Assembly (NCBI GenBank): GCA_022496805.1
Contig: CM040107.1
Span: 12,110,501 to 12,174,500, forward strand
Length of the DNA stretch: 64,000 nucleotides
Direction: 5' to 3'
Source of the DNA: Pohlia nutans
Taxonomy: Eukaryota > Streptophyta > Bryopsida > Bryales > Mniaceae
Shown: piece after piece, positions 1 through 64,000 of the stretch
Numbering within the stretch: position 1 is the first letter of the stretch
Layout of the letters: the number at the start of each line of letters is the position of its first letter
Translations under genes and position numbers: made by a program
Notes under the pieces: model-generated
The model's database searches: none
The model's input: the letters and a program-made list of their open reading frames with translations, nothing else
Told to the model about the DNA's origin: nothing

Positions 1-35
1 TGTGAGAGGAATGCACATTCACTTTGGGATGCAGT

Positions 36-56
36 TTTAGCTCGACTCGAGCTAAA
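36..56. repeat. Element A palindrome in intron after the methyltransferase-like exon
   Basis: This is a perfect 21-bp copy, arms TTTAGCTCGA and TCGAGCTAAA with central C. It lies just downstream (minus strand) of the donor at 91, hence inside the next intron. The same placement is seen in elements B and C. Confidence 0.85.
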
Positions 57-91
57 CAAATGATTGCAAAGAAAGGTGCAGAGGAACGTAC

Positions 92-1425
92 AATTCCCGC
101 CAGCATGGGCTTGGATCCCGCCATCATCGACAAAAAATTATCGTTGGGAAAAGAGAACATCTTCAAAACACGACAATAGAATTCCAAGCGCAGCTCCGTC
201 ATCCTCACGCCGAAGTCGTGTTCCCTGTACATACCGGCCTTCGAGTAGAGCGGCAAATCGGGAGCATAGAAAGTGGGCGGAATTCGGTCCAGGATATCGC
301 CCATATTGCTTCCCTTATTTACAAGAAAGAGCAACGGAACCATATGCTTCTCTAACACCTTACCCTCCGGGATACCATTCAGGCGCTTGTTACTGCATGG
401 CATATAATACGAAGCCTTGTGTGCATACTCATCCTTTATCTTGTTCGCGTATACAATGGCTTGGCACTGTCGATCAACGTTCTCGGTTATCCAAAGCCAA
501 ACGTGGGGGTTCTTCAGAGACGGGTCCGACACCGAGTCCATGTACGTATCAAGGAACTCCTTGAAGTAGGGATTCTCTGTATCATCCGATTTACTTCCAC
601 TGCCAGGAACACAACGAAGATCGATGATGCCAATGGCACACCTGGAGTCGCCCCATGCATAATCTCCGTCCCACGCGCCGAATTTAAACTCGGATGAGTC
701 GAAAAGCCGAGTGTGAAGAACCGGAGTTCGCGGCTCGAATGTCCCCTGGACATCCAGAAATATCTTGAAGAATTCCGCTGCGTACTCGGAAATCTCTTCC
801 ACCCTCTTATTCTTTGCCTTCTTCTGCCGATACGCGGAGAAGAAGGAATTACCCGGAACAGAGAGTAGCATCGCCATCGTCTGACGCGACAAATTGTAAT
901 CCACCTTGAACTGCTTCCACTTTTCTGCGTCAAAATTCCACTCGGAGTCGAACAACCCAAGCGACGGCTGCAGATTCAGCAACTCCCTGGCGACGGTGTC
1001 CTCTTCCGGTTGTCAAATCACTGCTTTGCAGACATGCAGTGGAAATAGTTCTTCGTGGGCTTTTTCACAGTCACCTTCGGATACTTCAATGTTCGACCGG
1101 GAGTCTCGTTCAAAAGATGCAATGCCATTATCTTCAAATCCCGCTCGGCCAGCTACCCCATCGCCTAAAAGAACTCCCGGTTCAAAGTAAATTTCTTCGA
1201 AGCTGACTCCCAATCCTTGGCCTGATTGAATTTCACTTCAGTATCGGGGTCGATCAACTCTCCCATTCCGTAATTGACGATGAACCTTGCCCACAACTGG
1301 TAGACCTCCTCATAAGAGGTAATAATGAGCAGCTCGTTCCGGAGGTCCGAAGGTCTGATAATTTTGTCCTTCGCGTTGTTCGTGTTGATGCTCACGAACC
1401 GCTTCACCATTGCAGCCGCAAATTC
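92..1425 (-). pseudogene. Methyltransferase-like half of element A ParB-methyltransferase gene, broken
   Basis: This is the second coding part of the minus-strand gene. The acceptor ACAG precedes GAATTT at 1425 and the donor GTACGT follows base 92. It aligns by eye with the same exon in elements B and C: a start with an EF dipeptide, a shared GELIDPDT block near 1250, a REFF block, then a C-terminal stretch ending in a glycine motif (FLSMMAGSKPMLAGI) immediately before the donor. In C the matching position reads like methyltransferase motif I. The exon has in-frame TAG, TAG and TGA codons between about 1170 and 1010 and a net frameshift, so it cannot make one protein as it stands. Palindromes sit in both flanking introns (36-56 and 1497-1517). 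A typical DPPY/NPPY catalytic motif is not visible, so the enzyme assignment rests on comparison with element C. Confidence 0.55.
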
Positions 1426-1496
1426 CTGTACCAATGAAACTGCTGTGAGAGAGTGCAGAACGACATGGCCATAAAAGCGGGGCTTCAAATGCAAAC

Positions 1497-1517
1497 TTTA
1501 GCTCGAGTCGAGCTAAA
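1497..1517. repeat. Element A palindrome in the ParB/methyltransferase intron
   Basis: This perfect copy with central G lies between the donor at 1601 and the acceptor at 1426 of the minus-strand gene. Elements B and C have their own palindromes in the matching intron. Confidence 0.85.
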
Positions 1518-1601
1518 CCATCCACGACCCTCCAGCCTTAATTAGAAACCAAATATAAGGGAGCGAGGGATGAAGTGTGGCTACGCCGGATCAATACGTA
1601 C

Positions 1602-3279
1602 CTCATAGTTTTTCCGATTTACTATTTCATCGGCCGATTCACGACCATGGGGCTTCTTCACCTTCAAAGGACGCCCATAGTCCACCCAAACACTCCTGGC
1701 CCCCATGATATTCGTTGCCCATGAAGGAGTGAAAATGCCAGCGTTGTTTGAAATGTTTGCCATTGCGGAAACTTCCATAATCTTGGCCGCCTTCTTATGC
1801 CAAACAACGTGAGCCCTCCATGTCTTCAGCGCTTTGATTTTTGCATCGTCAACTTTCTGATCACGGATCAACTCTTTTGCAGCTTCAACATGATGCTGCC
1901 CGTCGATGATCCGAAACCTACAAGACGAGTGCACTAGCTCATTCCAATCCCATTCCTCCGGCGCCTCGTCAAGAATAGGCATAATGCAAATTGTCTGCCT
2001 GCCACTGACGTCCACTGCATGGGTAAGGATATTCTTGTAGTGCGCTACTCCAGACGCCTGCAGCGATCGGATAATGTATCTCTCTTCCGCACGATCCAGG
2101 CGGTCGATGTCAACATCCACCGGCTTGTCCCTCCCAAAGATATAACAGTCGGCGCACTTCTCCCAATACTTTTGGAGTGACTTGCGGGCTTCCTCGTAAT
2201 CAATTTCTTTCTCGGTCACCGCCGCCTTCATAGTAGGATTCACGGAAGTCAGTGCGCTGTCACCCATGCTTCCTCTAGATCGTTTGGAGCCAGAACTGCA
2301 CGCATCTGGGTTCGGGCGCTTGTTACTCGGACCGCCAGGAATTGCTCCAGGTGTCCCCAAACCCGATCGAGCGGTCCCTGACGTAGACCTCGCCTGCAAT
2401 GCAAGCGAGCCGGCCTCCTGGATGATGCCTTTCCCTTTCGGCGTGCTTCGAATTCGGACAGTGACTTCCAAATCTGAGCAGTATACGGACTGTAGGACCT
2501 GACAAAGGCTTTTGGAGAGGTGAGGACGGGGAGTAACTTGGTCTCAAGATGATGAATTTGAGACGGCTCCGCCTTCCCAACCAAATATTCATGGACGAAA
2601 TTGTGGGAGAATCTGACTTCATTGGGCGGGAACACGATGGTGAATACATAAGTCGACACCTCGGACGTCTCGAACTTAACAAGGAGGTAGGCATCCTCAG
2701 ACGTCACGAGAGAAATATAAGCATCCAGACAGAGGGGAAGGAACGCCCCCCCATGCGCCCTAGACTGTTGATAGAAGAGAAAGTGGGTATTATCCTTGGG
2801 TCTAATTGACCACGACAGGATAGAATTCTGCTTGGGTATCCACAAGTTCCCCCATGTCTCAAAGTCCAAGGCAATCGGTCCAAGCGGGTAGGAGGTCTCC
2901 ACCCGGAAGATATCGAGAAAGCCCTCCAGAGTCCTCCTGTCAAATGACTCCGTCACCTGCAAAACAAATTATAGACATTGAACAAATTAGCTCGACTCGA
3001 GCTAAATTCAAACCACGAGCTCAATTATCGGTTCAAAGTAATCTGCCACGATATCAAGGAAATAACTTATTAAGCATCTATCAAATTAGCTCGACTCGAG
3101 CTAAACTGAGACCAGCAGATAGTATTAAAACAGAAAACCTGAACATGGCACCGAGTAGGACTTACATTAGGAACAGCTGGTTCCTCCTGCACTGCCATGT
3201 CGACTTCAGAGTCAGGCTCTCCAGCAGGAGGATTGGGGTCATCCCGAACGATTCTTGCACAAGTTGTTGTCCGTGCCAT
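1602..3279 (-). pseudogene. ParB/Srx-like half of element A ParB-methyltransferase gene (frameshifted)
   Basis: Exon 1 is 3279-3166 (starts MARTTTCARIV, donor GTAAGT after AAT). The next exon is 2956-1602 (acceptor TTTTGCAG, donor GTACGT after GAG). Phases fit, except that the second exon needs one frame change near 2460, where the reading moves from a frame ending at 2249 to a frame that starts before 2471. The C-terminal part holds the ParB-like core: VDVDIDRL, then SLQASGV, then FRIIDGQHHVEAAKEL, then AHVVWHKKAAKIM. That order matches ParB-fold proteins, in which the G-x-R/H-x-x-A loop binds nucleotide. A basic, serine-rich linker with KRPNPD and KRSRG may be a nuclear signal. In bacteria ParB-like domains are often fused to DNA methylases; here the methyltransferase-like exon follows across one intron. 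Confidence 0.6.
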
Positions 3280-4108
3280 AACTCTAAATCAGCACAATAT
3301 CAGGTACGTTAGCTTAACGAGCGATTTCAAGACATGTGACCAATTAGAAAACCATGTTCACAGGATATATCACATTTAGCTCGACTCGAGCTATAAAGAA
3401 AAACTCAAGGCTAAATCCACCGTCCAAAGCACGGACGGGCTTCAAAAACTATGACAAAGGATAATCAGCTTATGATGCTGCAATTCAAACGATTATGGTG
3501 AAGACATTTAGCTCGAATCGAGCTAAATTGATTATTGGCATGGTTGAATATTGTATAAGCGCAGCGCATTATACCCTTAGGAAAATCTTGTAGGAGATTC
3601 CGTTCGGCCTTTATCAATATTAAAGCATCTGGTACTACGAATTTGACAATATCTAACTCGAATCGAGCTAAATTGTCGATGAATAAATAATGTATAAGTT
3701 GTTTGTAAAGAAATCTTAACTTTCATAATCGGAATATACAGGAATAATCAAGTGCATTGCAGGATGGAAGCGCGGAATAAACTCGAGTCGAGCTAGATTC
3801 TTAGTTGATTTGGACTGGGATCCTGGAAAATTCAATGATAATATGCGACATTGTAGCAGAATTAGCTCGAGTCGAGCTAAATATCCATTCTGGCCTCGGA
3901 ATAATCGCAGTAATTGAACAAAACTTTGAATGAAATGCACAAATTTTAGCTCAACTCGAGCTAAACTGACACAGTCAGGGCCGAGTTACTGAAATTAATG
4001 GCATTTAAGTCTATGAATCTGATAATATTTAGCTCGAATCGAGCTAAATTGCTGAGGAATTATGTGCATTGAATGATGAGAGCGCAGAATTAGCTCGAGT
4101 CGAGCTAA
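2987..4108. repeat. Cluster of about 10 element A palindromes in the first introns
   Basis: Copies start at 2987, 3086, 3375, 3507, 3652 (imperfect), 3778 (imperfect), 3862, 3945, 4028 and 4090. The central base varies while the arms hold. Four consecutive centres, 3787, 3871, 3955 and 4038, are 84, 84 and 83 bp apart, close to eight turns of B-DNA. All lie in introns upstream of the ParB-like exon, between the leader exon ending at 4294 and the coding exons. Confidence 0.85.
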
Positions 4109-4129
4109 AATGGGAAAAATGGGGGAGAT

Positions 4130-4203
4130 TGAGCTAATACGGCATCGAGCTAAATGAGCATCGAGCTAAAACAACATCGAGCTAAATGTCTATCGAGCTA
4201 AAA
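4130..4203. repeat. Element A half-site array (TCGAGCTAAA)
   Basis: Five right-arm half-sites of the element A palindrome (GAGCTAA or TCGAGCTAAA) follow each other at about 14-16 bp spacing, without the matching left arms. They close the palindrome cluster on the promoter side. Element B has the same kind of half-site run at 22303-22345. Confidence 0.75.
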
Positions 4204-4293
4204 TTGTGCAGGCAGCAATGCAGAAAATTACAGAATCAAACGTCACACTTGCAAACATTGCCAATTCACAAAACATAGGGAAGAGTATCATAC

Positions 4294-4670
4294 CTGATAA
4301 CTTGCTGAGCAAATTGAAACTGATAGTACTAGCAAAGCTTGGTAATCTCCAGCTCTAGCAGACCTGAGCAGCGTGCACCTAAAACCCTAACTAGCGTGCA
4401 GCAATACCCTCACAAGCGTGGAGCAATACCGTAATCAGGGTGCAGCAATACCCTTAAGTAGCAGCAGCAATTCAGAATCTTGGTCTACAACCCTAAACCC
4501 AGATCAGCCGCAACAAAGCAAGAAGAAATAGGAGCGAGCGAATACGACCAAGCAGAACGAGCGAGAAGGAACACCGAGCGAATGCGAGCAAGCAGGAAGC
4601 GAGGAGCAGGAGCGAGCGAGCAGGAGCGAGCGAGCAGGAGAGAGCGAGCCAGCAAATGGGCTGTTGTGTG
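4294..4670 (-). other. Probable non-coding leader exon of the element A ParB-methyltransferase transcript
   Basis: On the minus strand this stretch is CTG/GCTCG-rich, contains telobox-like AAACCCTAA sequence, and ends at a good donor (ATCAG before GTATGA at 4293). Elements B (23557 upward) and C (40412 upward) have leader-like stretches of the same character in the same place. The 5' end is only a guess. The overlapping repeat-driven ORFs here are not convincing. Confidence 0.45.
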
Positions 4671-4829
4671 GCCACGAGAGTGACGATGCCCGTTCAGGCA
4701 ACTGCCCGCTTGGACGGGCGGGCACGAGCTGCCCAGGTGTACACGTGGCGGGGCGCGACTCGCTGTCGCCCGAGCACCCCTGCCCGTCGTACATCTGCCC
4801 GCAGTCGTCTCATTCTGCCCGCAGCCAGC

Positions 4830-5101
4830 GTGCATGGGGACCCCTCCCTCTTTTGAACTTCTCCTGTTGTTTGTCATGCCAGTTGCACCATTTCTCAGTG
4901 CGCGCTTAGTCTCCTCGCTCTTCCTCTGCTGCAATTTGTTACTGGGTTTCTACTTCGATTGTGCGCGCTATTGGAGTGCTACTCTTCCGTCGAGTTTGTT
5001 TTCTTGTTTGCACGTTAGTTTCATTGTGGTGGCACGGAGCGAATGCGACAGACAGGCTCACTTGCAGTTTCTGCAACTTCTGTTTGTCTCTCCCATATCA
5101 G
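4830..5101 (+). other. Probable plus-strand leader exon, divergent from the minus-strand leader
   Basis: A pyrimidine-rich stretch on the plus strand ends with CAG followed by a consensus donor GTGAGT at 5102. Together with the minus-strand leader this makes 4.2-5.1 kb a likely divergent promoter region. Further donor-like sites occur at about 5404 and 5482. The leader probably belongs to the B3 gene downstream. Confidence 0.4.
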
Positions 5102-5582
5102 GTGAGTGATTTTCAAAAACTCTTCATCAACTAGTTAATAGTATTATAGACGTTCTGTTTTTCTCTAGCAGTTCTGTAATCGCTTCAATTCGTGACTGTG
5201 ATTCATTGTCACTCTGTCAGTGAGTTCTTAATAATTATATTAGTAAGACTGTTTGAGTGAGCATTATTTTTGCAAATTGTTGACCGTCACTACTTTTATA
5301 GGTACTGGACGCTTGTTTTCTTTTGCTGATTCATCATGGTAATACTAATTGCTGTATGAAGCTGTAGTTGCAGGTCCCTCAATAGTTAGTACACATCTTG
5401 AAGGTAAGTTTGTCAAGACAGAACTAAGCACTGTCTCACCTTTGCACGTCAGTGAGTCTATTAGTGGATCATTGTGCACTAAGGTGAGTCTATAAGACTT
5501 CCAATTCCTGCTTCCTTTTATGTTTTCAATAATTCAGTTTGAGGGATTGTGGTCTGTTCACGTCTAGGACTGACGGTGTTCT

Positions 5583-5610
5583 TTTAGCTCGATATGGTTG
5601 TTTAGCTCGA
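5583..5610. repeat. Element A half-sites in opposite orientation (TTTAGCTCGA)
   Basis: Two left-arm half-sites start at 5583 and 5601, with a weaker third at about 5619. They mirror the right-arm half-sites at 4130-4203, so the divergent promoter region is bracketed by inward-outward half-site runs. Confidence 0.65.
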
Positions 5611-5963
5611 TGTCGTTTATTAGCTTGTTTTCTAATCTAATTTTGAAGTTTGTGTCTGTTTTTTGACTTGATTCAATTAATTTATGTCAGTTGCTTAAGT
5701 TTCTGAAGTTTTCGTTTCAATTTGGTAAGTTCTTATTAACTTGATGCGATACAGTTGAAAACCGTATAAGTGGTGTTATAGTAACACTTGTAAAGTATTT
5801 CAAAAAGGAAAATTGTAGTCTTTTCAGTCTGAGGGCAAATCTTAATCATTAGAATGTTTGATAATTATAAAATCGCCGGCATTGAATATGCAGGTACTAA
5901 GTATCATCGAGTGTGCACTCATTTCCAAATATTGTGTATAATTACCGTTGATTGTGAATAATC

Positions 5964-6769
5964 ATGACAACACCGTTTAGCATGCCAAACGGGGAGGGAA
6001 ATCCGTCCGCGACCAGATTTGAATGTCTACTCCAAGTCGCCACGGAGTTCTACAAAGAGTCCAGTCTCACGTTCTTCCACAAGACTGTCACCCGGTCGAT
6101 GGTCATGGCGCTTGTGAGCGGGCCGTGGGGCTTCAGCATGGTAACCCTAAACTCTGCCCATTTAGCTCGATTCGAGCTAAAACCCAATCTGCGCGATATT
6201 TGATTGTAGTACTTTGTCAATTCTGGTTGCAGGTTGATTTAGCTCGACTCGAGCTAAAACGCAAACTGCGCGAGTGTTTAGCTCGATTCGAGCTAAATCA
6301 GACTATTAATGCTGGACTTTTGTAAATGTTGTTTTAGTCGAGCAGTCCAGCTAAATGTCTGTCATTGGCTCTCTTGTAGGAGATTCCTTTCAAATTTGTC
6401 GAGGACTATGGGTCAAAATTCCGTGAGGACGTCACCTTTAGATTGGAAGGAGATCCTGCAAAATTCTGGCCAATTCGATTGACAGTAACCAAGTTTTTTA
6501 AACATCTGAGACGCTGCCGAGTGTTTGCCTATGGTCACAGTGGCCTGAAAACATTCATACTGGACACCAACATCCGAGTGGGCAATCACTTGTTCTTTTC
6601 TTTGAGGGCACACTCGGAGTTCCACGTGCGCATTTTGCGGAACCCGAGTATCGTGGAAAGCCCAATATGCAAAACGTGCGGGTTTGCACCCCACTACCCT
6701 CGATTCGTAGTCAACGTCGTTCAATGGCACTTATCCTTGACCCCGGACACGCCAACCGAGATGATATGA
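5964..6769 (+). CDS. B3-domain DNA-binding protein, first B3 domain (two exons)
   Basis: Exon 1 is 5964-6140 (starts MTTPFSMPNG, donor GTAACC after ATG). Exon 2 starts at 6380 after the acceptor CTTGTAG and runs in the same phase to TGA at 6767-6769, giving about 188 aa. The join produces LTFFHKTV, then EIPFKFVEDYG, VTFRLEG, FWPIRL, FILDTNIRVGNHLFFSL and FHVRIL. This is the usual strand order of a plant B3 domain (start near FFK, I-P-F, then N-x-x-x-GD/N-x-x-x-F). B3 domains bind DNA in the nucleus as transcription factors. The intron 6141-6379 holds three full palindromes of this element and one altered one. A second B3 exon follows at 6911 and the two may be one gene, but frame A ends at TGA before the donor at 6778. 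Confidence 0.6.
6161..6297. repeat. Three element A palindromes in the B3 intron
   Basis: Perfect 21-bp copies lie at 6161-6181, 6238-6258 and 6277-6297 with central T, C and T. A scrambled version lies near 6332-6354. All are inside the intron between the B3 exons. Confidence 0.85.
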
Positions 6770-6910
6770 TGACATTGGTAAGGCCCCCTATGAATTTGTT
6801 TTTGCAAATTATATAACTTTTAGTCAAACATTTGTAAAGGAAATAATATAATTATATTTCCTAAACTTTGAGATTTAAAAAAAAATTCCTTTATTATTAT
6901 TTTATTTCAG

Positions 6911-7228
6911 TTTTATTTCAGAGTGTTCACAATTTGGTCACCTACGTATGCGCAGAGGATTCCTGGACGATTTTGGGACTCGAATAGCCGCATGATTCAT
7001 GGAGACGAGGTCTACCTCCTTGGCCCAAAGAACATGGCCGTGATGGCGGTTAAATTGGAGCGCACAGCTCAGATATTAGAAGACAGCACTGAACTGAAGG
7101 TCACAGCGCGGTTGGCATCAGGGTGGGAGACCTTCGTTATCACCAATCAGTTGTGTGCGGGAGACATCCTCGAGTTTACTTTAATCAACCCGAATATGTT
7201 TAGGGTAGATGTCTTGGACCGTGTCTAA
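6911..7228 (+). CDS. B3-domain DNA-binding protein, second B3 domain (terminal exon)
   Basis: After a T-rich tract and acceptor TTTATTTCAG at 6910 the frame reads FYFRVFTIW, then RIPGRFWDSNS, GDEVYLLG, then ASGWETFVITNQLCAGDILEFTLINPN, FRVDVLDRV and a stop. The pattern IP-x-x-F, later GW-x-x-F-x-x-x-x-L-x-x-GD-x-x-x-F, is the classic B3 signature and stronger than in the first domain. The exon is about 105 codons, one whole B3 domain. It probably continues from the exon ending at 6777 (donor GTAAGG), which would make a protein with two B3 domains as in the REM group, though the frame across that junction is unresolved. Confidence 0.65.
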   Translation, partial: FYFRVFTIWSPTYAQRIPGRFWDSNSRMIHGDEVYLLGPKNMAVMAVKLERTAQILEDSTELKVTARLASGWETFVITNQLCAGDILEFTLINPNMFRVDVLDRV

Positions 7229-8998
7229 AACGTTTACTTTGAACCACGGAGTTTTTTTGGCATTCCTTTCTAGTCACAAAAGAGATTTTGGAACAAACAT
7301 TTCTCTTTACTATAGTTGATTGTGACCTACACATTTTGCAAATCTGACAATGAGTTGAAATTGCAGTACTCCTGTAATACTTCTTATTACAAGACCGTTT
7401 TCACTCAATGTGATACATACCGCTTTTATTCTAATGTACCACATTGTCTCTTTTTCCCACTATGATTGTCAAGTATTCAGCTATTTCCCACTATGATTGT
7501 CAAGTATTCAGCTAGTACATTCAGTGAGCATTTCCTTAAACCATATAAAGTAGAGGAATGAAAAGTATAATACTCATTTAATTATTTCATTGGCCCCCAT
7601 TAAATATGCATTGTACTCTCATAACTATAAAATCATCTAACATTTATACGAATTGACTTCCCCAAGGTTTAGGGTTGTACTGCACCCTAAACCACCATGT
7701 CTCATATTACTACTTTGTGCTAATTATAATATTATTAGTAATATCAATTATACTTGTTATATTAGAAGCTCGATTAGATATTCATAGCAGCCATATATAT
7801 TTGGAAATTCTATATTATGAACGTCAAACTTTGAATACTAAGAAATTACCATAAATTAAAAAAAAATCTATACACATACATGTTCAGTACAGTGCTCCAT
7901 TGAGGTTGTTAGTTTATACCCCAAACCTAAATTCTTATTGTCTAATTATTATTAGTTGTGCTAGTTATATTAGCAAAGTACTGGTTTAGGGTTTAGGGTA
8001 CAAAGATAACTTATTCATACAGTACTGAACAAGAAGTTATGAAAAGTAAATTTTTAGTAGCTACACGCATTTTTCTGGAACTATGTTTTTTGACTAGGAT
8101 TTGCAAATGGAAGAAATAAATACAAGTCCCTCGATTCCATCATCCAATTACAAGACCGAACACTAGACCACTTAATATGAAATGTAGTACCCTCTTCTTA
8201 GTACTATGGAACTATAGAATAACTATAGAATAACTATGTTCCGAAATGTCAAAATAATATTGTATATATTGTTCAAAATCGTAGTGTTATAAGAAATTAG
8301 TTTACATTTGTTTTTAGATGTGCACAGAAGTCGATCAAACTTTAATTTTATGAACTACTCATAAGCTATTCTACATTATCTTCAAAATAAATACATAAAT
8401 AAAAAGAATTTATGTATATGTTTATATACATATATATAGAGATACATAAATACATATATAGATATGTATAAAACATATATATATATATATATATATACAT
8501 ACTAGGACAATTGCGGAACCTCAGGTCATTTTAGAGAATAAGAGATAGTTAAAAAGAAATTGGAAAATAAGACTCAAGTGGATGAGAGGTTTTAGCCCCC
8601 TAATGAGGTCTTCCATAAATCAATGGTAGCTCAACCTCCCTGTCACAATGGTTATGGTTATTGCAGTTGCAGAGTCGATTAGCCCCCCCTATTTTTTCCT
8701 AGGTACAGTGTCTCAATAATACTCTATATATATTGTTCGAAATCGCAGTGTGATAAGAAATTAATATACATAGGTTTCTAGATGTGCACAAAAGTGAATC
8801 AAACTTTTATTTTATAAACTAGTTAGCATTGGGTATTCAACATTATCTTCAAAATTATTACATTACAAAAATAAAATATGTATATGTTTATATATACCTA
8901 AATATATATATATATATATATGTGATAGGCTTTCACGTGAATGGTTAGGAACAATTGAATTTTGCTAAATATTTATTCTATTTCAATGTACCGTAAAT
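7229..8998. other. Gene-poor AT-rich stretch in element A
   Basis: I see no credible gene. The stretch holds scattered telobox-like phrases (near 7670, 7990), (TA)n runs at about 8420-8505 and 8900-8922, and two diverged copies of a stretch mentioning GTGCACA near 8310 and 8780. Confidence 0.5.
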
Positions 8999-9000
8999 TC

Positions 9001-9178
9001 TAAATTCTAAAACCTAGACCCTAAACCCTAGACCCTAAACTCTAAACCTAGTCTAAAAACCATCGACATAATATTCTAGACTCTAAACCCTAGACCCTAC
9101 AGCGTAGACCCTAGACCCTAAACTCTAAAACCCGAAAACCCTAAACCCTAAAATCCTAGACCCTAAAACCCTGGTCAC
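9001..9178. repeat. Degenerate interstitial telomere-type repeat
   Basis: Many CCCTAAA and near-CCCTAGA/CTCTAAA heptamers follow each other. This is a decayed form of the plant telomere repeat. It lies just upstream of the C/T-rich leader at 9230. Element C also has such a tract (44888-44995) upstream of its plus-strand promoter. Confidence 0.7.
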
Positions 9179-9229
9179 TAAGCATTAATTTCACTAAGTT
9201 AACAGATCTTCCTTTACTGCGGGCACCTT

Positions 9230-9660
9230 ATGTCAGTCATTGGTGTCAGGAACACCTTTTCCCGCGGATTTCTCTGTTGGCGCCATTTGCTCCTTCCGAT
9301 TTTTTGTTCGCGCCATTTCTTTTTGCTCACCCCCGTCCTCTGTGCTTGGCCTCTAGCCTCCGTCCTTCACTTCGGTCCTGTCTGCTTGGCCTCCGGCCTC
9401 CGTCCTTCACTGCGGTCCTGTCTCCTTGGCCTCCGGCCTCCGTCCTTACTGTTCTGCTGCCTTCACTGCGGTCCTCTGCCTTTTGCCTTTCCCCTTCGGC
9501 CTCCGACCTTCACTTCCGGCCGCGCGTACTGTCTAGGGTCTTCAGCTTCGTCCTTTCCCCTTCGGCCTCCGACCTCCGTCTTGCACCTCTAGCCTCTAAC
9601 CTTCACTTCTGCCTTTACCCTAACACGCGGGCGACTGTTTTCTTCCTGCTGATTCTACTG
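9230..9660 (+). promoter_or_regulatory. C/T-rich promoter or leader region of element A putative transposase gene
   Basis: The stretch is made of imperfect tandem phrases of the type GGCCTCCGGCCTCCGTCC, strongly pyrimidine-rich on the plus strand, in an otherwise AT-rich region. The open frames through it are repeat-driven. Its place ahead of the palindrome cluster and the transposase exons mirrors element C (leader at 45.7 kb). I could not fix a transcription start or a donor. Confidence 0.35.
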
Positions 9661-9814
9661 TAGTGGGATTCTGCTGTTATCAAATTTTGATTAGCTCAGT
9701 CGAACTTATTTCAGCCGAATCTGATAGCGTGCACGATTCCCGAGGAGCCTGTCAGGACTCCACGGTGCACTGCACAGAATTCGAGGCAGATACTAATACC
9801 AGACAGATGTCAAT

Positions 9815-10702
9815 TTAGCTCGAGTCGAGCTAATCCGTATATGACAACGATAGGGTATCTGTTTCGCAACGTCATTAGCTTGCATTTCATTAGTTTGACC
9901 AACTTGCAATCTATAGGGTTTTTGAATACCCTTATCTTGGTCCATTTATTTAGCTCGAGTCGAGCTAAATGGTACTTCAGCCCCGAGTTTCATCAACAGA
10001 GAACTGTATAACTAAGATCATCAGCTAGCTATAATGTTTATCATGACGTGGTGATTCCTCACTCGAGATAGCTGTCTGTTTAGCTCGAGTCGAGCTAATC
10101 CCTGGATGTCAAAATGGGCTATTTCAACCAAACCGTAGTAATCCTGAATTACAGTAGTTGACCAACTACGGTTACATAATACCGTTCTTGTGGTAACTCA
10201 ATTTAGCTCGAGTCGAGCTAAATGGTACTACAGGTACGAGAATCGTAGAGAGTTCAGCAGTAAAGCTACGAACTACTGTTGATACAGTTTTTATATATGA
10301 TGCGGTGACTGAGGTTGCCCCTAAACTTAAAATTAGGCGATAGTTTCCTGTCGACGACAAGACTTTTACAATTAGCTCGAATCGAGCTAATTCGCTCAGT
10401 ATAGCCGATATCATTTCATTGTCGATGATTGATGATAGTTCTCTTGAGTTTTGTCAGAAGTTTTAATACAGGCAGGTTTAGGCCTGTAGCCTCCTGACTA
10501 TTGTTTAGCTCGATTCGAGCTAATTCAACATTATAAACTATCTGCGAGTTATGCCCGTCTACTAATTATTTTAAATCTCATGTCTACTCTCACATAAACT
10601 TATCCGAGTGGAAATCTCGTGTCCGGAATGTATTTTGAATACGTTCCATCTTATTCAGTACTGTAATCTCAGTGATAATCTCTTTAGCTCGAGTCGAGCT
10701 AA
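9815..10702. repeat. Seven element A palindromes upstream of the transposase gene
   Basis: Copies start at 9815, 9949, 10080, 10202, 10372, 10505 and 10684, each with intact 9-10 bp arms and central G, G, G, G, A, T and G. Spacing is about 120-180 bp. They lie between the leader and the first coding exon at 11.05 kb, most likely in an intron. Confidence 0.85.
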
Positions 10703-11058
10703 TTTAAGTTAAGGTTGTTCACGGTTTATTTGAAATTATAGAGCGGAGCGTTGTATTGCAAGCATTGATTTAATCAGTTTCTATAACTGAAGTGGTGCAT
10801 CAACTTGTTTGACATGTGATTTCTTACTTCGTTTTGTCGTTGCCTTGTAGATATTTTTCTCGGTCTACATGTTGGTCCTGCAGTACTTGCGAACATTCTC
10901 TTATGGAGTCGAGTGCATCTGATGGCGAATTGGATTTTAACTGTGTTTCATTGGAGGCATTTCATCTGTCCTAAACCTTTTATTTCATTCATGTTATGTA
11001 ATAATCCACAGTTCGTCTGCCTAAGTGTCTGAGACATCATTGTTTGGTGTAACAGGAG

Positions 11059-11529
11059 TTGGATGTCCCACCTGAGCTGGTTCTGCCGGACGAGTTGAAG
11101 GATTGCCCCGGTCTTCCGAGGAACAGGTGGATTACCAAATTTGTAACGCTACTCAACGATGGATTGGATATTGTAGCAGAAGGTATTTGTCAGAGCGTGG
11201 ACTCGGACTTTGTACTTGAGAATGATGAGCCGTTAGGTGAAGACCAAGTAGCCGTGCAGATCGTGAAATGTGTGAATGTGGACGTCATTCCTGCGGATAC
11301 CATTTTCGGAACTAGAAAATGGCAACTTACCCGTGCTATATGTGAGGGATGGTCACTTCATGATCATTTACGTCGGGACCAATACAATGCTGCCGTTTAT
11401 GCCCGTGATCATCCAAAGAGAAAGGGGGTTCGGCTGTATCAGTCGGGGCAAAGAAATGCTCGCGTTGTGAAGACCAAGAGAGAGGAGGAGCTGCTCACTT
11501 TGGAGTCCGTCAACTTGGTTGCAAGTTAG
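11059..11529 (+). CDS. N-terminal exon of element A DUF7869-like putative transposase
   Basis: The frame opens after an acceptor (GTAACAG near 11054) and reads MDVPPELVLPDELKDCPGL for about 156 codons. It then reaches TAG at 11527. The same frame continues directly after the stop into CCSKNCCQPFPW and the 751-codon frame beginning at 11596. The related gene in element C has the same CCxxxCCQxFPW block without a stop just before it. I therefore read this as the N-terminal part of one gene interrupted by a single in-frame stop. Two separate proteins are possible. I recognise no known domain in this part. Confidence 0.5.
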   Translation: MDVPPELVLPDELKDCPGLPRNRWITKFVTLLNDGLDIVAEGICQSVDSDFVLENDEPLGEDQVAVQIVKCVNVDVIPADTIFGTRKWQLTRAICEGWSLHDHLRRDQYNAAVYARDHPKRKGVRLYQSGQRNARVVKTKREEELLTLESVNLVAS

Positions 11530-11595
11530 ATATGCTGCAGTAAAAACTGTTGCCAGCCTTTCCCTTGGGAGAAAATTATTGCTCTTCGGAAGCAG

Positions 11596-13851
11596 ATGTA
11601 CGAGTCTTCAGATTTTAAATTCAAGGCTCACTTTAAGATGGATGTCCACCATCGGTTTCACCAGTCAGCGGACGGGAAGATGATGGTGACCACTGAAGGC
11701 ATCGATGTTTGCGCGCGGGCATGGAAACATATAACAGGAGTCCCCACTGCTACCTTCTACAGGAAAAAGTCCGAAGCTGCAGCAGGACTGCGTGCTCAAC
11801 ATCATGGCAACGTCGGTAAAAAGGAACCTCGTCTGCACGTGAAACAAGCTGCTGCCACTCTAAAGACATTGATAGACAATGCTGCTGATCATATGCCTCA
11901 CAAAGCAAAGATTCTTACGACTGGTGTGAAAGTGGTGTCGCGGTCCTTGCCGTCTTCCTTCAAATGGAAGGATGCAATTCCTGCGATTAATGTCATCAAT
12001 GAGAGTTTGGGTTTGAAATGCATCGCGCAGAGCACCCTTAGCAAGATCAGGATGGGTAAATTCTCGGAGTACTCAAAGAAGGCACCTGGTGATAATTTCG
12101 CTCGTTGCTCTACATGTGACAGGAATGAGTCAATGATCAAGTCAATGGTGCCCGGATCATCTGAAGAGAATATGTGGATAAAGAAGCTCAAACACCATCT
12201 AGATCAACAGCAGGCTCATCACGAGTACTATTACATAAATCGTTCCATGTCAATCCAGAGACCGAGGGAAGTTCTTTGCATAATCCACAATAAGATGGAC
12301 CATGCAAAGACCGCGTGCCCTTTGTTTTCGCATAAGACAAAAGCGAACGATGCGTTGATGAAACTTCCAATTGCTGTCACGGGCATGATTGCGCATGGAC
12401 ATAGTGATGTTCGGTATGCTCACTACGGGCTGGATATTTATCCAAGTGATTGCAATCACACGGTTGGTTCAATATTGAAGCTTCTTCGAGACCTTGAAGG
12501 CGTTCCCATATCGTCTTCAACATCACTATTTGCTGGTTCTGGGACACACCCTCTATTTGAAGCTGTGCTATTAGGAAAAGAAGCCTGTTTGAACTCTCTT
12601 CTTCCAGAAGGTGAAATCTCAGGGGTGGCAGAGCCTTTACCTCCTGTCCTGCATGTGCAACTTGACAACGCGGCTTCTGATAACAAGAACCGGTTCATGT
12701 TTTGTTTCTGGTCTCTTCTAGTGCACATTGGGGTGTTTCGTGAGATATATGTCAATTTCTTGTTGGTGGGACACACGCATGAAGATATTGACGCTCTTTT
12801 CGGACGTTGGAGCATGATTTTGAAAGAAAACGACTTTCTGACGATTCCATTGCTGATGAAGTCATTCATGGACGCGGAGGCACTGCCAGTCATTCCCCAT
12901 TTGGTAGAGGATATTCCAGACTTCAAGGGTTACATCAAAGACTACATTGCCTCAAGAGAGGAAATTCTTGTTGGACATTCGGAAGGCGAGCAGTTTAAAT
13001 TTTACAAGCACGATAATGGATGGCCCATGATGCAGTACAAGTTGTTATGTACTGATAATGAGTGGCTTCCCTCTACCAATGGAGGTATAAAATTGTGGAA
13101 GGAAGATGCAAGTACTAGAAAGCCATTGTTGCCTACGGGTGAGATGAAACCTTTGCTTCCAATTCCTATGAAAAACCGCGATGAGATTGTAAAAGGAATT
13201 GGGGGTTTCATTAAGATGTGGGAGACTTCATGTTCGGAAGACATATCGGGAGAGTATCGACGGCGACATGATGCGGTTATACGCTATTGGCGGGCTGTGA
13301 AGCTTGCGTTGGTGGAGCCTATGGAAGTGTCTTCTTCATTAAAGAACGGGTGTTGGCTTTTGACTCGAGTACCTGTGACACGAGAATTCCTAAACACAGG
13401 CCAATTACGCGAGGAATTTGCGCGTGATCCGCATTTCATTGGCCGCTTGTGCGACAGACCAAGGGAGTCGTTCCGTGTTGGTCGGGATGTTTTTGCCGGG
13501 TATTTTTTAGCCGAACGCCCTGCTGATGGAGATATTCGACCTTTCTGGATTGCTAGGGCTTTGTCCGATTTTGATGTCGATCACAATCATCCAGGGTGTA
13601 TTCAAATCCACTATTTTAAACCTACAAACGCGAACAATGTCGTACAAGAGACCTATGAAGATACGAAGAACACTTTAAAATGGAAAGTTGATGATAGCCA
13701 CATTCCAGAATGGCTTCATGGTGGTGCTATTTTTTTGTCATGGAAATCCAGTGCAAAACCTGGCTCTCGTCGTCCGGTTATCTTAATATCAGACCGGCAG
13801 ATCGTCATCATCAAAGAGAGCATTGAGCGATTTAATAGGGAAGACGAGTAG
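11596..13851 (+). CDS. DUF7869-like RNase-H-like putative transposase of element A
   Basis: This is one 751-codon open frame; upstream it continues in frame to the CCSKNCCQPFPW motif near 11545. The core shows IIHNKMDHAKTACP (about residue 228), HVQLDNAASDNKNRF (about 354) and LLVGHTHEDIDALF (about 389). These three blocks, D then LDN-x-x-x-x-NKN then GHTHEDID, are what I know from DUF7869-type proteins of eukaryotes, where they look like the acidic triad of an RNase-H/DDE fold. A role in moving the element is inference. The protein would act in the nucleus. The element C homologue (47150-50470) shares all blocks. A tandem array of damaged palindromes follows within 40 bp of the stop. Confidence 0.6.
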   Translation: MYESSDFKFKAHFKMDVHHRFHQSADGKMMVTTEGIDVCARAWKHITGVPTATFYRKKSEAAAGLRAQHHGNVGKKEPRLHVKQAAATLKTLIDNAADHMPHKAKILTTGVKVVSRSLPSSFKWKDAIPAINVINESLGLKCIAQSTLSKIRMGKFSEYSKKAPGDNFARCSTCDRNESMIKSMVPGSSEENMWIKKLKHHLDQQQAHHEYYYINRSMSIQRPREVLCIIHNKMDHAKTACPLFSHKTKANDALMKLPIAVTGMIAHGHSDVRYAHYGLDIYPSDCNHTVGSILKLLRDLEGVPISSSTSLFAGSGTHPLFEAVLLGKEACLNSLLPEGEISGVAEPLPPVLHVQLDNAASDNKNRFMFCFWSLLVHIGVFREIYVNFLLVGHTHEDIDALFGRWSMILKENDFLTIPLLMKSFMDAEALPVIPHLVEDIPDFKGYIKDYIASREEILVGHSEGEQFKFYKHDNGWPMMQYKLLCTDNEWLPSTNGGIKLWKEDASTRKPLLPTGEMKPLLPIPMKNRDEIVKGIGGFIKMWETSCSEDISGEYRRRHDAVIRYWRAVKLALVEPMEVSSSLKNGCWLLTRVPVTREFLNTGQLREEFARDPHFIGRLCDRPRESFRVGRDVFAGYFLAERPADGDIRPFWIARALSDFDVDHNHPGCIQIHYFKPTNANNVVQETYEDTKNTLKWKVDDSHIPEWLHGGAIFLSWKSSAKPGSRRPVILISDRQIVIIKESIERFNREDE

Positions 13852-13888
13852 AATGACGGTTACTAGTTTATCTTATCTAGTTTTGCAA

Positions 13889-14051
13889 TTTAGCTCTAGT
13901 CGAGCTAAATGAGCAAATTAGCTCCGGTCGAGCTAAATGAGCAATTTAGCTCCGGTCGATCTAAATGAGCAATTTAGCTCCGGTCGAGCTAAATGAGCAA
14001 TTTAGCTTTGGTCGAGCTAAATGAGAAATTTAGCCCTGGTTGAGCTGAATA
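13889..14051. repeat. Tandem asymmetric half-decayed element A palindromes
   Basis: Six copies follow each other with a period near 28-29 bp, separated by AAATGAGCAA. The right arm TCGAGCTAAA is kept while the left arm is changed to TTAGCTCCGG or similar. The array sits just after the transposase stop, in the probable 3' UTR or terminator region, and is the last trace of this palindrome family. Confidence 0.8.
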
Positions 14052-14650
14052 AGCAAATCTTCAAAATCATCAATCTTCATTTGGTTACACCCTAAATTGA
14101 TGATATCCTCTCAGAATTGCATGTAGAAGCCCTCTTTTCCATTTATTAGTAGCGGCTGATTTTAGCAATTACTAGTACCCTCTGAGATTGATAATTATTC
14201 GAGAGAGGGTACTGAAGTAGCAAATGATAACCCTCCATTGATTTCGTCGCAAAATTCTACCCATGGTGGAATTATCTTTCCTACTCCACAAGTTCGAGCT
14301 AGTTCGAACATCATATTCATTAAAATGAGAGTATACTCTGAAAATGAGAGTTTAGATGTGTCACAATATCCATGAATTTGATTTGAATATGCAACACAAA
14401 TGGAGTGAAATCGTTACTTTGCAAGAGAATTGAGACACTGGCCATTGAAATGTAACGTAATATTTGTTTATTTATAGAAATTGCATTGAACAATAGACAA
14501 TTGGTGAGGAATTGTTGCTTATCATTACCAGAAGGAGCAACACTCTAATAGCTTTTAGATACAAGATACACAACTAAACTACGGTTCTGTACATCACTAC
14601 AGTATACTACTTCTGTATAGTAATCGGAAATACCATGCAAAATGTTATCA
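14052..14650. other. Gene-poor junction between elements A and B
   Basis: There is no credible gene and no palindrome of either family. Low-complexity AT-rich DNA includes several TGAAAATGAGAGT phrases near 14330-14350. Confidence 0.4.
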
Positions 14651-14665
14651 TGAATGCGATCGCGT

Positions 14666-14737
14666 CTTAAGTTCAGCTACTTCCTTCAACTTAAGTTCAG
14701 CTACTGCCTTCAACTTAAGTTCAGCTACTGCCTTCAA
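14666..14737. repeat. Three 24-bp tandem repeats
   Basis: The unit begins CTTAAGTTCAGCTACT and repeats three times with one base difference. It lies at the left edge of element B, near the 3' end of the minus-strand genes. Confidence 0.85.
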
Positions 14738-14791
14738 CATCTGAGGACCACGAGTATAGCCAATATATATCAAACATTGTTGTATCGAGAT

Positions 14792-15118
14792 CTATCGCCT
14801 TTGTTGCGCCAACATCTGTTCCTCCCACGCATCTCGAACAGGAGGGGATCTCCTTCTGAAAAATCCGTCTTGTGACTGAGTCTCTCGAAGACCATCATTC
14901 AATGAAGGGTGTCGAGTACGCAACAGAGCATGAGGAGGCACATCAACACGGGGTAGGGTAGGTGGAGGCGCGACAGTTGATTGCCCGATAGGTTTCGTAG
15001 ATTGCCGGTTAGGTTTCGAAGAAGCCCGAGGGCGTGGCAACGGCAGAACCTTCAAAGGGGAAGATGCGGAACAGGGTGTAGGATTCACAGCCCGAGAGTC
15101 AAAACTATTCGTTTTCAA
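14792..15118 (-). CDS. Proline-rich hypothetical protein, C-terminal exon (element B)
   Basis: The open frame of about 108 codons is rich in proline, serine and arginine, with SPLKVLPLPRPRASSKPN and RTRHPS. It resembles in composition the frame at 15289-15570, which contains SPSPLKARTMPPSPNN, so the two may be exons of one gene. No domain is recognised. It lies downstream of the HAD gene on the same strand. Confidence 0.35.
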   Translation of the reverse strand: MKTNSFDSRAVNPTPCSASSPLKVLPLPRPRASSKPNRQSTKPIGQSTVAPPPTLPRVDVPPHALLRTRHPSLNDGLRETQSQDGFFRRRSPPVRDAWEEQMLAQQRR

Positions 15119-15288
15119 CTTGATTTCTCCACCTGCAGACTACATCCAAGTAAGAGACGTATGAGTATATGAGAATGTCTCATGACAATAAAAGCATGAG
15201 ATGCAAGAAGTAAATGAATATTTAACTTCACGCGCACCTCTACCATAATGAGATCCTCCTTCATCTCAGAATCATCGTAAAGCTTCCT

Positions 15289-15570
15289 CTAAGGCGGTCC
15301 AAGAGCACTTGATCGGTTATTCGGGGAAGGAGGCATGGTTCGTGCTTTCAAAGGCGAAGGTGAACTCATAGGTCGTGGTCTTTTACCACCGCTGGGTGGG
15401 TTATCTACAATACCATGATTGATTGGCTTGACAAAAAAGTCCATTGTCGATTGCGCAGTAGCTGCCGAGTACATGATATGCCCCAGCCCACTCTGCAAAA
15501 TTGCGTATTGTCCGTAGTCCAAAATCGAATCAGCAGAAGCAGCGCAACGGCAATCAAAATCATTGTCCAT
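15289..15570 (-). CDS. Hypothetical proline-rich protein, N-terminal exon (element B)
   Basis: The frame starts MDNDFDCRCAASADS and ends in a proline-rich tail. Two element B palindromes (15654 and 15721) lie just upstream, which fits the placement of palindromes near gene starts elsewhere. Function unknown. Confidence 0.35.
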   Translation of the reverse strand: MDNDFDCRCAASADSILDYGQYAILQSGLGHIMYSAATAQSTMDFFVKPINHGIVDNPPSGGKRPRPMSSPSPLKARTMPPSPNNRSSALGPP

Positions 15571-15653
15571 ATCCGAGAATCAACGCAACACCTGAATACG
15601 AAAAGATTTCAGAGGAGACCTCAACAAGAATAGAATGACTGGGCTACTGTCGA

Positions 15654-15739
15654 TTCAACTCAACTCGAGTTAAATGCAGCCAGCTATGACTTGGCAACAA
15701 GGATTACGAACAAAGTCAAATCAACTCAACTCGAGTTGA
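15654..15739. repeat. Two element B palindromes upstream of the proline-rich gene
   Basis: Copies at 15654-15674 and 15721-15739 carry left arm TTCAACTCAA, one base different from the main form, with intact right arms. Confidence 0.8.
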
Positions 15740-15892
15740 ATGGAGGCAGCAATGAACATGAATCATACAGATTTAAACCATGAAAGTGATAAATGAGAGA
15801 ATAGTCACGTGTGATTCTATAATTAACAATGCGATGCAAGCATCCACAATAGAACTACTAAATCCATCATCGACGAATTGACTGATCCGACA

Positions 15893-16678
15893 TTAGAGTC
15901 TTGTGTTCATTGTTATCGGCCCAATGTTATCTTCCCGGCGGAAAGACAGCAAGCCCTGACTGCGGCAGTGATGCAGCCGTTGGATCCAAGGGAGGAGCTT
16001 GTCAACCAAGAATCTATCAACAGCACGATGTTGCGACCACGACATGGGCAGAACAACATTCTCTGGTTCATTAAAGACGTGCTTCTCACGGCTATCGTCT
16101 ACGATGATGGTGTTTGAAGAGCTAAACTTGGAATTCTGGGGTTCAAACAGTTTGTCCAAGGGTTTGAGGAATAAGTCCTTGTTGGTCCCCTTCACTTTCA
16201 GAATGGACAACTTATTCCGCACTCCATGATACTTGATAACATCGCAGGAATCCTGCCCCCTTATATGCAACGGGGGCTGTAGACCCCTAAATAAGTATTC
16301 GCAAATCAATTTAGTTGTGGTAGTTGCGATGGAACTCCATACGGAGACATATGTGACAAGCGATAACTCAAGAAGGAAATCAAGGCAGTGCGGACAAACG
16401 TAGACGGCCTTGGGACCAACCACCGCGGGTAGAACAGAAGAATGGGGTTGCGAGATGTCATTATACACTTGATCCTTGGCCATGTGTCTCCGTTCCAGAC
16501 AGACACAAAGAATACCATTGAGATCCACAATGACATTGAGCCATCTGCCTACCGCGTTGGATAGAAACGCATGATCGACAGGCTCCAGTGCTGCACCTAC
16601 CCGACTATGCGATAGACTGGTCCCCTGTTCAGAAGAGGGAGAGACAAATGTGCAGACAGTTAAGGACTGCACTGACAC
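15893..16678 (-). CDS. FCP1/NIF-type HAD phosphatase-like protein (element B)
   Basis: The frame shows VIVDLNGILCVC (HAD motif I, D-x-N-G-x-L form), a VYVCPHCLDFLLEL helix, VSVWSS (motif II position), a KDLFLKPLDKLFE lysine block and NTIIVDDSREKHVFN (motif III, DD). The spacing fits the plant NIF-domain HAD family, in which the second aspartate of D-x-D is Asn. Loss of that aspartate weakens any claim of phosphatase activity. The element C gene at 32006-32898 has the same order. An upstream exon at 16795-17139 probably belongs to it. The product is about 261 aa from the first in-frame start used here; the exact splice junction is unresolved. Confidence 0.6.
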   Translation of the reverse strand: MSVQSLTVCTFVSPSSEQGTSLSHSRVGAALEPVDHAFLSNAVGRWLNVIVDLNGILCVCLERRHMAKDQVYNDISQPHSSVLPAVVGPKAVYVCPHCLDFLLELSLVTYVSVWSSIATTTTKLICEYLFRGLQPPLHIRGQDSCDVIKYHGVRNKLSILKVKGTNKDLFLKPLDKLFEPQNSKFSSSNTIIVDDSREKHVFNEPENVVLPMSWSQHRAVDRFLVDKLLPWIQRLHHCRSQGLLSFRREDNIGPITMNTRL

Positions 16679-16794
16679 ATTTTCGACTGACCTAAGTCAT
16701 TGCAAAACGAATACGAAATCCCAACGAAGATCAAAAATCAAACGCAGAATCGCCGAATGAAACATAACCGTTTGCCTTGAACAGGATGACTTAC

Positions 16795-17139
16795 AGGATT
16801 GTCTGATGGATTGGTCATCGGTGCAGGATCGGGGACAACGACGGAGGATGGAAGCGGAATGTGGACCTCGAGCATAACAGCGTCAGGAATGTCAGAGTCA
16901 CTCTTGTTGTCCACACGCATGGCGTCACAATCAGAAGTGGATGCTTGGCGATCACGTTCTACCGCGTCGAAGGACTCTGGTGCTGGGACTTGCTCGATAG
17001 TAAGTAGACGCTGAGGACTACTCAAATGCCTCGGGGACGCAGCAGGGGATGGATTTTCGCATGGTATATTCAGGACATTGACAGAGCCTGCGCGATGCGA
17101 AAGTGCAATAGAATAATATGTAAGAAGTAGCATTAACAA
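16795..17139 (-). CDS. Acidic disordered N-terminal exon of the element B HAD gene
   Basis: The frame reads SVNVLNIPCENPSPAA, then a serine- and aspartate-rich stretch, and ends NPSDNP before a consensus donor GTAAGT at 16794. The composition parallels the long disordered ORF upstream of the HAD gene in element C (32957-34648). Joining to the HAD exon is inferred from position. Confidence 0.4.
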
Positions 17140-17187
17140 AACTCCTATATCTTGATGCTGGGGATCCCCGTGAAACTGGAAGCAAAA

Positions 17188-17208
17188 TTCAACTCGAGTT
17201 GAGTTAAA
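17188..17208. repeat. Element B palindrome (imperfect)
   Basis: The left arm TTCAACTCGA is kept and the right arm is altered to TTGAGTTAAA. It lies between the ParB-methyltransferase tail and the HAD gene. Confidence 0.7.
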
Positions 17209-17220
17209 TGAAAAACAGGA

Positions 17221-18133
17221 TCACGAAGATGAACCTGGTGGCACATCTAACGCCTCGAGTTCCATCGCATCACAAGTAATGTCGACCTCGGGTTCCAGAC
17301 CTGTATCTGGACTGGGGTCATTCTGAGATCGATCTTCCTCTAACTTGATCCGTCTGCGCGGTATTAGATGCTGGTGCAGGTGACGCACTTGAAGTCTTGC
17401 AGGTGACGGGGGCAGGAGGAGACTAACGAGTGGCAGCTCCACTATCGAAGGAGTTTGCCCCGCGATTTGACAGTAGGAGTTGTCCGCCATGACTATGCGT
17501 TGGATCGAGCATCATCATTGGCCTCGGTCCACATTCTGCAACCAACATCTTCACCATTGAAGGGATCTTCTCCGTCATTAATAAGGTCCACTTGTCATCA
17601 TCGGCCTTTCGCTGTCGCTCCATCATATCAAACATGAGCTGATTCATACGCTCCTCCATCTTCATCATCTTGTCCGAAAGGCGGTCGAATAGTGCCTCAG
17701 CTAGATCAACACCTCCACCTTCCTTTCGTTTCTTCTTTCCTGGCTTGGAAACGGGAGAAGGATCTGGCATCCACGAATCAGATGAGTGAGTCTCGCCATC
17801 TTCATTTGGCTGCGAACATGATCCGAGACCGGTATGGGGCGTCACAAGAACCTGCGATCCCGGCAGTCCGATGTCTTCATCCTCACTTGAAGAATGTAAT
17901 ATGAATGGTTTGGTGATGTCCTCACCACGGTTGGCTTGGCTAGACTCTCGTGGCCTCTTGCCCTTGCCGGATGAAGAGGCTTCTTTGTCGCCTCTTTTAG
18001 GATGTTTGGACTCATCAACGTTTTATCTGAGCTCAAAATCCCTCCTGTCTAAGTTCAGGACCTTCTCAGACAAGTCAAGAAACGCACCGGTCTCGCTGCT
18101 CGGCCCGATGATGTACTTCTCCAACGAATTCAT
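17221..18133 (-). pseudogene. C-terminal tail exon(s) of element B ParB-methyltransferase gene
   Basis: After acceptor ACTCCAG at 18134 the frame reads MNSLEKYIIGPSSETG and meets TAA at 18023-18025, then continues open as DESKHPKRGDKEASSSGKGK with a serine/acidic run (HSSSEDEDIG). In another frame (17845-17423) follow a basic KPGKKKRKEG cluster and a coiled-coil-like stretch (ALFDRLSDKMMKMEERMNQL). Element C has a similar acidic, basic-cluster tail after the same splice site. A short ORF, 17490-17221, partly overlaps. The stop and the frame change mark it as damaged. The tail probably gave nuclear targeting or self-association. Confidence 0.4.
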
Positions 18134-18259
18134 CTGGAGTATGAAACAAAACAGTATTAGAGGTTGGTGATTGAACGACACAAGTCATGAAGAGTCACTC
18201 CCTGGACATTTCAACTTGAATCATGTTGAAAGTATCATGTAGAGTTACTCCCGGGACAG

Positions 18260-18460
18260 TTCAACTCGATTCGAGTTGAAAGTTCAACTCTACACTATTG
18301 AAGACACGGTAAGCAGATCCTAAGATAGAATTGATTTAACTCGAATCGAGTTGAATCTCTCCAACAGTCAAATGTTGAGCAGACAGTGTTTAACTCAACT
18401 CGAGTTGAATCCAACATAGAGATAATTATAGAAGGACTATTCAACTCAACTCAAGTTGAA
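18260..18460. repeat. Four element B palindromes in the methyltransferase/tail intron
   Basis: Copies start at 18260, 18335, 18389 and 18440, plus a lone half-site at about 18282. They lie between the donor at 18480 and the acceptor at 18134. Element C also has palindromes in this intron (35393 and 35437). Confidence 0.85.
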
Positions 18461-18480
18461 TGAGTTGGTTCGGTGAGTAC

Positions 18481-19842
18481 CTAGGCAGCACACGACAGTT
18501 TCCCACCACCAAACACGGTCAGCACTGCGTCCCCTTCCTTGCAGAAAAGGTCTAATAACTTCAAGTAGAATTCCATTCGCAGCTCCGTGTTGTAAATCCG
18601 GTACTCCAATTCGTTGTAACCACCTGGAGTTGTGAATACCGTCGTTAATGGAGCCTCAAACAAATTGGGTAGGTTCTTGCGCCTAATCCTCGGTCCCTTC
18701 TTGAACATGTAGATAATCTGCACATTAGTGTGTGCACGCTTGCTGGTCGCGGGATGATCTTCTAACCGCTCATATTTCGCCGGAACATAATCAGCAAACT
18801 CAAGAGTGTAGTTATCTCCATATTCAAAAGCGTGAAGGTGAGGCAAATTTTTTGCCTGTGCCACTTTGTCACCACAAATCCATACCCATACGGGGAGTTT
18901 AAAAACGTTAGGATCGTCGATCCCTGAGAGCACGGAGAGCACGTTGTAAAAGTACGATGAGTCATTTGAAGACCCCGCCTGTTCAAGCGCACTAGGGAGA
19001 TTTCTGAAGTCCATAATCGCCACCTTAATCCTCTTGGCGGTCGTCTCATCCCATGCATCTATGGTTCATTCCGCCAGGACATCCTCATCCAAATTATAGG
19101 GCCTGTAGTATGCATTGCCCTTAGGAATCTGAAACTTCCCCTTGTTGGCGAGGAACACCTTGAAGAATTCATTAGCATAGGGAGACATATCCTCAATGCT
19201 CTTGTTCTTATTGTGCGGAAGTTTGGCGGTTGTGAAGTAGTCCTCTCCAGGAGCAGATAGCAGGTTATTGAGAGCAACTTTTGTAATTCTGAATTCCGCC
19301 TTAAAACACTTCCAGCTATCCTTCTTGAACTCACCGCTGGAGCTGTAAAGGGCGAACTCTGGCCGCATGCTGTGAATCTGCCTCTTCACAATGGTCTTCC
19401 TCTTGCATCTCTCCAGCCAATCCTTGTAGCGGTAGCAGTTGGGATGCACACCCTTGATCTGTTTCATCGTGACTTTGGGGTAGTACTCTTTCCTTTTGGG
19501 GTCTGGCCTGTTGAGCAGGTGCTCGGCAAACCCCTTTAGTTGCGGTTCGTTCAGGTTCCCCAACCACTTGAAGAACTCTCGGGTCGTCACTCCATCCTTC
19601 TCCAGATTCCAACTGTTGAGTTCCTTAAACTTCTTCCCCGTATCAGGATCTATGAGTTCCCCCTGAGAGCATGCGGAAATAAGCTCGCTCCACAGGCTGT
19701 ACACCTCCTCGGACGCGGTGATGATCTTCAGCTCGTTGTGAAGAGCCAGCTCCTGCTCTCTGGGCTTCTTCCCGCTCAATGCTTTCTGGGTCTTCTTTAC
19801 GTCTATCAGTGCAAAGCGAAGTTTCACCACGTCTTGGAATTC
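18481..19842 (-). pseudogene. Methyltransferase-like half of element B ParB-methyltransferase gene
   Basis: The exon starts at 19842 after acceptor GCCACAG with EFQDVVKLRFALID and runs collinear with the element C exon: GELIDPDTGKKF, TREFFKWLG, PYANEFFKVFL, then VAIMDFRNLPSA, and a C-terminal VLTVFGGGKLSCAA just before the donor GTACTC. That last block has the look of SAM-binding motif I (acidic or hydrophobic strand followed by a glycine loop), placed late as in beta-class enzymes. One in-frame TGA (19063-19065) splits it, and a TAG is the last codon before the donor. No DPPY-type motif is seen; DFRNLP sits where one might be. Likely inactive as it stands. Confidence 0.55.
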
Positions 19843-19878
19843 CTGTGGCATTCAATACACGAGTACCTGGATCAGTAA

Positions 19879-19985
19879 AACAACTCGAATCGAGTTAAAC
19901 AGTTTTGTCTGTCTATCCCGTGCTTAACATTTATTGAGCGTATGACCTACTCAGATTGAACGCATTCAACTCGAATCGAGTTGAA
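19879..19985. repeat. Two element B palindromes in the ParB/methyltransferase intron
   Basis: Copies at 19879-19899 and 19965-19985. The second directly abuts the end of the ParB-like frame. The matching intron carries palindromes in A (1497) and C (36953, 37005, 37116). Confidence 0.85.
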
Positions 19986-21422
19986 CTACATGATTTCCTT
20001 GTACTTCTCTGCATCTTCCAGTTGCTTCTTTGTTCTCTTAGCCGGTAAGGCCCTACCAACTTCTGTAGCCGCCTTCAAAGGTGTTCGACATTTGAGGCAT
20101 TTCCACACCGCACGAGCGCCTATGATGTTCGTAGCCCACGTCAGGTTGAAGTTCTGAAAATGGTTCACCCGGTTGTAGTAGGCAGAAATTTTTCTTAGGA
20201 TCGACTTGTCGTCATTCTACACGATGAAGCACTCCCACTTCTCGAACTTGTCCTTGATCTTCTGACTGATGTCAGGCCTTGTCCTCATAAGCTTTGATGC
20301 TTCCACGCTGTGCTGGCCGTTGATCATATAAAATTGTCCATTCTTGATGTCCTCCCAGCTGCGCGGTTTAACCTTAAAGTCCGCGCACAGTGTGAGTTAT
20401 TTATCCTTGTCCGGCATCTCGACAAGGAAATACATTACTTGCTCCACCTTTCTCTGCTCCAGGCTACGAACATTGAGCTCTGCAGGGGGAGTTAGCAGCT
20501 GATCGATGGAAATCTCAAACGACTTTTCGATCCCCCATATGTACGAGTTGGTGCAGTGCGACCAGTAGTTCTCGTACACCTCCATGGAGGTTTTGTAGTC
20601 AATCTTCTTCTTGTCGTAATCGGTTGGAATGTCTGTCAGTGCTGATTCCATGCTGAATTCTCCCTGGTGAGATGGCTGACCTTCGTCTGCTAAAAGGGAC
20701 TTCCGCGTTTGGATAGCCCTCAAGTTTCTAGGAGTTGCCGGTGTCCTGGGGGTCTGCAATGTGGAGGGTTTTCGTTTCTTGTTGCTACTCGTCCCAGTGT
20801 TAGGGGTTTCAAACAGCAAGGATTCCTGGCTTCCACCCTGGCTACTTAATTCCCTGCTCAAATGTAATGGCTTCATCTGCTTCCTGGTGACGTCGAGCTT
20901 CATCTTGTACATCTCAAGAGCTGTCAGCAGACTCCTCAAGCGCGGTGCAAGGATATGTGCAGGGTGTTGGTCCTCGATTGCAGTCTTATACCAATAAGTA
21001 TCAGCGTGAGCCTCCACATCCTTTGCGAGGCTCTCGAAATCTGTGTCCTTCAGGCTGGCAATGTGTGGAATTATGTTGAAGGGAGTCTTCTCCAGCTCCA
21101 TCATGTACGTGAAGCGGTAGTCGTGGTCAGTCCCTTCATCCCGGACCACGCTTGTGACGCAGACGTAGCCTTTCGGACCAAGGGCTACATCCACGACCTC
21201 CTTGTATAGGGAGACTGGTAGAGTGGGATCGCAATTCTTGTATTTGTTGATTAGTGCTAGCTTCTCAGCGTTGGGAACCACAGTAAGGCTCCACCACTCG
21301 ACGTTCTCCGGGTCCTGAAACTCCCAGCACTCGCCATGGGTAACCTCGTCGCCGAATGGTACTCCATCATCGCCGGATTGTTCGAACCGCTTGAAGAAGG
21401 CAGCAAGCCGAGCTTGTTGGTT
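19986..21422 (-). pseudogene. ParB/Srx-like half of element B ParB-methyltransferase gene (two in-frame stops)
   Basis: The coding exon starts after acceptor CGCACAG at 21423 with NQQARLAAFFKRFEQSG. It continues through the 294-codon frame (21281-20397), which has a basic linker SSNKKRKPSTLQTPRTPATP. At 20397 there is TAA, but the same frame goes on with the ParB-like core FYMINGQHSVEASKL, then KWECFIV followed by TAG, then NNRVNHFQ-like sequence, then TNIIGARAVW. Elements A and C have tryptophan where the TAG stands (VVWH, LVWC). The block TNI-x-GAR-x-VW is shared with A. The gene is thus a near-complete relative broken by two stops. Confidence 0.6.
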
Positions 21423-21486
21423 CTGTGCGTCTTAACCCATATGCACCGCATGTCAGAATTTCTCAAACTCTAAAGAATACTGCTAG

Positions 21487-22270
21487 TTCAACTCGAATCG
21501 AGTTGAATATTTTAGAGAATATTTATTCACCAGCTCTTAGTCATGTTTTCTTATGTACTTTGATTAAATCCACTCGATTCGAGTTAAACATTTATCAATT
21601 CAACTCGATTCGAGTTGAAATGCTTGTTCATTGGTACGATTGAACACAGTTGGATAGGTCTGACTACAGAAAAATTCAAATTCAAATCTACCATGTTTGA
21701 GACTTTTTAACTCGAATCGAGCTGAACCATTTGGTCCTGTTATAACTTCATGATTGTTTTAACTCGAATCGAGTAGAATGTCGTGGTTAGGTGTTCATTG
21801 CCTCGTACAATGAAACACGAATTGCGAACATTTAGTATGTAAACTAATGATTTCGTAATAGTTTCAACTCGAATCGAGTTGAATTTTCTGGTATGGGATC
21901 ATTTCCGCATCCATTTCAAATCGAATAGAGTTGAATTAGAAGGTTATGTGATCATCGCGTGATAGTTTCAACTCAAATCGAGTTGATTGGTGTGGTTAGG
22001 TGATAATTTCACCATTCGTTTCAACTCGATTCGAGTTGAATTAGTAGGTTAAGTGAGCATTTCGTAATAGTTTCAACTCGAATCGAATTGAATGTTTTGG
22101 TTGGGTTTTCATTTCCTCATTCATTTCAACTCGAATCGAGTTGAATGTGCTCAGGTCAGTTAGTTTATCGTTGTCAAGCCGTTTACGGTGTGAATAATTA
22201 CTGATATATTATAGCTGGTTATGGTAACTGCTATGTAGTAAGCTGTACATTCAGCTCGACTCGAGTTGAA
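21487..22270. repeat. Phased array of about 12 element B palindromes (52-bp period)
   Basis: Copies start at 21487, 21568, 21599, 21706, 21758, 21862, 21915, 21967, 22020, 22072, 22125 and 22250. From 21706 to 22125 the starts fit a period of 52.4 bp with one missing position, where a decayed copy can be seen near 21810. The spacers resemble each other (GGTTAGGTGATCATTTC-like), so the unit is a diverged tandem repeat with a better-kept palindrome. The array lies in the first intron, just upstream of the ParB-like exon. Confidence 0.9.
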
Positions 22271-22302
22271 ATTTAGATGTTAAATGAGAAATGAGAGCCC
22301 AC

Positions 22303-22345
22303 TTCGAGTTGAATTGACATCGAGTTGAATATTTCTCGAGTTGAA
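22303..22345. repeat. Element B half-site run (TCGAGTTGAA)
   Basis: Three right-arm half-sites at 22303, 22320 and 22336, spaced 16-17 bp, close the array on the promoter side exactly as the half-sites at 4130-4203 do in element A. Confidence 0.8.
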
Positions 22346-23556
22346 TTCACAGATTTTGGTATACGTATTTGTATCAATACAATTTTCCTAGTTTTTATGA
22401 GTGCAGGTAATCAATAATACTGATTTCCATATCCTGCAATGCTGCAACTCAACATTTCATATGCACATTGTTCAAATTGTGTGCAATTATACTTCTAGAA
22501 TGAAAACAAACTTCCCATACGTTACACAGTACGGCTATGTAGCAAACCAAACAAAACAGAAGTGATCAAACGAATGTAAAATATCATACAGCTAACTACG
22601 AAATACAAATGCTACTCACCCATTATAAGCTTCGGAGTTCTTGGTGAAGCTTCAAGACAAATTTCAATCGCGTTGCAAGATTGCAGATGTCAACAATCGT
22701 CAATCACAATCGCAGATGGCACTTTGGATTTGCAAACGCAGCCCCTTCTTCTCAACTGCCACAAAGATCAACAGAATCTTATTTGAATATGTCACTCCAT
22801 CTCAAGCAACCTATTCACATTGAACTCACATTGTATTGAACCCAAAGCAAAAAGTTTGAAGAAGAACAAGTTTATTGGATATGCACTTGGAGCTACGATA
22901 TTTACTCAAAGCTGGACAGCAATTGTCACATACATTTTAAATATAATTCAGAACATGTTATTTTTTCGTGCATAGCTGAATAGGACAGAATACCTGATAC
23001 ACTACCCCAAATAGAAACACCTTTTTAACAATCAAACGCTCCTACTGAAAGAAATCAATCATCCCTCATGCACCGACATAAGCTTCAAATTGATTGGAAG
23101 CACTATCTGGCTGGCTGGTTACACACCTGTGTGGTTTTGCTTCAAATCCCACAATTCGAGACTTTTGATCGGCCAAAAGATGGTAAAGCACGTTGGATTC
23201 AATCTTGAATTTCTGTGAACCCTAAAAAATGGAAAAGCATAATTTGTATCAGTTTTAACAATACCTAGATAACAAATGGCAAAGTTCAGAAAATGTTCAA
23301 GCAAAGTTCAGAAAAACGAAAGAAACCCATAACCAATGAAGAAGACGAATGCAAATGTTCAAAATGTTATAAATGCAGTGGACTAACCTTAAGGACAGAT
23401 ACAGAACCCTAAGCAATTGAATCCTTATCAAAAGAATGTTAAGCACACAATCCCTTGAACAAACCAATGAAGAACACAAATCCAAATGTCCAAAACGTCC
23501 GAATCAAAGCGGATGAATCAAAATGTTTTGAACCCAGTTGAATCAGACAAACTGAC
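22346..23556 (-). other. Probable first intron of element B ParB-methyltransferase gene, no gene seen
   Basis: AT-rich DNA without palindromes or convincing ORFs lies between the half-site run and the leader donor at 23556. Confidence 0.4.
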
Positions 23557-23900
23557 CTGCTTGGAGGTGGCGATGCTTGTGGGCGGCAAAGCAGAGCAGC
23601 TTCACAAGTCAGCAAAACTCTGAGGCATGGCGAAAACTCGGAGCTCCAAACCCTAAGGCGCTGCAAAGACCCTAAACACACTGCAGCAACTCGAAGCTCC
23701 AAACCCGACGCTCGAAACTCAAAACTCCAAACCCTAATGCGCCAAAAAATAGTGAGAGGGAGCAAGAAAGAGCACGGAGAAGCAGGGAGACAAAGAGGGG
23801 AGAGCGGGAGCAGCAGCGGGGAGAGCGGCAGCAACAGCAGGGAGAGCGGCAGCAGCGCGTGAGCAAGAGAAATGAAAGGCGGGAGAGAATGAGTGCCAAA
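23557..23900 (-). other. Probable non-coding leader exon of element B ParB-methyltransferase transcript
   Basis: Read on the minus strand the stretch is rich in CTGCTG and GCTCTCC, contains several telobox-like TTAGGGTTT phrases, and ends with AAGCAG before a donor GTCAGT at 23556. It matches the leaders of A and C in composition and place. The open frames through it are low-complexity. Confidence 0.45.
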
Positions 23901-23978
23901 CCCTAATGGCGCTCGACCAACCCCTCCCGAAATTTCTGCCTTGCCCGAGGGCAAAAAAACTCGCTGCCCGAGCGCATA

Positions 23979-24048
23979 TACATGCATATACATACATGCA
24001 TGTATATGCATACGTATATACATTCGTATATACATGCGTGTATGTATG
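23979..24048. repeat. TA/CATG-rich microsatellite
   Basis: Alternating CATATACATACATGCATG-type sequence. It abuts the left end of the MITE at 24051. Confidence 0.7.
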
Positions 24049-24050
24049 TA

Positions 24051-24303
24051 CTCCCTCCGTCCCAAAGTTTAGGGTCCAACTCGTTTTCATGGTATTTCTT
24101 TGAGCCTATATCGTTGATCATATTGTAAGAAACATGATTAAAAAAATGTTCCAAATTATGTCACCAGAATGATTGAAGAACATTGCATGTGTTCATTGCA
24201 ACCTAAACAATTTTAGCCACAAGGAATTATTTTTTTCACCTACTTTAAAAAGCACTTTCGAACTTGACTCTCAAACATGACAATAACTTTGGGACGGAGG
24301 GAG
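24051..24303. mobile_element. Stowaway-like MITE with TA target duplication
   Basis: The terminal inverted repeats CTCCCTCCGTCCCAAAG and CTTTGGGACGGAGGGAG face each other across 253 bp and are flanked by TA on both sides. CTCCCTCCGT is the well-known start of plant Stowaway (Tc1/mariner-type) MITEs. There is no coding capacity. Confidence 0.9.
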
Positions 24304-24519
24304 TATATAGAGGTATATGTATGTACATATGTCTGCATACATATGTATATGCATATACATACAATATGTGGAAGGCAAGGTCAGCAGAAAATACTTTTCC
24401 AGTAAACGCTGAAAGAATAAAAAAGTGGTATAAAGTATATTGTTGACATCTAAAGAAATGAAGACTAGTTAATAAAATGCGAAAAATAAACAAAACTTTG
24501 TCTGAACATAATTGGATTA

Positions 24520-24520
<1 letters not shown>
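24190..24520. repeat. Copy 1 of a segmental direct duplication
   Basis: This stretch (right half of the MITE plus about 215 bp of flank, including a GTGGAAGGCAAGG phrase) is repeated with mismatches at 24995-25038 plus 25850-26126. The second copy is split by a TTAA-flanked insertion. Confidence 0.75.

Positions 24521-24521
<1 letters not shown>

Positions 24522-24556
<35 letters not shown>
24522..24556. repeat. (GATA)n microsatellite
   Basis: About nine GATA units. Confidence 0.9.
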
Positions 24557-25042
24557 AACACCGACCCTAAAGAAAAGGCCGGCGTGAATAGAGTGTCCGT
24601 TTGTAATGTCAATGACTTGATGCCCACAAGACAAAGGGACAGTGGAACAATACTACTGTCCTATTGGATTAAAACTTAGTTATTAGAGAACGCGCCTAAC
24701 TATATAAAAAAACAGAAGAAATTTGTAGCCGGTACAGTTTTAATTCTAGCCTTTTTATAGCCGATTTTTAAATAATTACTTTTAAAAGTGCGGACATCCA
24801 CGGTTTGAACTTCTGTTCATTATTCGACATGAAAGTGCCGCCCTCCACAAAAATTGTCAACAAAATTGGATTACAGTATATTAACATTAAATGGGTAGAT
24901 TTAAAAATTATCTAGCAATCGATTAACGTCAAATGATTGTTATTCTTAGTTCAAGAAATAAGATCCAAAACACAATTTCAAAAAGCGCAATTGCAATCGA
25001 AATAATTTTAGCCAGAAGGAATTAATCTTGTTGCCTACTTAA

Positions 25043-25845
25043 CCCTTTAGTGACCAGAGCAGTTTTGGAGAAACCACACTTTTTAGGGTGATGTCTTCTT
25101 AAAACTCTTGCTGTTGCAATTAGAGATACCATTAACAATATCCAACCGTATGATTGTAAGCATAGCTTAATGAAATACGCGTCGGTTAAATCTTGATACG
25201 ATCGGACCGTTGGATTGGAAGATTATAGTATGTCTTTGAACCGTATAATGCACACTGAAAAATGAGATTTTGGTGGGTGTGCGACTTCAAGGTTAAATAG
25301 AATTCGGCTTAAATTTTCAAATAAAAAAGTGAAGAGATTCAGCAATAACTTGTGCCAACACCTCTCCATTGCAATCTTTCATGTCAAGAACGGATTCATA
25401 CATAATTATTGTGGATTTTATAAGTGAGAGTGACTTATCCATGTACAGTTTAGGACAAAGTTTATACATTCAAATAAGAAAGGAGTTGGTACATTGATTC
25501 AAATCGGACTACATACACTAATAGAGCATGAACAAGAGAACATAATCCAAAAAAAAAAAATACAACAAAACAAACTTCTAAACACATGAAATACCACATA
25601 GTACGTGTGTTGTATTTGTAACTATTTGCTACATTTTGAGGTATTTGCGGTATTTAGGTGTTTTGTACATAGGTATTTGGATAGTTAAGAAAGTCAGATT
25701 CCAAAATTTCTTTTTACATCATCTGCAGAATCAAATGTTACACATCCGAATTTCAGACACCGGACAGAGATGATTTACAGATTTTCCAGAATTTCATTTT
25801 TTAATGATCCAGTGACCACTTAGTGGTTACCTGGGCATTAAAGGG
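25043..25845. mobile_element. piggyBac-like MITE inserted in the duplicated Stowaway copy
   Basis: The ends CCCTTTAGTGACCAG and (reverse) CCCTTTAATGCCCAG form a short inverted repeat. TTAA flanks both sides (25039-25042 and 25846-25849). Outside the TTAA the older MITE copy continues (CCTACTT on the left, AAAAAGCACTTT on the right), as in the uninterrupted copy at 31028. TTAA with CCCTTT ends is typical of piggyBac-type elements. There is no coding capacity. Confidence 0.75.
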
Positions 25846-25849
25846 TTAA

Positions 25850-26126
25850 AAAAGCACTTTCAAACATGACTTTCAAACATGACAATAACTTTAGGACGGA
25901 TGGACTATATTAATAGAAGTATATGTATGTACATATGTCTACATATATATGTATATGCATATACATACATTACGTGGAAGGCAAGGTTGGCAGAAAATAC
26001 TTTTCCAGTAAATGATGAAACAATAAAAAAGTTGTATAAAGTATATTGTTGACATCTAAAGAAATGAAGTTAACAAAATGCAAAAAATAAACAAATCCTT
26101 GTTTGAACAGAATTGGATTAAAAGTT
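25850..26126. repeat. Copy 2 of the segmental direct duplication
   Basis: This is the right part of the second copy of 24190-24520, beginning directly after the TTAA of the piggyBac-like insertion and running through the decayed MITE end (GGACGGATGG near 25895) into its flank. Confidence 0.7.
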
Positions 26127-26308
26127 AAATACAATATGGATTTAATATTCTAAAATAAAAGTGAAGAGGTTCAAGCACTAACCTATATCGACAACTCTTA
26201 GTTACAATCTTTCATCATTGTCAAGAATGGACTCACTCAAAATTATTGCGATTTTTATAAGTGATAGTGACTTATCCATTAACGGTTCAGAACAAAAATA
26301 TACGTTAA

Positions 26309-26849
26309 CCCTTTAATGTCCCGATTCAACACTATTTTCAACGATTTGTTATAAAATGGTTGATGAAAAACGAAAATGGAGTTGATGTAGAAAACAATGT
26401 TGTAAATGTCAATGTGTAGATAACATCCGTACTGTTGGATTCATCATATTTATTATTAATATTTTTTAAAGTAATTTTACAAGGTTTTCTCTTGAAATTC
26501 AATTAAAAATCCAAAATTCACACAATTTTTAAAAAAAATATTGTAATGAAATTAGAATGACATGCACTACGAGATGGTATGGTTTCCATTATTTGATTCT
26601 ACTTACTATGGAAAATCATATTTAAGGTCTTTCTTTTTGAACTAAGATTGAAACTTGACACAAACCACTTTTGTAATTTTTCAAAAATTCACATTATCTT
26701 ATTTGGAAGATCCATACTGTACAAATGATATTCAACTAGCACAAAAATGAAAAATAACAAAAATGGATGAAAAACATCCGGTACCTACAGAAATCGAGCT
26801 GCTGAAATTCATCCGGCGTCTAGATTCTGGACGCCGGCGCGCTAAAGGG
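26309..26849. mobile_element. Second piggyBac-like MITE with TTAA duplication
   Basis: TTAA at 26305-26308 and 26850-26853 flanks a 541-bp segment that starts CCCTTTAATGTCCC and ends, reversed, CCCTTTAGCGCG. Only the first seven to eight bases of the ends match. Confidence 0.6.
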
Positions 26850-26853
26850 TTAA

Positions 26854-29088
26854 ATCTTACAAATGAGAAAATCGTCAAGTAGTAAATACTATGAATATAT
26901 TATCGGCATTATTAACAACCATTATTTGAAATTATGCAAGGATTTTAATGGATGATGTGTAGTGCTGAGGAAATTAAATTTTAATGATGTTGCAACATTT
27001 GATGCTTGTCATTTCACGTTTAACATTGATCATTACATATTAAACATTAATAGAACTTGACATTGCGGATGCATTTGCATAATCAATTTGTGAGTTTGAG
27101 CGATGCACCAAAGAAAAGTCATTTTAATCTTACTTTAAAAAACGACTATAAATTTTGTCACCATTGTCAAAAGAAAATATGCAATGTATATGTAAAAATA
27201 CATCTCATATTCCCAATTTGTACAACATTTGAGGAAGTAATGACGTTTTGATAATTATGACGATTGGTTGTTTCGTTCATTGAACTTTTAATGAAGTACT
27301 TGCTGAGTGCATGCAATTTAGTTGAACTAGACATAACCAGTTTTTTCACAAATACATTAATTTTGCCAGCATAATGTATATGGTGTTACATAAGTAAAGC
27401 GATTGAATTGTTGTATATTATTGCTAATCTTCAATTAAAATGTTATACAAAATGAAATTAAAGTAATTATCCTAAACAACGGTCATGACAGTCATGTGTA
27501 TAGTAGTTTTGAAATTGTAGGTCTATAAAATTGAAATTATAACTCATTTGCAATAATGTTAATCAATCATTAATTAACAATATATCATTGAAAGACATGA
27601 CAAAACATTTCCCATTGTCAAGTTTAATTTTGACCATGCCTATTTCAATACTAAACAAATACAATCGCAACTGAAGAAAATATGAACAAAGTTCATTTAC
27701 TGTCGAAGAAGATAATACATGCTATTCTTGTACAATTGAAACACTCTCAAATTTAGGGAGAGGTAGCGATTTATAGAAAGTATTGGAGAAGATGCTCTTA
27801 CCGATACAAACTGTCTTGTAGATGTGAATAACTGTAAGTTTCTTGAAAAAGCAAGGAGGTTGAGAATTTTCTGAAGTTTTATTCTCATGCGCTAATGTCT
27901 AATGTCTACATAATGTCTTATGTCTAATGTTACCAAATCTACATTAGGTATTCCCCGTTGTCCTTGGGATTTGCAGTTAGAGCTAGTGACAACTTTCAGC
28001 ATAGATACATTTGATTTTCTGGTCTGCATGCATGGATACTGTGTCTACTTGGCAAAAGTGGTTAATGGCAAGGTTATATGAATATATATTTGTAAAAGTC
28101 GTCATGTTCATGCATGATGGAACCGCTCGGCCTATGCATGCATGTACGTGAAAAGCAGTGCCATCCATATTTCCTGATGTACATACTACTATGATATATC
28201 TCCACGCATATTCAATTGAGACTGTAAACAACAAGGATTAATTGCTAGGCCAAACAGACATATAAAGACGTTATACTTTAGAATAATCCTTGCATGATTT
28301 CACTGTTATCATGCATTTAACTTAACTATTCAAAATATTTTGAACTTCTCTATTCATTGTTTCGTTCCATAGATCTAATGTCCTCGTAAGGCATACAATC
28401 CTGGCCCTAATTTCATAATTGTCTTAAATGTTTAATGTTGAAATTATTTACAACTTCAATTTTTTTACCATACTTGTCTTCATAGATTTAATTGCCCTCG
28501 CTATAACCTTTTAATTAATCGAACACATAAAATTATTGCTAGAACTATACTTTATTTTGTTTAAACGTTATAAATCATACATACTTAAGTTTTGCATAAA
28601 TGTTTAATGTTTAAATAATGTCTAATGTCTAATTATGTCTAAATAATGTTTAATGTTTAATGTCTACTATCTAATGTCTAATGTCTAATGTATGAAGTCT
28701 AAATATTTTCAATTTTTCCGAATGTCTAATGTTAGTACTGTCAGTACTTTAATGTGACTACTGTCACTATTGTAATGTCACTAATGTCATTATAGTAATG
28801 AACAGCAATTGGCCGTGCGCGATGGAAATGATTGGCTTGTGAAGGAACAATTCAATTATTGTTATGAATTAAGAGATAATGCACAACCGCTTATCGTAGT
28901 AGCCGCATTTGTGTACCTTAATGCAAATAGTGGGACATTGTCTGTTTATTAAAAGTCGCATGACTTCATTTCAATATTAATTTTTTATTTAAAATTAAAA
29001 TTAAAATTATTAATTTTACACACGAATTGCATTGTTTAGCAATTGGGAATTAAAAGAGCTGGACTACTACTGTTGGAGTAGTTACCAT
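26854..29088. other. Gene-poor AT-rich stretch with TAATGTC minisatellite
   Basis: I see no supported gene. Heptamer-based TAATGTC/TAATGTT repeats lie at about 27890-27935 and 28600-28740. Confidence 0.5.
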
Positions 29089-29110
29089 ATAAGTATCGAT
29101 GATTGATATC
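29089..29110 (+). repeat. Exact 22-bp direct repeat, copy 1
   Basis: The 22 bases starting ATAAGTATCGATGATT are found again, identical and in the same orientation, at 53781-53802. The two copies lie just outside the first (29235) and the last (about 53632) element C palindromes of the 29-54 kb block. Confidence 0.8.
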
Positions 29111-29924
29111 ATGGTATAAGAGAGAACAACAATGTAACGCCTTTTGAGAACAAATGCGAAGTTACAAAGTTTCATGCGATATTTAACTAAATATGGACTT
29201 TGGGGTCAATTCTGAACTGCACATGGTGCAAGGGATCGGGGGATCTCCCGATTTCCTACAAAAAAATAGGACTAATGACATAATAATGCTCGAGATCAAA
29301 CTGAAAAAACAGTGTATACCAAGAAATACTGTAACAAATTGACTATGTAATTGCTCTTTCTAGAATACGGGGATTCCCGGATGTCCTCTTAGCAATATTT
29401 GGACGATTCATAGTATAACATGGAGCAATGGTAATTGAAAGACATGAGGGAAACGTGTGTTCGAATTGAAGAAGTACATGCTTTACAGATAAGGAATTGT
29501 GAAATTATTCTACATAGAATTATTATACTCTAAAGTGAATTGAAACAATTTGCTAAATAAAAGTGACAAGTACCATTGCATTCTGACTAAAGGAGTTAGG
29601 AAAGCAAATTATAAACCTCACTCAGTAACAGTATTCAATTAGAAGGCTTTAAACTAAGAATTTCAATTGAATATATGACAACATCCCCGCTTGGAATAAA
29701 GGGGCAATAAATTGTACAAATTTTGAATGGTCGACATCTCCATCCATGCCATCAACGAACTATCGGGGGATCCCCCGAGAGAGCCGTCAAAAGCTATGTA
29801 GTCATTGTAATGACTGCCATGAGCGTCGATTCCATCTATACATATAGACTACAAGTGCGGCCTAGCCTAGCGCAAGAGTCGGCGACGGAATTTCCCATCC
29901 ATCTCAGATTTCAAGAGGAATTGA

Positions 29925-30551
29925 CTAACACTTTGATAGGAAAAAAAGAGGCATAATAAAAGGCAGCAACGCTGTAGAGATATTTGGAATGACAATCCGA
30001 GAATTCGGGAACTCCCCCTCCCCTTTCCAGGACCTCGAAAAATAGCAGCAGAGGTTACCATTCCGCCTATTCCTCCATTGGCAGTCATCCACCATCAATA
30101 TACGATCCGGACGACAAATTTCCCGAGTCCTGCAATCTTTCGTCAAGCGCTGAATCCGCTTCTCGCAGTAAGGGTACCAGTTTGGGTTATGGTACTTATT
30201 TCGTCCATATACAAATAATAGTTGTGAGGTAATGTCCTGTGGCAGCAAAAATTGAATAACATGCTGGAGTCGTCCAGCAGGCATCAAAGACCAGATGCCG
30301 ATATGAAAGTAGTTCAGGAGGTTCCGGAAAAAACCATGGAGTCCGGGACGTCGACGGATTCTCTTAACGTCGAACACCGCAGGGTTGATGCCCTCGTAAT
30401 CCTCGAAGCAAAGTACACCGTTGACCGAAAACACAATCACATTCTGCAAGAAGTCGATGCAAAGTGTTAACGTGATAACAATTCCGTAAAGAGTTACAAT
30501 AGCAGAAGAATATCGGGGGATCGCCCAATCCTCTAAGACCGGGCGGTTCAA
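29925..30551 (-). CDS. HAD-like protein 2, left arm (element C)
   Basis: A coding exon begins at 30443 after acceptor CTTCTTGCAG and reads NVIVFSVNGVLCFEDYEG, RRPGLHGFFRNLLNYF, IGIWSLMPAGRLQHVI, LLFVYGRNKYHNPN and RILMVDDCQW. The order (x-x-N-G-x-L, RPG-x-x-x-F, x-IWS, VDD) is that of FCP1/NIF-type HAD proteins. Motif I here is FSVNG, with no aspartate at all, so the catalytic nucleophile is missing. It may be a binding protein rather than an enzyme. The matching gene in the right arm is at 59617-60318. The donor near AATG/GTAACC suggests another exon. Confidence 0.5.
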   Translation of the reverse strand: MNRPVLEDWAIPRYSSAIVTLYGIVITLTLCIDFLQNVIVFSVNGVLCFEDYEGINPAVFDVKRIRRRPGLHGFFRNLLNYFHIGIWSLMPAGRLQHVIQFLLPQDITSQLLFVYGRNKYHNPNWYPYCEKRIQRLTKDCRTREICRPDRILMVDDCQWRNRRNGNLCCYFSRSWKGEGEFPNSRIVIPNISTALLPFIMPLFFLSKC

Positions 30552-30856
30552 TATATCCCATTGTACTAAACTTCAAAAAAAAAAGCAGAAGATATCTGCT
30601 GAGCAATTGTGATAGGAAGACGTATTCAGACGCTCCGCACCATACTACTGCTTAGCTTCATTCCTCCGTATAAAACTCTTAGATTCACTAAAATAGTGGT
30701 GATCATGCATCTGCATGCCCAATCAGACTCCCCACAATTGGTTTACGCAATTAACCTATCCAATGTAAAATACATTCTATTAAGCATTGCACAAAAATGA
30801 AAATTCGACAACATTATGCTACAGCGAGACACAAAACAACGTAACCAGTATATTTA

Positions 30857-31093
30857 CTGCCTCCGTCCCAAAGATATTGAACAACTTGTCTGCTTGGTAT
30901 TTCTTTGAGCCAATTTCATTGATATATTGATTAAAAAGGATTCAAAGTATGTCACTAGAATGATTGATGTACATTGCCTATGTTCATTGCAGCCTTAATA
31001 AAAATAGCCACAAGGAAGTATTTTTTTGACCTACTTAAAAAAACGGTTCAAACATGACTTCCAAACATGACAATAACTTTGGGACGCAGGGAG
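30857..31093. mobile_element. Stowaway-like MITE in the left arm
   Basis: The ends CTGCCTCCGTCCCAAAG and CTTTGGGACGCAGGGAG are flanked by TA. It is the same family as 24051-24303. The right arm carries the same insertion at the matching place (59031-59266), so the MITE was there before the arms were duplicated. Confidence 0.8.
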
Positions 31094-31805
31094 TACTATT
31101 TAGAATAAAACGAGATACCTATTCGCGAAAATACTTTTCCACGATGGGTACCAGGAAACTTATGGAGCGATAGCCCCATGTACCAGAGCGACCACTAAAT
31201 TCGGGAGGAGTCACCAAAGTCTAAGAAGAATCAAAAGAGTAAATGAGTAGAAGTGACGTTATCGGGGGATTGCCCCATTGACAATCCCGTCCTCTTTCAC
31301 TCAGCCTTGGAAATTATATACTCAATCGTAAACTAAGATTTGATAGTGACAAATACCAAAGCTTGTAACAAAAACTCTAAGGAGGGGCCATTAGAATTCT
31401 GAAACCTAATCACTTAATAACTACAGAGTTCTCAATGCACATAACATTCATAAAAACTAAAAGATCTCCTTAAATAGTGGTCTTCATGCATCTGCATTCT
31501 CCGTTAAACTCCCCAAAAAAAGGCTTACACATTTGTTGGACAGCATTATGATTATGATCATGGTCAACAACCTAAGAAGTGTAACTAGGAGTAAAGCTCA
31601 CACCTAGGTATGAAATTATTGTTCCAGGATAGGGACCACTTAACATATTGGGGGATCGCCCGATGTAGGGAAGCGGCGACACAATCCGGCAGGGGTCAGC
31701 GAAACCCAAGAAAATGCAGCTATGAATAAACAACAGTAAAGCCATCGGGGGATCGCTCCATCGACGTCCGTGGCCTCGCTAGCTCAGGCTTCTTAGTTCA
31801 AAGTA

Positions 31806-32009
31806 CTAAACACACGTAACAAAAACTAAAATTTTCAACAAAAACTGCCCAAGAGCCCAATTACATTTATCAATACACATCACTTTCCTACTTACTATTT
31901 TCAAAATCGTCTGAACAACCTCCCCTGACGACATCTGCTGGCCATCTGTATGTGGATTGGTCTTCAAAAACTGCACAAGAGCCCAATTACATTTATCAAA
32001 CCACATCAC
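31806..32009 (-). pseudogene. Duplicated tail segment of the HAD gene
   Basis: The frame reads KTNPHTDGQQMSSGEVVQ and repeats, at about 122 bp, the last coding stretch of the HAD gene next to it (KTNPLTDGQQIPSEEVVQ), with a second copy of the DKCNWAL phrase. It looks like tandem exon or 3'-end duplication. An acceptor-like GTGCAG precedes TTTTTGAAG. The right arm has the same duplication (58122-58325). Confidence 0.55.
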
Positions 32010-32898
32010 TTCCTACTTAGGGATTTCAAAATCTTCTGAACAACCTCCTCTGACGGGATCTGCTGGCCATCTGTAAGCGGATTGGTCTTCACATAATCTT
32101 TAACTGATAATCCTGACTCGAATAGGCCTTGTAGCCAAGGCTTCAAGACGGAGTCTAAGAACGTATCAGCTTGGTCATCCTTCCAAGTTGGAGGGTGGAT
32201 TGCACTATGCTTCACGTTCAGGACAGACTTCGTGGGAGTATCGTCCACTAATAGAATATGATCAGTAGTACTTAACGACACACGCCTTTGCAATACGGTT
32301 AGATCCTTGAGATACAGCAGATTCTTTTCACCGACCACGATTCCCGCGTCCGTGCAATCAGCTTGGGTTAGCCGAAGAAGCTCCTGTGGGTTGAAGGAGC
32401 AACCCTTGGTGGTCTCATTGACCATGTTCGTAACATTCTTCATGTTGGCGGAACTCCATATGACAATTTTCGCATTGCTATTAACGAAATTCAAGAACTC
32501 CGCACAACCAGGTCTAGGATGTATTATCCGCTTCTTACCCATTTCAAAGGGGCTTCTAGAACAGAGGACCCCATTCAAGTCAATCACAACTATGTATCGC
32601 GGTGGCGGTACCTGGATTTTTTCTTCTGGGAGCTTGGGCCCAATAACTGGTTCTGGGAGTTTCCCTGCAATAAATCAAAAAGCTTGAGACAACAACATTG
32701 GGATAGGGGAGGATGAATGAGCAAGGTAACAAAAGATGCCGAAATTATGTGCAATATCATGCAGGTATTCAACAAAAACTACGTACCCTTGGGATCATTA
32801 CACTGTTTCACCTCTTCAACAGGCCTAACTGCACTTGGTGCAGCACCTGAGATCGGGCGACCCCCCGATAGGGTGTTTACATCGAGTAAGTGCTCCCC
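32006..32898 (-). CDS. FCP1/NIF-type HAD phosphatase-like protein, left arm (element C)
   Basis: Two exons fit in phase. Exon 32898-32787 (acceptor TTCCCAG, donor GTACGT) reads GEHLLDVNTLSGGRPISG and carries an element C palindrome inside its coding sequence. Exon 32664-32006 (acceptor TTATTGCAG) reads GKLPEPVIGPKLPEE, YIVVIDLNGVLCSR (motif I as D-x-N-G), IHPRPGCAEFLNF, IVIWSS, QADCTDAGIVV, KNLLYLKDL, ILLVDDTPTKSVLN, TFLDSVLKPWLQGL and stops. It matches what I know of the plant D-x-N-G-x-L NIF/HAD family, including the CTD-G block. This is the intact copy; the right-arm copy has a stop. A captured host gene is plausible. Confidence 0.7.
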
Positions 32899-32956
32899 CT
32901 GGGAACCAATAATTGTTAATGCCAGATTCACATTTACAAGTCAGCCTTAGGAACAT

Positions 32957-34648
32957 TTACAAGTCAGACTTAGGAATCAAGTTAAAGTTAAAGCATTCAT
33001 GTTCATCATAAGCAGACAGGCTTTTAGTCTTGTACAGATCTTCAAAAGCCGCCTCAGTTGCACAAACCTCATCCGACTTGTTGCGCAATACCTCGGAAAT
33101 GATTTTCAAACTGTCCTTTCGAAGTTTTTCCGTGAGGGGATGCCTTAGCTTCATCATGGCTTCTTCGTCCTGCCACATCGCAGACCTTTCAGCTCTCATG
33201 AAGTCCTTGACGTTTGTTTTCCGCCTGTTAGAAACGGCTGACTCGTGCGGCTTTGCAAAGGCTTTCTCGGGAGTTGATGCGTTCAAAGCAGGGCCTGCAG
33301 GAAGAGCTTTGGCGTCCTGCTCCAACTCCGCAGCATTCTGCAACTCGAATAATTTGCCAGAAGATTCCTCTGGTCCACCAACTCCATCTTCCGGTGGATC
33401 GTCCTTCCCCATAGGACCCATCGGGCGACCGCCCAATACTGTATGTGGACCTTCTTCGACGACGTCGTCTTGGCTGTGCTGCAAATCCATCGTTTTGATA
33501 GAAGTTTCCTCGAGTCCACCAACTCCATCTTCCGCGGGAACGTCCTTCCCCATAGGACCTATCGGGCCACCGCCCGATACTGTGTGTGGACCATCAACGA
33601 CGACGTCGTCTTGGATGTGCTGCAAATCCATTGTTTTTCCAGAAGATTCCTCCAGTCCACCAACTCCATCTTCCGCGGGATCGTCCTTCCCCAAAGGACC
33701 CATCGGGCGACCGCCCGATACTGTATGTGGACCATCAACGACGACGTCGTCTTGGATGTGTTGGAAATCCATTGTTCTGCCAGAAGATTCCTCTAGTCCA
33801 CCAACTCCATCTACCGCGGGATCGTCCTTCCCCAAAGGACCCATCGGGCGACCGCCCGATACTGTATATGGACCTTCTTCGACGACGTCGCCTTGGATGT
33901 GCTGCAAATCCATTGTTTTGATAGAATACTCCTCCAGTCCACCATCTCCATCTTCCGGTGGATCGTCCTTCCCCATAGGACCTATCGGGCCACCGCCCGA
34001 TATTGTATCTGGATCATCTGTGTCTTGGATGACTTCTTTTACAGGCATGCTAGAGTCTATCTTCGACACGTCATCCCGACTCTCTTGATTTGGAGTATTA
34101 GGCGCATCAGGACGCGCAGTCTCAGGATCGTGAGCAGGACTCATTCTGTCGAGGTCACGCATGGAGTCCACGAAGCATGGGTCCAAAGGTTCTGCCTGGC
34201 CCACAGCTTCATCTTCTTCACTTGACGGAGGAGAGTTGCCAGAGAGTATTATGGGGAGATCCCCCGATGACCCCTCCACAGTCTTCACTTTTTTTGGCAC
34301 TCCACCCTCCATATCCAGTGACTGCCCTTGAACACATGCTTCATCATTGGCATTCCCTTCATTAACGAGAGACTCTGCCATCGTTCCGCCCTGTGATTGT
34401 GAAGCATCCTGTCTATTTGATGATACAATCTGGTTGGAACCGATCAGTGGGGCAGCTCCTGAGCGTAGCGCAGCAGGACCTTCGATGGCATCCGGAACTC
34501 CTTGCAATGCACCGACGTCAGTTGTTACGGTTGATGATTTCCTCTTCTGTGCCACTCGCTGCACCTGTATTGAGGTCGGTGTAGTGGGGTTAGCTACCTC
34601 GTCACCGACTGCATGAATATGTTGCACTTTATATGCAAGTATGTGCAT
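32957..34648 (-). CDS. Long acidic disordered protein with 47-residue repeats embedding the palindrome
   Basis: This is a 563-codon open frame. The exon probably starts at 34564 after acceptor AATACAG (VQRVAQKRKSS, a basic cluster). The middle has five repeats of exactly 141 bp (palindrome starts 33984, 33843, 33702, 33561, 33420), each containing SGGRPMGPLGKDDP or SGGGPIGPMGKDD, where SGGRP is the element C palindrome in translation, followed by a GLEESSGKTMDLQHIQDDVV-like stretch. The C-terminal part (VKDFMRAERSAMWQDEEAM) is charged and helical. It lies between the ParB-methyltransferase and the HAD gene and may be the N-terminal part of the HAD gene, but I could not find a phase-compatible donor. 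Confidence 0.55.
   Translation of the reverse strand: MHILAYKVQHIHAVGDEVANPTTPTSIQVQRVAQKRKSSTVTTDVGALQGVPDAIEGPAALRSGAAPLIGSNQIVSSNRQDASQSQGGTMAESLVNEGNANDEACVQGQSLDMEGGVPKKVKTVEGSSGDLPIILSGNSPPSSEEDEAVGQAEPLDPCFVDSMRDLDRMSPAHDPETARPDAPNTPNQESRDDVSKIDSSMPVKEVIQDTDDPDTISGGGPIGPMGKDDPPEDGDGGLEEYSIKTMDLQHIQGDVVEEGPYTVSGGRPMGPLGKDDPAVDGVGGLEESSGRTMDFQHIQDDVVVDGPHTVSGGRPMGPLGKDDPAEDGVGGLEESSGKTMDLQHIQDDVVVDGPHTVSGGGPIGPMGKDVPAEDGVGGLEETSIKTMDLQHSQDDVVEEGPHTVLGGRPMGPMGKDDPPEDGVGGPEESSGKLFELQNAAELEQDAKALPAGPALNASTPEKAFAKPHESAVSNRRKTNVKDFMRAERSAMWQDEEAMMKLRHPLTEKLRKDSLKIISEVLRNKSDEVCATEAAFEDLYKTKSLSAYDEHECFNFNLIPKSDL
33420..34001. repeat. Five 141-bp tandem repeats, each with a palindrome, inside a coding frame
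   Basis: Palindrome starts at 33420, 33561, 33702, 33843 and 33984 are all 141 bp apart. The right arm keeps only two such units (56905 and 57046, also 141 bp apart). The period is a multiple of three and the frame stays open. Confidence 0.95.
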
Positions 34649-34652
34649 AGGC

Positions 34653-34914
34653 AGCTGCGTCCTCTAAACTTTCGCCGCATACTTACTAGCTATAGAGATG
34701 GGATCCCTATAGCCGGATCCAGGCAACTAAGCCCAAGAAATCTCATCCGAGAGATTAGCATCAGACTCAGGAAGATTCCAAACATACATATTTGTGTGAT
34801 GCGACTCTGCCTGCACTGACCAGTACATAGTAACATATAAACTCGGGGAATGCTCATTAAATATTAATTAAGATTTTCACTTTATTCCCATTAAGAAAAG
34901 CATAAAAGTCATCA
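34653..34914. other. Short stretch between left arm and ParB-methyltransferase gene
   Basis: Unique DNA inside the inner end of the left arm. It probably contains the 3' end of the ParB-methyltransferase transcript and the 5' part of the disordered ORF transcript. No gene seen. Confidence 0.35.
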
Positions 34915-37900
34915 TCATACCGGGCTTGCGTCCCTGACAACATCGATATCACTTTCATCATTGCGCAGTCCAAACAGAGCCTTAGCCGCAGACTTAGTAG
35001 TCCCTGCACTTGACTGTTTGTGCGGAACAGGAGAGGGGGAATCAACCCGTATGCGTTTGTTGGCAGTCCCGTCGCCCTCGTCCTCGTCTTCGTCCTCGTC
35101 CTTGTCCTCGTCCTCACTATCGCTGTCATTTTCGGACACCGAATCAACTTTGACACGAGAGGCTGATCTGGTATGAAGTCTCGAAGTTGTGGCTTCATCC
35201 GCAGCATGTGGAACAGCTGCACCTGTAGGTTCCGGAGGAAGAGGTGGTTGCACGGGACTGTCAAACACAGCCTCTTTGCTGATGACGTCCCACATTCTTT
35301 GTGTTCGACTTCTGGCGTCGTCGAGCCGACTATCATTATCCACAAACTCCAAGACACTGGCGTTGTTTCTCTGCGTAAATCAGTCTAAGCGACATCGGTC
35401 GATCCCCCGATCCAGTGACAAATATTCTCAACAGAGATGGGGCGATCCCCCGATCAACTGGCAGATATTGCAACATAGATGGAGCTAAATCTGAACTATT
35501 GAATCGTGAAGGAATTTCAGAACTTACCAATCCCACGTATGTAATATTGGGGCCCCCATGCAAATTGATAAGAAGTATATCCTTCTTCAGAAAACGCCTG
35601 AACATTGCAGACGCAGTGCTCAAATTCAAGGATGCACTTCCCGGAATTCGCCATTCTCGGTCAACTGTTACATCCGAGGAGTCAGCTGCTGAATACAATG
35701 CCGATAATCTATCCCGAGACCCTCTGTCCCTCTCGAAGAAGATGTCGAAGTCTGCACGTGTCCCACGCCCAATCCTCCCGAATATAAAAACAACATACAC
35801 TACAAATTGAGCGCTGATGTCGCATGGAGGGAATTCATCATCAGGCTGTGGAAGGTAGTGCACGACATAATAATCCCATGCAGTGGCGTTCGATCTTCCT
35901 TTCCGCACTTCGATCTCCTTTGCAATCTGTGTCATCCGGTGCACCTCCGTGATGAGGATTGCTGGTGAGTGTATATTGATGGTCGCAATCTCCTTTTGCT
36001 CGCATGCGTCAAAAATCACTGAAATTCTTCTGTCTTCCAACAGTCTTGCCTTAGTCTTGCCAGTTTCTACGGTTGTAAAGCAGAAACAGACAAAAAGAAA
36101 CCTAATATCTTCGGACATGTCTTCCAACCAGGGCCAAACGTTGGCATCATCATTCATTGCTGCACCGAGGTTCCCTTTGAACCAGTCATAAGTGACGCAT
36201 TTGTACTTTTTGGAATACAAATCAACGACTTGAAGTTCAGGACGATCTGAATCTTGTGCACCGTAGGACATATATACGCTCTTGATTGTTTTGGGGAGGT
36301 CGCCGGGTTTGGGATTCTTCACTAAATTGTCAAAGCGCTTATTGAAGTATGCCTCTCCCTCAGGTAGTTTCAGTATTCGCGAAAGAAGTGCCATCATGCT
36401 CTCGCGAGTGTAACCCCGTTGCGTCGCCAGGGCATCCCAATCCGCAGCTAAATATGGGACATACTCCGCCTTCCTGCTCAGTAGAGGAGATTTCTTGAAA
36501 ATATTCATAAGCTCGTCTTTCATGGCCCAGAGCTTCCGTTCTTGGTTACAGAAATCCACCAAAGACATCATGGTCGCAGGTGCGCTCTTGGAGTTCGTGC
36601 CCTTCACGCAGATTTTCCTCTCGAGGATCTGAGTTGCAACAAAATTGACGTCCTCATTCCGCATCCCATGCAGAATTTTCAAGTCGTTCTCTACGAAGTT
36701 CTTCCTCTCGCTAATTCCTTTACTGTGCGGAGCAACGACTCTTCCCCATTGGTCAGGAAGGCTCCTTGCTAACCACTGGCTCTCAATCAAAACCCATTGG
36801 TCAAAATGATCGTCCTCTAGATATAGCAATGGAAGTCTTCCATCACCTGCATTCTTGAATTTCACTGATTTACCCGCGAATATAAGCTTCACTTTCGGGA
36901 GGAATTCATTCTGAAATCAATAAACAAAACACCATGAGTAAGCTTCCATGAAATGGGGGGATCGCCCCATAAAATTTCCTAATGATCAGTGAATTTCCAG
37001 AAGCATGGGGCGATCGCCCCATGAGCTATTCCAATTGAAATGGTCTCTAGGAAAAAAGTTTCAGATTTATGAAATACCATGGATTACAAGAGGGAATCAC
37101 CTAAACATTGAGCATATGGGGCGATCGCCCCATGATCTATGTAATTAATGAAGCTAGCAATGCACCATCGAAAATGAGATGAATAATGGCTTCATCCCAC
37201 CTTAAATTTCGAGGAATGCACGCGTCCACATAACGCAGGCATGGGCCGATTCATCTTGTGCCACGCCACTCGAGTGTTTCCGAGCTGTTGCATAAATGTC
37301 TGTTCCGTTCGCTCGCCCGCTACATCTTGATTCAAAACTCGGGATAGAAACAGGAGCTTCTGGAAATTACTCTCTTCGCACCAGACTAGGATGATACTAA
37401 ATTTTGACAGCAAGCCTTTCTTAAAGTCAGAAATCTGGTCCTTCGTGTTCAGGACCTTCTGGTGAGCTGCTACGGTGTGCTGGCCGCCAATGATATAGTA
37501 GTGGGTACTTGCATTAATATCTTTCTTCTCCGGTCTGCAAGAGAAGTAGATCGGCTTCTCGTTAGCAAAACCCTTTAGGGGCAGCACGATCACCTGAGCT
37601 CTGACAAGGCTAATGTCTGGAACTATTTCCACCTGCATCGCAATGCGATCTACTCTGTCCTGGACAAGCCCTCGGTACATGATCCCCCCCGGCTCTGCAC
37701 GGTGAAGATGGTCGAAGTGCACATGCAGCTCCTGGCCGTCTGGATTCTTCCATGATTCCATCCCGATTGTGTTCTCTGAATGATGAATATAAAGTGGGGA
37801 GAGCTTGGCATCGTAGAGCTTCCTGATTTCTTCCCTCAGTTCAGGAGTCAAGCGTTTTTTGTCGTCAGATCCGAAGTTCACAGCATCTGCGAGGGTCAAT

Positions 37901-38577
37901 TCCGGCTTCTTCCCAGCTTCATCTTTCTCGATTGTAGTCTTCTTCGGACGCTTCGGCTTCATTGGTGACTTGCGCTTCTTGCTCGAAGTTGTAATATTTG
38001 CCGGCGGGTCCTCTCCAACAACAGCAGATTCGTTTTGGGCATCCACCAGAAGCTCCCATGACTTTTCCATATCCTCGACTGTGCGCTCCGGATCCTCGTA
38101 AATTTCAAACCCCCTCTCCGTCACAGATGTGCATAGTGCTGAGTCCAATTTGTTTGCGTCTACAAGTAGTCTATATATTCGGGTATCTGTGTCCTTCCCA
38201 AGTGGCTGTTCTTGGATGACTAAGAAAATATCGTATCTACGATTGTGAGGCACATGTATCCCCAATACTTGGACACCTACTGCAGTACTCTTAGATTTCC
38301 CTTCTGCTGCAACCATTACTGGGACGATTCTCGCACGCTCGTCCGACTTCTTTTGCCACATCAACCCCCACGCTTGAAGATGTGGATCAGCTCTGAATGA
38401 AATTCTCACGGGGGGCCCATCATCCAATTGAATGTTTTCATTTCGCAACCACACATCGACGTACTGAGATAACCGTTTAGGTTGAAGATCAGGAGGTGCC
38501 TCCGAATACTTTGGATGCCTGCTCGGAACACTCAGGGTCATTAGAATAAGCGACTTCCATATTCTGAAGTCCGCCAT
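34915..38577 (-). CDS. ParB-like/DNA-methyltransferase-like fusion protein, intact (element C)
   Basis: Three exons join in phase with no stop, giving about 1071 aa: 38577-37201 (459 codons, donor GTGGGA after AAG), 36910-35528 (461 codons, acceptor GATTTCAG, donor GTAAGT) and 35370-34915 (acceptor ACGCAG). Residues 200-213 are a basic KKRKSPMKPKRPKK cluster. Residues 360-376, YYIIGGQHTVAAHQKVL, are a ParB/Srx-type G-x-H/R-x-x-A loop, followed by SIILVWCEES. Exon 2 ends DILLINLHGGPNITYVGL, and exon 3 continues RNNASVLEFVDNDSRLDDAR, which together read as methyltransferase motifs I and II (glycine loop, then an acidic residue after a beta strand). The tail is very acidic with NKRIRVDSPSP. Bacterial ParB-methylase fusions are known. 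No DPPY motif is seen, so catalysis is unproved. All introns carry element C palindromes. Confidence 0.65.
35393..35454. repeat. Two element C palindromes in the last intron
   Basis: Copies at 35393-35410 and 35437-35454 lie between donor 35527 and acceptor 35371, the intron that splits the SAM motifs. Confidence 0.85.
36953..37133. repeat. Three element C palindromes in the ParB/methyltransferase intron
   Basis: Copies at 36953-36970, 37005-37022 and 37116-37133. The last two are perfect ATGGGGCGATCGCCCCAT palindromes. They lie between donor 37200 and acceptor 36911. Confidence 0.9.
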
Positions 38578-39215
38578 TCCAATTCACACTCAACGTAAGG
38601 ACCCCACGCATAAGGATTGAATATAAGTCTGGCTACAATTTAAGAATAATTATCGGGTGACCCCCCCATGCATAAGGATTTAGTATATATTGCTTTCAGT
38701 TCACTAATGCGCACTATTAATCGGGCGACCGCCCCTTGCGTATAGAACAAAATGAAAGACTCTCCAACAAAGGCAAATAGTAATCTAGACGTTATTGTAA
38801 ACCGCCATTCCAATTCACTCTCAGCCTAATGATTGCTACCAACTCTTTCCAAAGCCAATCGCATATGGTATCAGATCAATAAGTGCATCGGGCGATCCCC
38901 CCATGCACAAATACTGAATATCAATATGATTATAGGTCTGGCTAGAATTCTAGAAAAATTATCGGGCGACTCCCCCATGTATAAAGATTAAACATCTATT
39001 GGATTTAGTTCACTCACGCGTACTTCACAACGGGCGACAGCCCCATGCGCAATGAGCTAAATGCAAGACTCATCATAGAAGGAAAATAGTAATCTAGACG
39101 TTATTGTAAACCGCCATTACAATTCACTTCCATCCTAATGAATGCTAGCAGCTTTTACTAAAGCCAATCGCTCATAGTATCAGATCCATAATTGCGTAGG
39201 GCGATCCCCCGATGG
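38572..39215. repeat. About 308-bp tandem duplication around the palindromes
   Basis: The phrase GCCATTCCAATTCAC and the following 85 or so bases recur at 38804 and, with differences, at 39112; a shorter start is at 38573. Each unit contains two palindromes. Confidence 0.75.
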
Positions 39216-39574
39216 TCACTGTGTGAATTTCCTATGATGGAAATCTATTTTAAGCAATTATAAGCATTTTACATCGGGCGACACCCCCATCGTGAATAAC
39301 TGATTTTCTACTGTTCTCTGTTTAATAGGATCTTCTCATTCACCATGGGGGGGTCGCCCCATCCTTTACAACCTTTGGGGGTCTGCCCATCATCTCATCG
39401 GGGGATCGTCCAATTCTCTCATGCACAGTGCATAAATTCTGCATTGTAGGGATTGAAATATAGCTCTGGCTAGAATTGAAAATTCAGTATCGGGCGCCCC
39501 CCCGATGCATAATGACTGAATATCTATTGATTCTAGTTCAGTCATGCGCACTTCACATCGGGCGACCGCCCCAT
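38652..39574. repeat. About a dozen element C palindromes in the first intron
   Basis: Copies start near 38652, 38720, 38887, 38961, 39030, 39196, 39273, 39345, 39397, 39489 and 39557. They alternate between forms ending CCCGAT and CCCCAT. The cluster is just upstream of the ParB-like exon, as in A and B. Confidence 0.85.
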
Positions 39575-39633
39575 GAAGATTGAGCTAAATGCTAGATTCT
39601 ACAACGGTTTCTACCATCGGGATCTGTCTACCC

Positions 39634-39690
39634 CAAACCCTAAACCGAAACCCTAAAAAACCCTAAACCCTAAACCCTAAACCCTGAAAC
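39634..39690. repeat. Interstitial telomere-type repeat (CCCTAAA)n
   Basis: Short run of CCCTAAA units within the first intron of the element C ParB-methyltransferase gene. Confidence 0.9.
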
Positions 39691-40411
39691 CCTTATACTA
39701 GCAGTTTTCGCAAATGAACTGTACGGATCAGTGGATCCCCCGGTGTACTCTAACCTCTGCTTCACACTGTTTGAGCATCAAAATAGGAGCGCGGATTTGC
39801 AACTTACTGCGTTTCTGGATGATCCTCTCTGTCGGTGGATTCTTCGACTACTAGCTTTCGCCGCTGCTCAAACACCATTTTGATTTTGTCAGGGCTGCTC
39901 CTCATTATCCGAGCGGTGCTCTTTGTTCGCGCCAGACTTGAAAGCTGGAAGTTGCTGACGTGCTCACTTCATAATCTATATATGAATCCTGCGTGCACAC
40001 AACAATTCTCTCACTCAGTCCTGACATATGTGGACGTCCTAACTCGTATAATCCAGTTCGAATGAATAACAGTGAAATGTAAAAACTAATACTTAAGTAA
40101 CAATTGAGTTTGCAAAGCAACAATGACCGCAAAATCACCAAACATTAGAGACAGCATTTTAGCACTTCCACTTTGAAATTCGAAAGACCTGCAATTTGAA
40201 AGACCTCAACTCTAAACCTACGTGTTCTGGCCATTGCTAACTGAAGAATGATCGGCATTGCGCTCTCTTGAATCTTAATGACAGAAATTAGGTTTGATGC
40301 GTGTGTGAGAGATAAGAAGCGTGCGTGAGAGAGCGCGTGCGTGAGAGAAGAATCCAAACCCAAGAAGAAACCACAGATCAGAATTCCAAAACCCTAGAAC
40401 TACAGACTTAC

Positions 40412-40640
40412 CTTCTGGGGTGCAAAACAGAGCTCTCAACAGCAGCAGCAGCAAGCGACCATCACCAACAGCAGCGCGACTTCAACCGCAACCAATAACA
40501 ACTGAAATTCAAGCGCTAAACAAGCTAAAAAAACCCTAAACAAGCTCCCGCTATCACGCAGCAAAAGCTCAAGGCACAAGTTTTGAGGGAACTGGAGGAA
40601 GATGGTGAGAGTGAGGGAGCGCGGGAAAGGCTGTACATAT
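40412..40640 (-). other. Probable non-coding leader exon of element C ParB-methyltransferase transcript
   Basis: Minus-strand reading is CTG-rich with TTTAGGGTTT teloboxes and ends CAGAAG before a consensus donor GTAAGT at 40411. It matches the leader positions in elements A and B. Confidence 0.5.
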
Positions 40641-40659
40641 GCCGCCCCTCGTCACCAGC

Positions 40660-42550
40660 CCCTCTCGATCCCATGAGTTCAAAATTCAATCATTTAAAAT
40701 AATTAAGCTACTTATGAGGTAATTAAGCTACTTATGAGAGAAGTGATGGACCAAGAGTCTAAGACTTCAAGTTAGTTAGAACACCAAAATACTACTCTAG
40801 TTAGTCTGTACATAAGGTAGTTACCCCATTCCCAACTGAATAAGAAATACGCATATGAGGCATTGATATCATTTAGTATTATTATTTTTTAGAGGTAGGC
40901 AAGAAGAAATAGATTCCAACACAAGTTCAAACATAATTTTTTAATGAAGAATGAATTAGTTACAAATTTTCAAAGTTGAAGTATGACGCATCCCATTCAC
41001 GTCATATAGGTACACCTCTTTCTGTCTAAAGAAGAATGTATTGCACACACTAAAGATGCTTGAACCAACAACAACAAACCCATAACCACACTTACATATA
41101 TTAAAACCAACAAGAGAGATCCCAGTACCAACTGTAACTCATGCTACAACCAACATAAGTCCAGCATTGATTGCGGATAATGCCCCTAGCTGTTGACATT
41201 AGGAGCCAGTTGGGAATGGGGTAACCACCTCATTCTTAGAATGTAAACAGACGATACGAGGACTATAAGTGTGGCTTGGTGGGTGAAGGATATATGATTG
41301 TTTATCGAACAAGATGTCATGGTTGGGTGGCAAATCACATAATAAACATTGTTTACCTAAAGTCTAGAACTTATTAATGTAATGATGATAAATGTTGTAA
41401 ATGTTTAAAATATCATCTAATTATATTGAAATTATTGTCATACCTCTCTAATATTGATGACAATTTATGGAATATTATGAATCATAAAATCATGTGATAG
41501 TTCAAGTATGCAAATATATAAATAATACCTTGGGTTCCTTAATATGCTTGGACCACCCAGAATTCCCCATGTCAATTCCACATACATGTTTGACTCATTA
41601 GATTTCTGCCCTCATTAAATAAATCTACTTTACTATATGAATCCAGAGTGTTAGAGTACTGTAGAGTAGCGCCGCAGGTATGGTGAGCGAGCGGCTCAAA
41701 CAGGCTCAGTGTCCCGTTCTAACTTCGTTGAACCCGGTCCAATTATCTTGATCGTGGCCGCCCATCACAACGAAGGACTCAGATTGCACGAGCCCTTGCT
41801 CGAACTCGAGAGGGGTCAGTCGCTAGGTACGCCGCCATCTTTTTCATCATTTGCACATGTCAAATCACCGCCATGTCAACTTCAGTCGGCCTCGAAACCG
41901 CCAGAATCCACCACTGAGGTGCAGCCACGTGGAGGCCGTCAAGTCACCTTTTCGTTTATAATTTTCCAAATTAAACGTATTAAATAATTACAGTAGTACA
42001 TACGTATTTACTATTCACGTATTTACTATTAACTTATTTACTACAAACCATGGTAAATTAACCTAGTAAAAATGTAACCAAAAACTATTATTTAGTAAGT
42101 TTGACAAATTGAATTATTTTACTTATCACAAAATTAACGCATGGCTCGGTGATAGGTGACGGTCTAAACCGCTATCTATCTCGATAATAAGTTTGCATCC
42201 CACTACTTTGTACCGTCACCGTGTACACCTCATGGTACTTTAAAATATTTTCTACACATTTTAAAATTCAAATATCGCTCTCAAGTTTCTGATTCAAGTA
42301 GCACGTGTTGCCAATTATTGAGAGTTTTAGAAAAAATAGACAAATGCATAAAACTGAGTCTTAAGGTTGAATAAAATATAGTCTTATAAAATGTTATAAC
42401 TTGAATTAGTTTTAAAAATGTATACATTTAGATACTAGATTTTTGGGGCAGTATTAATTTAGTTACTTAGTAGGTCTATCGGTCTATCGATAAACCCTAA
42501 ACCTTAAACCCTAAATTCTAAACCCTAAACCACTAACACTCCTTAACAAT
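40660..42550. other. Gene-poor stretch between the two halves of element C
   Basis: I see no supported gene. The ORF at 41709-41987 has no recognisable features. No palindromes of any family. Confidence 0.45.
42492..42530. repeat. Interstitial telomere-type repeat
   Basis: Short run of AAACCCTAAA-like units next to the foldback element. Confidence 0.8.
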
Positions 42551-44250
42551 CATGAAAGACTTTATTGAATAATCATGGTTCTAGAATGTTCATTATTAAT
42601 ATCTACAAAGTTGTGTTTAACAAAGTTGTGTTTTCAAGTTTTGGATGGCAAATGTTCATGAATGTTCATTATTAATATTTACAACAACAAAGTTGTGTTT
42701 AACAAAGTTATGTTTGACAAAGTTGTGTTTTCAAGTTTTGGATGGCAAATTTAAGCAAAACTGAGAAGTTTGCTTGAAAGCAACAACATCATCCAAAGGT
42801 TCAAGCTATTTGCAACTTGTGGTACTTGAAGCCGCATCATGGAGCTTTGAATCCAAAAGAGTCCTTCTCTATGTGAGTAACACTTTCCTCTTTCAGAGTT
42901 TGATTGTTATGGCAATTTCCAATGATTCCTCTCACTCAATTTATTCTTCATTATAGTTTATATATTTCTAAGAGATGTCTTGATGCTATACATGAATGAT
43001 GAGTATCTGTCATGATATACATGAACGATGAGTTTCATGAATCATGACGGGTCCGGGTCTGATATGGGTTCCAAAAAGGACTGTCTCACTAAAACACTGT
43101 CACTTTATAATTCACTGAATGTGTGCTAGAAATTACACATTTTCAATTCACATGAATTCAATGATAGATTCATGAGAAAGTTGTAATACTCCATCCAAAA
43201 TAGTATTGAGCAAGAAAAATTGAACAATTTATACATTCCGGATTGTTCCTTAGTTTTCATTGTCTCAAATCCGGAACTGTCTTAATTCCGAATTTGAGAC
43301 AAAAGGAACAATCCGGAATATCAATTTATAGTGAAGTAGTTCATAAACAAGAAATTTAGCTAAAACAACGTTTCAGTCATATCTATGTTTAATTTTAACT
43401 CTTAATTTGATATTTTACTATATTTCCTTATTTATGAGAACTTTCAAAATTGTCTAATATTTTTAAACAATCTAAAAAGACTATGATTTCACCATATCTT
43501 TATGCATGATTTATCTATTTCTAGAATGACCCTACTACAGAATTCACAAAGTCCAGAAATCAGCGAAAATTCCAACACAAGTTCAAACATAATAGAGGAC
43601 CCTAAACCGATAGATCACCGCATACTTTCCGCCTACGGAGGATCCTCCAATGTGTTCCATTATGTTCCATATATAGTGTTCAACACATACAATGCTCTTT
43701 GCATAGTAAGTAAACTTTGTCTTCTCCAGAATTAGACAGTCCATATTTGAGCCCTTTTTCCACAACTAGACAAATCATGCATCAATTTGTCTTAAAACTA
43801 TATGATATGCTTAAATACAAACTTAATACCCCATTTATAATTGTGAAATATTTTTAGCAGCGAAAATTCTTACATATTAATTGTGGATTATTCCATTTAT
43901 GTCATGATTCAATTTAGAAGTTGTTTCACGAAAAATTGGATATAAGTAGACTATATAAGAATGATGAGTATCTGTCATGATAATTTTACATGAGTGATGA
44001 GTTTCATGAATCATGACAAAAATTATGGATGATGATTGCACAATTATCTATGAATCTAGGGGCAATAATTGAGTCCACAAGTTGCAAATAGCTTGGACCA
44101 TTGAATGATGTTGTTGCTTTTAAGCAAACTTGTCAGTATAGCTTAAATTTGCCATGCAAAAATTGAAAACACAACTTTCTTGTAAGATGACTGTAGATAT
44201 AATGAACATTCTTACTAGAATCATTCACTAAATAAATGAAGTCTTTCATG
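42551..44250. mobile_element. Non-coding foldback/TIR element, 1.7 kb
   Basis: The ends CATGAAAGAC (42551) and GTCTTTCATG (44250) are inverted. Inverted similarity continues inward for several hundred bases, for example GCAACAACATCATCCAA near 42779 against its reverse near 44110, and ATGAGTTTCATGAATCATGAC near 43030 against a copy near 43997. The centre holds a strong hairpin at 43236-43320 built from TTCCGGATTGTTCCTT and its complement. No coding region is seen. Confidence 0.65.
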
Positions 44251-44585
44251 TCATGGAGTGAATATTAATTATTGTGGAATTCATATATATTAATTGTGGA
44301 ATATTCAATTTATAATCGTGAAATATTTCATTTATGTCATGATTCATTTCAAAGGATCGTATTAATTGTGGAATATTCCATTTATGTTCAGTAAAGCAAA
44401 TATTCCATTTATTAATTAAATATTATGGAATTAACTAAAGCGAATATTCCATTTAAATTTGTGAAATATTCCATTTATAATTGTGAAATTATATCCCATT
44501 TATAATTGTGAAATATTTTTAGCAGCGAAAATTCATACATATTAATTGTGGATTATTCCATTTATGTCATGATTCAATTTAGAAA
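43850..44585. repeat. Direct repeats with ATTCCATTTAT phrases
   Basis: A stretch of about 70 bp beginning ATTTTTAGCAGCGAAAATTC occurs at about 43851 and 44514. Between them are several shorter TATTCCATTTAT copies. Confidence 0.65.
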
Positions 44586-44887
44586 ATAATAATTTATCAT
44601 ACATGATACTCATAATTGATATATATATCATGATTGACAATCATGTTGAATGATCCCCAAATAACAAATCATCATAATTTGCGTAAGCTAAGAAATATCA
44701 ATCACCTCCTTCTTGGAAGCCTCATTGCAATGCAAAGCACCTCAAGCTATCAAATTCATCTTTGTGCTTCCTTAGAGAAATCTGTAGCGATTTGCATGTA
44801 ACCAAAGGAAGTTCAAGAAATTCGCATGTTCCTTGGCAATGTCATGTTGTAAGTTCTTAGATTAATTTTCAAAGGTCCTAACTTCTC

Positions 44888-44996
44888 CTAAACCCGAAAC
44901 CCGAAACCCGAAACCCTAAACCCTGAACCCTAAACCCTAAACCCTAAATCCTAACCCTAAACCCTAAACCCTAAACCCTAAACCCTAAACCCTAAA
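44888..44996. repeat. Interstitial telomere-type repeat (CCCTAAA)n
   Basis: This is the longest run in the window, about 15 units of CCCTAAA with a few CCCGAAA variants. It lies about 0.7 kb upstream of the plus-strand promoter of element C. Confidence 0.95.
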
Positions 44997-45660
44997 TTCC
45001 ACTTCAAATACCCCAAATTCAGGAGTCCTGAATTTCGAATTAGATCTACTTTACTTACACCCTGCAAAATGGTCATACAGTTCATAACATACACTATCGT
45101 AGTACCAAAGCCGGTTCGACCTAAAATAATTCTTAAAATTAAAGAACTTAAAAATTAAAAAATTCTGAAGACAGAAAAACTAAAATAGGATAAATTAGTT
45201 TTTGAAATATTTTGTTATTTCTAAGCTATTTATGGTCATTTTTACTCATTTTTTTTGCGAGAAACCTCCATATTGAGAAAATCAGGTTTTGAGAGGTGAA
45301 CATAATTTTACCAAAATCAATAAAGATTCGTTCGGCAGGTCGCGAACCTCAGGAAATTTAGTACTCTCATACACAATCAAGTATTAGAAAAGGCATACAA
45401 TGCACTTTACTGAATGTCCCTCGGTCCATTTCAGAATTACCCTCCGTTTCTGAATTATCCTTGCAAAGGAGACTACTACCTAGGTGCAATGACTATGAGG
45501 CTAGAGTTGAAATATAACCCATGGTACTAGTACTCGTACATGACACTCATGAACTAAACCGAAGTGCGTTTGACGGCGACTCCCATGTCTAGTAAATATG
45601 CTTATTTAATTTATCTCCCAATGTCCTAGCCATTAGATACGGCCCCCTCCTTTTTTCAAA
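44997..45660. other. Gene-poor stretch upstream of element C plus-strand promoter
   Basis: No supported gene or palindrome. Confidence 0.4.
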
Positions 45661-45671
45661 GCGGAAATGAA

Positions 45672-45679
45672 TATAAAAA
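45672..45679 (+). promoter_or_regulatory. TATA box of element C plus-strand gene
   Basis: TATAAAAA is followed after about 25-30 bp by a CT-rich stretch typical of a plant transcription start, then by the CTG-rich leader. Confidence 0.5.
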
Positions 45680-45704
45680 TCACACTCTCTCCCGCTAAAT
45701 TTCT

Positions 45705-45971
45705 CATCACTTCTTCAAAACTTCAGGTTGTCTTCTTGATTCACTTCACTTTCAGACCCAAGTTTCTAGTGATAGTCGCTCATCCAATTTCGTTCCGTTG
45801 CCACCATCGTCGTTTGTTGCTGTTGCTGCTGTTACTGCTGGTGCTGCTGTTACTGCTGGTGCTGCTGTTGGTGGAGTTGCAGCTGTTGCAGCTGCTACTG
45901 CTGCTGTTGCTGTTGTTTCTGCTGTTGCTGCTGAGTTTGGAAGCGTTCATCCCACATTCTGATATAACGAG
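45705..45971 (+). other. CTG-rich non-coding leader exon of element C putative transposase gene
   Basis: The stretch contains a dense CTG/TTG run (about 45787-45945) and ends GAG before a donor GTAAGA at 45972. The poly-leucine frame through it is a product of the CTG repeat. An acceptor-like CGCCGCAG at about 47100 would place the 48-bp palindrome array inside intron 1. Confidence 0.45.
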
Positions 45972-46489
45972 GTAAGAGTCACTCTCTGAATCGCATTACA
46001 TCAGTTATATATTCTTGACTTAGTGAAATCTAAATTGTTTCAACCGCACCGCTGAAGAAATGTGATAGCTGTTTACCGTAGCATGTATCGGGCAATTCAT
46101 GAGTCCCATTGTCTTCACTGACATGTAAAAACATTCAGTTTAATAATTATGCAGTTTCAGTATGGCATAAATTTATGCAGCAGTAGTATAGCAAGAATTT
46201 ATCCAGCTCCAGGATTCATAGCAGAATTGTCAACCTTGAGCGCTAGTAAAACTCCAATACTGTTCAAGTAATTGTAGCCCTATATATCCAAAAGCTTGGA
46301 TTATTATGATAGGATTCATGGAATCATAATACATCTTCGTCTATTTAGAAATAGTAGTCTCTGAACCATTCAATCAACAGTGAATTGTGTCGTTCGTCCA
46401 AGCGGTTGTATGAATCAAGAGTTTGCGATGTCAAAATTATAGAGCTGTGATGACGTGGACATGTACAGATGCCATCCCGAGATCATATC

Positions 46490-47131
46490 ATCGGGGGATC
46501 GCCCGATGATAACTCTCAGACTAGGAATACTTGTAGTAGTGATACATCGGGCGATCCCCCGATTCACCAAGTTAAGGTGGTATTCTTTCCGTACTAAGAC
46601 ATCGGGCGACCGCCCCATACACTATGTGCAGGAAGTGTAGCACGACCAACCTGAACATCGGGCGACCCCCCGATGCAAGTCAGAAGTAAAGCTTGCAGAT
46701 TAGCATCGGGAGATCCCCCCATCCACGAATCAGTTATTAAGGCAGCTGCAGAACAGGACGTCAGGCTGGAGACCATTATCGGGCGATCCCCCCATACACC
46801 GTAGCACTACGTGTTCAAGACCTGCATCGGGCGATCCCCCCATACACCTGGGATCCTCTGTCTGCCGTCCACCATTGAGCGACCCCCCGATCCTACTCTG
46901 GACTACGGGTTGCATATCTGCATCGGGAGATCCCCTGTCACACCTGAGCCCTGCGGGTTACAGAGCAGCATCGGGCGATCCCCCGATACTACTCAGCGCC
47001 GCAGGTTACGTAGCAGCATCGGGAGATCCCCCTGTCCTGCATACGACTACTTGTTGCACACAAGCATCGGCCGATCCCCCGATATACCTCCACGCCGCAG
47101 GTAGGAGATCACTATCGGGCGATCCCCCGAT
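46490..47131. repeat. Phased array of 13 element C palindromes with 48-bp period
   Basis: Starts: 46490, 46546, 46601, 46657, 46705, 46778, 46826, 46874, 46922, 46970, 47018, 47066 and 47114. The last eight are spaced exactly 48 bp. Each unit is an 18-bp palindrome plus a 30-bp spacer. The spacers are only weakly alike (GC-GGTT-C-like core), while the palindromes are conserved. Superficially this resembles a CRISPR array, but it is a diverged tandem repeat in a plant element. It lies just ahead of the transposase frame. Confidence 0.95.
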
Positions 47132-47149
47132 AATTTCTGACGCCGAGGC

Positions 47150-50100
47150 ATGGCCTCTGGGAGCGGCTCGAATTATGAATCGACCAGCGCCAGGTCTGCA
47201 CCCGGAATTCAGCTCCGCAATGGGATGGACGTCACACTTTTATATCCCGATATTGATGAGGTCGGTTTCGGATTTATCCTTGAAGCTCAACTAGCTGGGA
47301 TCTGGCTTGGAGTTTGTTATCCGGATGATATTCAAGAATATGTTCTGCTACGGCCGTCTGGGATTTATCCAGAGTTTTTTACTCTGCCATAACATCCTCG
47401 ACAGCTTGGCATCAGTGTGATTGGCCAAGCCTTAGATAAGATTGTTCTCTGGAAAGTTGTCGATTTGATGATACGATCGGGCGATCCCCAGATCAATGAG
47501 GATGTCGCCAACGCGGATTGTCCCTTCCTTGCAAGAGCGCAGTGGGTGGGGCATGAAATCCTTAAGAAGGTGGAGAACGGACGAGTAGTGGCGTCGGGAA
47601 GAATCAATTGCTGCTTTCCGACGGATCATTTCCAGGACAATACATTGGGCGATGGGTTTGTGGGGTCAACGTCCTTCAAGTAATGGACGGTGACGTAATG
47701 ACGATCATGACGCATCAGAAGTGGCCAATTTCATAATGCTTTTTCGCTTTCGGTGGTCGTAGTCTCAATGCCACTCTTCTTCACTTTGCTTCACTTCCTG
47801 AAGTTGTCGACCCTGACGCATATATTGGAGGAGTTCAGAAAGCTCCTTATCGATTTCTCAACAGAAAGCGCCGTGAAGATCCCAAGGTATCTCTGTATAC
47901 CAAGAAGACGGAAGAGGCTGAGATTAGACTGGTCAACGCTGAGAAGTGTTGCAGTTTACGATGCTGCCAGGTATTCCCTTGGGCTGATACTCGCTCTGAC
48001 AGAGAGTTGTTCTATCTGAAGAGTTATGAGGATTGTTGTGAGTATGCCATCGCCGCTGGAGGACAGATGCACGCAAAGGAGGAGATGAGAGTTAAGTATA
48101 TTACACTCATGGGAAGTCAGGTTTGCGCAACGGCTTGGTATAAAATTCATGGTATTGCCGAGTCCACATTCCATTCGTATATGGAGAAGTACAATGAAGG
48201 CGTACTTTCTGGTCAGCATGGAAATAAAGGCTGCAAGCGGCCCCGGATTGGGACAGTTCAGGCTATGGGCACAATTGCTGCGATCGTGGCTGAGAACGCT
48301 GATCAAATGCCTAGCCAGATGCGTGGAACCGGAAAGCACAGGCGAATGGATACCTTGAAGTACCTTTTGTCTGGAAACAATTGGACTCGAGTTCACGCTG
48401 ATGCAAATGGGGTGCGTCTCTTGTGCTGTTTTTTTCTGTATCGGGGGATCCCCCGATGCTTCCATGGAATTGTGTCCCTGATTACTGTAATTGACTTTCA
48501 TTTGTTTTGTAAGCTAACTTATACACTTTGATGACACACAGACAAACGTGTCTTACGGCCTTCTGCCGGTCAGTCAGTCTGCCATTAGCCGGATCAAGAA
48601 AGGCATGTTTAACAACGTTGCTATCAAGCCTGTTGGGAGCAGTTTTGCCAAATCTACCGAGTGCGACACACTTCAGCAGTTTCTTCTAAGATGTCCCAAG
48701 GGCAGCCCCGAGTATGTTTCATTTCTGAAACAACGAACTTCGCATTTGAATCATCAGGCATCATGCCGTCGACTCTACGCTAGTTGGCGAGAAGAATCGA
48801 AGCGAAATCCCCAGGAATTTCTTTGCGTAATTCACGACAAAATGGATACAGCCAAGACAGCTCTTCCAAGGATGCGGACTACAACAAAGGCAACCTCCGG
48901 CTTGGGCCAGCTTCCCATGAACGTTATTGGAATGGTTGCTCATGGCCACTGCGACGGCGCGTACACGCATTACTCACCCGATTGCTGGCCGTACGATTCC
49001 AATGCCACCATCTCTTCTCTTGCAAGATTATTCAAGTAGCTTTTAGAACCACCTCTCCGAGAATCACGTGCGATTTTTCCCCATCCCCCAGCTAATTCTC
49101 TGTTTGAAGCATTGTTACGCGAAAAGTCCAGGTGCATCGATGCTTTGACGGTGATGGATCCAAACAAATGTACTGGCCGATCCCGGCTTCCTCCGAACTT
49201 GTATCTTCAGTTAGATAATTCCGCGAAGGACAACAAGAACCAGTTCCTGATGGCCTTCCTATCATTGCTTACGGCAAAGGGGGTGTTCAAGGAAATCCAG
49301 GTGGGGTTTCTTTTAGTGGGACATACCCATGAAGATATTGATGCGTACTTCAGCCATCTATCGAAGGCACTCAAGAACACAAATACTTTTGTGCTAGCGG
49401 ACCTCATGAAGGCATTCATGCAGTCCCAGGAATTGTCATTCATGCCTGAGTTTGTGCAGGAGATTGCTGATTTCAAGTCCTATATCAAGGGCTACCAATG
49501 CGATGGGGCAACTCGATTAATTGGCCTTGGCAACATGCACCTCTTCAAATTCTATGTTGACTCTGACGGCTGGCCGGTCATGAGATGGAAGAAATCTGCG
49601 GTGGATACCGAGTGGCAACCGCAGAACAAGCCAGCAATTTGACTTTGGAAAGAGGACGATAACGGGCGCCCATTACTACCGTCTGGTCCGTTACATCCAG
49701 TCCCTTTCAAGCACATGTGGGGCAGCAAAGTTCCAATAGCAACGGGGAATCAGGAGAAGGCAAGAGAGTCTGCAGCGAAAGCGACAGAGAGGCGGACTTT
49801 CATGATGCTCGGAATCCGCAAGTACATTGAGTACTGGGAGAGTGGTCAGAGAAGGTGCTCGACGTTTGCTACAGCATTCGAACCTTATGTGCAATACTGG
49901 TCTCGAGTCCTTGATGAGCTGCAGAAGCCTCTCCCCCCAACACCGGCGCGCCTTGTGGAGGGCTTTTGGCCCATACACGATTGGAGAGTGCCGTCGTTCA
50001 CCATCCCACGCTTGACTCTGTTACCATTCGACGAGACTCCCGAGGACAAAGAACCTCAGGCATACTGCGGGCCAGCAAACGAACGGCCCGAAGAACGATT

Positions 50101-50470
50101 TAATCCCTGGCGCCAGATCGCCGCTCTGTGGTGGGTCCTTCTCACACCTGAAAACCTAGTAGTGTGTCCTGTATGGCTGGGAAGGGCTATGTCTCCAGTG
50201 TGTAGGGATGAAGGGGATGATAAATATGGAAAGTTGCTTATCCAGTATTGGGAGCCCCAGAACGCAGCACGAGATATGGCTAAGAAGTATCAGAATTGCT
50301 GGTCAGCTAAGTGGGTTGTGGAGGCCCGCCATCCTGAATGGATCGACGTTGCTGCTGTCTTGTACGCGTCTTACTCTAGGATCGCTAATCCAAAGTCACG
50401 TACCATACCCAAGAGGGATAAAGCTCGTGCGTTAGACAACTTGACAAGAGCGAACATTACAGATCCCTGA
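47150..50470 (+). pseudogene. DUF7869-like putative transposase of element C, broken by in-frame stops
   Basis: The gene is collinear with the element A transposase. From MASGSGSNYESTS it runs to TAA at 47390, continues to 47683, then (different frame from about 47770) NAEKCCSLRCCQVFPW near 47938 and a 740-bp open stretch to a donor near 48411. After acceptor GACACACAG at 48540 it reads CVIHDKMDTAKTALP, stop TAG at 49037, YLQLDNSAKDNKNQF, LLVGHTHEDIDAYF, stop TGA at 49640, and an open frame to 50470. The D, LDN-NKN and HTHEDID blocks are all kept. Stops lie between conserved blocks in one frame, so it is a young relic or needs recoding. The intron holds a perfect palindrome at about 48440-48457. 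Confidence 0.6.
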
Positions 50471-51896
50471 ATGGGATTTCCGTGACAGTGCGAGTGGGTG
50501 GTGCATAATCGGGGGATCCCCCCATGAGCATTATTCAATTTTAAGGCGACCTACTAGCGTCGTTCACGCCGAGATGTCGTGTACTTGGGTTCACTTTGCG
50601 GGGTTTAGTGTGGTTTCATTCTGAATTTTTCTATTTATCGGAAATTTATTTTTCGGAAGTTAGTTTTACGGACTCCACTACTTTTGCACCCCCACCGTAT
50701 TACATATTGTGGAGAATGTAATTTTATCTCGACGATAAATCCATGCGATGTTTTATTATTGAATTTTTTGTTTTTTTCCTCGCTGGGAGATGTTACGTGC
50801 AATGATTTAGACGAATCGCATTTTCTTTGGGTACTGTCAACCTGGAGGATACAGTTCTGTGTTTGGATTGAATTCCGTCAAAGGATAGGGCAATCGCCCG
50901 ATCGTCTCTGCATGCTGCTCCAAAATGAATTGTTTTCTGAAGCTTCAAGCCGGCGCCAGTGGGTGTTTCAATATCCCTAAAGTGCTAAAGGATCGGGCGA
51001 TCGCCGGATGTTTACAGGTTGCTGCTTTTAAATAATGTTTCTAATTCTGTTGTGCATTGCTTTGCTCGCGCGGGATCGATTTCTCAGGTTGCACCTGCAC
51101 AGAGTTGTCTTCTGTGGGTGCTTCTCATCGTGGTTCGCTACTACAATATTGTTCTGTCTTGCGAACGAGGGCTTCTCCAAGATATATCAGGTAATTTGGC
51201 GTCCAGAAGTACCACTTAAATGTAGCATTCAAGTATCCACCTCTTTCAAGTTAGAGTTGTTTTGAACCACTCTTTCAAGAGCGATTTGTTCTGCATTATT
51301 GGATCATTTTAATCATCTAATTTCCCTCATATCTTATGTATTATGTAAACAATTGTCTTCGAAGAACTTTGGGATTTAATCGGGCATTCCAAAATGTATA
51401 ATTGGATTTGGAATTGAATAAAATAGTGGCCCATTATTGTCCACTGATATTAACCTTGTCTATTAGCCAGTCTTACCAGAATCAAAGATAAGTTATGGAT
51501 GTGTAGACAATTCATGATAGAGAATTATGCATAATTATGGATGTGTAGTACTGAGATTTCATATGTATAATTGTCTATCATGAATTTTGGAAATTAGATC
51601 TGAAATTGAATTTAGTCGGGGACAATTATTAGCCGTCTTTATGAATGCATGCAATTGAGAGGGCTACGTACATAGCCTACTGTAGGGTAATCTACGTACT
51701 TTGTATAGAATGGCGGCTCTCATGAGAGTGCAATTCATTTGAAGTGTGAGCTCCCCTCTTCCAACATTTTTATATCTGGATGTGTGAGCTCGTCCTTCAC
51801 CATTCACTGCATTCCCTTCCTCAGTCACCTCCCTTGCTTCAGTTGTTCATCATCTGGCCTCCACCATATCTTTGCATCATCTGCGTTGCCATCTCC

Positions 51897-52334
51897 ATGG
51901 ACTCTAGACTCCCTCCCCAAACTAATCCACCTCTCCCTTCGCATCCAGGGACTCGGGGTGCATTGACTGGATACCTGTGGTTAGTCTACAATTCTGATGC
52001 AGTTGATCGTCTTCCTCCTCATCCATTGTTGCATGGGCTTGTTAGTGGCGAGCCCTGGAACTGGAACTTCAAGTATACTCTAGAGATGGTACGTTTAGAG
52101 GCTCATTCTGACATTGCATGGGATGATGTTTCCGACCTTGTGAATCGTCCATCCTCGGATATGCTTCGGGCCGTGCCGGTGATATACCAGGCTTGCGGGT
52201 GTGTGCTCCTTGATTTCTGCAATTGTTCTTGGACATCGGCGCCCGATAGCACGAGGAACGAAGTCATTGAGATATCATCGGATACATCAGGAGCTTTGGA
52301 TACCGCATCGGTGGGGAGCAACCGCCAAGCTTAG
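51897..52334 (+). CDS. Hypothetical protein (element C)
   Basis: From MDSRLPPQTNPPLPSH the frame gives about 145 aa with YLWLVYNSDAVDRLPP, GEPWNWNFKYTLEMV, a cysteine stretch GCVLLDFCNCSW and an acidic end VIEISSDTSG. The end resembles a SUMO-interaction motif (hydrophobic VIEIS then acidic/serine), which is only a suggestion. The frame extends further upstream to 51780. No domain is recognised. Confidence 0.4.
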   Translation: MDSRLPPQTNPPLPSHPGTRGALTGYLWLVYNSDAVDRLPPHPLLHGLVSGEPWNWNFKYTLEMVRLEAHSDIAWDDVSDLVNRPSSDMLRAVPVIYQACGCVLLDFCNCSWTSAPDSTRNEVIEISSDTSGALDTASVGSNRQA

Positions 52335-52494
52335 AATTTGCATTGCCAGCACCTCCCGGATTACTCATCTGCCGTTTGCTTTTGGGATTCGACCGGCTGG
52401 TTTCGGGATTGCGCGTGCAAGACTTTTGCCCTGCTCATACCAGTATTGCGAATTTTGAGGCACCGAGGTATTTTAATTTTGTTGTTGTGAAGTA

Positions 52495-52764
52495 GTGTAT
52501 GTTTTCTGTTGCCCAGCTTGGAGGCCTTTGCTCACTGGTCAGGAGCATGTACTTTTGTTTTATGAATATATATTATACCTTTATAAGCCGTTGGAGGAAA
52601 TGACCCCACAAGAGCTCATGTGTCTCCGGGAGAACTTACAGCAATCAGTGTTGTGTAAGTACTGCCATGGCTACCCGCACAATGATGTATATAGGGGAAA
52701 GCCACCGTTTTTATCTTATGATTCATATGTCCCACGTCGTGTCGGGGGATCGCCCGGTGTGTGA
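52495..52764 (+). CDS. Small hypothetical protein (element C)
   Basis: About 89 codons, with LEEMTPQELMCLRENLQQ (a helix) followed by CKYCHGYPHND, a possible half zinc site. The frame ends inside a palindrome-like sequence (RRVGGSPGV). Function unknown; coding status uncertain. Confidence 0.3.
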   Translation: MYVFCCPAWRPLLTGQEHVLLFYEYILYLYKPLEEMTPQELMCLRENLQQSVLCKYCHGYPHNDVYRGKPPFLSYDSYVPRRVGGSPGV

Positions 52765-53780
52765 TGAGAACTTTGTGTTCTTCTTTTTAGGCGTTCTTAT
52801 TCTATCCTGCATCTGATGTTCTGAAGAGTATCAGTGGATCGCCCCATGTTGACAGGATAGTTGAGTTTTGTATTTGTAATGGACTAAGTTTCCTACTTTG
52901 GATCGGGAGATCGACCCATGGGAACCGGCGACCTGCTGTGGCGGTTGTTTTTTTAGTTCATTACTCTTTAAGCAGATCTTCTAGTAAGAAGAAGTCATTT
53001 TCTCGTACCGTGTCAATGAAGCTGGTGCATGGTGACTGGTGTCTGTGTTTTCGTTCTCAGGAATTCTTTTATCATCCTGCATCTGATGCTCTGCAGAGGA
53101 TCGGTGGATCCCCCCATGTGATCTAGATGCTGGACTTCTGTATTCTTCATGCACTAAGTGTCCTACTTAGGACCGGGGAATCGACCTATGTGTAATATTT
53201 CCATTTGATATTTCACAGAGTATCGGTGCACCAGATCGGGGGGTCGCCCCATGTTTACAGGGAGCTCGACAGATGTGCTGGGGCGTTTTATTTTTTAATC
53301 CTGTTATTGGAATCGATACTTTACATTCTCCATTTTCACACGTAAGATAAGCAAGCGCAATTCATTATAGTCTCGCTGTTTTAGACTCTCTCTATTTCGA
53401 GACACTCTCCTCCAAGTATAATCAATCATCGGGGGATCTCCCCATAATTCTCTGAATGTTATATTATTATCTTTAAGTTAAGCACACATTTACTAAAGTA
53501 TTTCAGAAATCAATGTATCGGCTAGAAGATCTTGGTGCCCATACTGAATTGAAAAATTTAAGTAATTTGAAAAATTTTACTCTGAATTTTCAAGGTTTAG
53601 TAAGCGCAAACTCCTTCAATCCTATTTTATCGGGGGATCCATCGATATATTATGGCTGCTTGTTATTCCTGGACTCTGGACTGACTATATTTAGTTAAAT
53701 ACCGCATTTTCTTCAACCACTACCGAATCGAAATGATACATATTTTGAACGTCCGGTATGAATGAAGACCTTTACACTCC

Positions 53781-53802
53781 ATAAGTATCGATGATTGATA
53801 TC
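53781..53802 (+). repeat. Exact 22-bp direct repeat, copy 2
   Basis: Identical to 29089-29110 in the same orientation, about 130 bp beyond the last palindrome of this block. Confidence 0.8.
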
Positions 53803-56256
53803 GAAGTATTAATAGCACGTTCTCCAGGTTTTTTTTCATGCATTCTTATAAAACTTGATAGCAAAATCCGCAAAAAATAAAAAACCTTAAAGTGCAGGAT
53901 AAAACGATCTATCTTGCTATGCAATCATAAAACATTAAAATAATATGGAATTGACGATTCAACACTTATCATGCAAGTAAAGGTTTTAAGTATTTTCAAA
54001 GCAATTACAACATAATTATACTATACTCGTTATGTCTAAAGGATTTTCAATTCAAGAATTTATTGACAATTTATCTCGAATCGAGCTACAGTGCACCCAT
54101 TGAATGGGTACTTCACTTAAACTGAGCAAAACAACCAATCGTTTAACTTTTCAAGTAGCCATGAATTATTCACATGTTGTTCAAATTGGGCATATGAGGT
54201 GTATTTTGACATGTTCCTTAAGATGTTTCTGTTGACAAGGGTGACCAAGTTCTTGCAAATCCTTGCAGAACTTTAATGTTGTCAATAAAGCATTTAACGT
54301 ATTCATAGTACTTACTACTTCACTGTTCTCTCATTTTCAACATTTAATTTCTTCTCATACGACTATTGAATGAATGCATTAATTAAATTATTAACTACAG
54401 CAAATATTGTACTTTAAATTTTTTAAACATTATATCGCGCTAAAACGCGTGCATTAATTTTAAATTCTCATGAATTTTAGTAGTTCACATTATTTGCAAC
54501 TTGTAAGGTTTGTTATTATAAGTCGTTGTACATAGAGTTCTAATTAAATATAACTTGGTACCAGTAAAAAATTACGCTAGTGCTGAAATTTAAATTTTTT
54601 ACCAAATTATTCATTGTTAATTCATTCGATGACTTCAATTTTCTCATGCATTCTACATATTTAATGTAATTACAACTTGTACGTTACTCCATTTTCAACA
54701 TATAATTTGCTTCATTAAAACGTTTTAATTTTTTAAATGCATTAACTACAGCAAGCCCCGTACTTTATTTTAATTAAAGCTTATGAATTATATAAACAGT
54801 GGCGTAAATTTAAAAGTTCTCATGAATTTTAAATGTGCACATTATTTTCATATTCCCAAATTCTTGAAATTTTCCCATTACAATGAATATGCTGGTTAAC
54901 TCTACGAACCATGAATTCTTTCAAGTCACTTATTCATGCAATATCTTCTAAGAATAGAGTCAAGATTTGACGAGAAGCAGTTTATTGTTTATCAGCTCGG
55001 ATTTAACAAACCCCTTGCGCACCACCGTTGTCGCTAGGACGAGGGTCTTTTCAAAATATAAAGCTTTTTTTGCAATTAGGGAAGCACTTCGGCACTCAAT
55101 GAAGTAAGCAACTTGCGTTTTGCCATGGCATGATGAATTACTAATTTCTGTCGTAGTCATGATCGAACAGTTAATGCAGCCTTCTTGTTAATTCTCTAAA
55201 CTATTTCATCTTAGTGTTTTTATTTTGTTCAAAACTATCAAATCAAATCAAACTATCAAATTAAACTATCACGTTTATATCTATAATTATTACGTACATA
55301 TTCGAGACTGGTCGGATAGTGTCAGACTTGATATTTATATATGGTACTATGAAACGTAATATATATACATATTTATAATAATTTATCTTTATAAATTATT
55401 GATAGTACAATAAATATGTACATTATTATAATTATTTATCTATATAAATAGATAAATAATGTACATTATTTATTGTACTATCAATAATTATTTAATAATT
55501 ATCTATATTGTCTAATGTATTGTAAATATTGTAATAGTATATTAAATTATAGTACATTATGTATAATAATATAGATTATATAATAATTATTATATATTAT
55601 GTATAATAATATATAATGACATATTATTATAATGACATATAAGTCAGGCTATAATCTATATTATTATAATGACAGATTGATTCAAACTAACCTCTGACAG
55701 ACTTATTATATATATATTCTATGATATAATTAAAACTAATATCAAGTTTTTTATTTAAGTCAAACTAACCTCTGACAGACTTATTATATATATATTATAT
55801 GATATAATTATATATATATATATTATGTATACTAATATAGATTATTTAAAATATAGTACATTAATTATAGTACATATTTTATATTATAATATGTCTAATT
55901 ATAACATATTAAATAATTATACTATATGTCTAATTATAGTATATTATAGTATATATAAATGTCAGAATTATCAATAGTCAGAATTATTCAAATATGTACA
56001 TTATTATAACATAATTATTATATATGTACCATATATAATAATTCAGACTATTTATATGTATATATTATACATATAATTATTTATCTATATAAATTATAAT
56101 TTATTTAGTCATATCTATAATTTCCAGGGCTTGTATTTATCTATAATTTCCAGGACTTGATATTTATATATGGTCGGACAGTGTCAGACTTGATTATTAT
56201 AGATACAAATTAAACTATCACGTTTATATCTATATTATGTGTGTATAATGTTAGTC
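53803..56256. other. Gene-poor AT-rich stretch and TA-rich satellite
   Basis: No supported gene. From about 55270 to 56230 the DNA is a TATAATTAT-type low-complexity tract with local direct repeats (CTCTGACAGACTTATTATAT at about 55692 and 55770). One isolated element A-like half palindrome (ATCTCGAATCGAGCTA) lies near 54072. Confidence 0.5.
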
Positions 56257-56344
56257 GCCTATGCACATACTTGCATATAAAGTGCAACATATTCATGCAG
56301 TTGGTGACGAGGTAGCTAACCCCACTACACCGACCTCAATATAG

Positions 56345-57193
56345 GTGGAGCGAGTGGCACAGAAGAGGAAATCTTCATCCGTAACAATTGACGTCGGTGC
56401 ATTGCAAGGAGTTGCGGGTGCCATCGAAGGTCCTACGCTACGCTCAGGAGCTGCCCCTGTGCTCGGTTCCAACCAGATTGTATCATCAAGTAGACAGGAT
56501 GCTTCACAATCACAGGGCGGAACGATGGCAGAGTCTCTCCTTAATGAAGGGGATGCCAATGTTGAAGCTTGTGTTCAAGGGCAGTCACTGGATATGGAGG
56601 GTGGAGTGCCTAAAAAAGTGAAGACTGTGGAGGGGTCATCGGGGGATCTCCCCATAATACTCTCTAGCAACTCTCCTCCGTCAGGCGAAGAAGATGATGT
56701 TGTGGGCCAGGCAGAACCTCTGGACCCATGCTTGGTGGACTCTATGCATGACCTCGACAGAATGAGTCCTGCTCACGATCCTGACACTGCGCATCCTGAT
56801 GCGCCTAATACTCCAAATCAAAAGAGTCGGGATGACCTGTCAAAGATAGACTCTAGCATGCCTGTAGAAGAAGTCATCCAAGACACAGATGGTCCAGATA
56901 CAATATCGGGCGGTGGCCCGATAGGTCCTATGGAGAAGGACGTACCAGCGGAAGATGGAGTTGGTGGACTGGAGGAATCTTCTGGCAAAACAATGGATTT
57001 GCAACACATCCAAGACGACGTCGTCGAAGATGGTCCAGATATAGTATCGGGCGGTGGCCCGATGGGTCCTATGGGGAAGGACGATCCACCGAAAGATGGA
57101 GTTGGTGGACCGGAGGAATCTTCTGGCAAATTATTCGTGTTGCAGCATGCTGCGGAGATGGAGCAGGACGCCACAGCTCTTCTTGTAGGCTGA
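56345..57193 (+). pseudogene. Truncated copy of the disordered repeat protein (right arm)
   Basis: The frame matches the left-arm ORF from ERVAQKRKSSSVT on, but has only two 141-bp repeat units and stops after LLVG because the C-terminal coding part is deleted. The splice acceptor AG just upstream is kept. Confidence 0.65.
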
Positions 57194-57233
57194 CTTGTAA
57201 ATGTGACTTGCATTAACAATTATTGGTTCCCAG

Positions 57234-58112
57234 GGGGAGCACTTACTCGATGTAAACACCCTATCGGGGGGTCGCCCGATCTCAGGTGCTGCACCAAGTG
57301 CAGTTAGGCCTGTTGAAGAGGTGAAATTGTGTAATGATCCCAACGGTACGTAGTTTTTGTTGAATACCTGCATGATATTGCACATAATTTCGGCATCTTT
57401 TGTTACCTTGCTCATTCATCCTCCCCTATCCCAATGTTGTTGTCTCAAGCTTTTTGATTTATTGCAGGGAAACTCCCAAAACCAGTTATTGGGCCCACAC
57501 TCCCAGAAGAAAAAACCCAGGTACTGCCACCGCAATACATAGTTGTGATTGACTTGAATGGGGTCCTCTGTTCTAGAAGCCCCTTTGAAATGGGTAAGAA
57601 GCGGATAATACATCCTAGACCTGGTTGTGCGGAGTTCTTGAATTTTGTTAATAGCAATGCAAAAATCGTCATATGGAGTTCCGCCAACATGAAGAATGTT
57701 ACGAACATGGTCAATGAGACCACCAAGGGTTGCTCCTTCAACCCACAGGAGCTTCTTCGGCTAACCCAAGCTGATTGCACGGACGCGGGAATCGTGGTCG
57801 GTGAAAAGAATCCGCTGTATCTCAAGGATCTAACCGTAGTGCAGAGGCGTCTGTCGTTAAGTACTACTGATCATAGTCTATTAGTGGACGATACTCCCAC
57901 GAAGTCTGTCCTGAACGTGTAGCATGGTGCAATCCACCCTCCAACTTGGAAGGATGACCAAGCTGATACGTTCTTAGACTCCGTCTTGAGGCCTTGGCTA
58001 CAAGGCCTATTCGAGTCAGGATTATCAGTTAAAGATTATGTGAAGACCAATCCGCTTACAGATGGCCAGCAGATCCCGTCAGAGGAGGTTGTTCAGAAGA
58101 TTTTGAAATCCT
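57234..58112 (+). pseudogene. FCP1/NIF-type HAD gene, right-arm copy with premature stop
   Basis: Exons 57234-57345 (again 112 bp) and 57468 onward match the left-arm gene. Motifs DLNGVL, IVIWSS, CTDAG and LLVDDTPTKSVLN are intact, but TAG at 57920 follows VLNV where the left arm has AAG. After the stop the frame continues collinear to about 58112, where it ends a few codons early. Confidence 0.75.
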
Positions 58113-58121
58113 AAGTAGGAA

Positions 58122-58325
58122 GTGATGTGGTTTGATAAATGTAATTGGGCTCTTGTGCAGTTTTTGAAGACCAATCCGCATACAGATGGCCAGCAGATGT
58201 CGTCAGGGGAGGTTGTTCAGACGATTTTGAAAACAGTAAGTAGGAAAGTGATGTGTATTGATAAATGTAATTGGGCTCTTGGGCAGTTTTTGTTGAAAAT
58301 TTTAGTTTTTGTTACGTGTGTTTAG
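58122..58325 (+). pseudogene. Duplicated tail segment of HAD gene, right arm
   Basis: Same tandem tail duplication as 31806-32009, nearly identical, so it predates the arm duplication. Confidence 0.5.
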
Positions 58326-58369
58326 TACTTTGAACTAAGAAGCCTGAGCTAGCGAGGCCACGGACGTCG

Positions 58370-58969
58370 CTGGGGCGATCCCCCGATGGCTTTACTGTTG
58401 TTTATTCATAGCTGCATTTTCTTGGGTTTCGCTAACCCCTGCCGGATTGTGTCGCCGCTTCCCTACATCGGGCGATCCCCCGATATGTTAAGTGGTCCCT
58501 ATCCTGGAACAATAATTTCATACCTAGGTGTGAGCTTTACTCCTAGTTACACTTCTTAGGTTGTTGACCATGATCATAATCATAATGCTGTCCAACAAAT
58601 GTGTAAGCCTTTTTTTGGGGAGTGTAACAGAGAATGCAGATGCATGAAGACCACTATTTAAGGAGATCTTTTAGTTTTAATGAATGTTATGTGCATTGAG
58701 AACTCTGTAGTTATTAAGTGATTAGGTTTAAGAATTCTAATTGCCCCCTCTTAGAGTTTTTGTTACAAGCTTTGGTATTTGTCACTATCAAATCTTAGTT
58801 TACGATTGAGTCTATAATTTCCAGGGCTAAGTGAAAGAGGACGGGATTGTCGATGGGGCGATCCCCCGATAACGTCACTTCTAGTCATTTACTCTTTTGA
58901 TTCTTCTTAGACTTCGGTGACTCCTCCCGAATTTAGTGGTCGCTCCGGTACATGGGGCTATCGCTCGAT
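58370..58969. repeat. Four element C palindromes in the right arm
   Basis: Copies at 58370-58387, 58467-58484, 58853-58870 and 58952-58969 match positions in the left arm (31744, 31647, 31261 and the altered site near 31160). Confidence 0.8.
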
Positions 58970-59030
58970 AAGTTTCGTGGTACCCATCGTGGAAAAGTAT
59001 TTTTCCAAATAGGTATCTCGTTTTATTCTA

Positions 59031-59266
59031 AAAGTTATTGTCATGTTTGGAAGTCATGTTTGAAGTGTTCTTTTAAGTAGGTCAAGAAAATACTTCCTGG
59101 TGGCTAATTTTATTATGGTTGCAATGAACATATGCAATGTTCATTAATCATTCTAGTGACATAATTTGGAACCTTTTTAATCATGTTTCTTACAATATGA
59201 TCAATGAAATTGACTCAAAGAAATACCAAGCATACAAGTTTGACAATATGTTTGGGACGGAGGGAG
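59031..59266. mobile_element. Stowaway-like MITE remnant in right arm
   Basis: Matches 30857-31093 inverted. The right end TTTGGGACGGAGGGAG with TA is intact; the left terminal repeat is lost. Confidence 0.7.
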
Positions 59267-59616
59267 TAAATATATTGGTTACGTTGTTCTGTGTCTCGCC
59301 GTAGCATAATGTTGTTTTATTTTCATTTTTGTGCAATGCTTAATGGAATGAATTTTATAGATGATAGGTTGATTGCGTAAACCAATTGTAGGGAGTTTGA
59401 TTGGGCATGCAGATGCATGATCACCACTATTTTAATAAGTCTAAGAGTTTTATACAGAGGAATGAAGCTGAGCACCGTATCGATGATACAAATACTTGCT
59501 TTTTCCTCAAACTTACTAGTATAGTGCGGAGTGTCTGCATACATCTTCCTATCACAATTTCTGAGCAGATATCTTCTGCTTTTTTTTTTTTTTGAAGTTT
59601 AGGACAGTGGGATATA

Positions 59617-60318
59617 TTGAACCACTCGGTCTCAGAGGATTGGGCGATCCCCCGATATTCTTCTGCTATTGTAACTCTTTACGGAATTGTTATCACGTTA
59701 ACACTTAGCATCGACTTCTTGCAGAATGTGATTGTGTTTTCGGTCAACGGTGTACTTTGCTTCGAGGATTACGAGGGCATCAACCCTGCGGTGTTCGACG
59801 TTAAGAGAATCCGTCGACGTCCTGGACTGCATGGTTTTTTCCGGAACTTCCTGAACTACTTTCGTATCGGCATCTGGTCTTCGATGCCTGCTGGACGACT
59901 CCAGCATGTTATTCAATTTTTGCTGCCACAGGACATTACCTCACAACTATTATTTGTTTATGGACGAAATAAGTGCCATAACCCAAACTGGTACCCTTAC
60001 TGCAAGAAGCGGATTCAGCGCCTGACGAAAGATTGCAGGACTCGGGAAATTTGTCGTCCGGATCGTATATTGATGGTGGATGACTGCCAATGGAGGAATA
60101 GGCGGAATGGTAACCTCTGCTGCTATTTTCTGAGGTCCTGGAAAGGGGAGGGGGAGTTTTCGAATTCTCGGATTGTCATTCCAAATATCTCTACAGCGTT
60201 GCTGCCTTTTATTATGCCTCTTTTATCCTATCAAAGTGTTAGTCAATTCCTCTTGAAATCTGAGATGGATGGGAAATTCCGTCGCCGACTCTTGCGGGAG
60301 GCTAGGCCGCACTTGTAG
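59617..60318 (+). CDS. HAD-like protein 2, right arm (element C)
   Basis: Inverted copy of 29925-30551. A coding exon begins at 59725 after CTTCTTGCAG with NVIVFSVNGVLCFEDYEG and continues RRPGLHGFFRNFLNYF, IGIWSSMPAGRLQHVI and RILMVDDCQW. It has WSS where the left arm has WSL, so at that position this copy is closer to the family form. Motif I lacks aspartate in both copies. Open for 233 codons. Confidence 0.5.
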   Translation: MNHSVSEDWAIPRYSSAIVTLYGIVITLTLSIDFLQNVIVFSVNGVLCFEDYEGINPAVFDVKRIRRRPGLHGFFRNFLNYFRIGIWSSMPAGRLQHVIQFLLPQDITSQLLFVYGRNKCHNPNWYPYCKKRIQRLTKDCRTREICRPDRILMVDDCQWRNRRNGNLCCYFLRSWKGEGEFSNSRIVIPNISTALLPFIMPLLSYQSVSQFLLKSEMDGKFRRRLLREARPHL

Positions 60319-61127
60319 TCTATATGTATAGATGGAATCGACGCTCATGGCAGTCATTACAACGACTACATAGCTTTTGACGGCTTTCTCGGGGGATCCC
60401 CCGATAGTTCGTTGATGGCATGGATGGAGATGTCGACCATTCAAAATTTGTACAATTTATTGCCCCTTTATTCCAAGCGGGGATGTTGTCATATATTCAA
60501 TTGAAATTCTTAGTTTAAAGCCTTCTAATTGAATACTGTTACTGAGTGAGGTTTATAATTTGCTTTCCTAACTCCTTTAGTCAGAATGCAATGGTACTTG
60601 TCACTTTTATTTAGCAAATTGTTTCAATTCACTTTAGAGTATAATAATTCTATGTAGAATAATTTCACAATTCCTTATCTTTAAAGCATGTACTTCTTCA
60701 ATTCGAACACTCGTTTCCCTCATGTCCTTCAATTACCATTGCTACATGTTATACTATGAATCGTCCAAATATTACTAAGAGGACATCGGGGGATCCCCGT
60801 ATTCTGGAAAGAGCCATTACATAGTCAATTTGTTACAATATTTCTTCGTATACACTGTTTTTTCAGTTTGATCTCGTGTATTATTATGTCATTAGTCCTA
60901 TTTTTTGTAGGAAATCGGGAGATCCCCCGATCCCTTGCACCATGTGCAGTCCAGAATTGACGCCAAAGTCCATATTTAGTTATATATCGCATGGAAACAA
61001 GAAGTGCTATACATTTGAGAACGTACACGTCAAAGTTGTATGAAATGTTATGATGAAGTATTTTGTTTTTTGTTGAAACAATTAAAATTGAGTTTAGAAA
61101 GTTGCCTATCCGATTTTCGGATGAGGG

Positions 61128-61555
61128 CAGATGGATGCAGGGCAGTCGGATGCTATGGCAGTCGGGTGGGGCAGATGGATGCAGCAATTCAGTGGGGCAG
61201 TCGGACGGAGCAGTTGGACATGGCAGATGAGTGAAGCAGTCGGAAGTCGCAGACGGATGGGGCAGTCGGGTGGGGCCAGCAGTTGCTGTCGGGGTAGTCA
61301 GGTAAGGGCTGATAATCAAGAACCGTCCGATTGAGGCAGTCAAGGGGCTGACGAGCACTGGTCGTTAGATGGGGGCAGTCGGGGGGGGGGGGAGACAACC
61401 AACAGTCGGTGTAGGGGCAGTCGGGGGGGCCAGTAGTCGGTGTAGGAGCAGTCAGGTAAGGGCTGATAATTGATATCCGTTAGATTGAGGCAGTCGGGGA
61501 GGCTGACGAGCCATGGTCGTTGGATGGGGCTGTCGGTACAGATGCAGTCGGTTTA
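61128..61555 (+). repeat. Directional G-rich GGCAGTCGG repeat cluster 1
   Basis: Many copies of GGCAGTCGG or GGGCAGTCGG in one orientation, mixed with longer phrases such as CAGGTAAGGGCTGATAAT seen twice (about 61299 and 61452). It is not palindromic. It lies directly upstream of a TATA box and a small gene. Confidence 0.8.
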
Positions 61556-61569
61556 GGGTTTCTGGCCGG

Positions 61570-61577
61570 ATATAAAT
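61570..61577 (+). promoter_or_regulatory. TATA box downstream of repeat cluster 1
   Basis: TATAAATA in GGATATAAATAGGGG, about 10 bp after the end of the repeat cluster; a typical plant core promoter for the gene at 61.9 kb. Confidence 0.55.
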
Positions 61578-61914
61578 AGGGGGCAAACTGCCTCATATAT
61601 CACATTTCTCACGTCCTGCGAGCACATCGATAGGCTTGCTGTATAGCAACCATTGCGAATTGCTTGGGGCTTTGAAGAAGTGGCCTGTAGTGCGGGAAAT
61701 TCCTTCATTGGAACTGTCATTCGCAGGTTATACAAAACATCACTTACTATCAAACCTCTCATTAGACTTTGAATTGTGTAATACATTGAATGCACTAGTA
61801 TTCTTCGCCATCATAATTGGACTTTTTGAAAGTGTTGGATTTAGAATTATATCTACATGACTAGAAATTCCTCTTACTAGTGTCAATGACTGTTTATTGC
61901 AGTGTATTATCAAG

Positions 61915-62280
61915 ATGTCAGCGGGGTATTATTATAGTCAAAGCAGCAATTCCAAGCAGAAAAAGCCCAAAGGTCAACCGCAAAAGCCAGAATGGCATAT
62001 ATACGACAATCCCAACATTCAAGCTAGACATAGATGGGAATCGGAACCAACTCCATGGACAGCTTTGATAAGAACCCCATCGAGTCTTCGGGAATTGTAC
62101 TTGGTTAGGTGGCCCATAGACATTCCTATTAAGCCCATGCGGCAATGGTTTAATGACAACCCGGACCTATTGGAGAAACCCGCCCCTAGTGATGATGATG
62201 ACGACGACGATGAAGATGCTGATGATCCTAATATTTGGGATGAGGTTCAAGATGCAATGAACGCACCGAGGACATTCTAA
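61915..62280 (+). CDS. Small hypothetical protein with acidic C-terminus
   Basis: After acceptor TTTATTGCAG at 61902 the frame starts MSAGYYYSQSSNSKQKKPKG and gives about 121 aa. It has a basic N-terminal part, a middle with LIRTPSSLRELYLVRWP, and an aspartate/glutamate run before a helical end (NIWDEVQDAMNAP). The basic-then-acidic design suggests binding to nucleic acid or a histone-like partner, but I recognise no domain. Confidence 0.45.
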   Translation: MSAGYYYSQSSNSKQKKPKGQPQKPEWHIYDNPNIQARHRWESEPTPWTALIRTPSSLRELYLVRWPIDIPIKPMRQWFNDNPDLLEKPAPSDDDDDDDEDADDPNIWDEVQDAMNAPRTF

Positions 62281-62785
62281 ATGATGAGTGCATAACGTAT
62301 AGATCTATATAATTATAGTATTATAGTTTTTTTGGACATTATGTGTACTGTATTGTACGCCTTAGATTTATACGTGTTTTTATAGAATGGCAAATTTGGA
62401 TCAACGGGACAAGGAAATAGATCTCAATTTTGATTAGCCATTACAAGTGTTAATGAGATGGAGTCTCACTCCCAATATTATCATTTGCCATTGTTATTGC
62501 TATTTTGGTAACTTTATGTATTTTGACTAGAATTTGCAATATGTGGAAAATGCAGCGATGAGTCTCGGGACTCCCATTTGGAACTTTTTTGCAGAGATGG
62601 GTGCGTAACATCATTAGGAACACCCTCAATTTTTTTCAATATTTATGAAAAATGAAATTCCATATGTTACTGGGATTTTGCTAACTCTATGTTCTTTGAC
62701 TTTGGTGGAAAACGCAGCCACGAGTCCCAGGACTGTGTTTTCAAATATTTTTTCATACATGGGTTCCTAATATGTAGGCCGTCGA

Positions 62786-63175
62786 GTAAGGGCAGTCAGA
62801 AGTGGCAGTCAGAGGGGGGGCAGTCGGGGACGGGCAGGCGGATCGTGGACCGTTGGATGACGGTAGTCGGATTAAGGCCGACACATCTGGGCCGTCGTGT
62901 ACGGGCAGTCGGGAGGAGGCAGACGGAGGGGGGTAGTCGGGGAGGGACAGTCGAATCGTGGGCCGTTGGATCAGGGCAGTCGAATCTGAGTTGTTCAGTA
63001 AGGGCAGTCGGGAGGGAGGTAGTCGGGGAGGGGCAGTCGGATCGTGGGCCGTTCGATGAGGGCAGTCGGATTGCGGCCGTCGAATCTTAGCTGTTCAATA
63101 CGGGCAGTCGGTGTGGGCAGTCGGGGGGGGGGGGGGGGGGGACAGTCGCACGAGGGCAGTCGGAGGGGGGGGGGC
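62786..63175 (+). repeat. Directional G-rich CAGTCGG repeat cluster 2 with about 100-bp higher-order unit
   Basis: The phrase GGATCGTGGGCCGTT with neighbouring GGGCAGTCGG recurs about three times with a period near 100 bp (about 62838, 62948, 63038). The cluster ends with an 18-base G run near 63123-63140. All copies share orientation with the downstream ORF. Confidence 0.8.
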
Positions 63176-63256
63176 AGTTTGTATATAACGTGGAGGATGT
63201 GGCCACGAGATCGCCACGAGCAGAATTGTGCAAGCTCCTCTGGCAAGTGGACCTAG

Positions 63257-64000
63257 ATGAGCAACATTCTAATGAAATGGAGGATGTTGAGCGTGTTGAG
63301 GGCGATTTCGAATGACCCTAAATATGCTAAACACAACATTCCGTTGTGTATCGTTGCGATGGTGTATGCGAAGAGTGTCTTGAAAGTACAAGTGGATTGG
63401 TCCTCGCTTCCGTCGTGCGTACTTAAAGCGTATTTACTGAGGAGGCCGAAAAAAAATCCCATGGTGCCAATTCCCCAATAGTTTATCGAAAACCATGATT
63501 TGCTGTATCCGCCAAAGAATTAGAGTGGGCCCAGTACAGAGGCTGACACGCAAGTGGACGAAGAATTGTTGGACGAAGTCATTGCAAATTTGAGCATCTC
63601 AGCCTTTGTAGAGGTACCACGACAAACGCCTCCCGTACAAATCCTTGAGGGACATGGCGATTATAGTCGTAGTGCAGTACAAGCGGAGGCAGTTGCAACA
63701 GGGGCCCCACCTACGGAAGAGGCGGATGCGGCAATGCCCGATTTTGAAATCGGAACAACGAATGTGATGATGGATGAGACGGTGGTACCAAGTACGCCCG
63801 TTTTACTGGGAGGGGAAGGATTTCCAGGCATAAACGACGCACTGAGTACATTGGATGGGATCCACGTTCACAGCACGGTAATCAGAGACCTCGTCAGAAA
63901 ACATGAGACAGAGGTCACAGCTCTGCGCGCCAGGGTGACATTTTTAGAAGGCAAACTTACTGAGCTGGGTTTCAAGGAAGATGCTTCAAACGCTGATTCC
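63257..64000 (+). pseudogene. Hypothetical coiled-coil protein, runs off right edge, two in-frame stops
   Basis: One frame runs MSNILMKWRMLSVLRAIS to TAG at 63479, then FIENHDLLYPPKN and TAG near 63521, then open to the window end: an acidic stretch (TQVDEELLDEVIANLSI), then a heptad-like helix RDLVRKHETEVTALRARV followed by LEGKLTEL. The stops are close together and may instead be inside an intron. No family recognised. It lies directly after repeat cluster 2. Confidence 0.4.

Follow-up and report, generated by a model that had tools for sequence, protein, structure and literature searches.

A ParB-pseudomethyltransferase gene and private palindrome families in three mobile-element blocks of moss-like DNA

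VANC of the Arabidopsis VANDAL elements is paired with short family-specific motifs in the element's own non-coding, often tandem DNA, and protein and motif are described as diverging together (PMC5735166). Transposons of brown, green and red algae have already been reported to carry ParB-methyltransferase accessory genes. The one in the giant transposon Sola1-1_Ec32 of Ectocarpus, located on the opposite strand to the transposase gene, encodes a protein of about 1100 aa with ParB-like and N4/N6 methyltransferase domains; this protein was proposed to bind the element that encodes it (PMC12477816).

Analysis of a 64,000-nt stretch of DNA (the window) revealed three blocks of mobile-element DNA, which we have designated A, B and C, each with one short palindrome family. 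In its working the system would be most like VANC, as both have an element-coded protein, family-specific motifs in the element's own non-coding DNA and joint divergence. The motifs described here are strict palindromes, unlike those of VANDAL, and in the transposase-like genes DUF7869 was the only above-chance Pfam match, with no MULE transposase found; the likeness between the proteins is one of published description. As in the algal gene, the product of element C has ParB followed by methyltransferase (1071 aa, minus strand) and DUF7869 is encoded on the plus strand. Compared by description, it differs from the algal case in its moss-like DNA, its DUF7869 and NIF neighbours, its absent catalytic motifs and its named candidate palindromes, which are not mentioned in the available part of the algal description (PMC12477816). 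The preliminary description of this DNA had held that no plant element like this was described; this has to be limited, ParB-methyltransferase accessory genes being known in algal transposons (PMC12477816). As those genes are known, the moss-like elements are treated here as a variant of that kind with candidate sites and a pseudo-enzyme.

Block A (1-14100) contained 21 cores of the family TTTAGCTCGA-N-TCGAGCTAAA and block B (15600-22400) contained 13 cores of the family TTCAACTCGA-N-TCGAGTTGAA. All 57 sites of the third family, ATCGGGNGATCNCCCGAT (≤2 mismatches), were in block C and none were in A or B. The dyad was perfect, with a centre of 0-1 base. The families were unequally distant; A and B have the core CTCGA-N-TCGAG in common and differ at two arm positions, whereas C is unrelated. 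A search of the window for this core gave 35 occurrences, comprising 21 in A, 13 in B and a single stray A-like core inside C at position 54075, with none between 22400 and 29170 or after 60995. The base pair beside the core was G/C at 19 of the 21 A sites (two mixed, no A/T) and A/T at 11 of the 13 B sites (two mixed, no G/C). Twenty first-order Markov simulations gave a chance expectation of 0.05 cores (mean) and no C-type sites. Apart from the one stray core, counts and simulations agree with the earlier view of three private families with essentially no mixing. The A palindromes extended from 36 to 14056 (the cores lay between 41 and 10698, followed by a 28-bp half-site array at 13900-14056), and the B palindromes from 15646 to 22336, where variant and half sites accompanied the cores. 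Palindromes of C lay 5′ of its ParB gene (38652-39744) and in an array (46490-47131) upstream of its DUF7869 gene; this array had 13 palindromes, 48-73 bp apart (mostly 48), of which 11 had ≤2 mismatches and two had 3. Site arrays were located upstream of the DUF7869 genes of both A and C.

Visible ends were found for C only, A and B being unbounded. The extent of C was revised to about 29170-60993 (~32 kb), flanked by inverted repeats of ~5 kb, whose ungapped columns comprised 4545 matches and 243 mismatches. The left terminal inverted repeat (29170-34660), pieces of which were 90-98% complementary and in register, encoded NIF-like genes on the minus strand (29925-30572 and 32006-32674; NIF 4.7e-5 and 5.3e-18) and a repeat ORF (32957-34663). 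The NIF genes were mirrored in the right repeat (56255-60993), and no perfect target-site duplication was found at 29170 / 60993. The putative DUF7869 transposase of C (47737-50470, plus strand; 2.9e-38), delimited from ORFs and its match to A, had in-frame stops at 49037 and 49640. A frame change near 48520 was re-read as a likely intron (about 48391-48517) because a palindrome was located there. The long inverted repeats and the DUF7869 gene support C as a mobile element. The putative DUF7869 transposase of A (11053-13851, plus strand; 1.3e-41) had one in-frame stop, at 11527, where an 89% identical relative (P0001) was open. Four aspartates of DUF7869 (D416, D538, D578 and D580) were near-invariant, each present in 65 or 66 of 66 sequences. 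Element A also contained B3 gene pieces (6380-7228, plus strand) with two B3 DNA-binding domains, whose Pfam scores (E 3.7e-5, 24 bits; E 5.7e-7, 29.9 bits) were both below the curated cut-off of 30.1, and B encoded a NIF/SCP-like phosphatase-fold gene (15893-16696, minus strand; Pfam NIF 1.8e-9). Rfam and tRNA scans gave no matches, and the viral contigs had none for DUF7869, the methyltransferase profile or the A palindrome.

A collinear gene with ParB-like and methyltransferase-like parts was present in all three blocks, on the minus strand. The A copy (1-2968) was clipped by the window start and decayed by in-frame stops and frame changes; its ORFs (2-1012, 1165-1497 and 1581-2543) matched the exons of B, and a relative 86% identical over 297 columns (P0122) was open through these stops and frame changes. 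The B copy (17423-21431) consisted of a ParB exon (21431-19989), a methyltransferase exon (19851-18484) and a tail exon (about 18130-17423), with three in-frame stops within exons (20399, 20219 and 19068). Among the three, only the C copy (34915-38577) was open, in a GT-AG model of three exons (38577-37201, 36910-35528 and 35370-34915); palindromes were found in its first intron (36953, 37005 and 37116) and its second (35394 and 35437). The ParB exons of B and C were clearly related (BLASTP 7e-6, in a tiny set; hhalign 5e-7), and the methyltransferase exon of C matched the others weakly (hhalign E 0.001, probability 21%). With this weak match and the clipped A copy in mind, the earlier statement that each block holds the same gene was borne out. 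A search of residues 1-930 of the C protein against 5.8 billion proteins gave none at E 0.001, perhaps because relatives there are split into exons.

The structure prediction proposed in the preliminary description was made on B. A structure search of the ParB model, which was poor overall (pLDDT 44) and fair at about residues 297-426, supported a predicted ParB/sulfiredoxin fold. The ParB assignment was taken from this fold search and not from sequence matches, which were weak (phrog_1033 ParB-like E 0.033, DUF6551 0.054, DndB 0.095) and were rejected as a basis for the label. Foldseek alone gave no match at E 0.001 for either the ParB or the methyltransferase model. GERRxRA is the CTP-binding box of CTP-dependent ParB; at this position six aligned sequences read G-Q-H-x-V-x-A, and GERRxRA was absent. 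The predicted protein is like bacterial ParB, Noc and KorB with their parS-like sites in its ParB N-terminal fold and the palindromes near its gene, and unlike them in having GQHxVxA for GERRxRA, no ParA gene in the families found, and dozens of sites.

The relatives of the protein formed 110 protein clusters, including one from Physcomitrium patens and one from a cyanobacterial bin. Two further open loci on short contigs (L001 and L002), chosen by protein alone, had their own variant, TCAGCTCGA-N-TCGAGCTGA. In the relatives' translated intron tails, whose anchor was present in 84 of the 110, palindrome type followed the protein. The tail peptides from frame 1 (LDSS, LESS) were not used to label the tree, as A-type sites in this frame terminate in a stop, which biases the count; 11 of the 41 tree rows were labelled "other". 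Protein tails cannot separate TTTAG from TTCAG arms, and the tail label "A" denotes G/C beside the core and takes in P0154 and P0159 (L001 and L002). The A/T label alone was weakly clustered on the tree (22 of 500 shuffles as low). As a control, 79431 residues of DUF7869 proteins gave 11 tail-peptide matches, of which eight fell in a single conserved stretch of coding sequence and one, in P0038, lay 5′ of the gene. Site type was shown to track protein lineage across the small number of lineages covered, and the claim that palindrome and protein diverged together holds at L001 and L002 as well as in the intron tails. Given the few families, this co-variation may be plain common descent.

From these sequences we infer that the palindromes are the sites of the fusion protein. 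The elements would be DNA transposons of mosses or close kin, C being a giant of about 32 kb, that encode a putative transposase of the DDE type (DUF7869) together with a protein in which a ParB fold is joined to a methyltransferase fold that is dead. This protein would most likely bind, as a dimer, the palindromes in the promoters and introns of its own element's genes, coating that family's DNA; as site and protein change together, each family would act on itself alone. The likeliest use would be self-specific control, whereby element genes stay open despite silencing by the host, as with VANC in VANDAL elements; alternatively, the DNA may be gathered for transposition. We put the probability of this account as a whole at about 0.55. 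CpG observed/expected ratios were 0.76-0.92 in site-bearing parts and 0.69-1.09 elsewhere; the elements were not set apart from their flanks, and the ratios thus lend no support to escape from methylation.

Any other protein of the element, for example the DUF7869 transposase, could be the binder, with the ParB gene merely travelling along. CACTA subterminal repeats are TNPA binding sites, and the arrays upstream of the DUF7869 genes, the core-like peptides upstream of P0038 (a DUF7869 relative) and the distance between the A and C DUF7869 proteins (at best 43% over 197 residues) would fit such a binder. We nevertheless consider it unlikely, as sites occur throughout the elements, including introns and places distant from the ends, as block B, L001 and L002 have the ParB gene and sites with no DUF7869 gene in view, and as ParB folds read palindromes in bacteria.

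The methyltransferase part of the B model had a predicted beta-class amino-methyltransferase fold, with motif IV before motif I, which the structure search supported. The catalytic [DNS]PP[YFW] was found in none of the 110 relatives (some partial) nor in the C protein; the matches of a looser pattern, in P0158 and P0178, were outside the motif column. Of the 110, 90 had a D-[FL]-R-like motif and the remaining 20 were mostly partial; in 54 of 55 aligned rows motif I had the altered form GxK. The domain was under purifying selection (dN/dS 0.083). With the catalytic motif missing, an intact methyltransferase was rejected, and the chemistry seems to have been lost from a domain that is still conserved. 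METTL14/MTA9-type pseudo-methyltransferases have a role as non-catalytic amino-methyltransferase folds; METTL and MTA chains were among the fold matches and the fold is likewise kept without the catalytic motif, but here it is ParB-fused and inside a transposon, with no catalytic partner seen. The preliminary description inferred self-marking. A version in which the protein binds its palindromes and methylates its own element, giving N6-methyladenine or N4-methylcytosine, would be favoured by this DNA amino-methyltransferase fold and by the same pairing and proposal in Ectocarpus Sola1-1_Ec32 (PMC12477816). The lost catalytic motif leaves marking by methylation without support and makes it very improbable; the evidence supports self-recognition instead.

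Passive repeats, arising by gene conversion or slippage and private because each family is old and separate, would account for many sites being spaced in tandem (at 141, 48, 28 and 16 bp). Palindromes in the terminal repeats of C, some within an ORF (33420-33984), were not significantly slower to change than their surroundings (6 of 198 against 199 of 4505 columns differed, p 0.47), as such repeats would predict. However, with the terminal repeats of C (24 of its 57 sites) left out, none of 67 tested sites lay in exons, 12 were in introns and 46 were upstream of six genes at distances of up to 1.3 kb; these upstream windows were chosen after the arrays had been seen, and exon limits were approximate in A, B, L001 and L002. 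The same intron placement recurred at five loci, both arms changed symmetrically, and 26 of 28 arms retained the L001/L002 word at a dS of ~1, leaving passive repeats little chance of being the explanation. RNA hairpins acting in introns or untranslated regions, for example in splicing or RNA stability, would suit the palindromes found in each of the two introns modelled for the fusion gene but are highly improbable given the upstream majority and a perfect dyad, which fits double-stranded DNA.

These results suggest that the elements recognise their own copies, perhaps escaping silencing. Tentatively, a bacterial ParB-parS-like module may have been turned into a self-recognition code, in which ParB with a conserved dead methyltransferase reads private palindromes and shields or opens chromatin, protein and code drifting together until families become orthogonal. 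The ParB-methyltransferase kind is extended into moss-like genomes, and the function proposed for the algal proteins gains concrete targets, with several candidate sites matched to several protein lineages; the chemistry expected of them changes, as the enzyme domain is conserved yet looks inactive. The elements would be a second, unrelated VANC-like case of transposons that distinguish their own DNA from any other, and would be a source of orthogonal palindrome-reading proteins.

Each of the three mobile-element blocks A, B and C was confirmed to carry a gene with a ParB-like and a methyltransferase-like exon, and the claim of the preliminary description that every block has one palindrome family held with a single stray. 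The CTCGA-N-TCGAG core occurred 35 times in the window, with 21 copies in A, 13 in B and the stray at 54075, and all 57 ATCGGGNGATCNCCCGAT sites (≤2 mismatches) were inside C. Markov simulations gave a mean of 0.05 CTCGA-N-TCGAG cores and 0 C-type sites. The base pair beside the core was G/C in 19 of the 21 A sites (arm consensus TTTAGCTCGA) and A/T in 11 of the 13 B sites (arm consensus TTCAACTCGA), the remaining two being mixed in each block. The stray core was A-like with T/C flanks and lay within an AT-rich stretch of C.

Two further contigs, L001 (CADCWO010000243.1) and L002 (CADCWO010000269.1), were found by a protein-profile scan of prokaryote genome contigs; palindromes played no part in the choice. 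Both are filed in the cyanobacterial metagenome assembly AVDCRST_MAG81, encode eukaryote-type spliced genes and are apparently contaminating plant DNA within that bin. Open ParB, methyltransferase and tail exons were present in both. The idea that this gene type has its own palindrome family was replicated here, as CTCGA-N-TCGAG was the most repeated family in L001 (6 cores) and L002 (8 cores), with TCAGCTCGA in 26/28 arms. This variant differs from A and from B and is common to the two loci, whose proteins are sisters (dS ~1; dN/dS 0.045 for the ParB core, 0.083 for the methyltransferase domain). L001 additionally contained a single A-type half site and L002 a single B-type one; a search of both contigs for a C-type site revealed none.

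A profile of the methyltransferase exon built from two sequences yielded 110 relatives, and because their ORFs often continue beyond this exon, the translated tails reveal the next intron. The tails (1708 residues) contained 17 peptides of the A-/B-type core coding kind (15 and 2) in 13/84 proteins; 0.16 were expected from shuffling, 0 were found in reversed tails and 1 in 31626 coding residues. Another tail peptide, SxRxDL, occurred 18 times in 15 proteins (P0162, P0199 and 13 more up to P0230) that together form one side of a branch. Read from these peptides, this clade is suggested to have a further palindrome type, approximately TCxxxTCGA-N-TCGACTTGA. On a 41-row tree, one change suffices for the G/C versus A/T types and the labelled groups jointly took 8 changes versus 21 in shuffles, to which near-copies contribute; the three A/T rows by themselves were only weakly clustered (22/500 shuffles as low).

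Placement was analysed for 67 sites, namely those of A and B together with those of C between its terminal repeats. None was exonic (p = 4.9e-6, 1.4e-6 and 1e-5 for exon avoidance), 46 lay ≤1.3 kb upstream of six genes, in windows chosen after the data were seen, 12 were intronic and 9 elsewhere. In each of A, B and C, the fusion gene has sites in both of its modelled introns. At L001/L002, 0/14 sites were exonic (exon limits approximate), with one site in each of both introns. Unlike these 67, several sites in the C terminal repeats were inside a repeat-coding ORF, and arm-versus-arm divergence there gave no evidence that sites are constrained (3.0% in sites versus 4.4% outside, p 0.47). Gene fragments in A (6380–7228) that encode two B3 DNA-binding domains had three A-type palindromes directly upstream (6166–6292).

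Among A, B and C, only the C fusion gene was open (exons 38577–37201, 36910–35528 and 35370–34915; 1071 aa). C is flanked by inverted repeats of ~5 kb, with arms in pieces 29261–34652 and 56257–60906 (4545 matching and 243 mismatching ungapped columns); its two ends showed no perfect target-site duplication. Within C, the AT-rich stretches 39750–46480 and 53650–56250 contained no C-type palindrome and are perhaps nested insertions; the former includes plant telomere-like CCCTAAA repeats (~44880–44997). Direct repeats (24307–24463 and 25913–26069; 93% identical, ~1.6 kb apart) were present in the AT-rich DNA separating B from C. NIF/SCP-type phosphatase-fold genes accompany the ParB gene, being located downstream of it in B and C and also in L001 (5170–6024; Pfam NIF 2.4e-14). 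Those in the window were at 15893–16696, 29925–30572, 32006–32674, 57458–58111 and 59596–60318. The expected first motif of such phosphatases is DxDxT; because it is replaced by DLNG (32006, 15893, L001) or SVNG (29925), their enzyme activity is doubtful.

DUF7869, the putative transposase gene, is on the strand opposite the fusion gene in A and C, with in-frame stops in each. Organism names accompanied 7 of its 120 listed relatives, all Physcomitrium patens or Ceratodon purpureus, which is the basis for the term moss-like used here. DUF7869 may be a Sola1 transposase, since a table in PMC9033089 includes Physcomitrella among the Sola1 hosts; no mention of DUF7869 was found in the open-access collection searched. 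The available sections of PMC12477816 describe Sola1-1_Ec32, a 21.5 kb Ectocarpus transposon encoding a 1104-aa ParB-like and methyltransferase protein opposite its transposase, suggest self-binding and self-modification for that protein, and cite green and red algal cases of ParB-methyltransferase proteins. On those sections, this kind of transposon gene is already known from algae and the moss-like version is a variant of it; among the open-access matches listed, none was a moss ParB element.

On the most economical reading, the fusion protein would bind DNA as a dimer, in a sequence-specific manner, and recognise its own family. Its apparently dead yet conserved methyltransferase fold would fit a scaffold role, comparable to that of METTL14 beside METTL3. 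Sites in promoters and introns would suit a role in regulating the genes of the element itself; going by the available part of PMC5735166, the closest tested parallel is VANC, the anti-silencing protein of Arabidopsis VANDAL elements.
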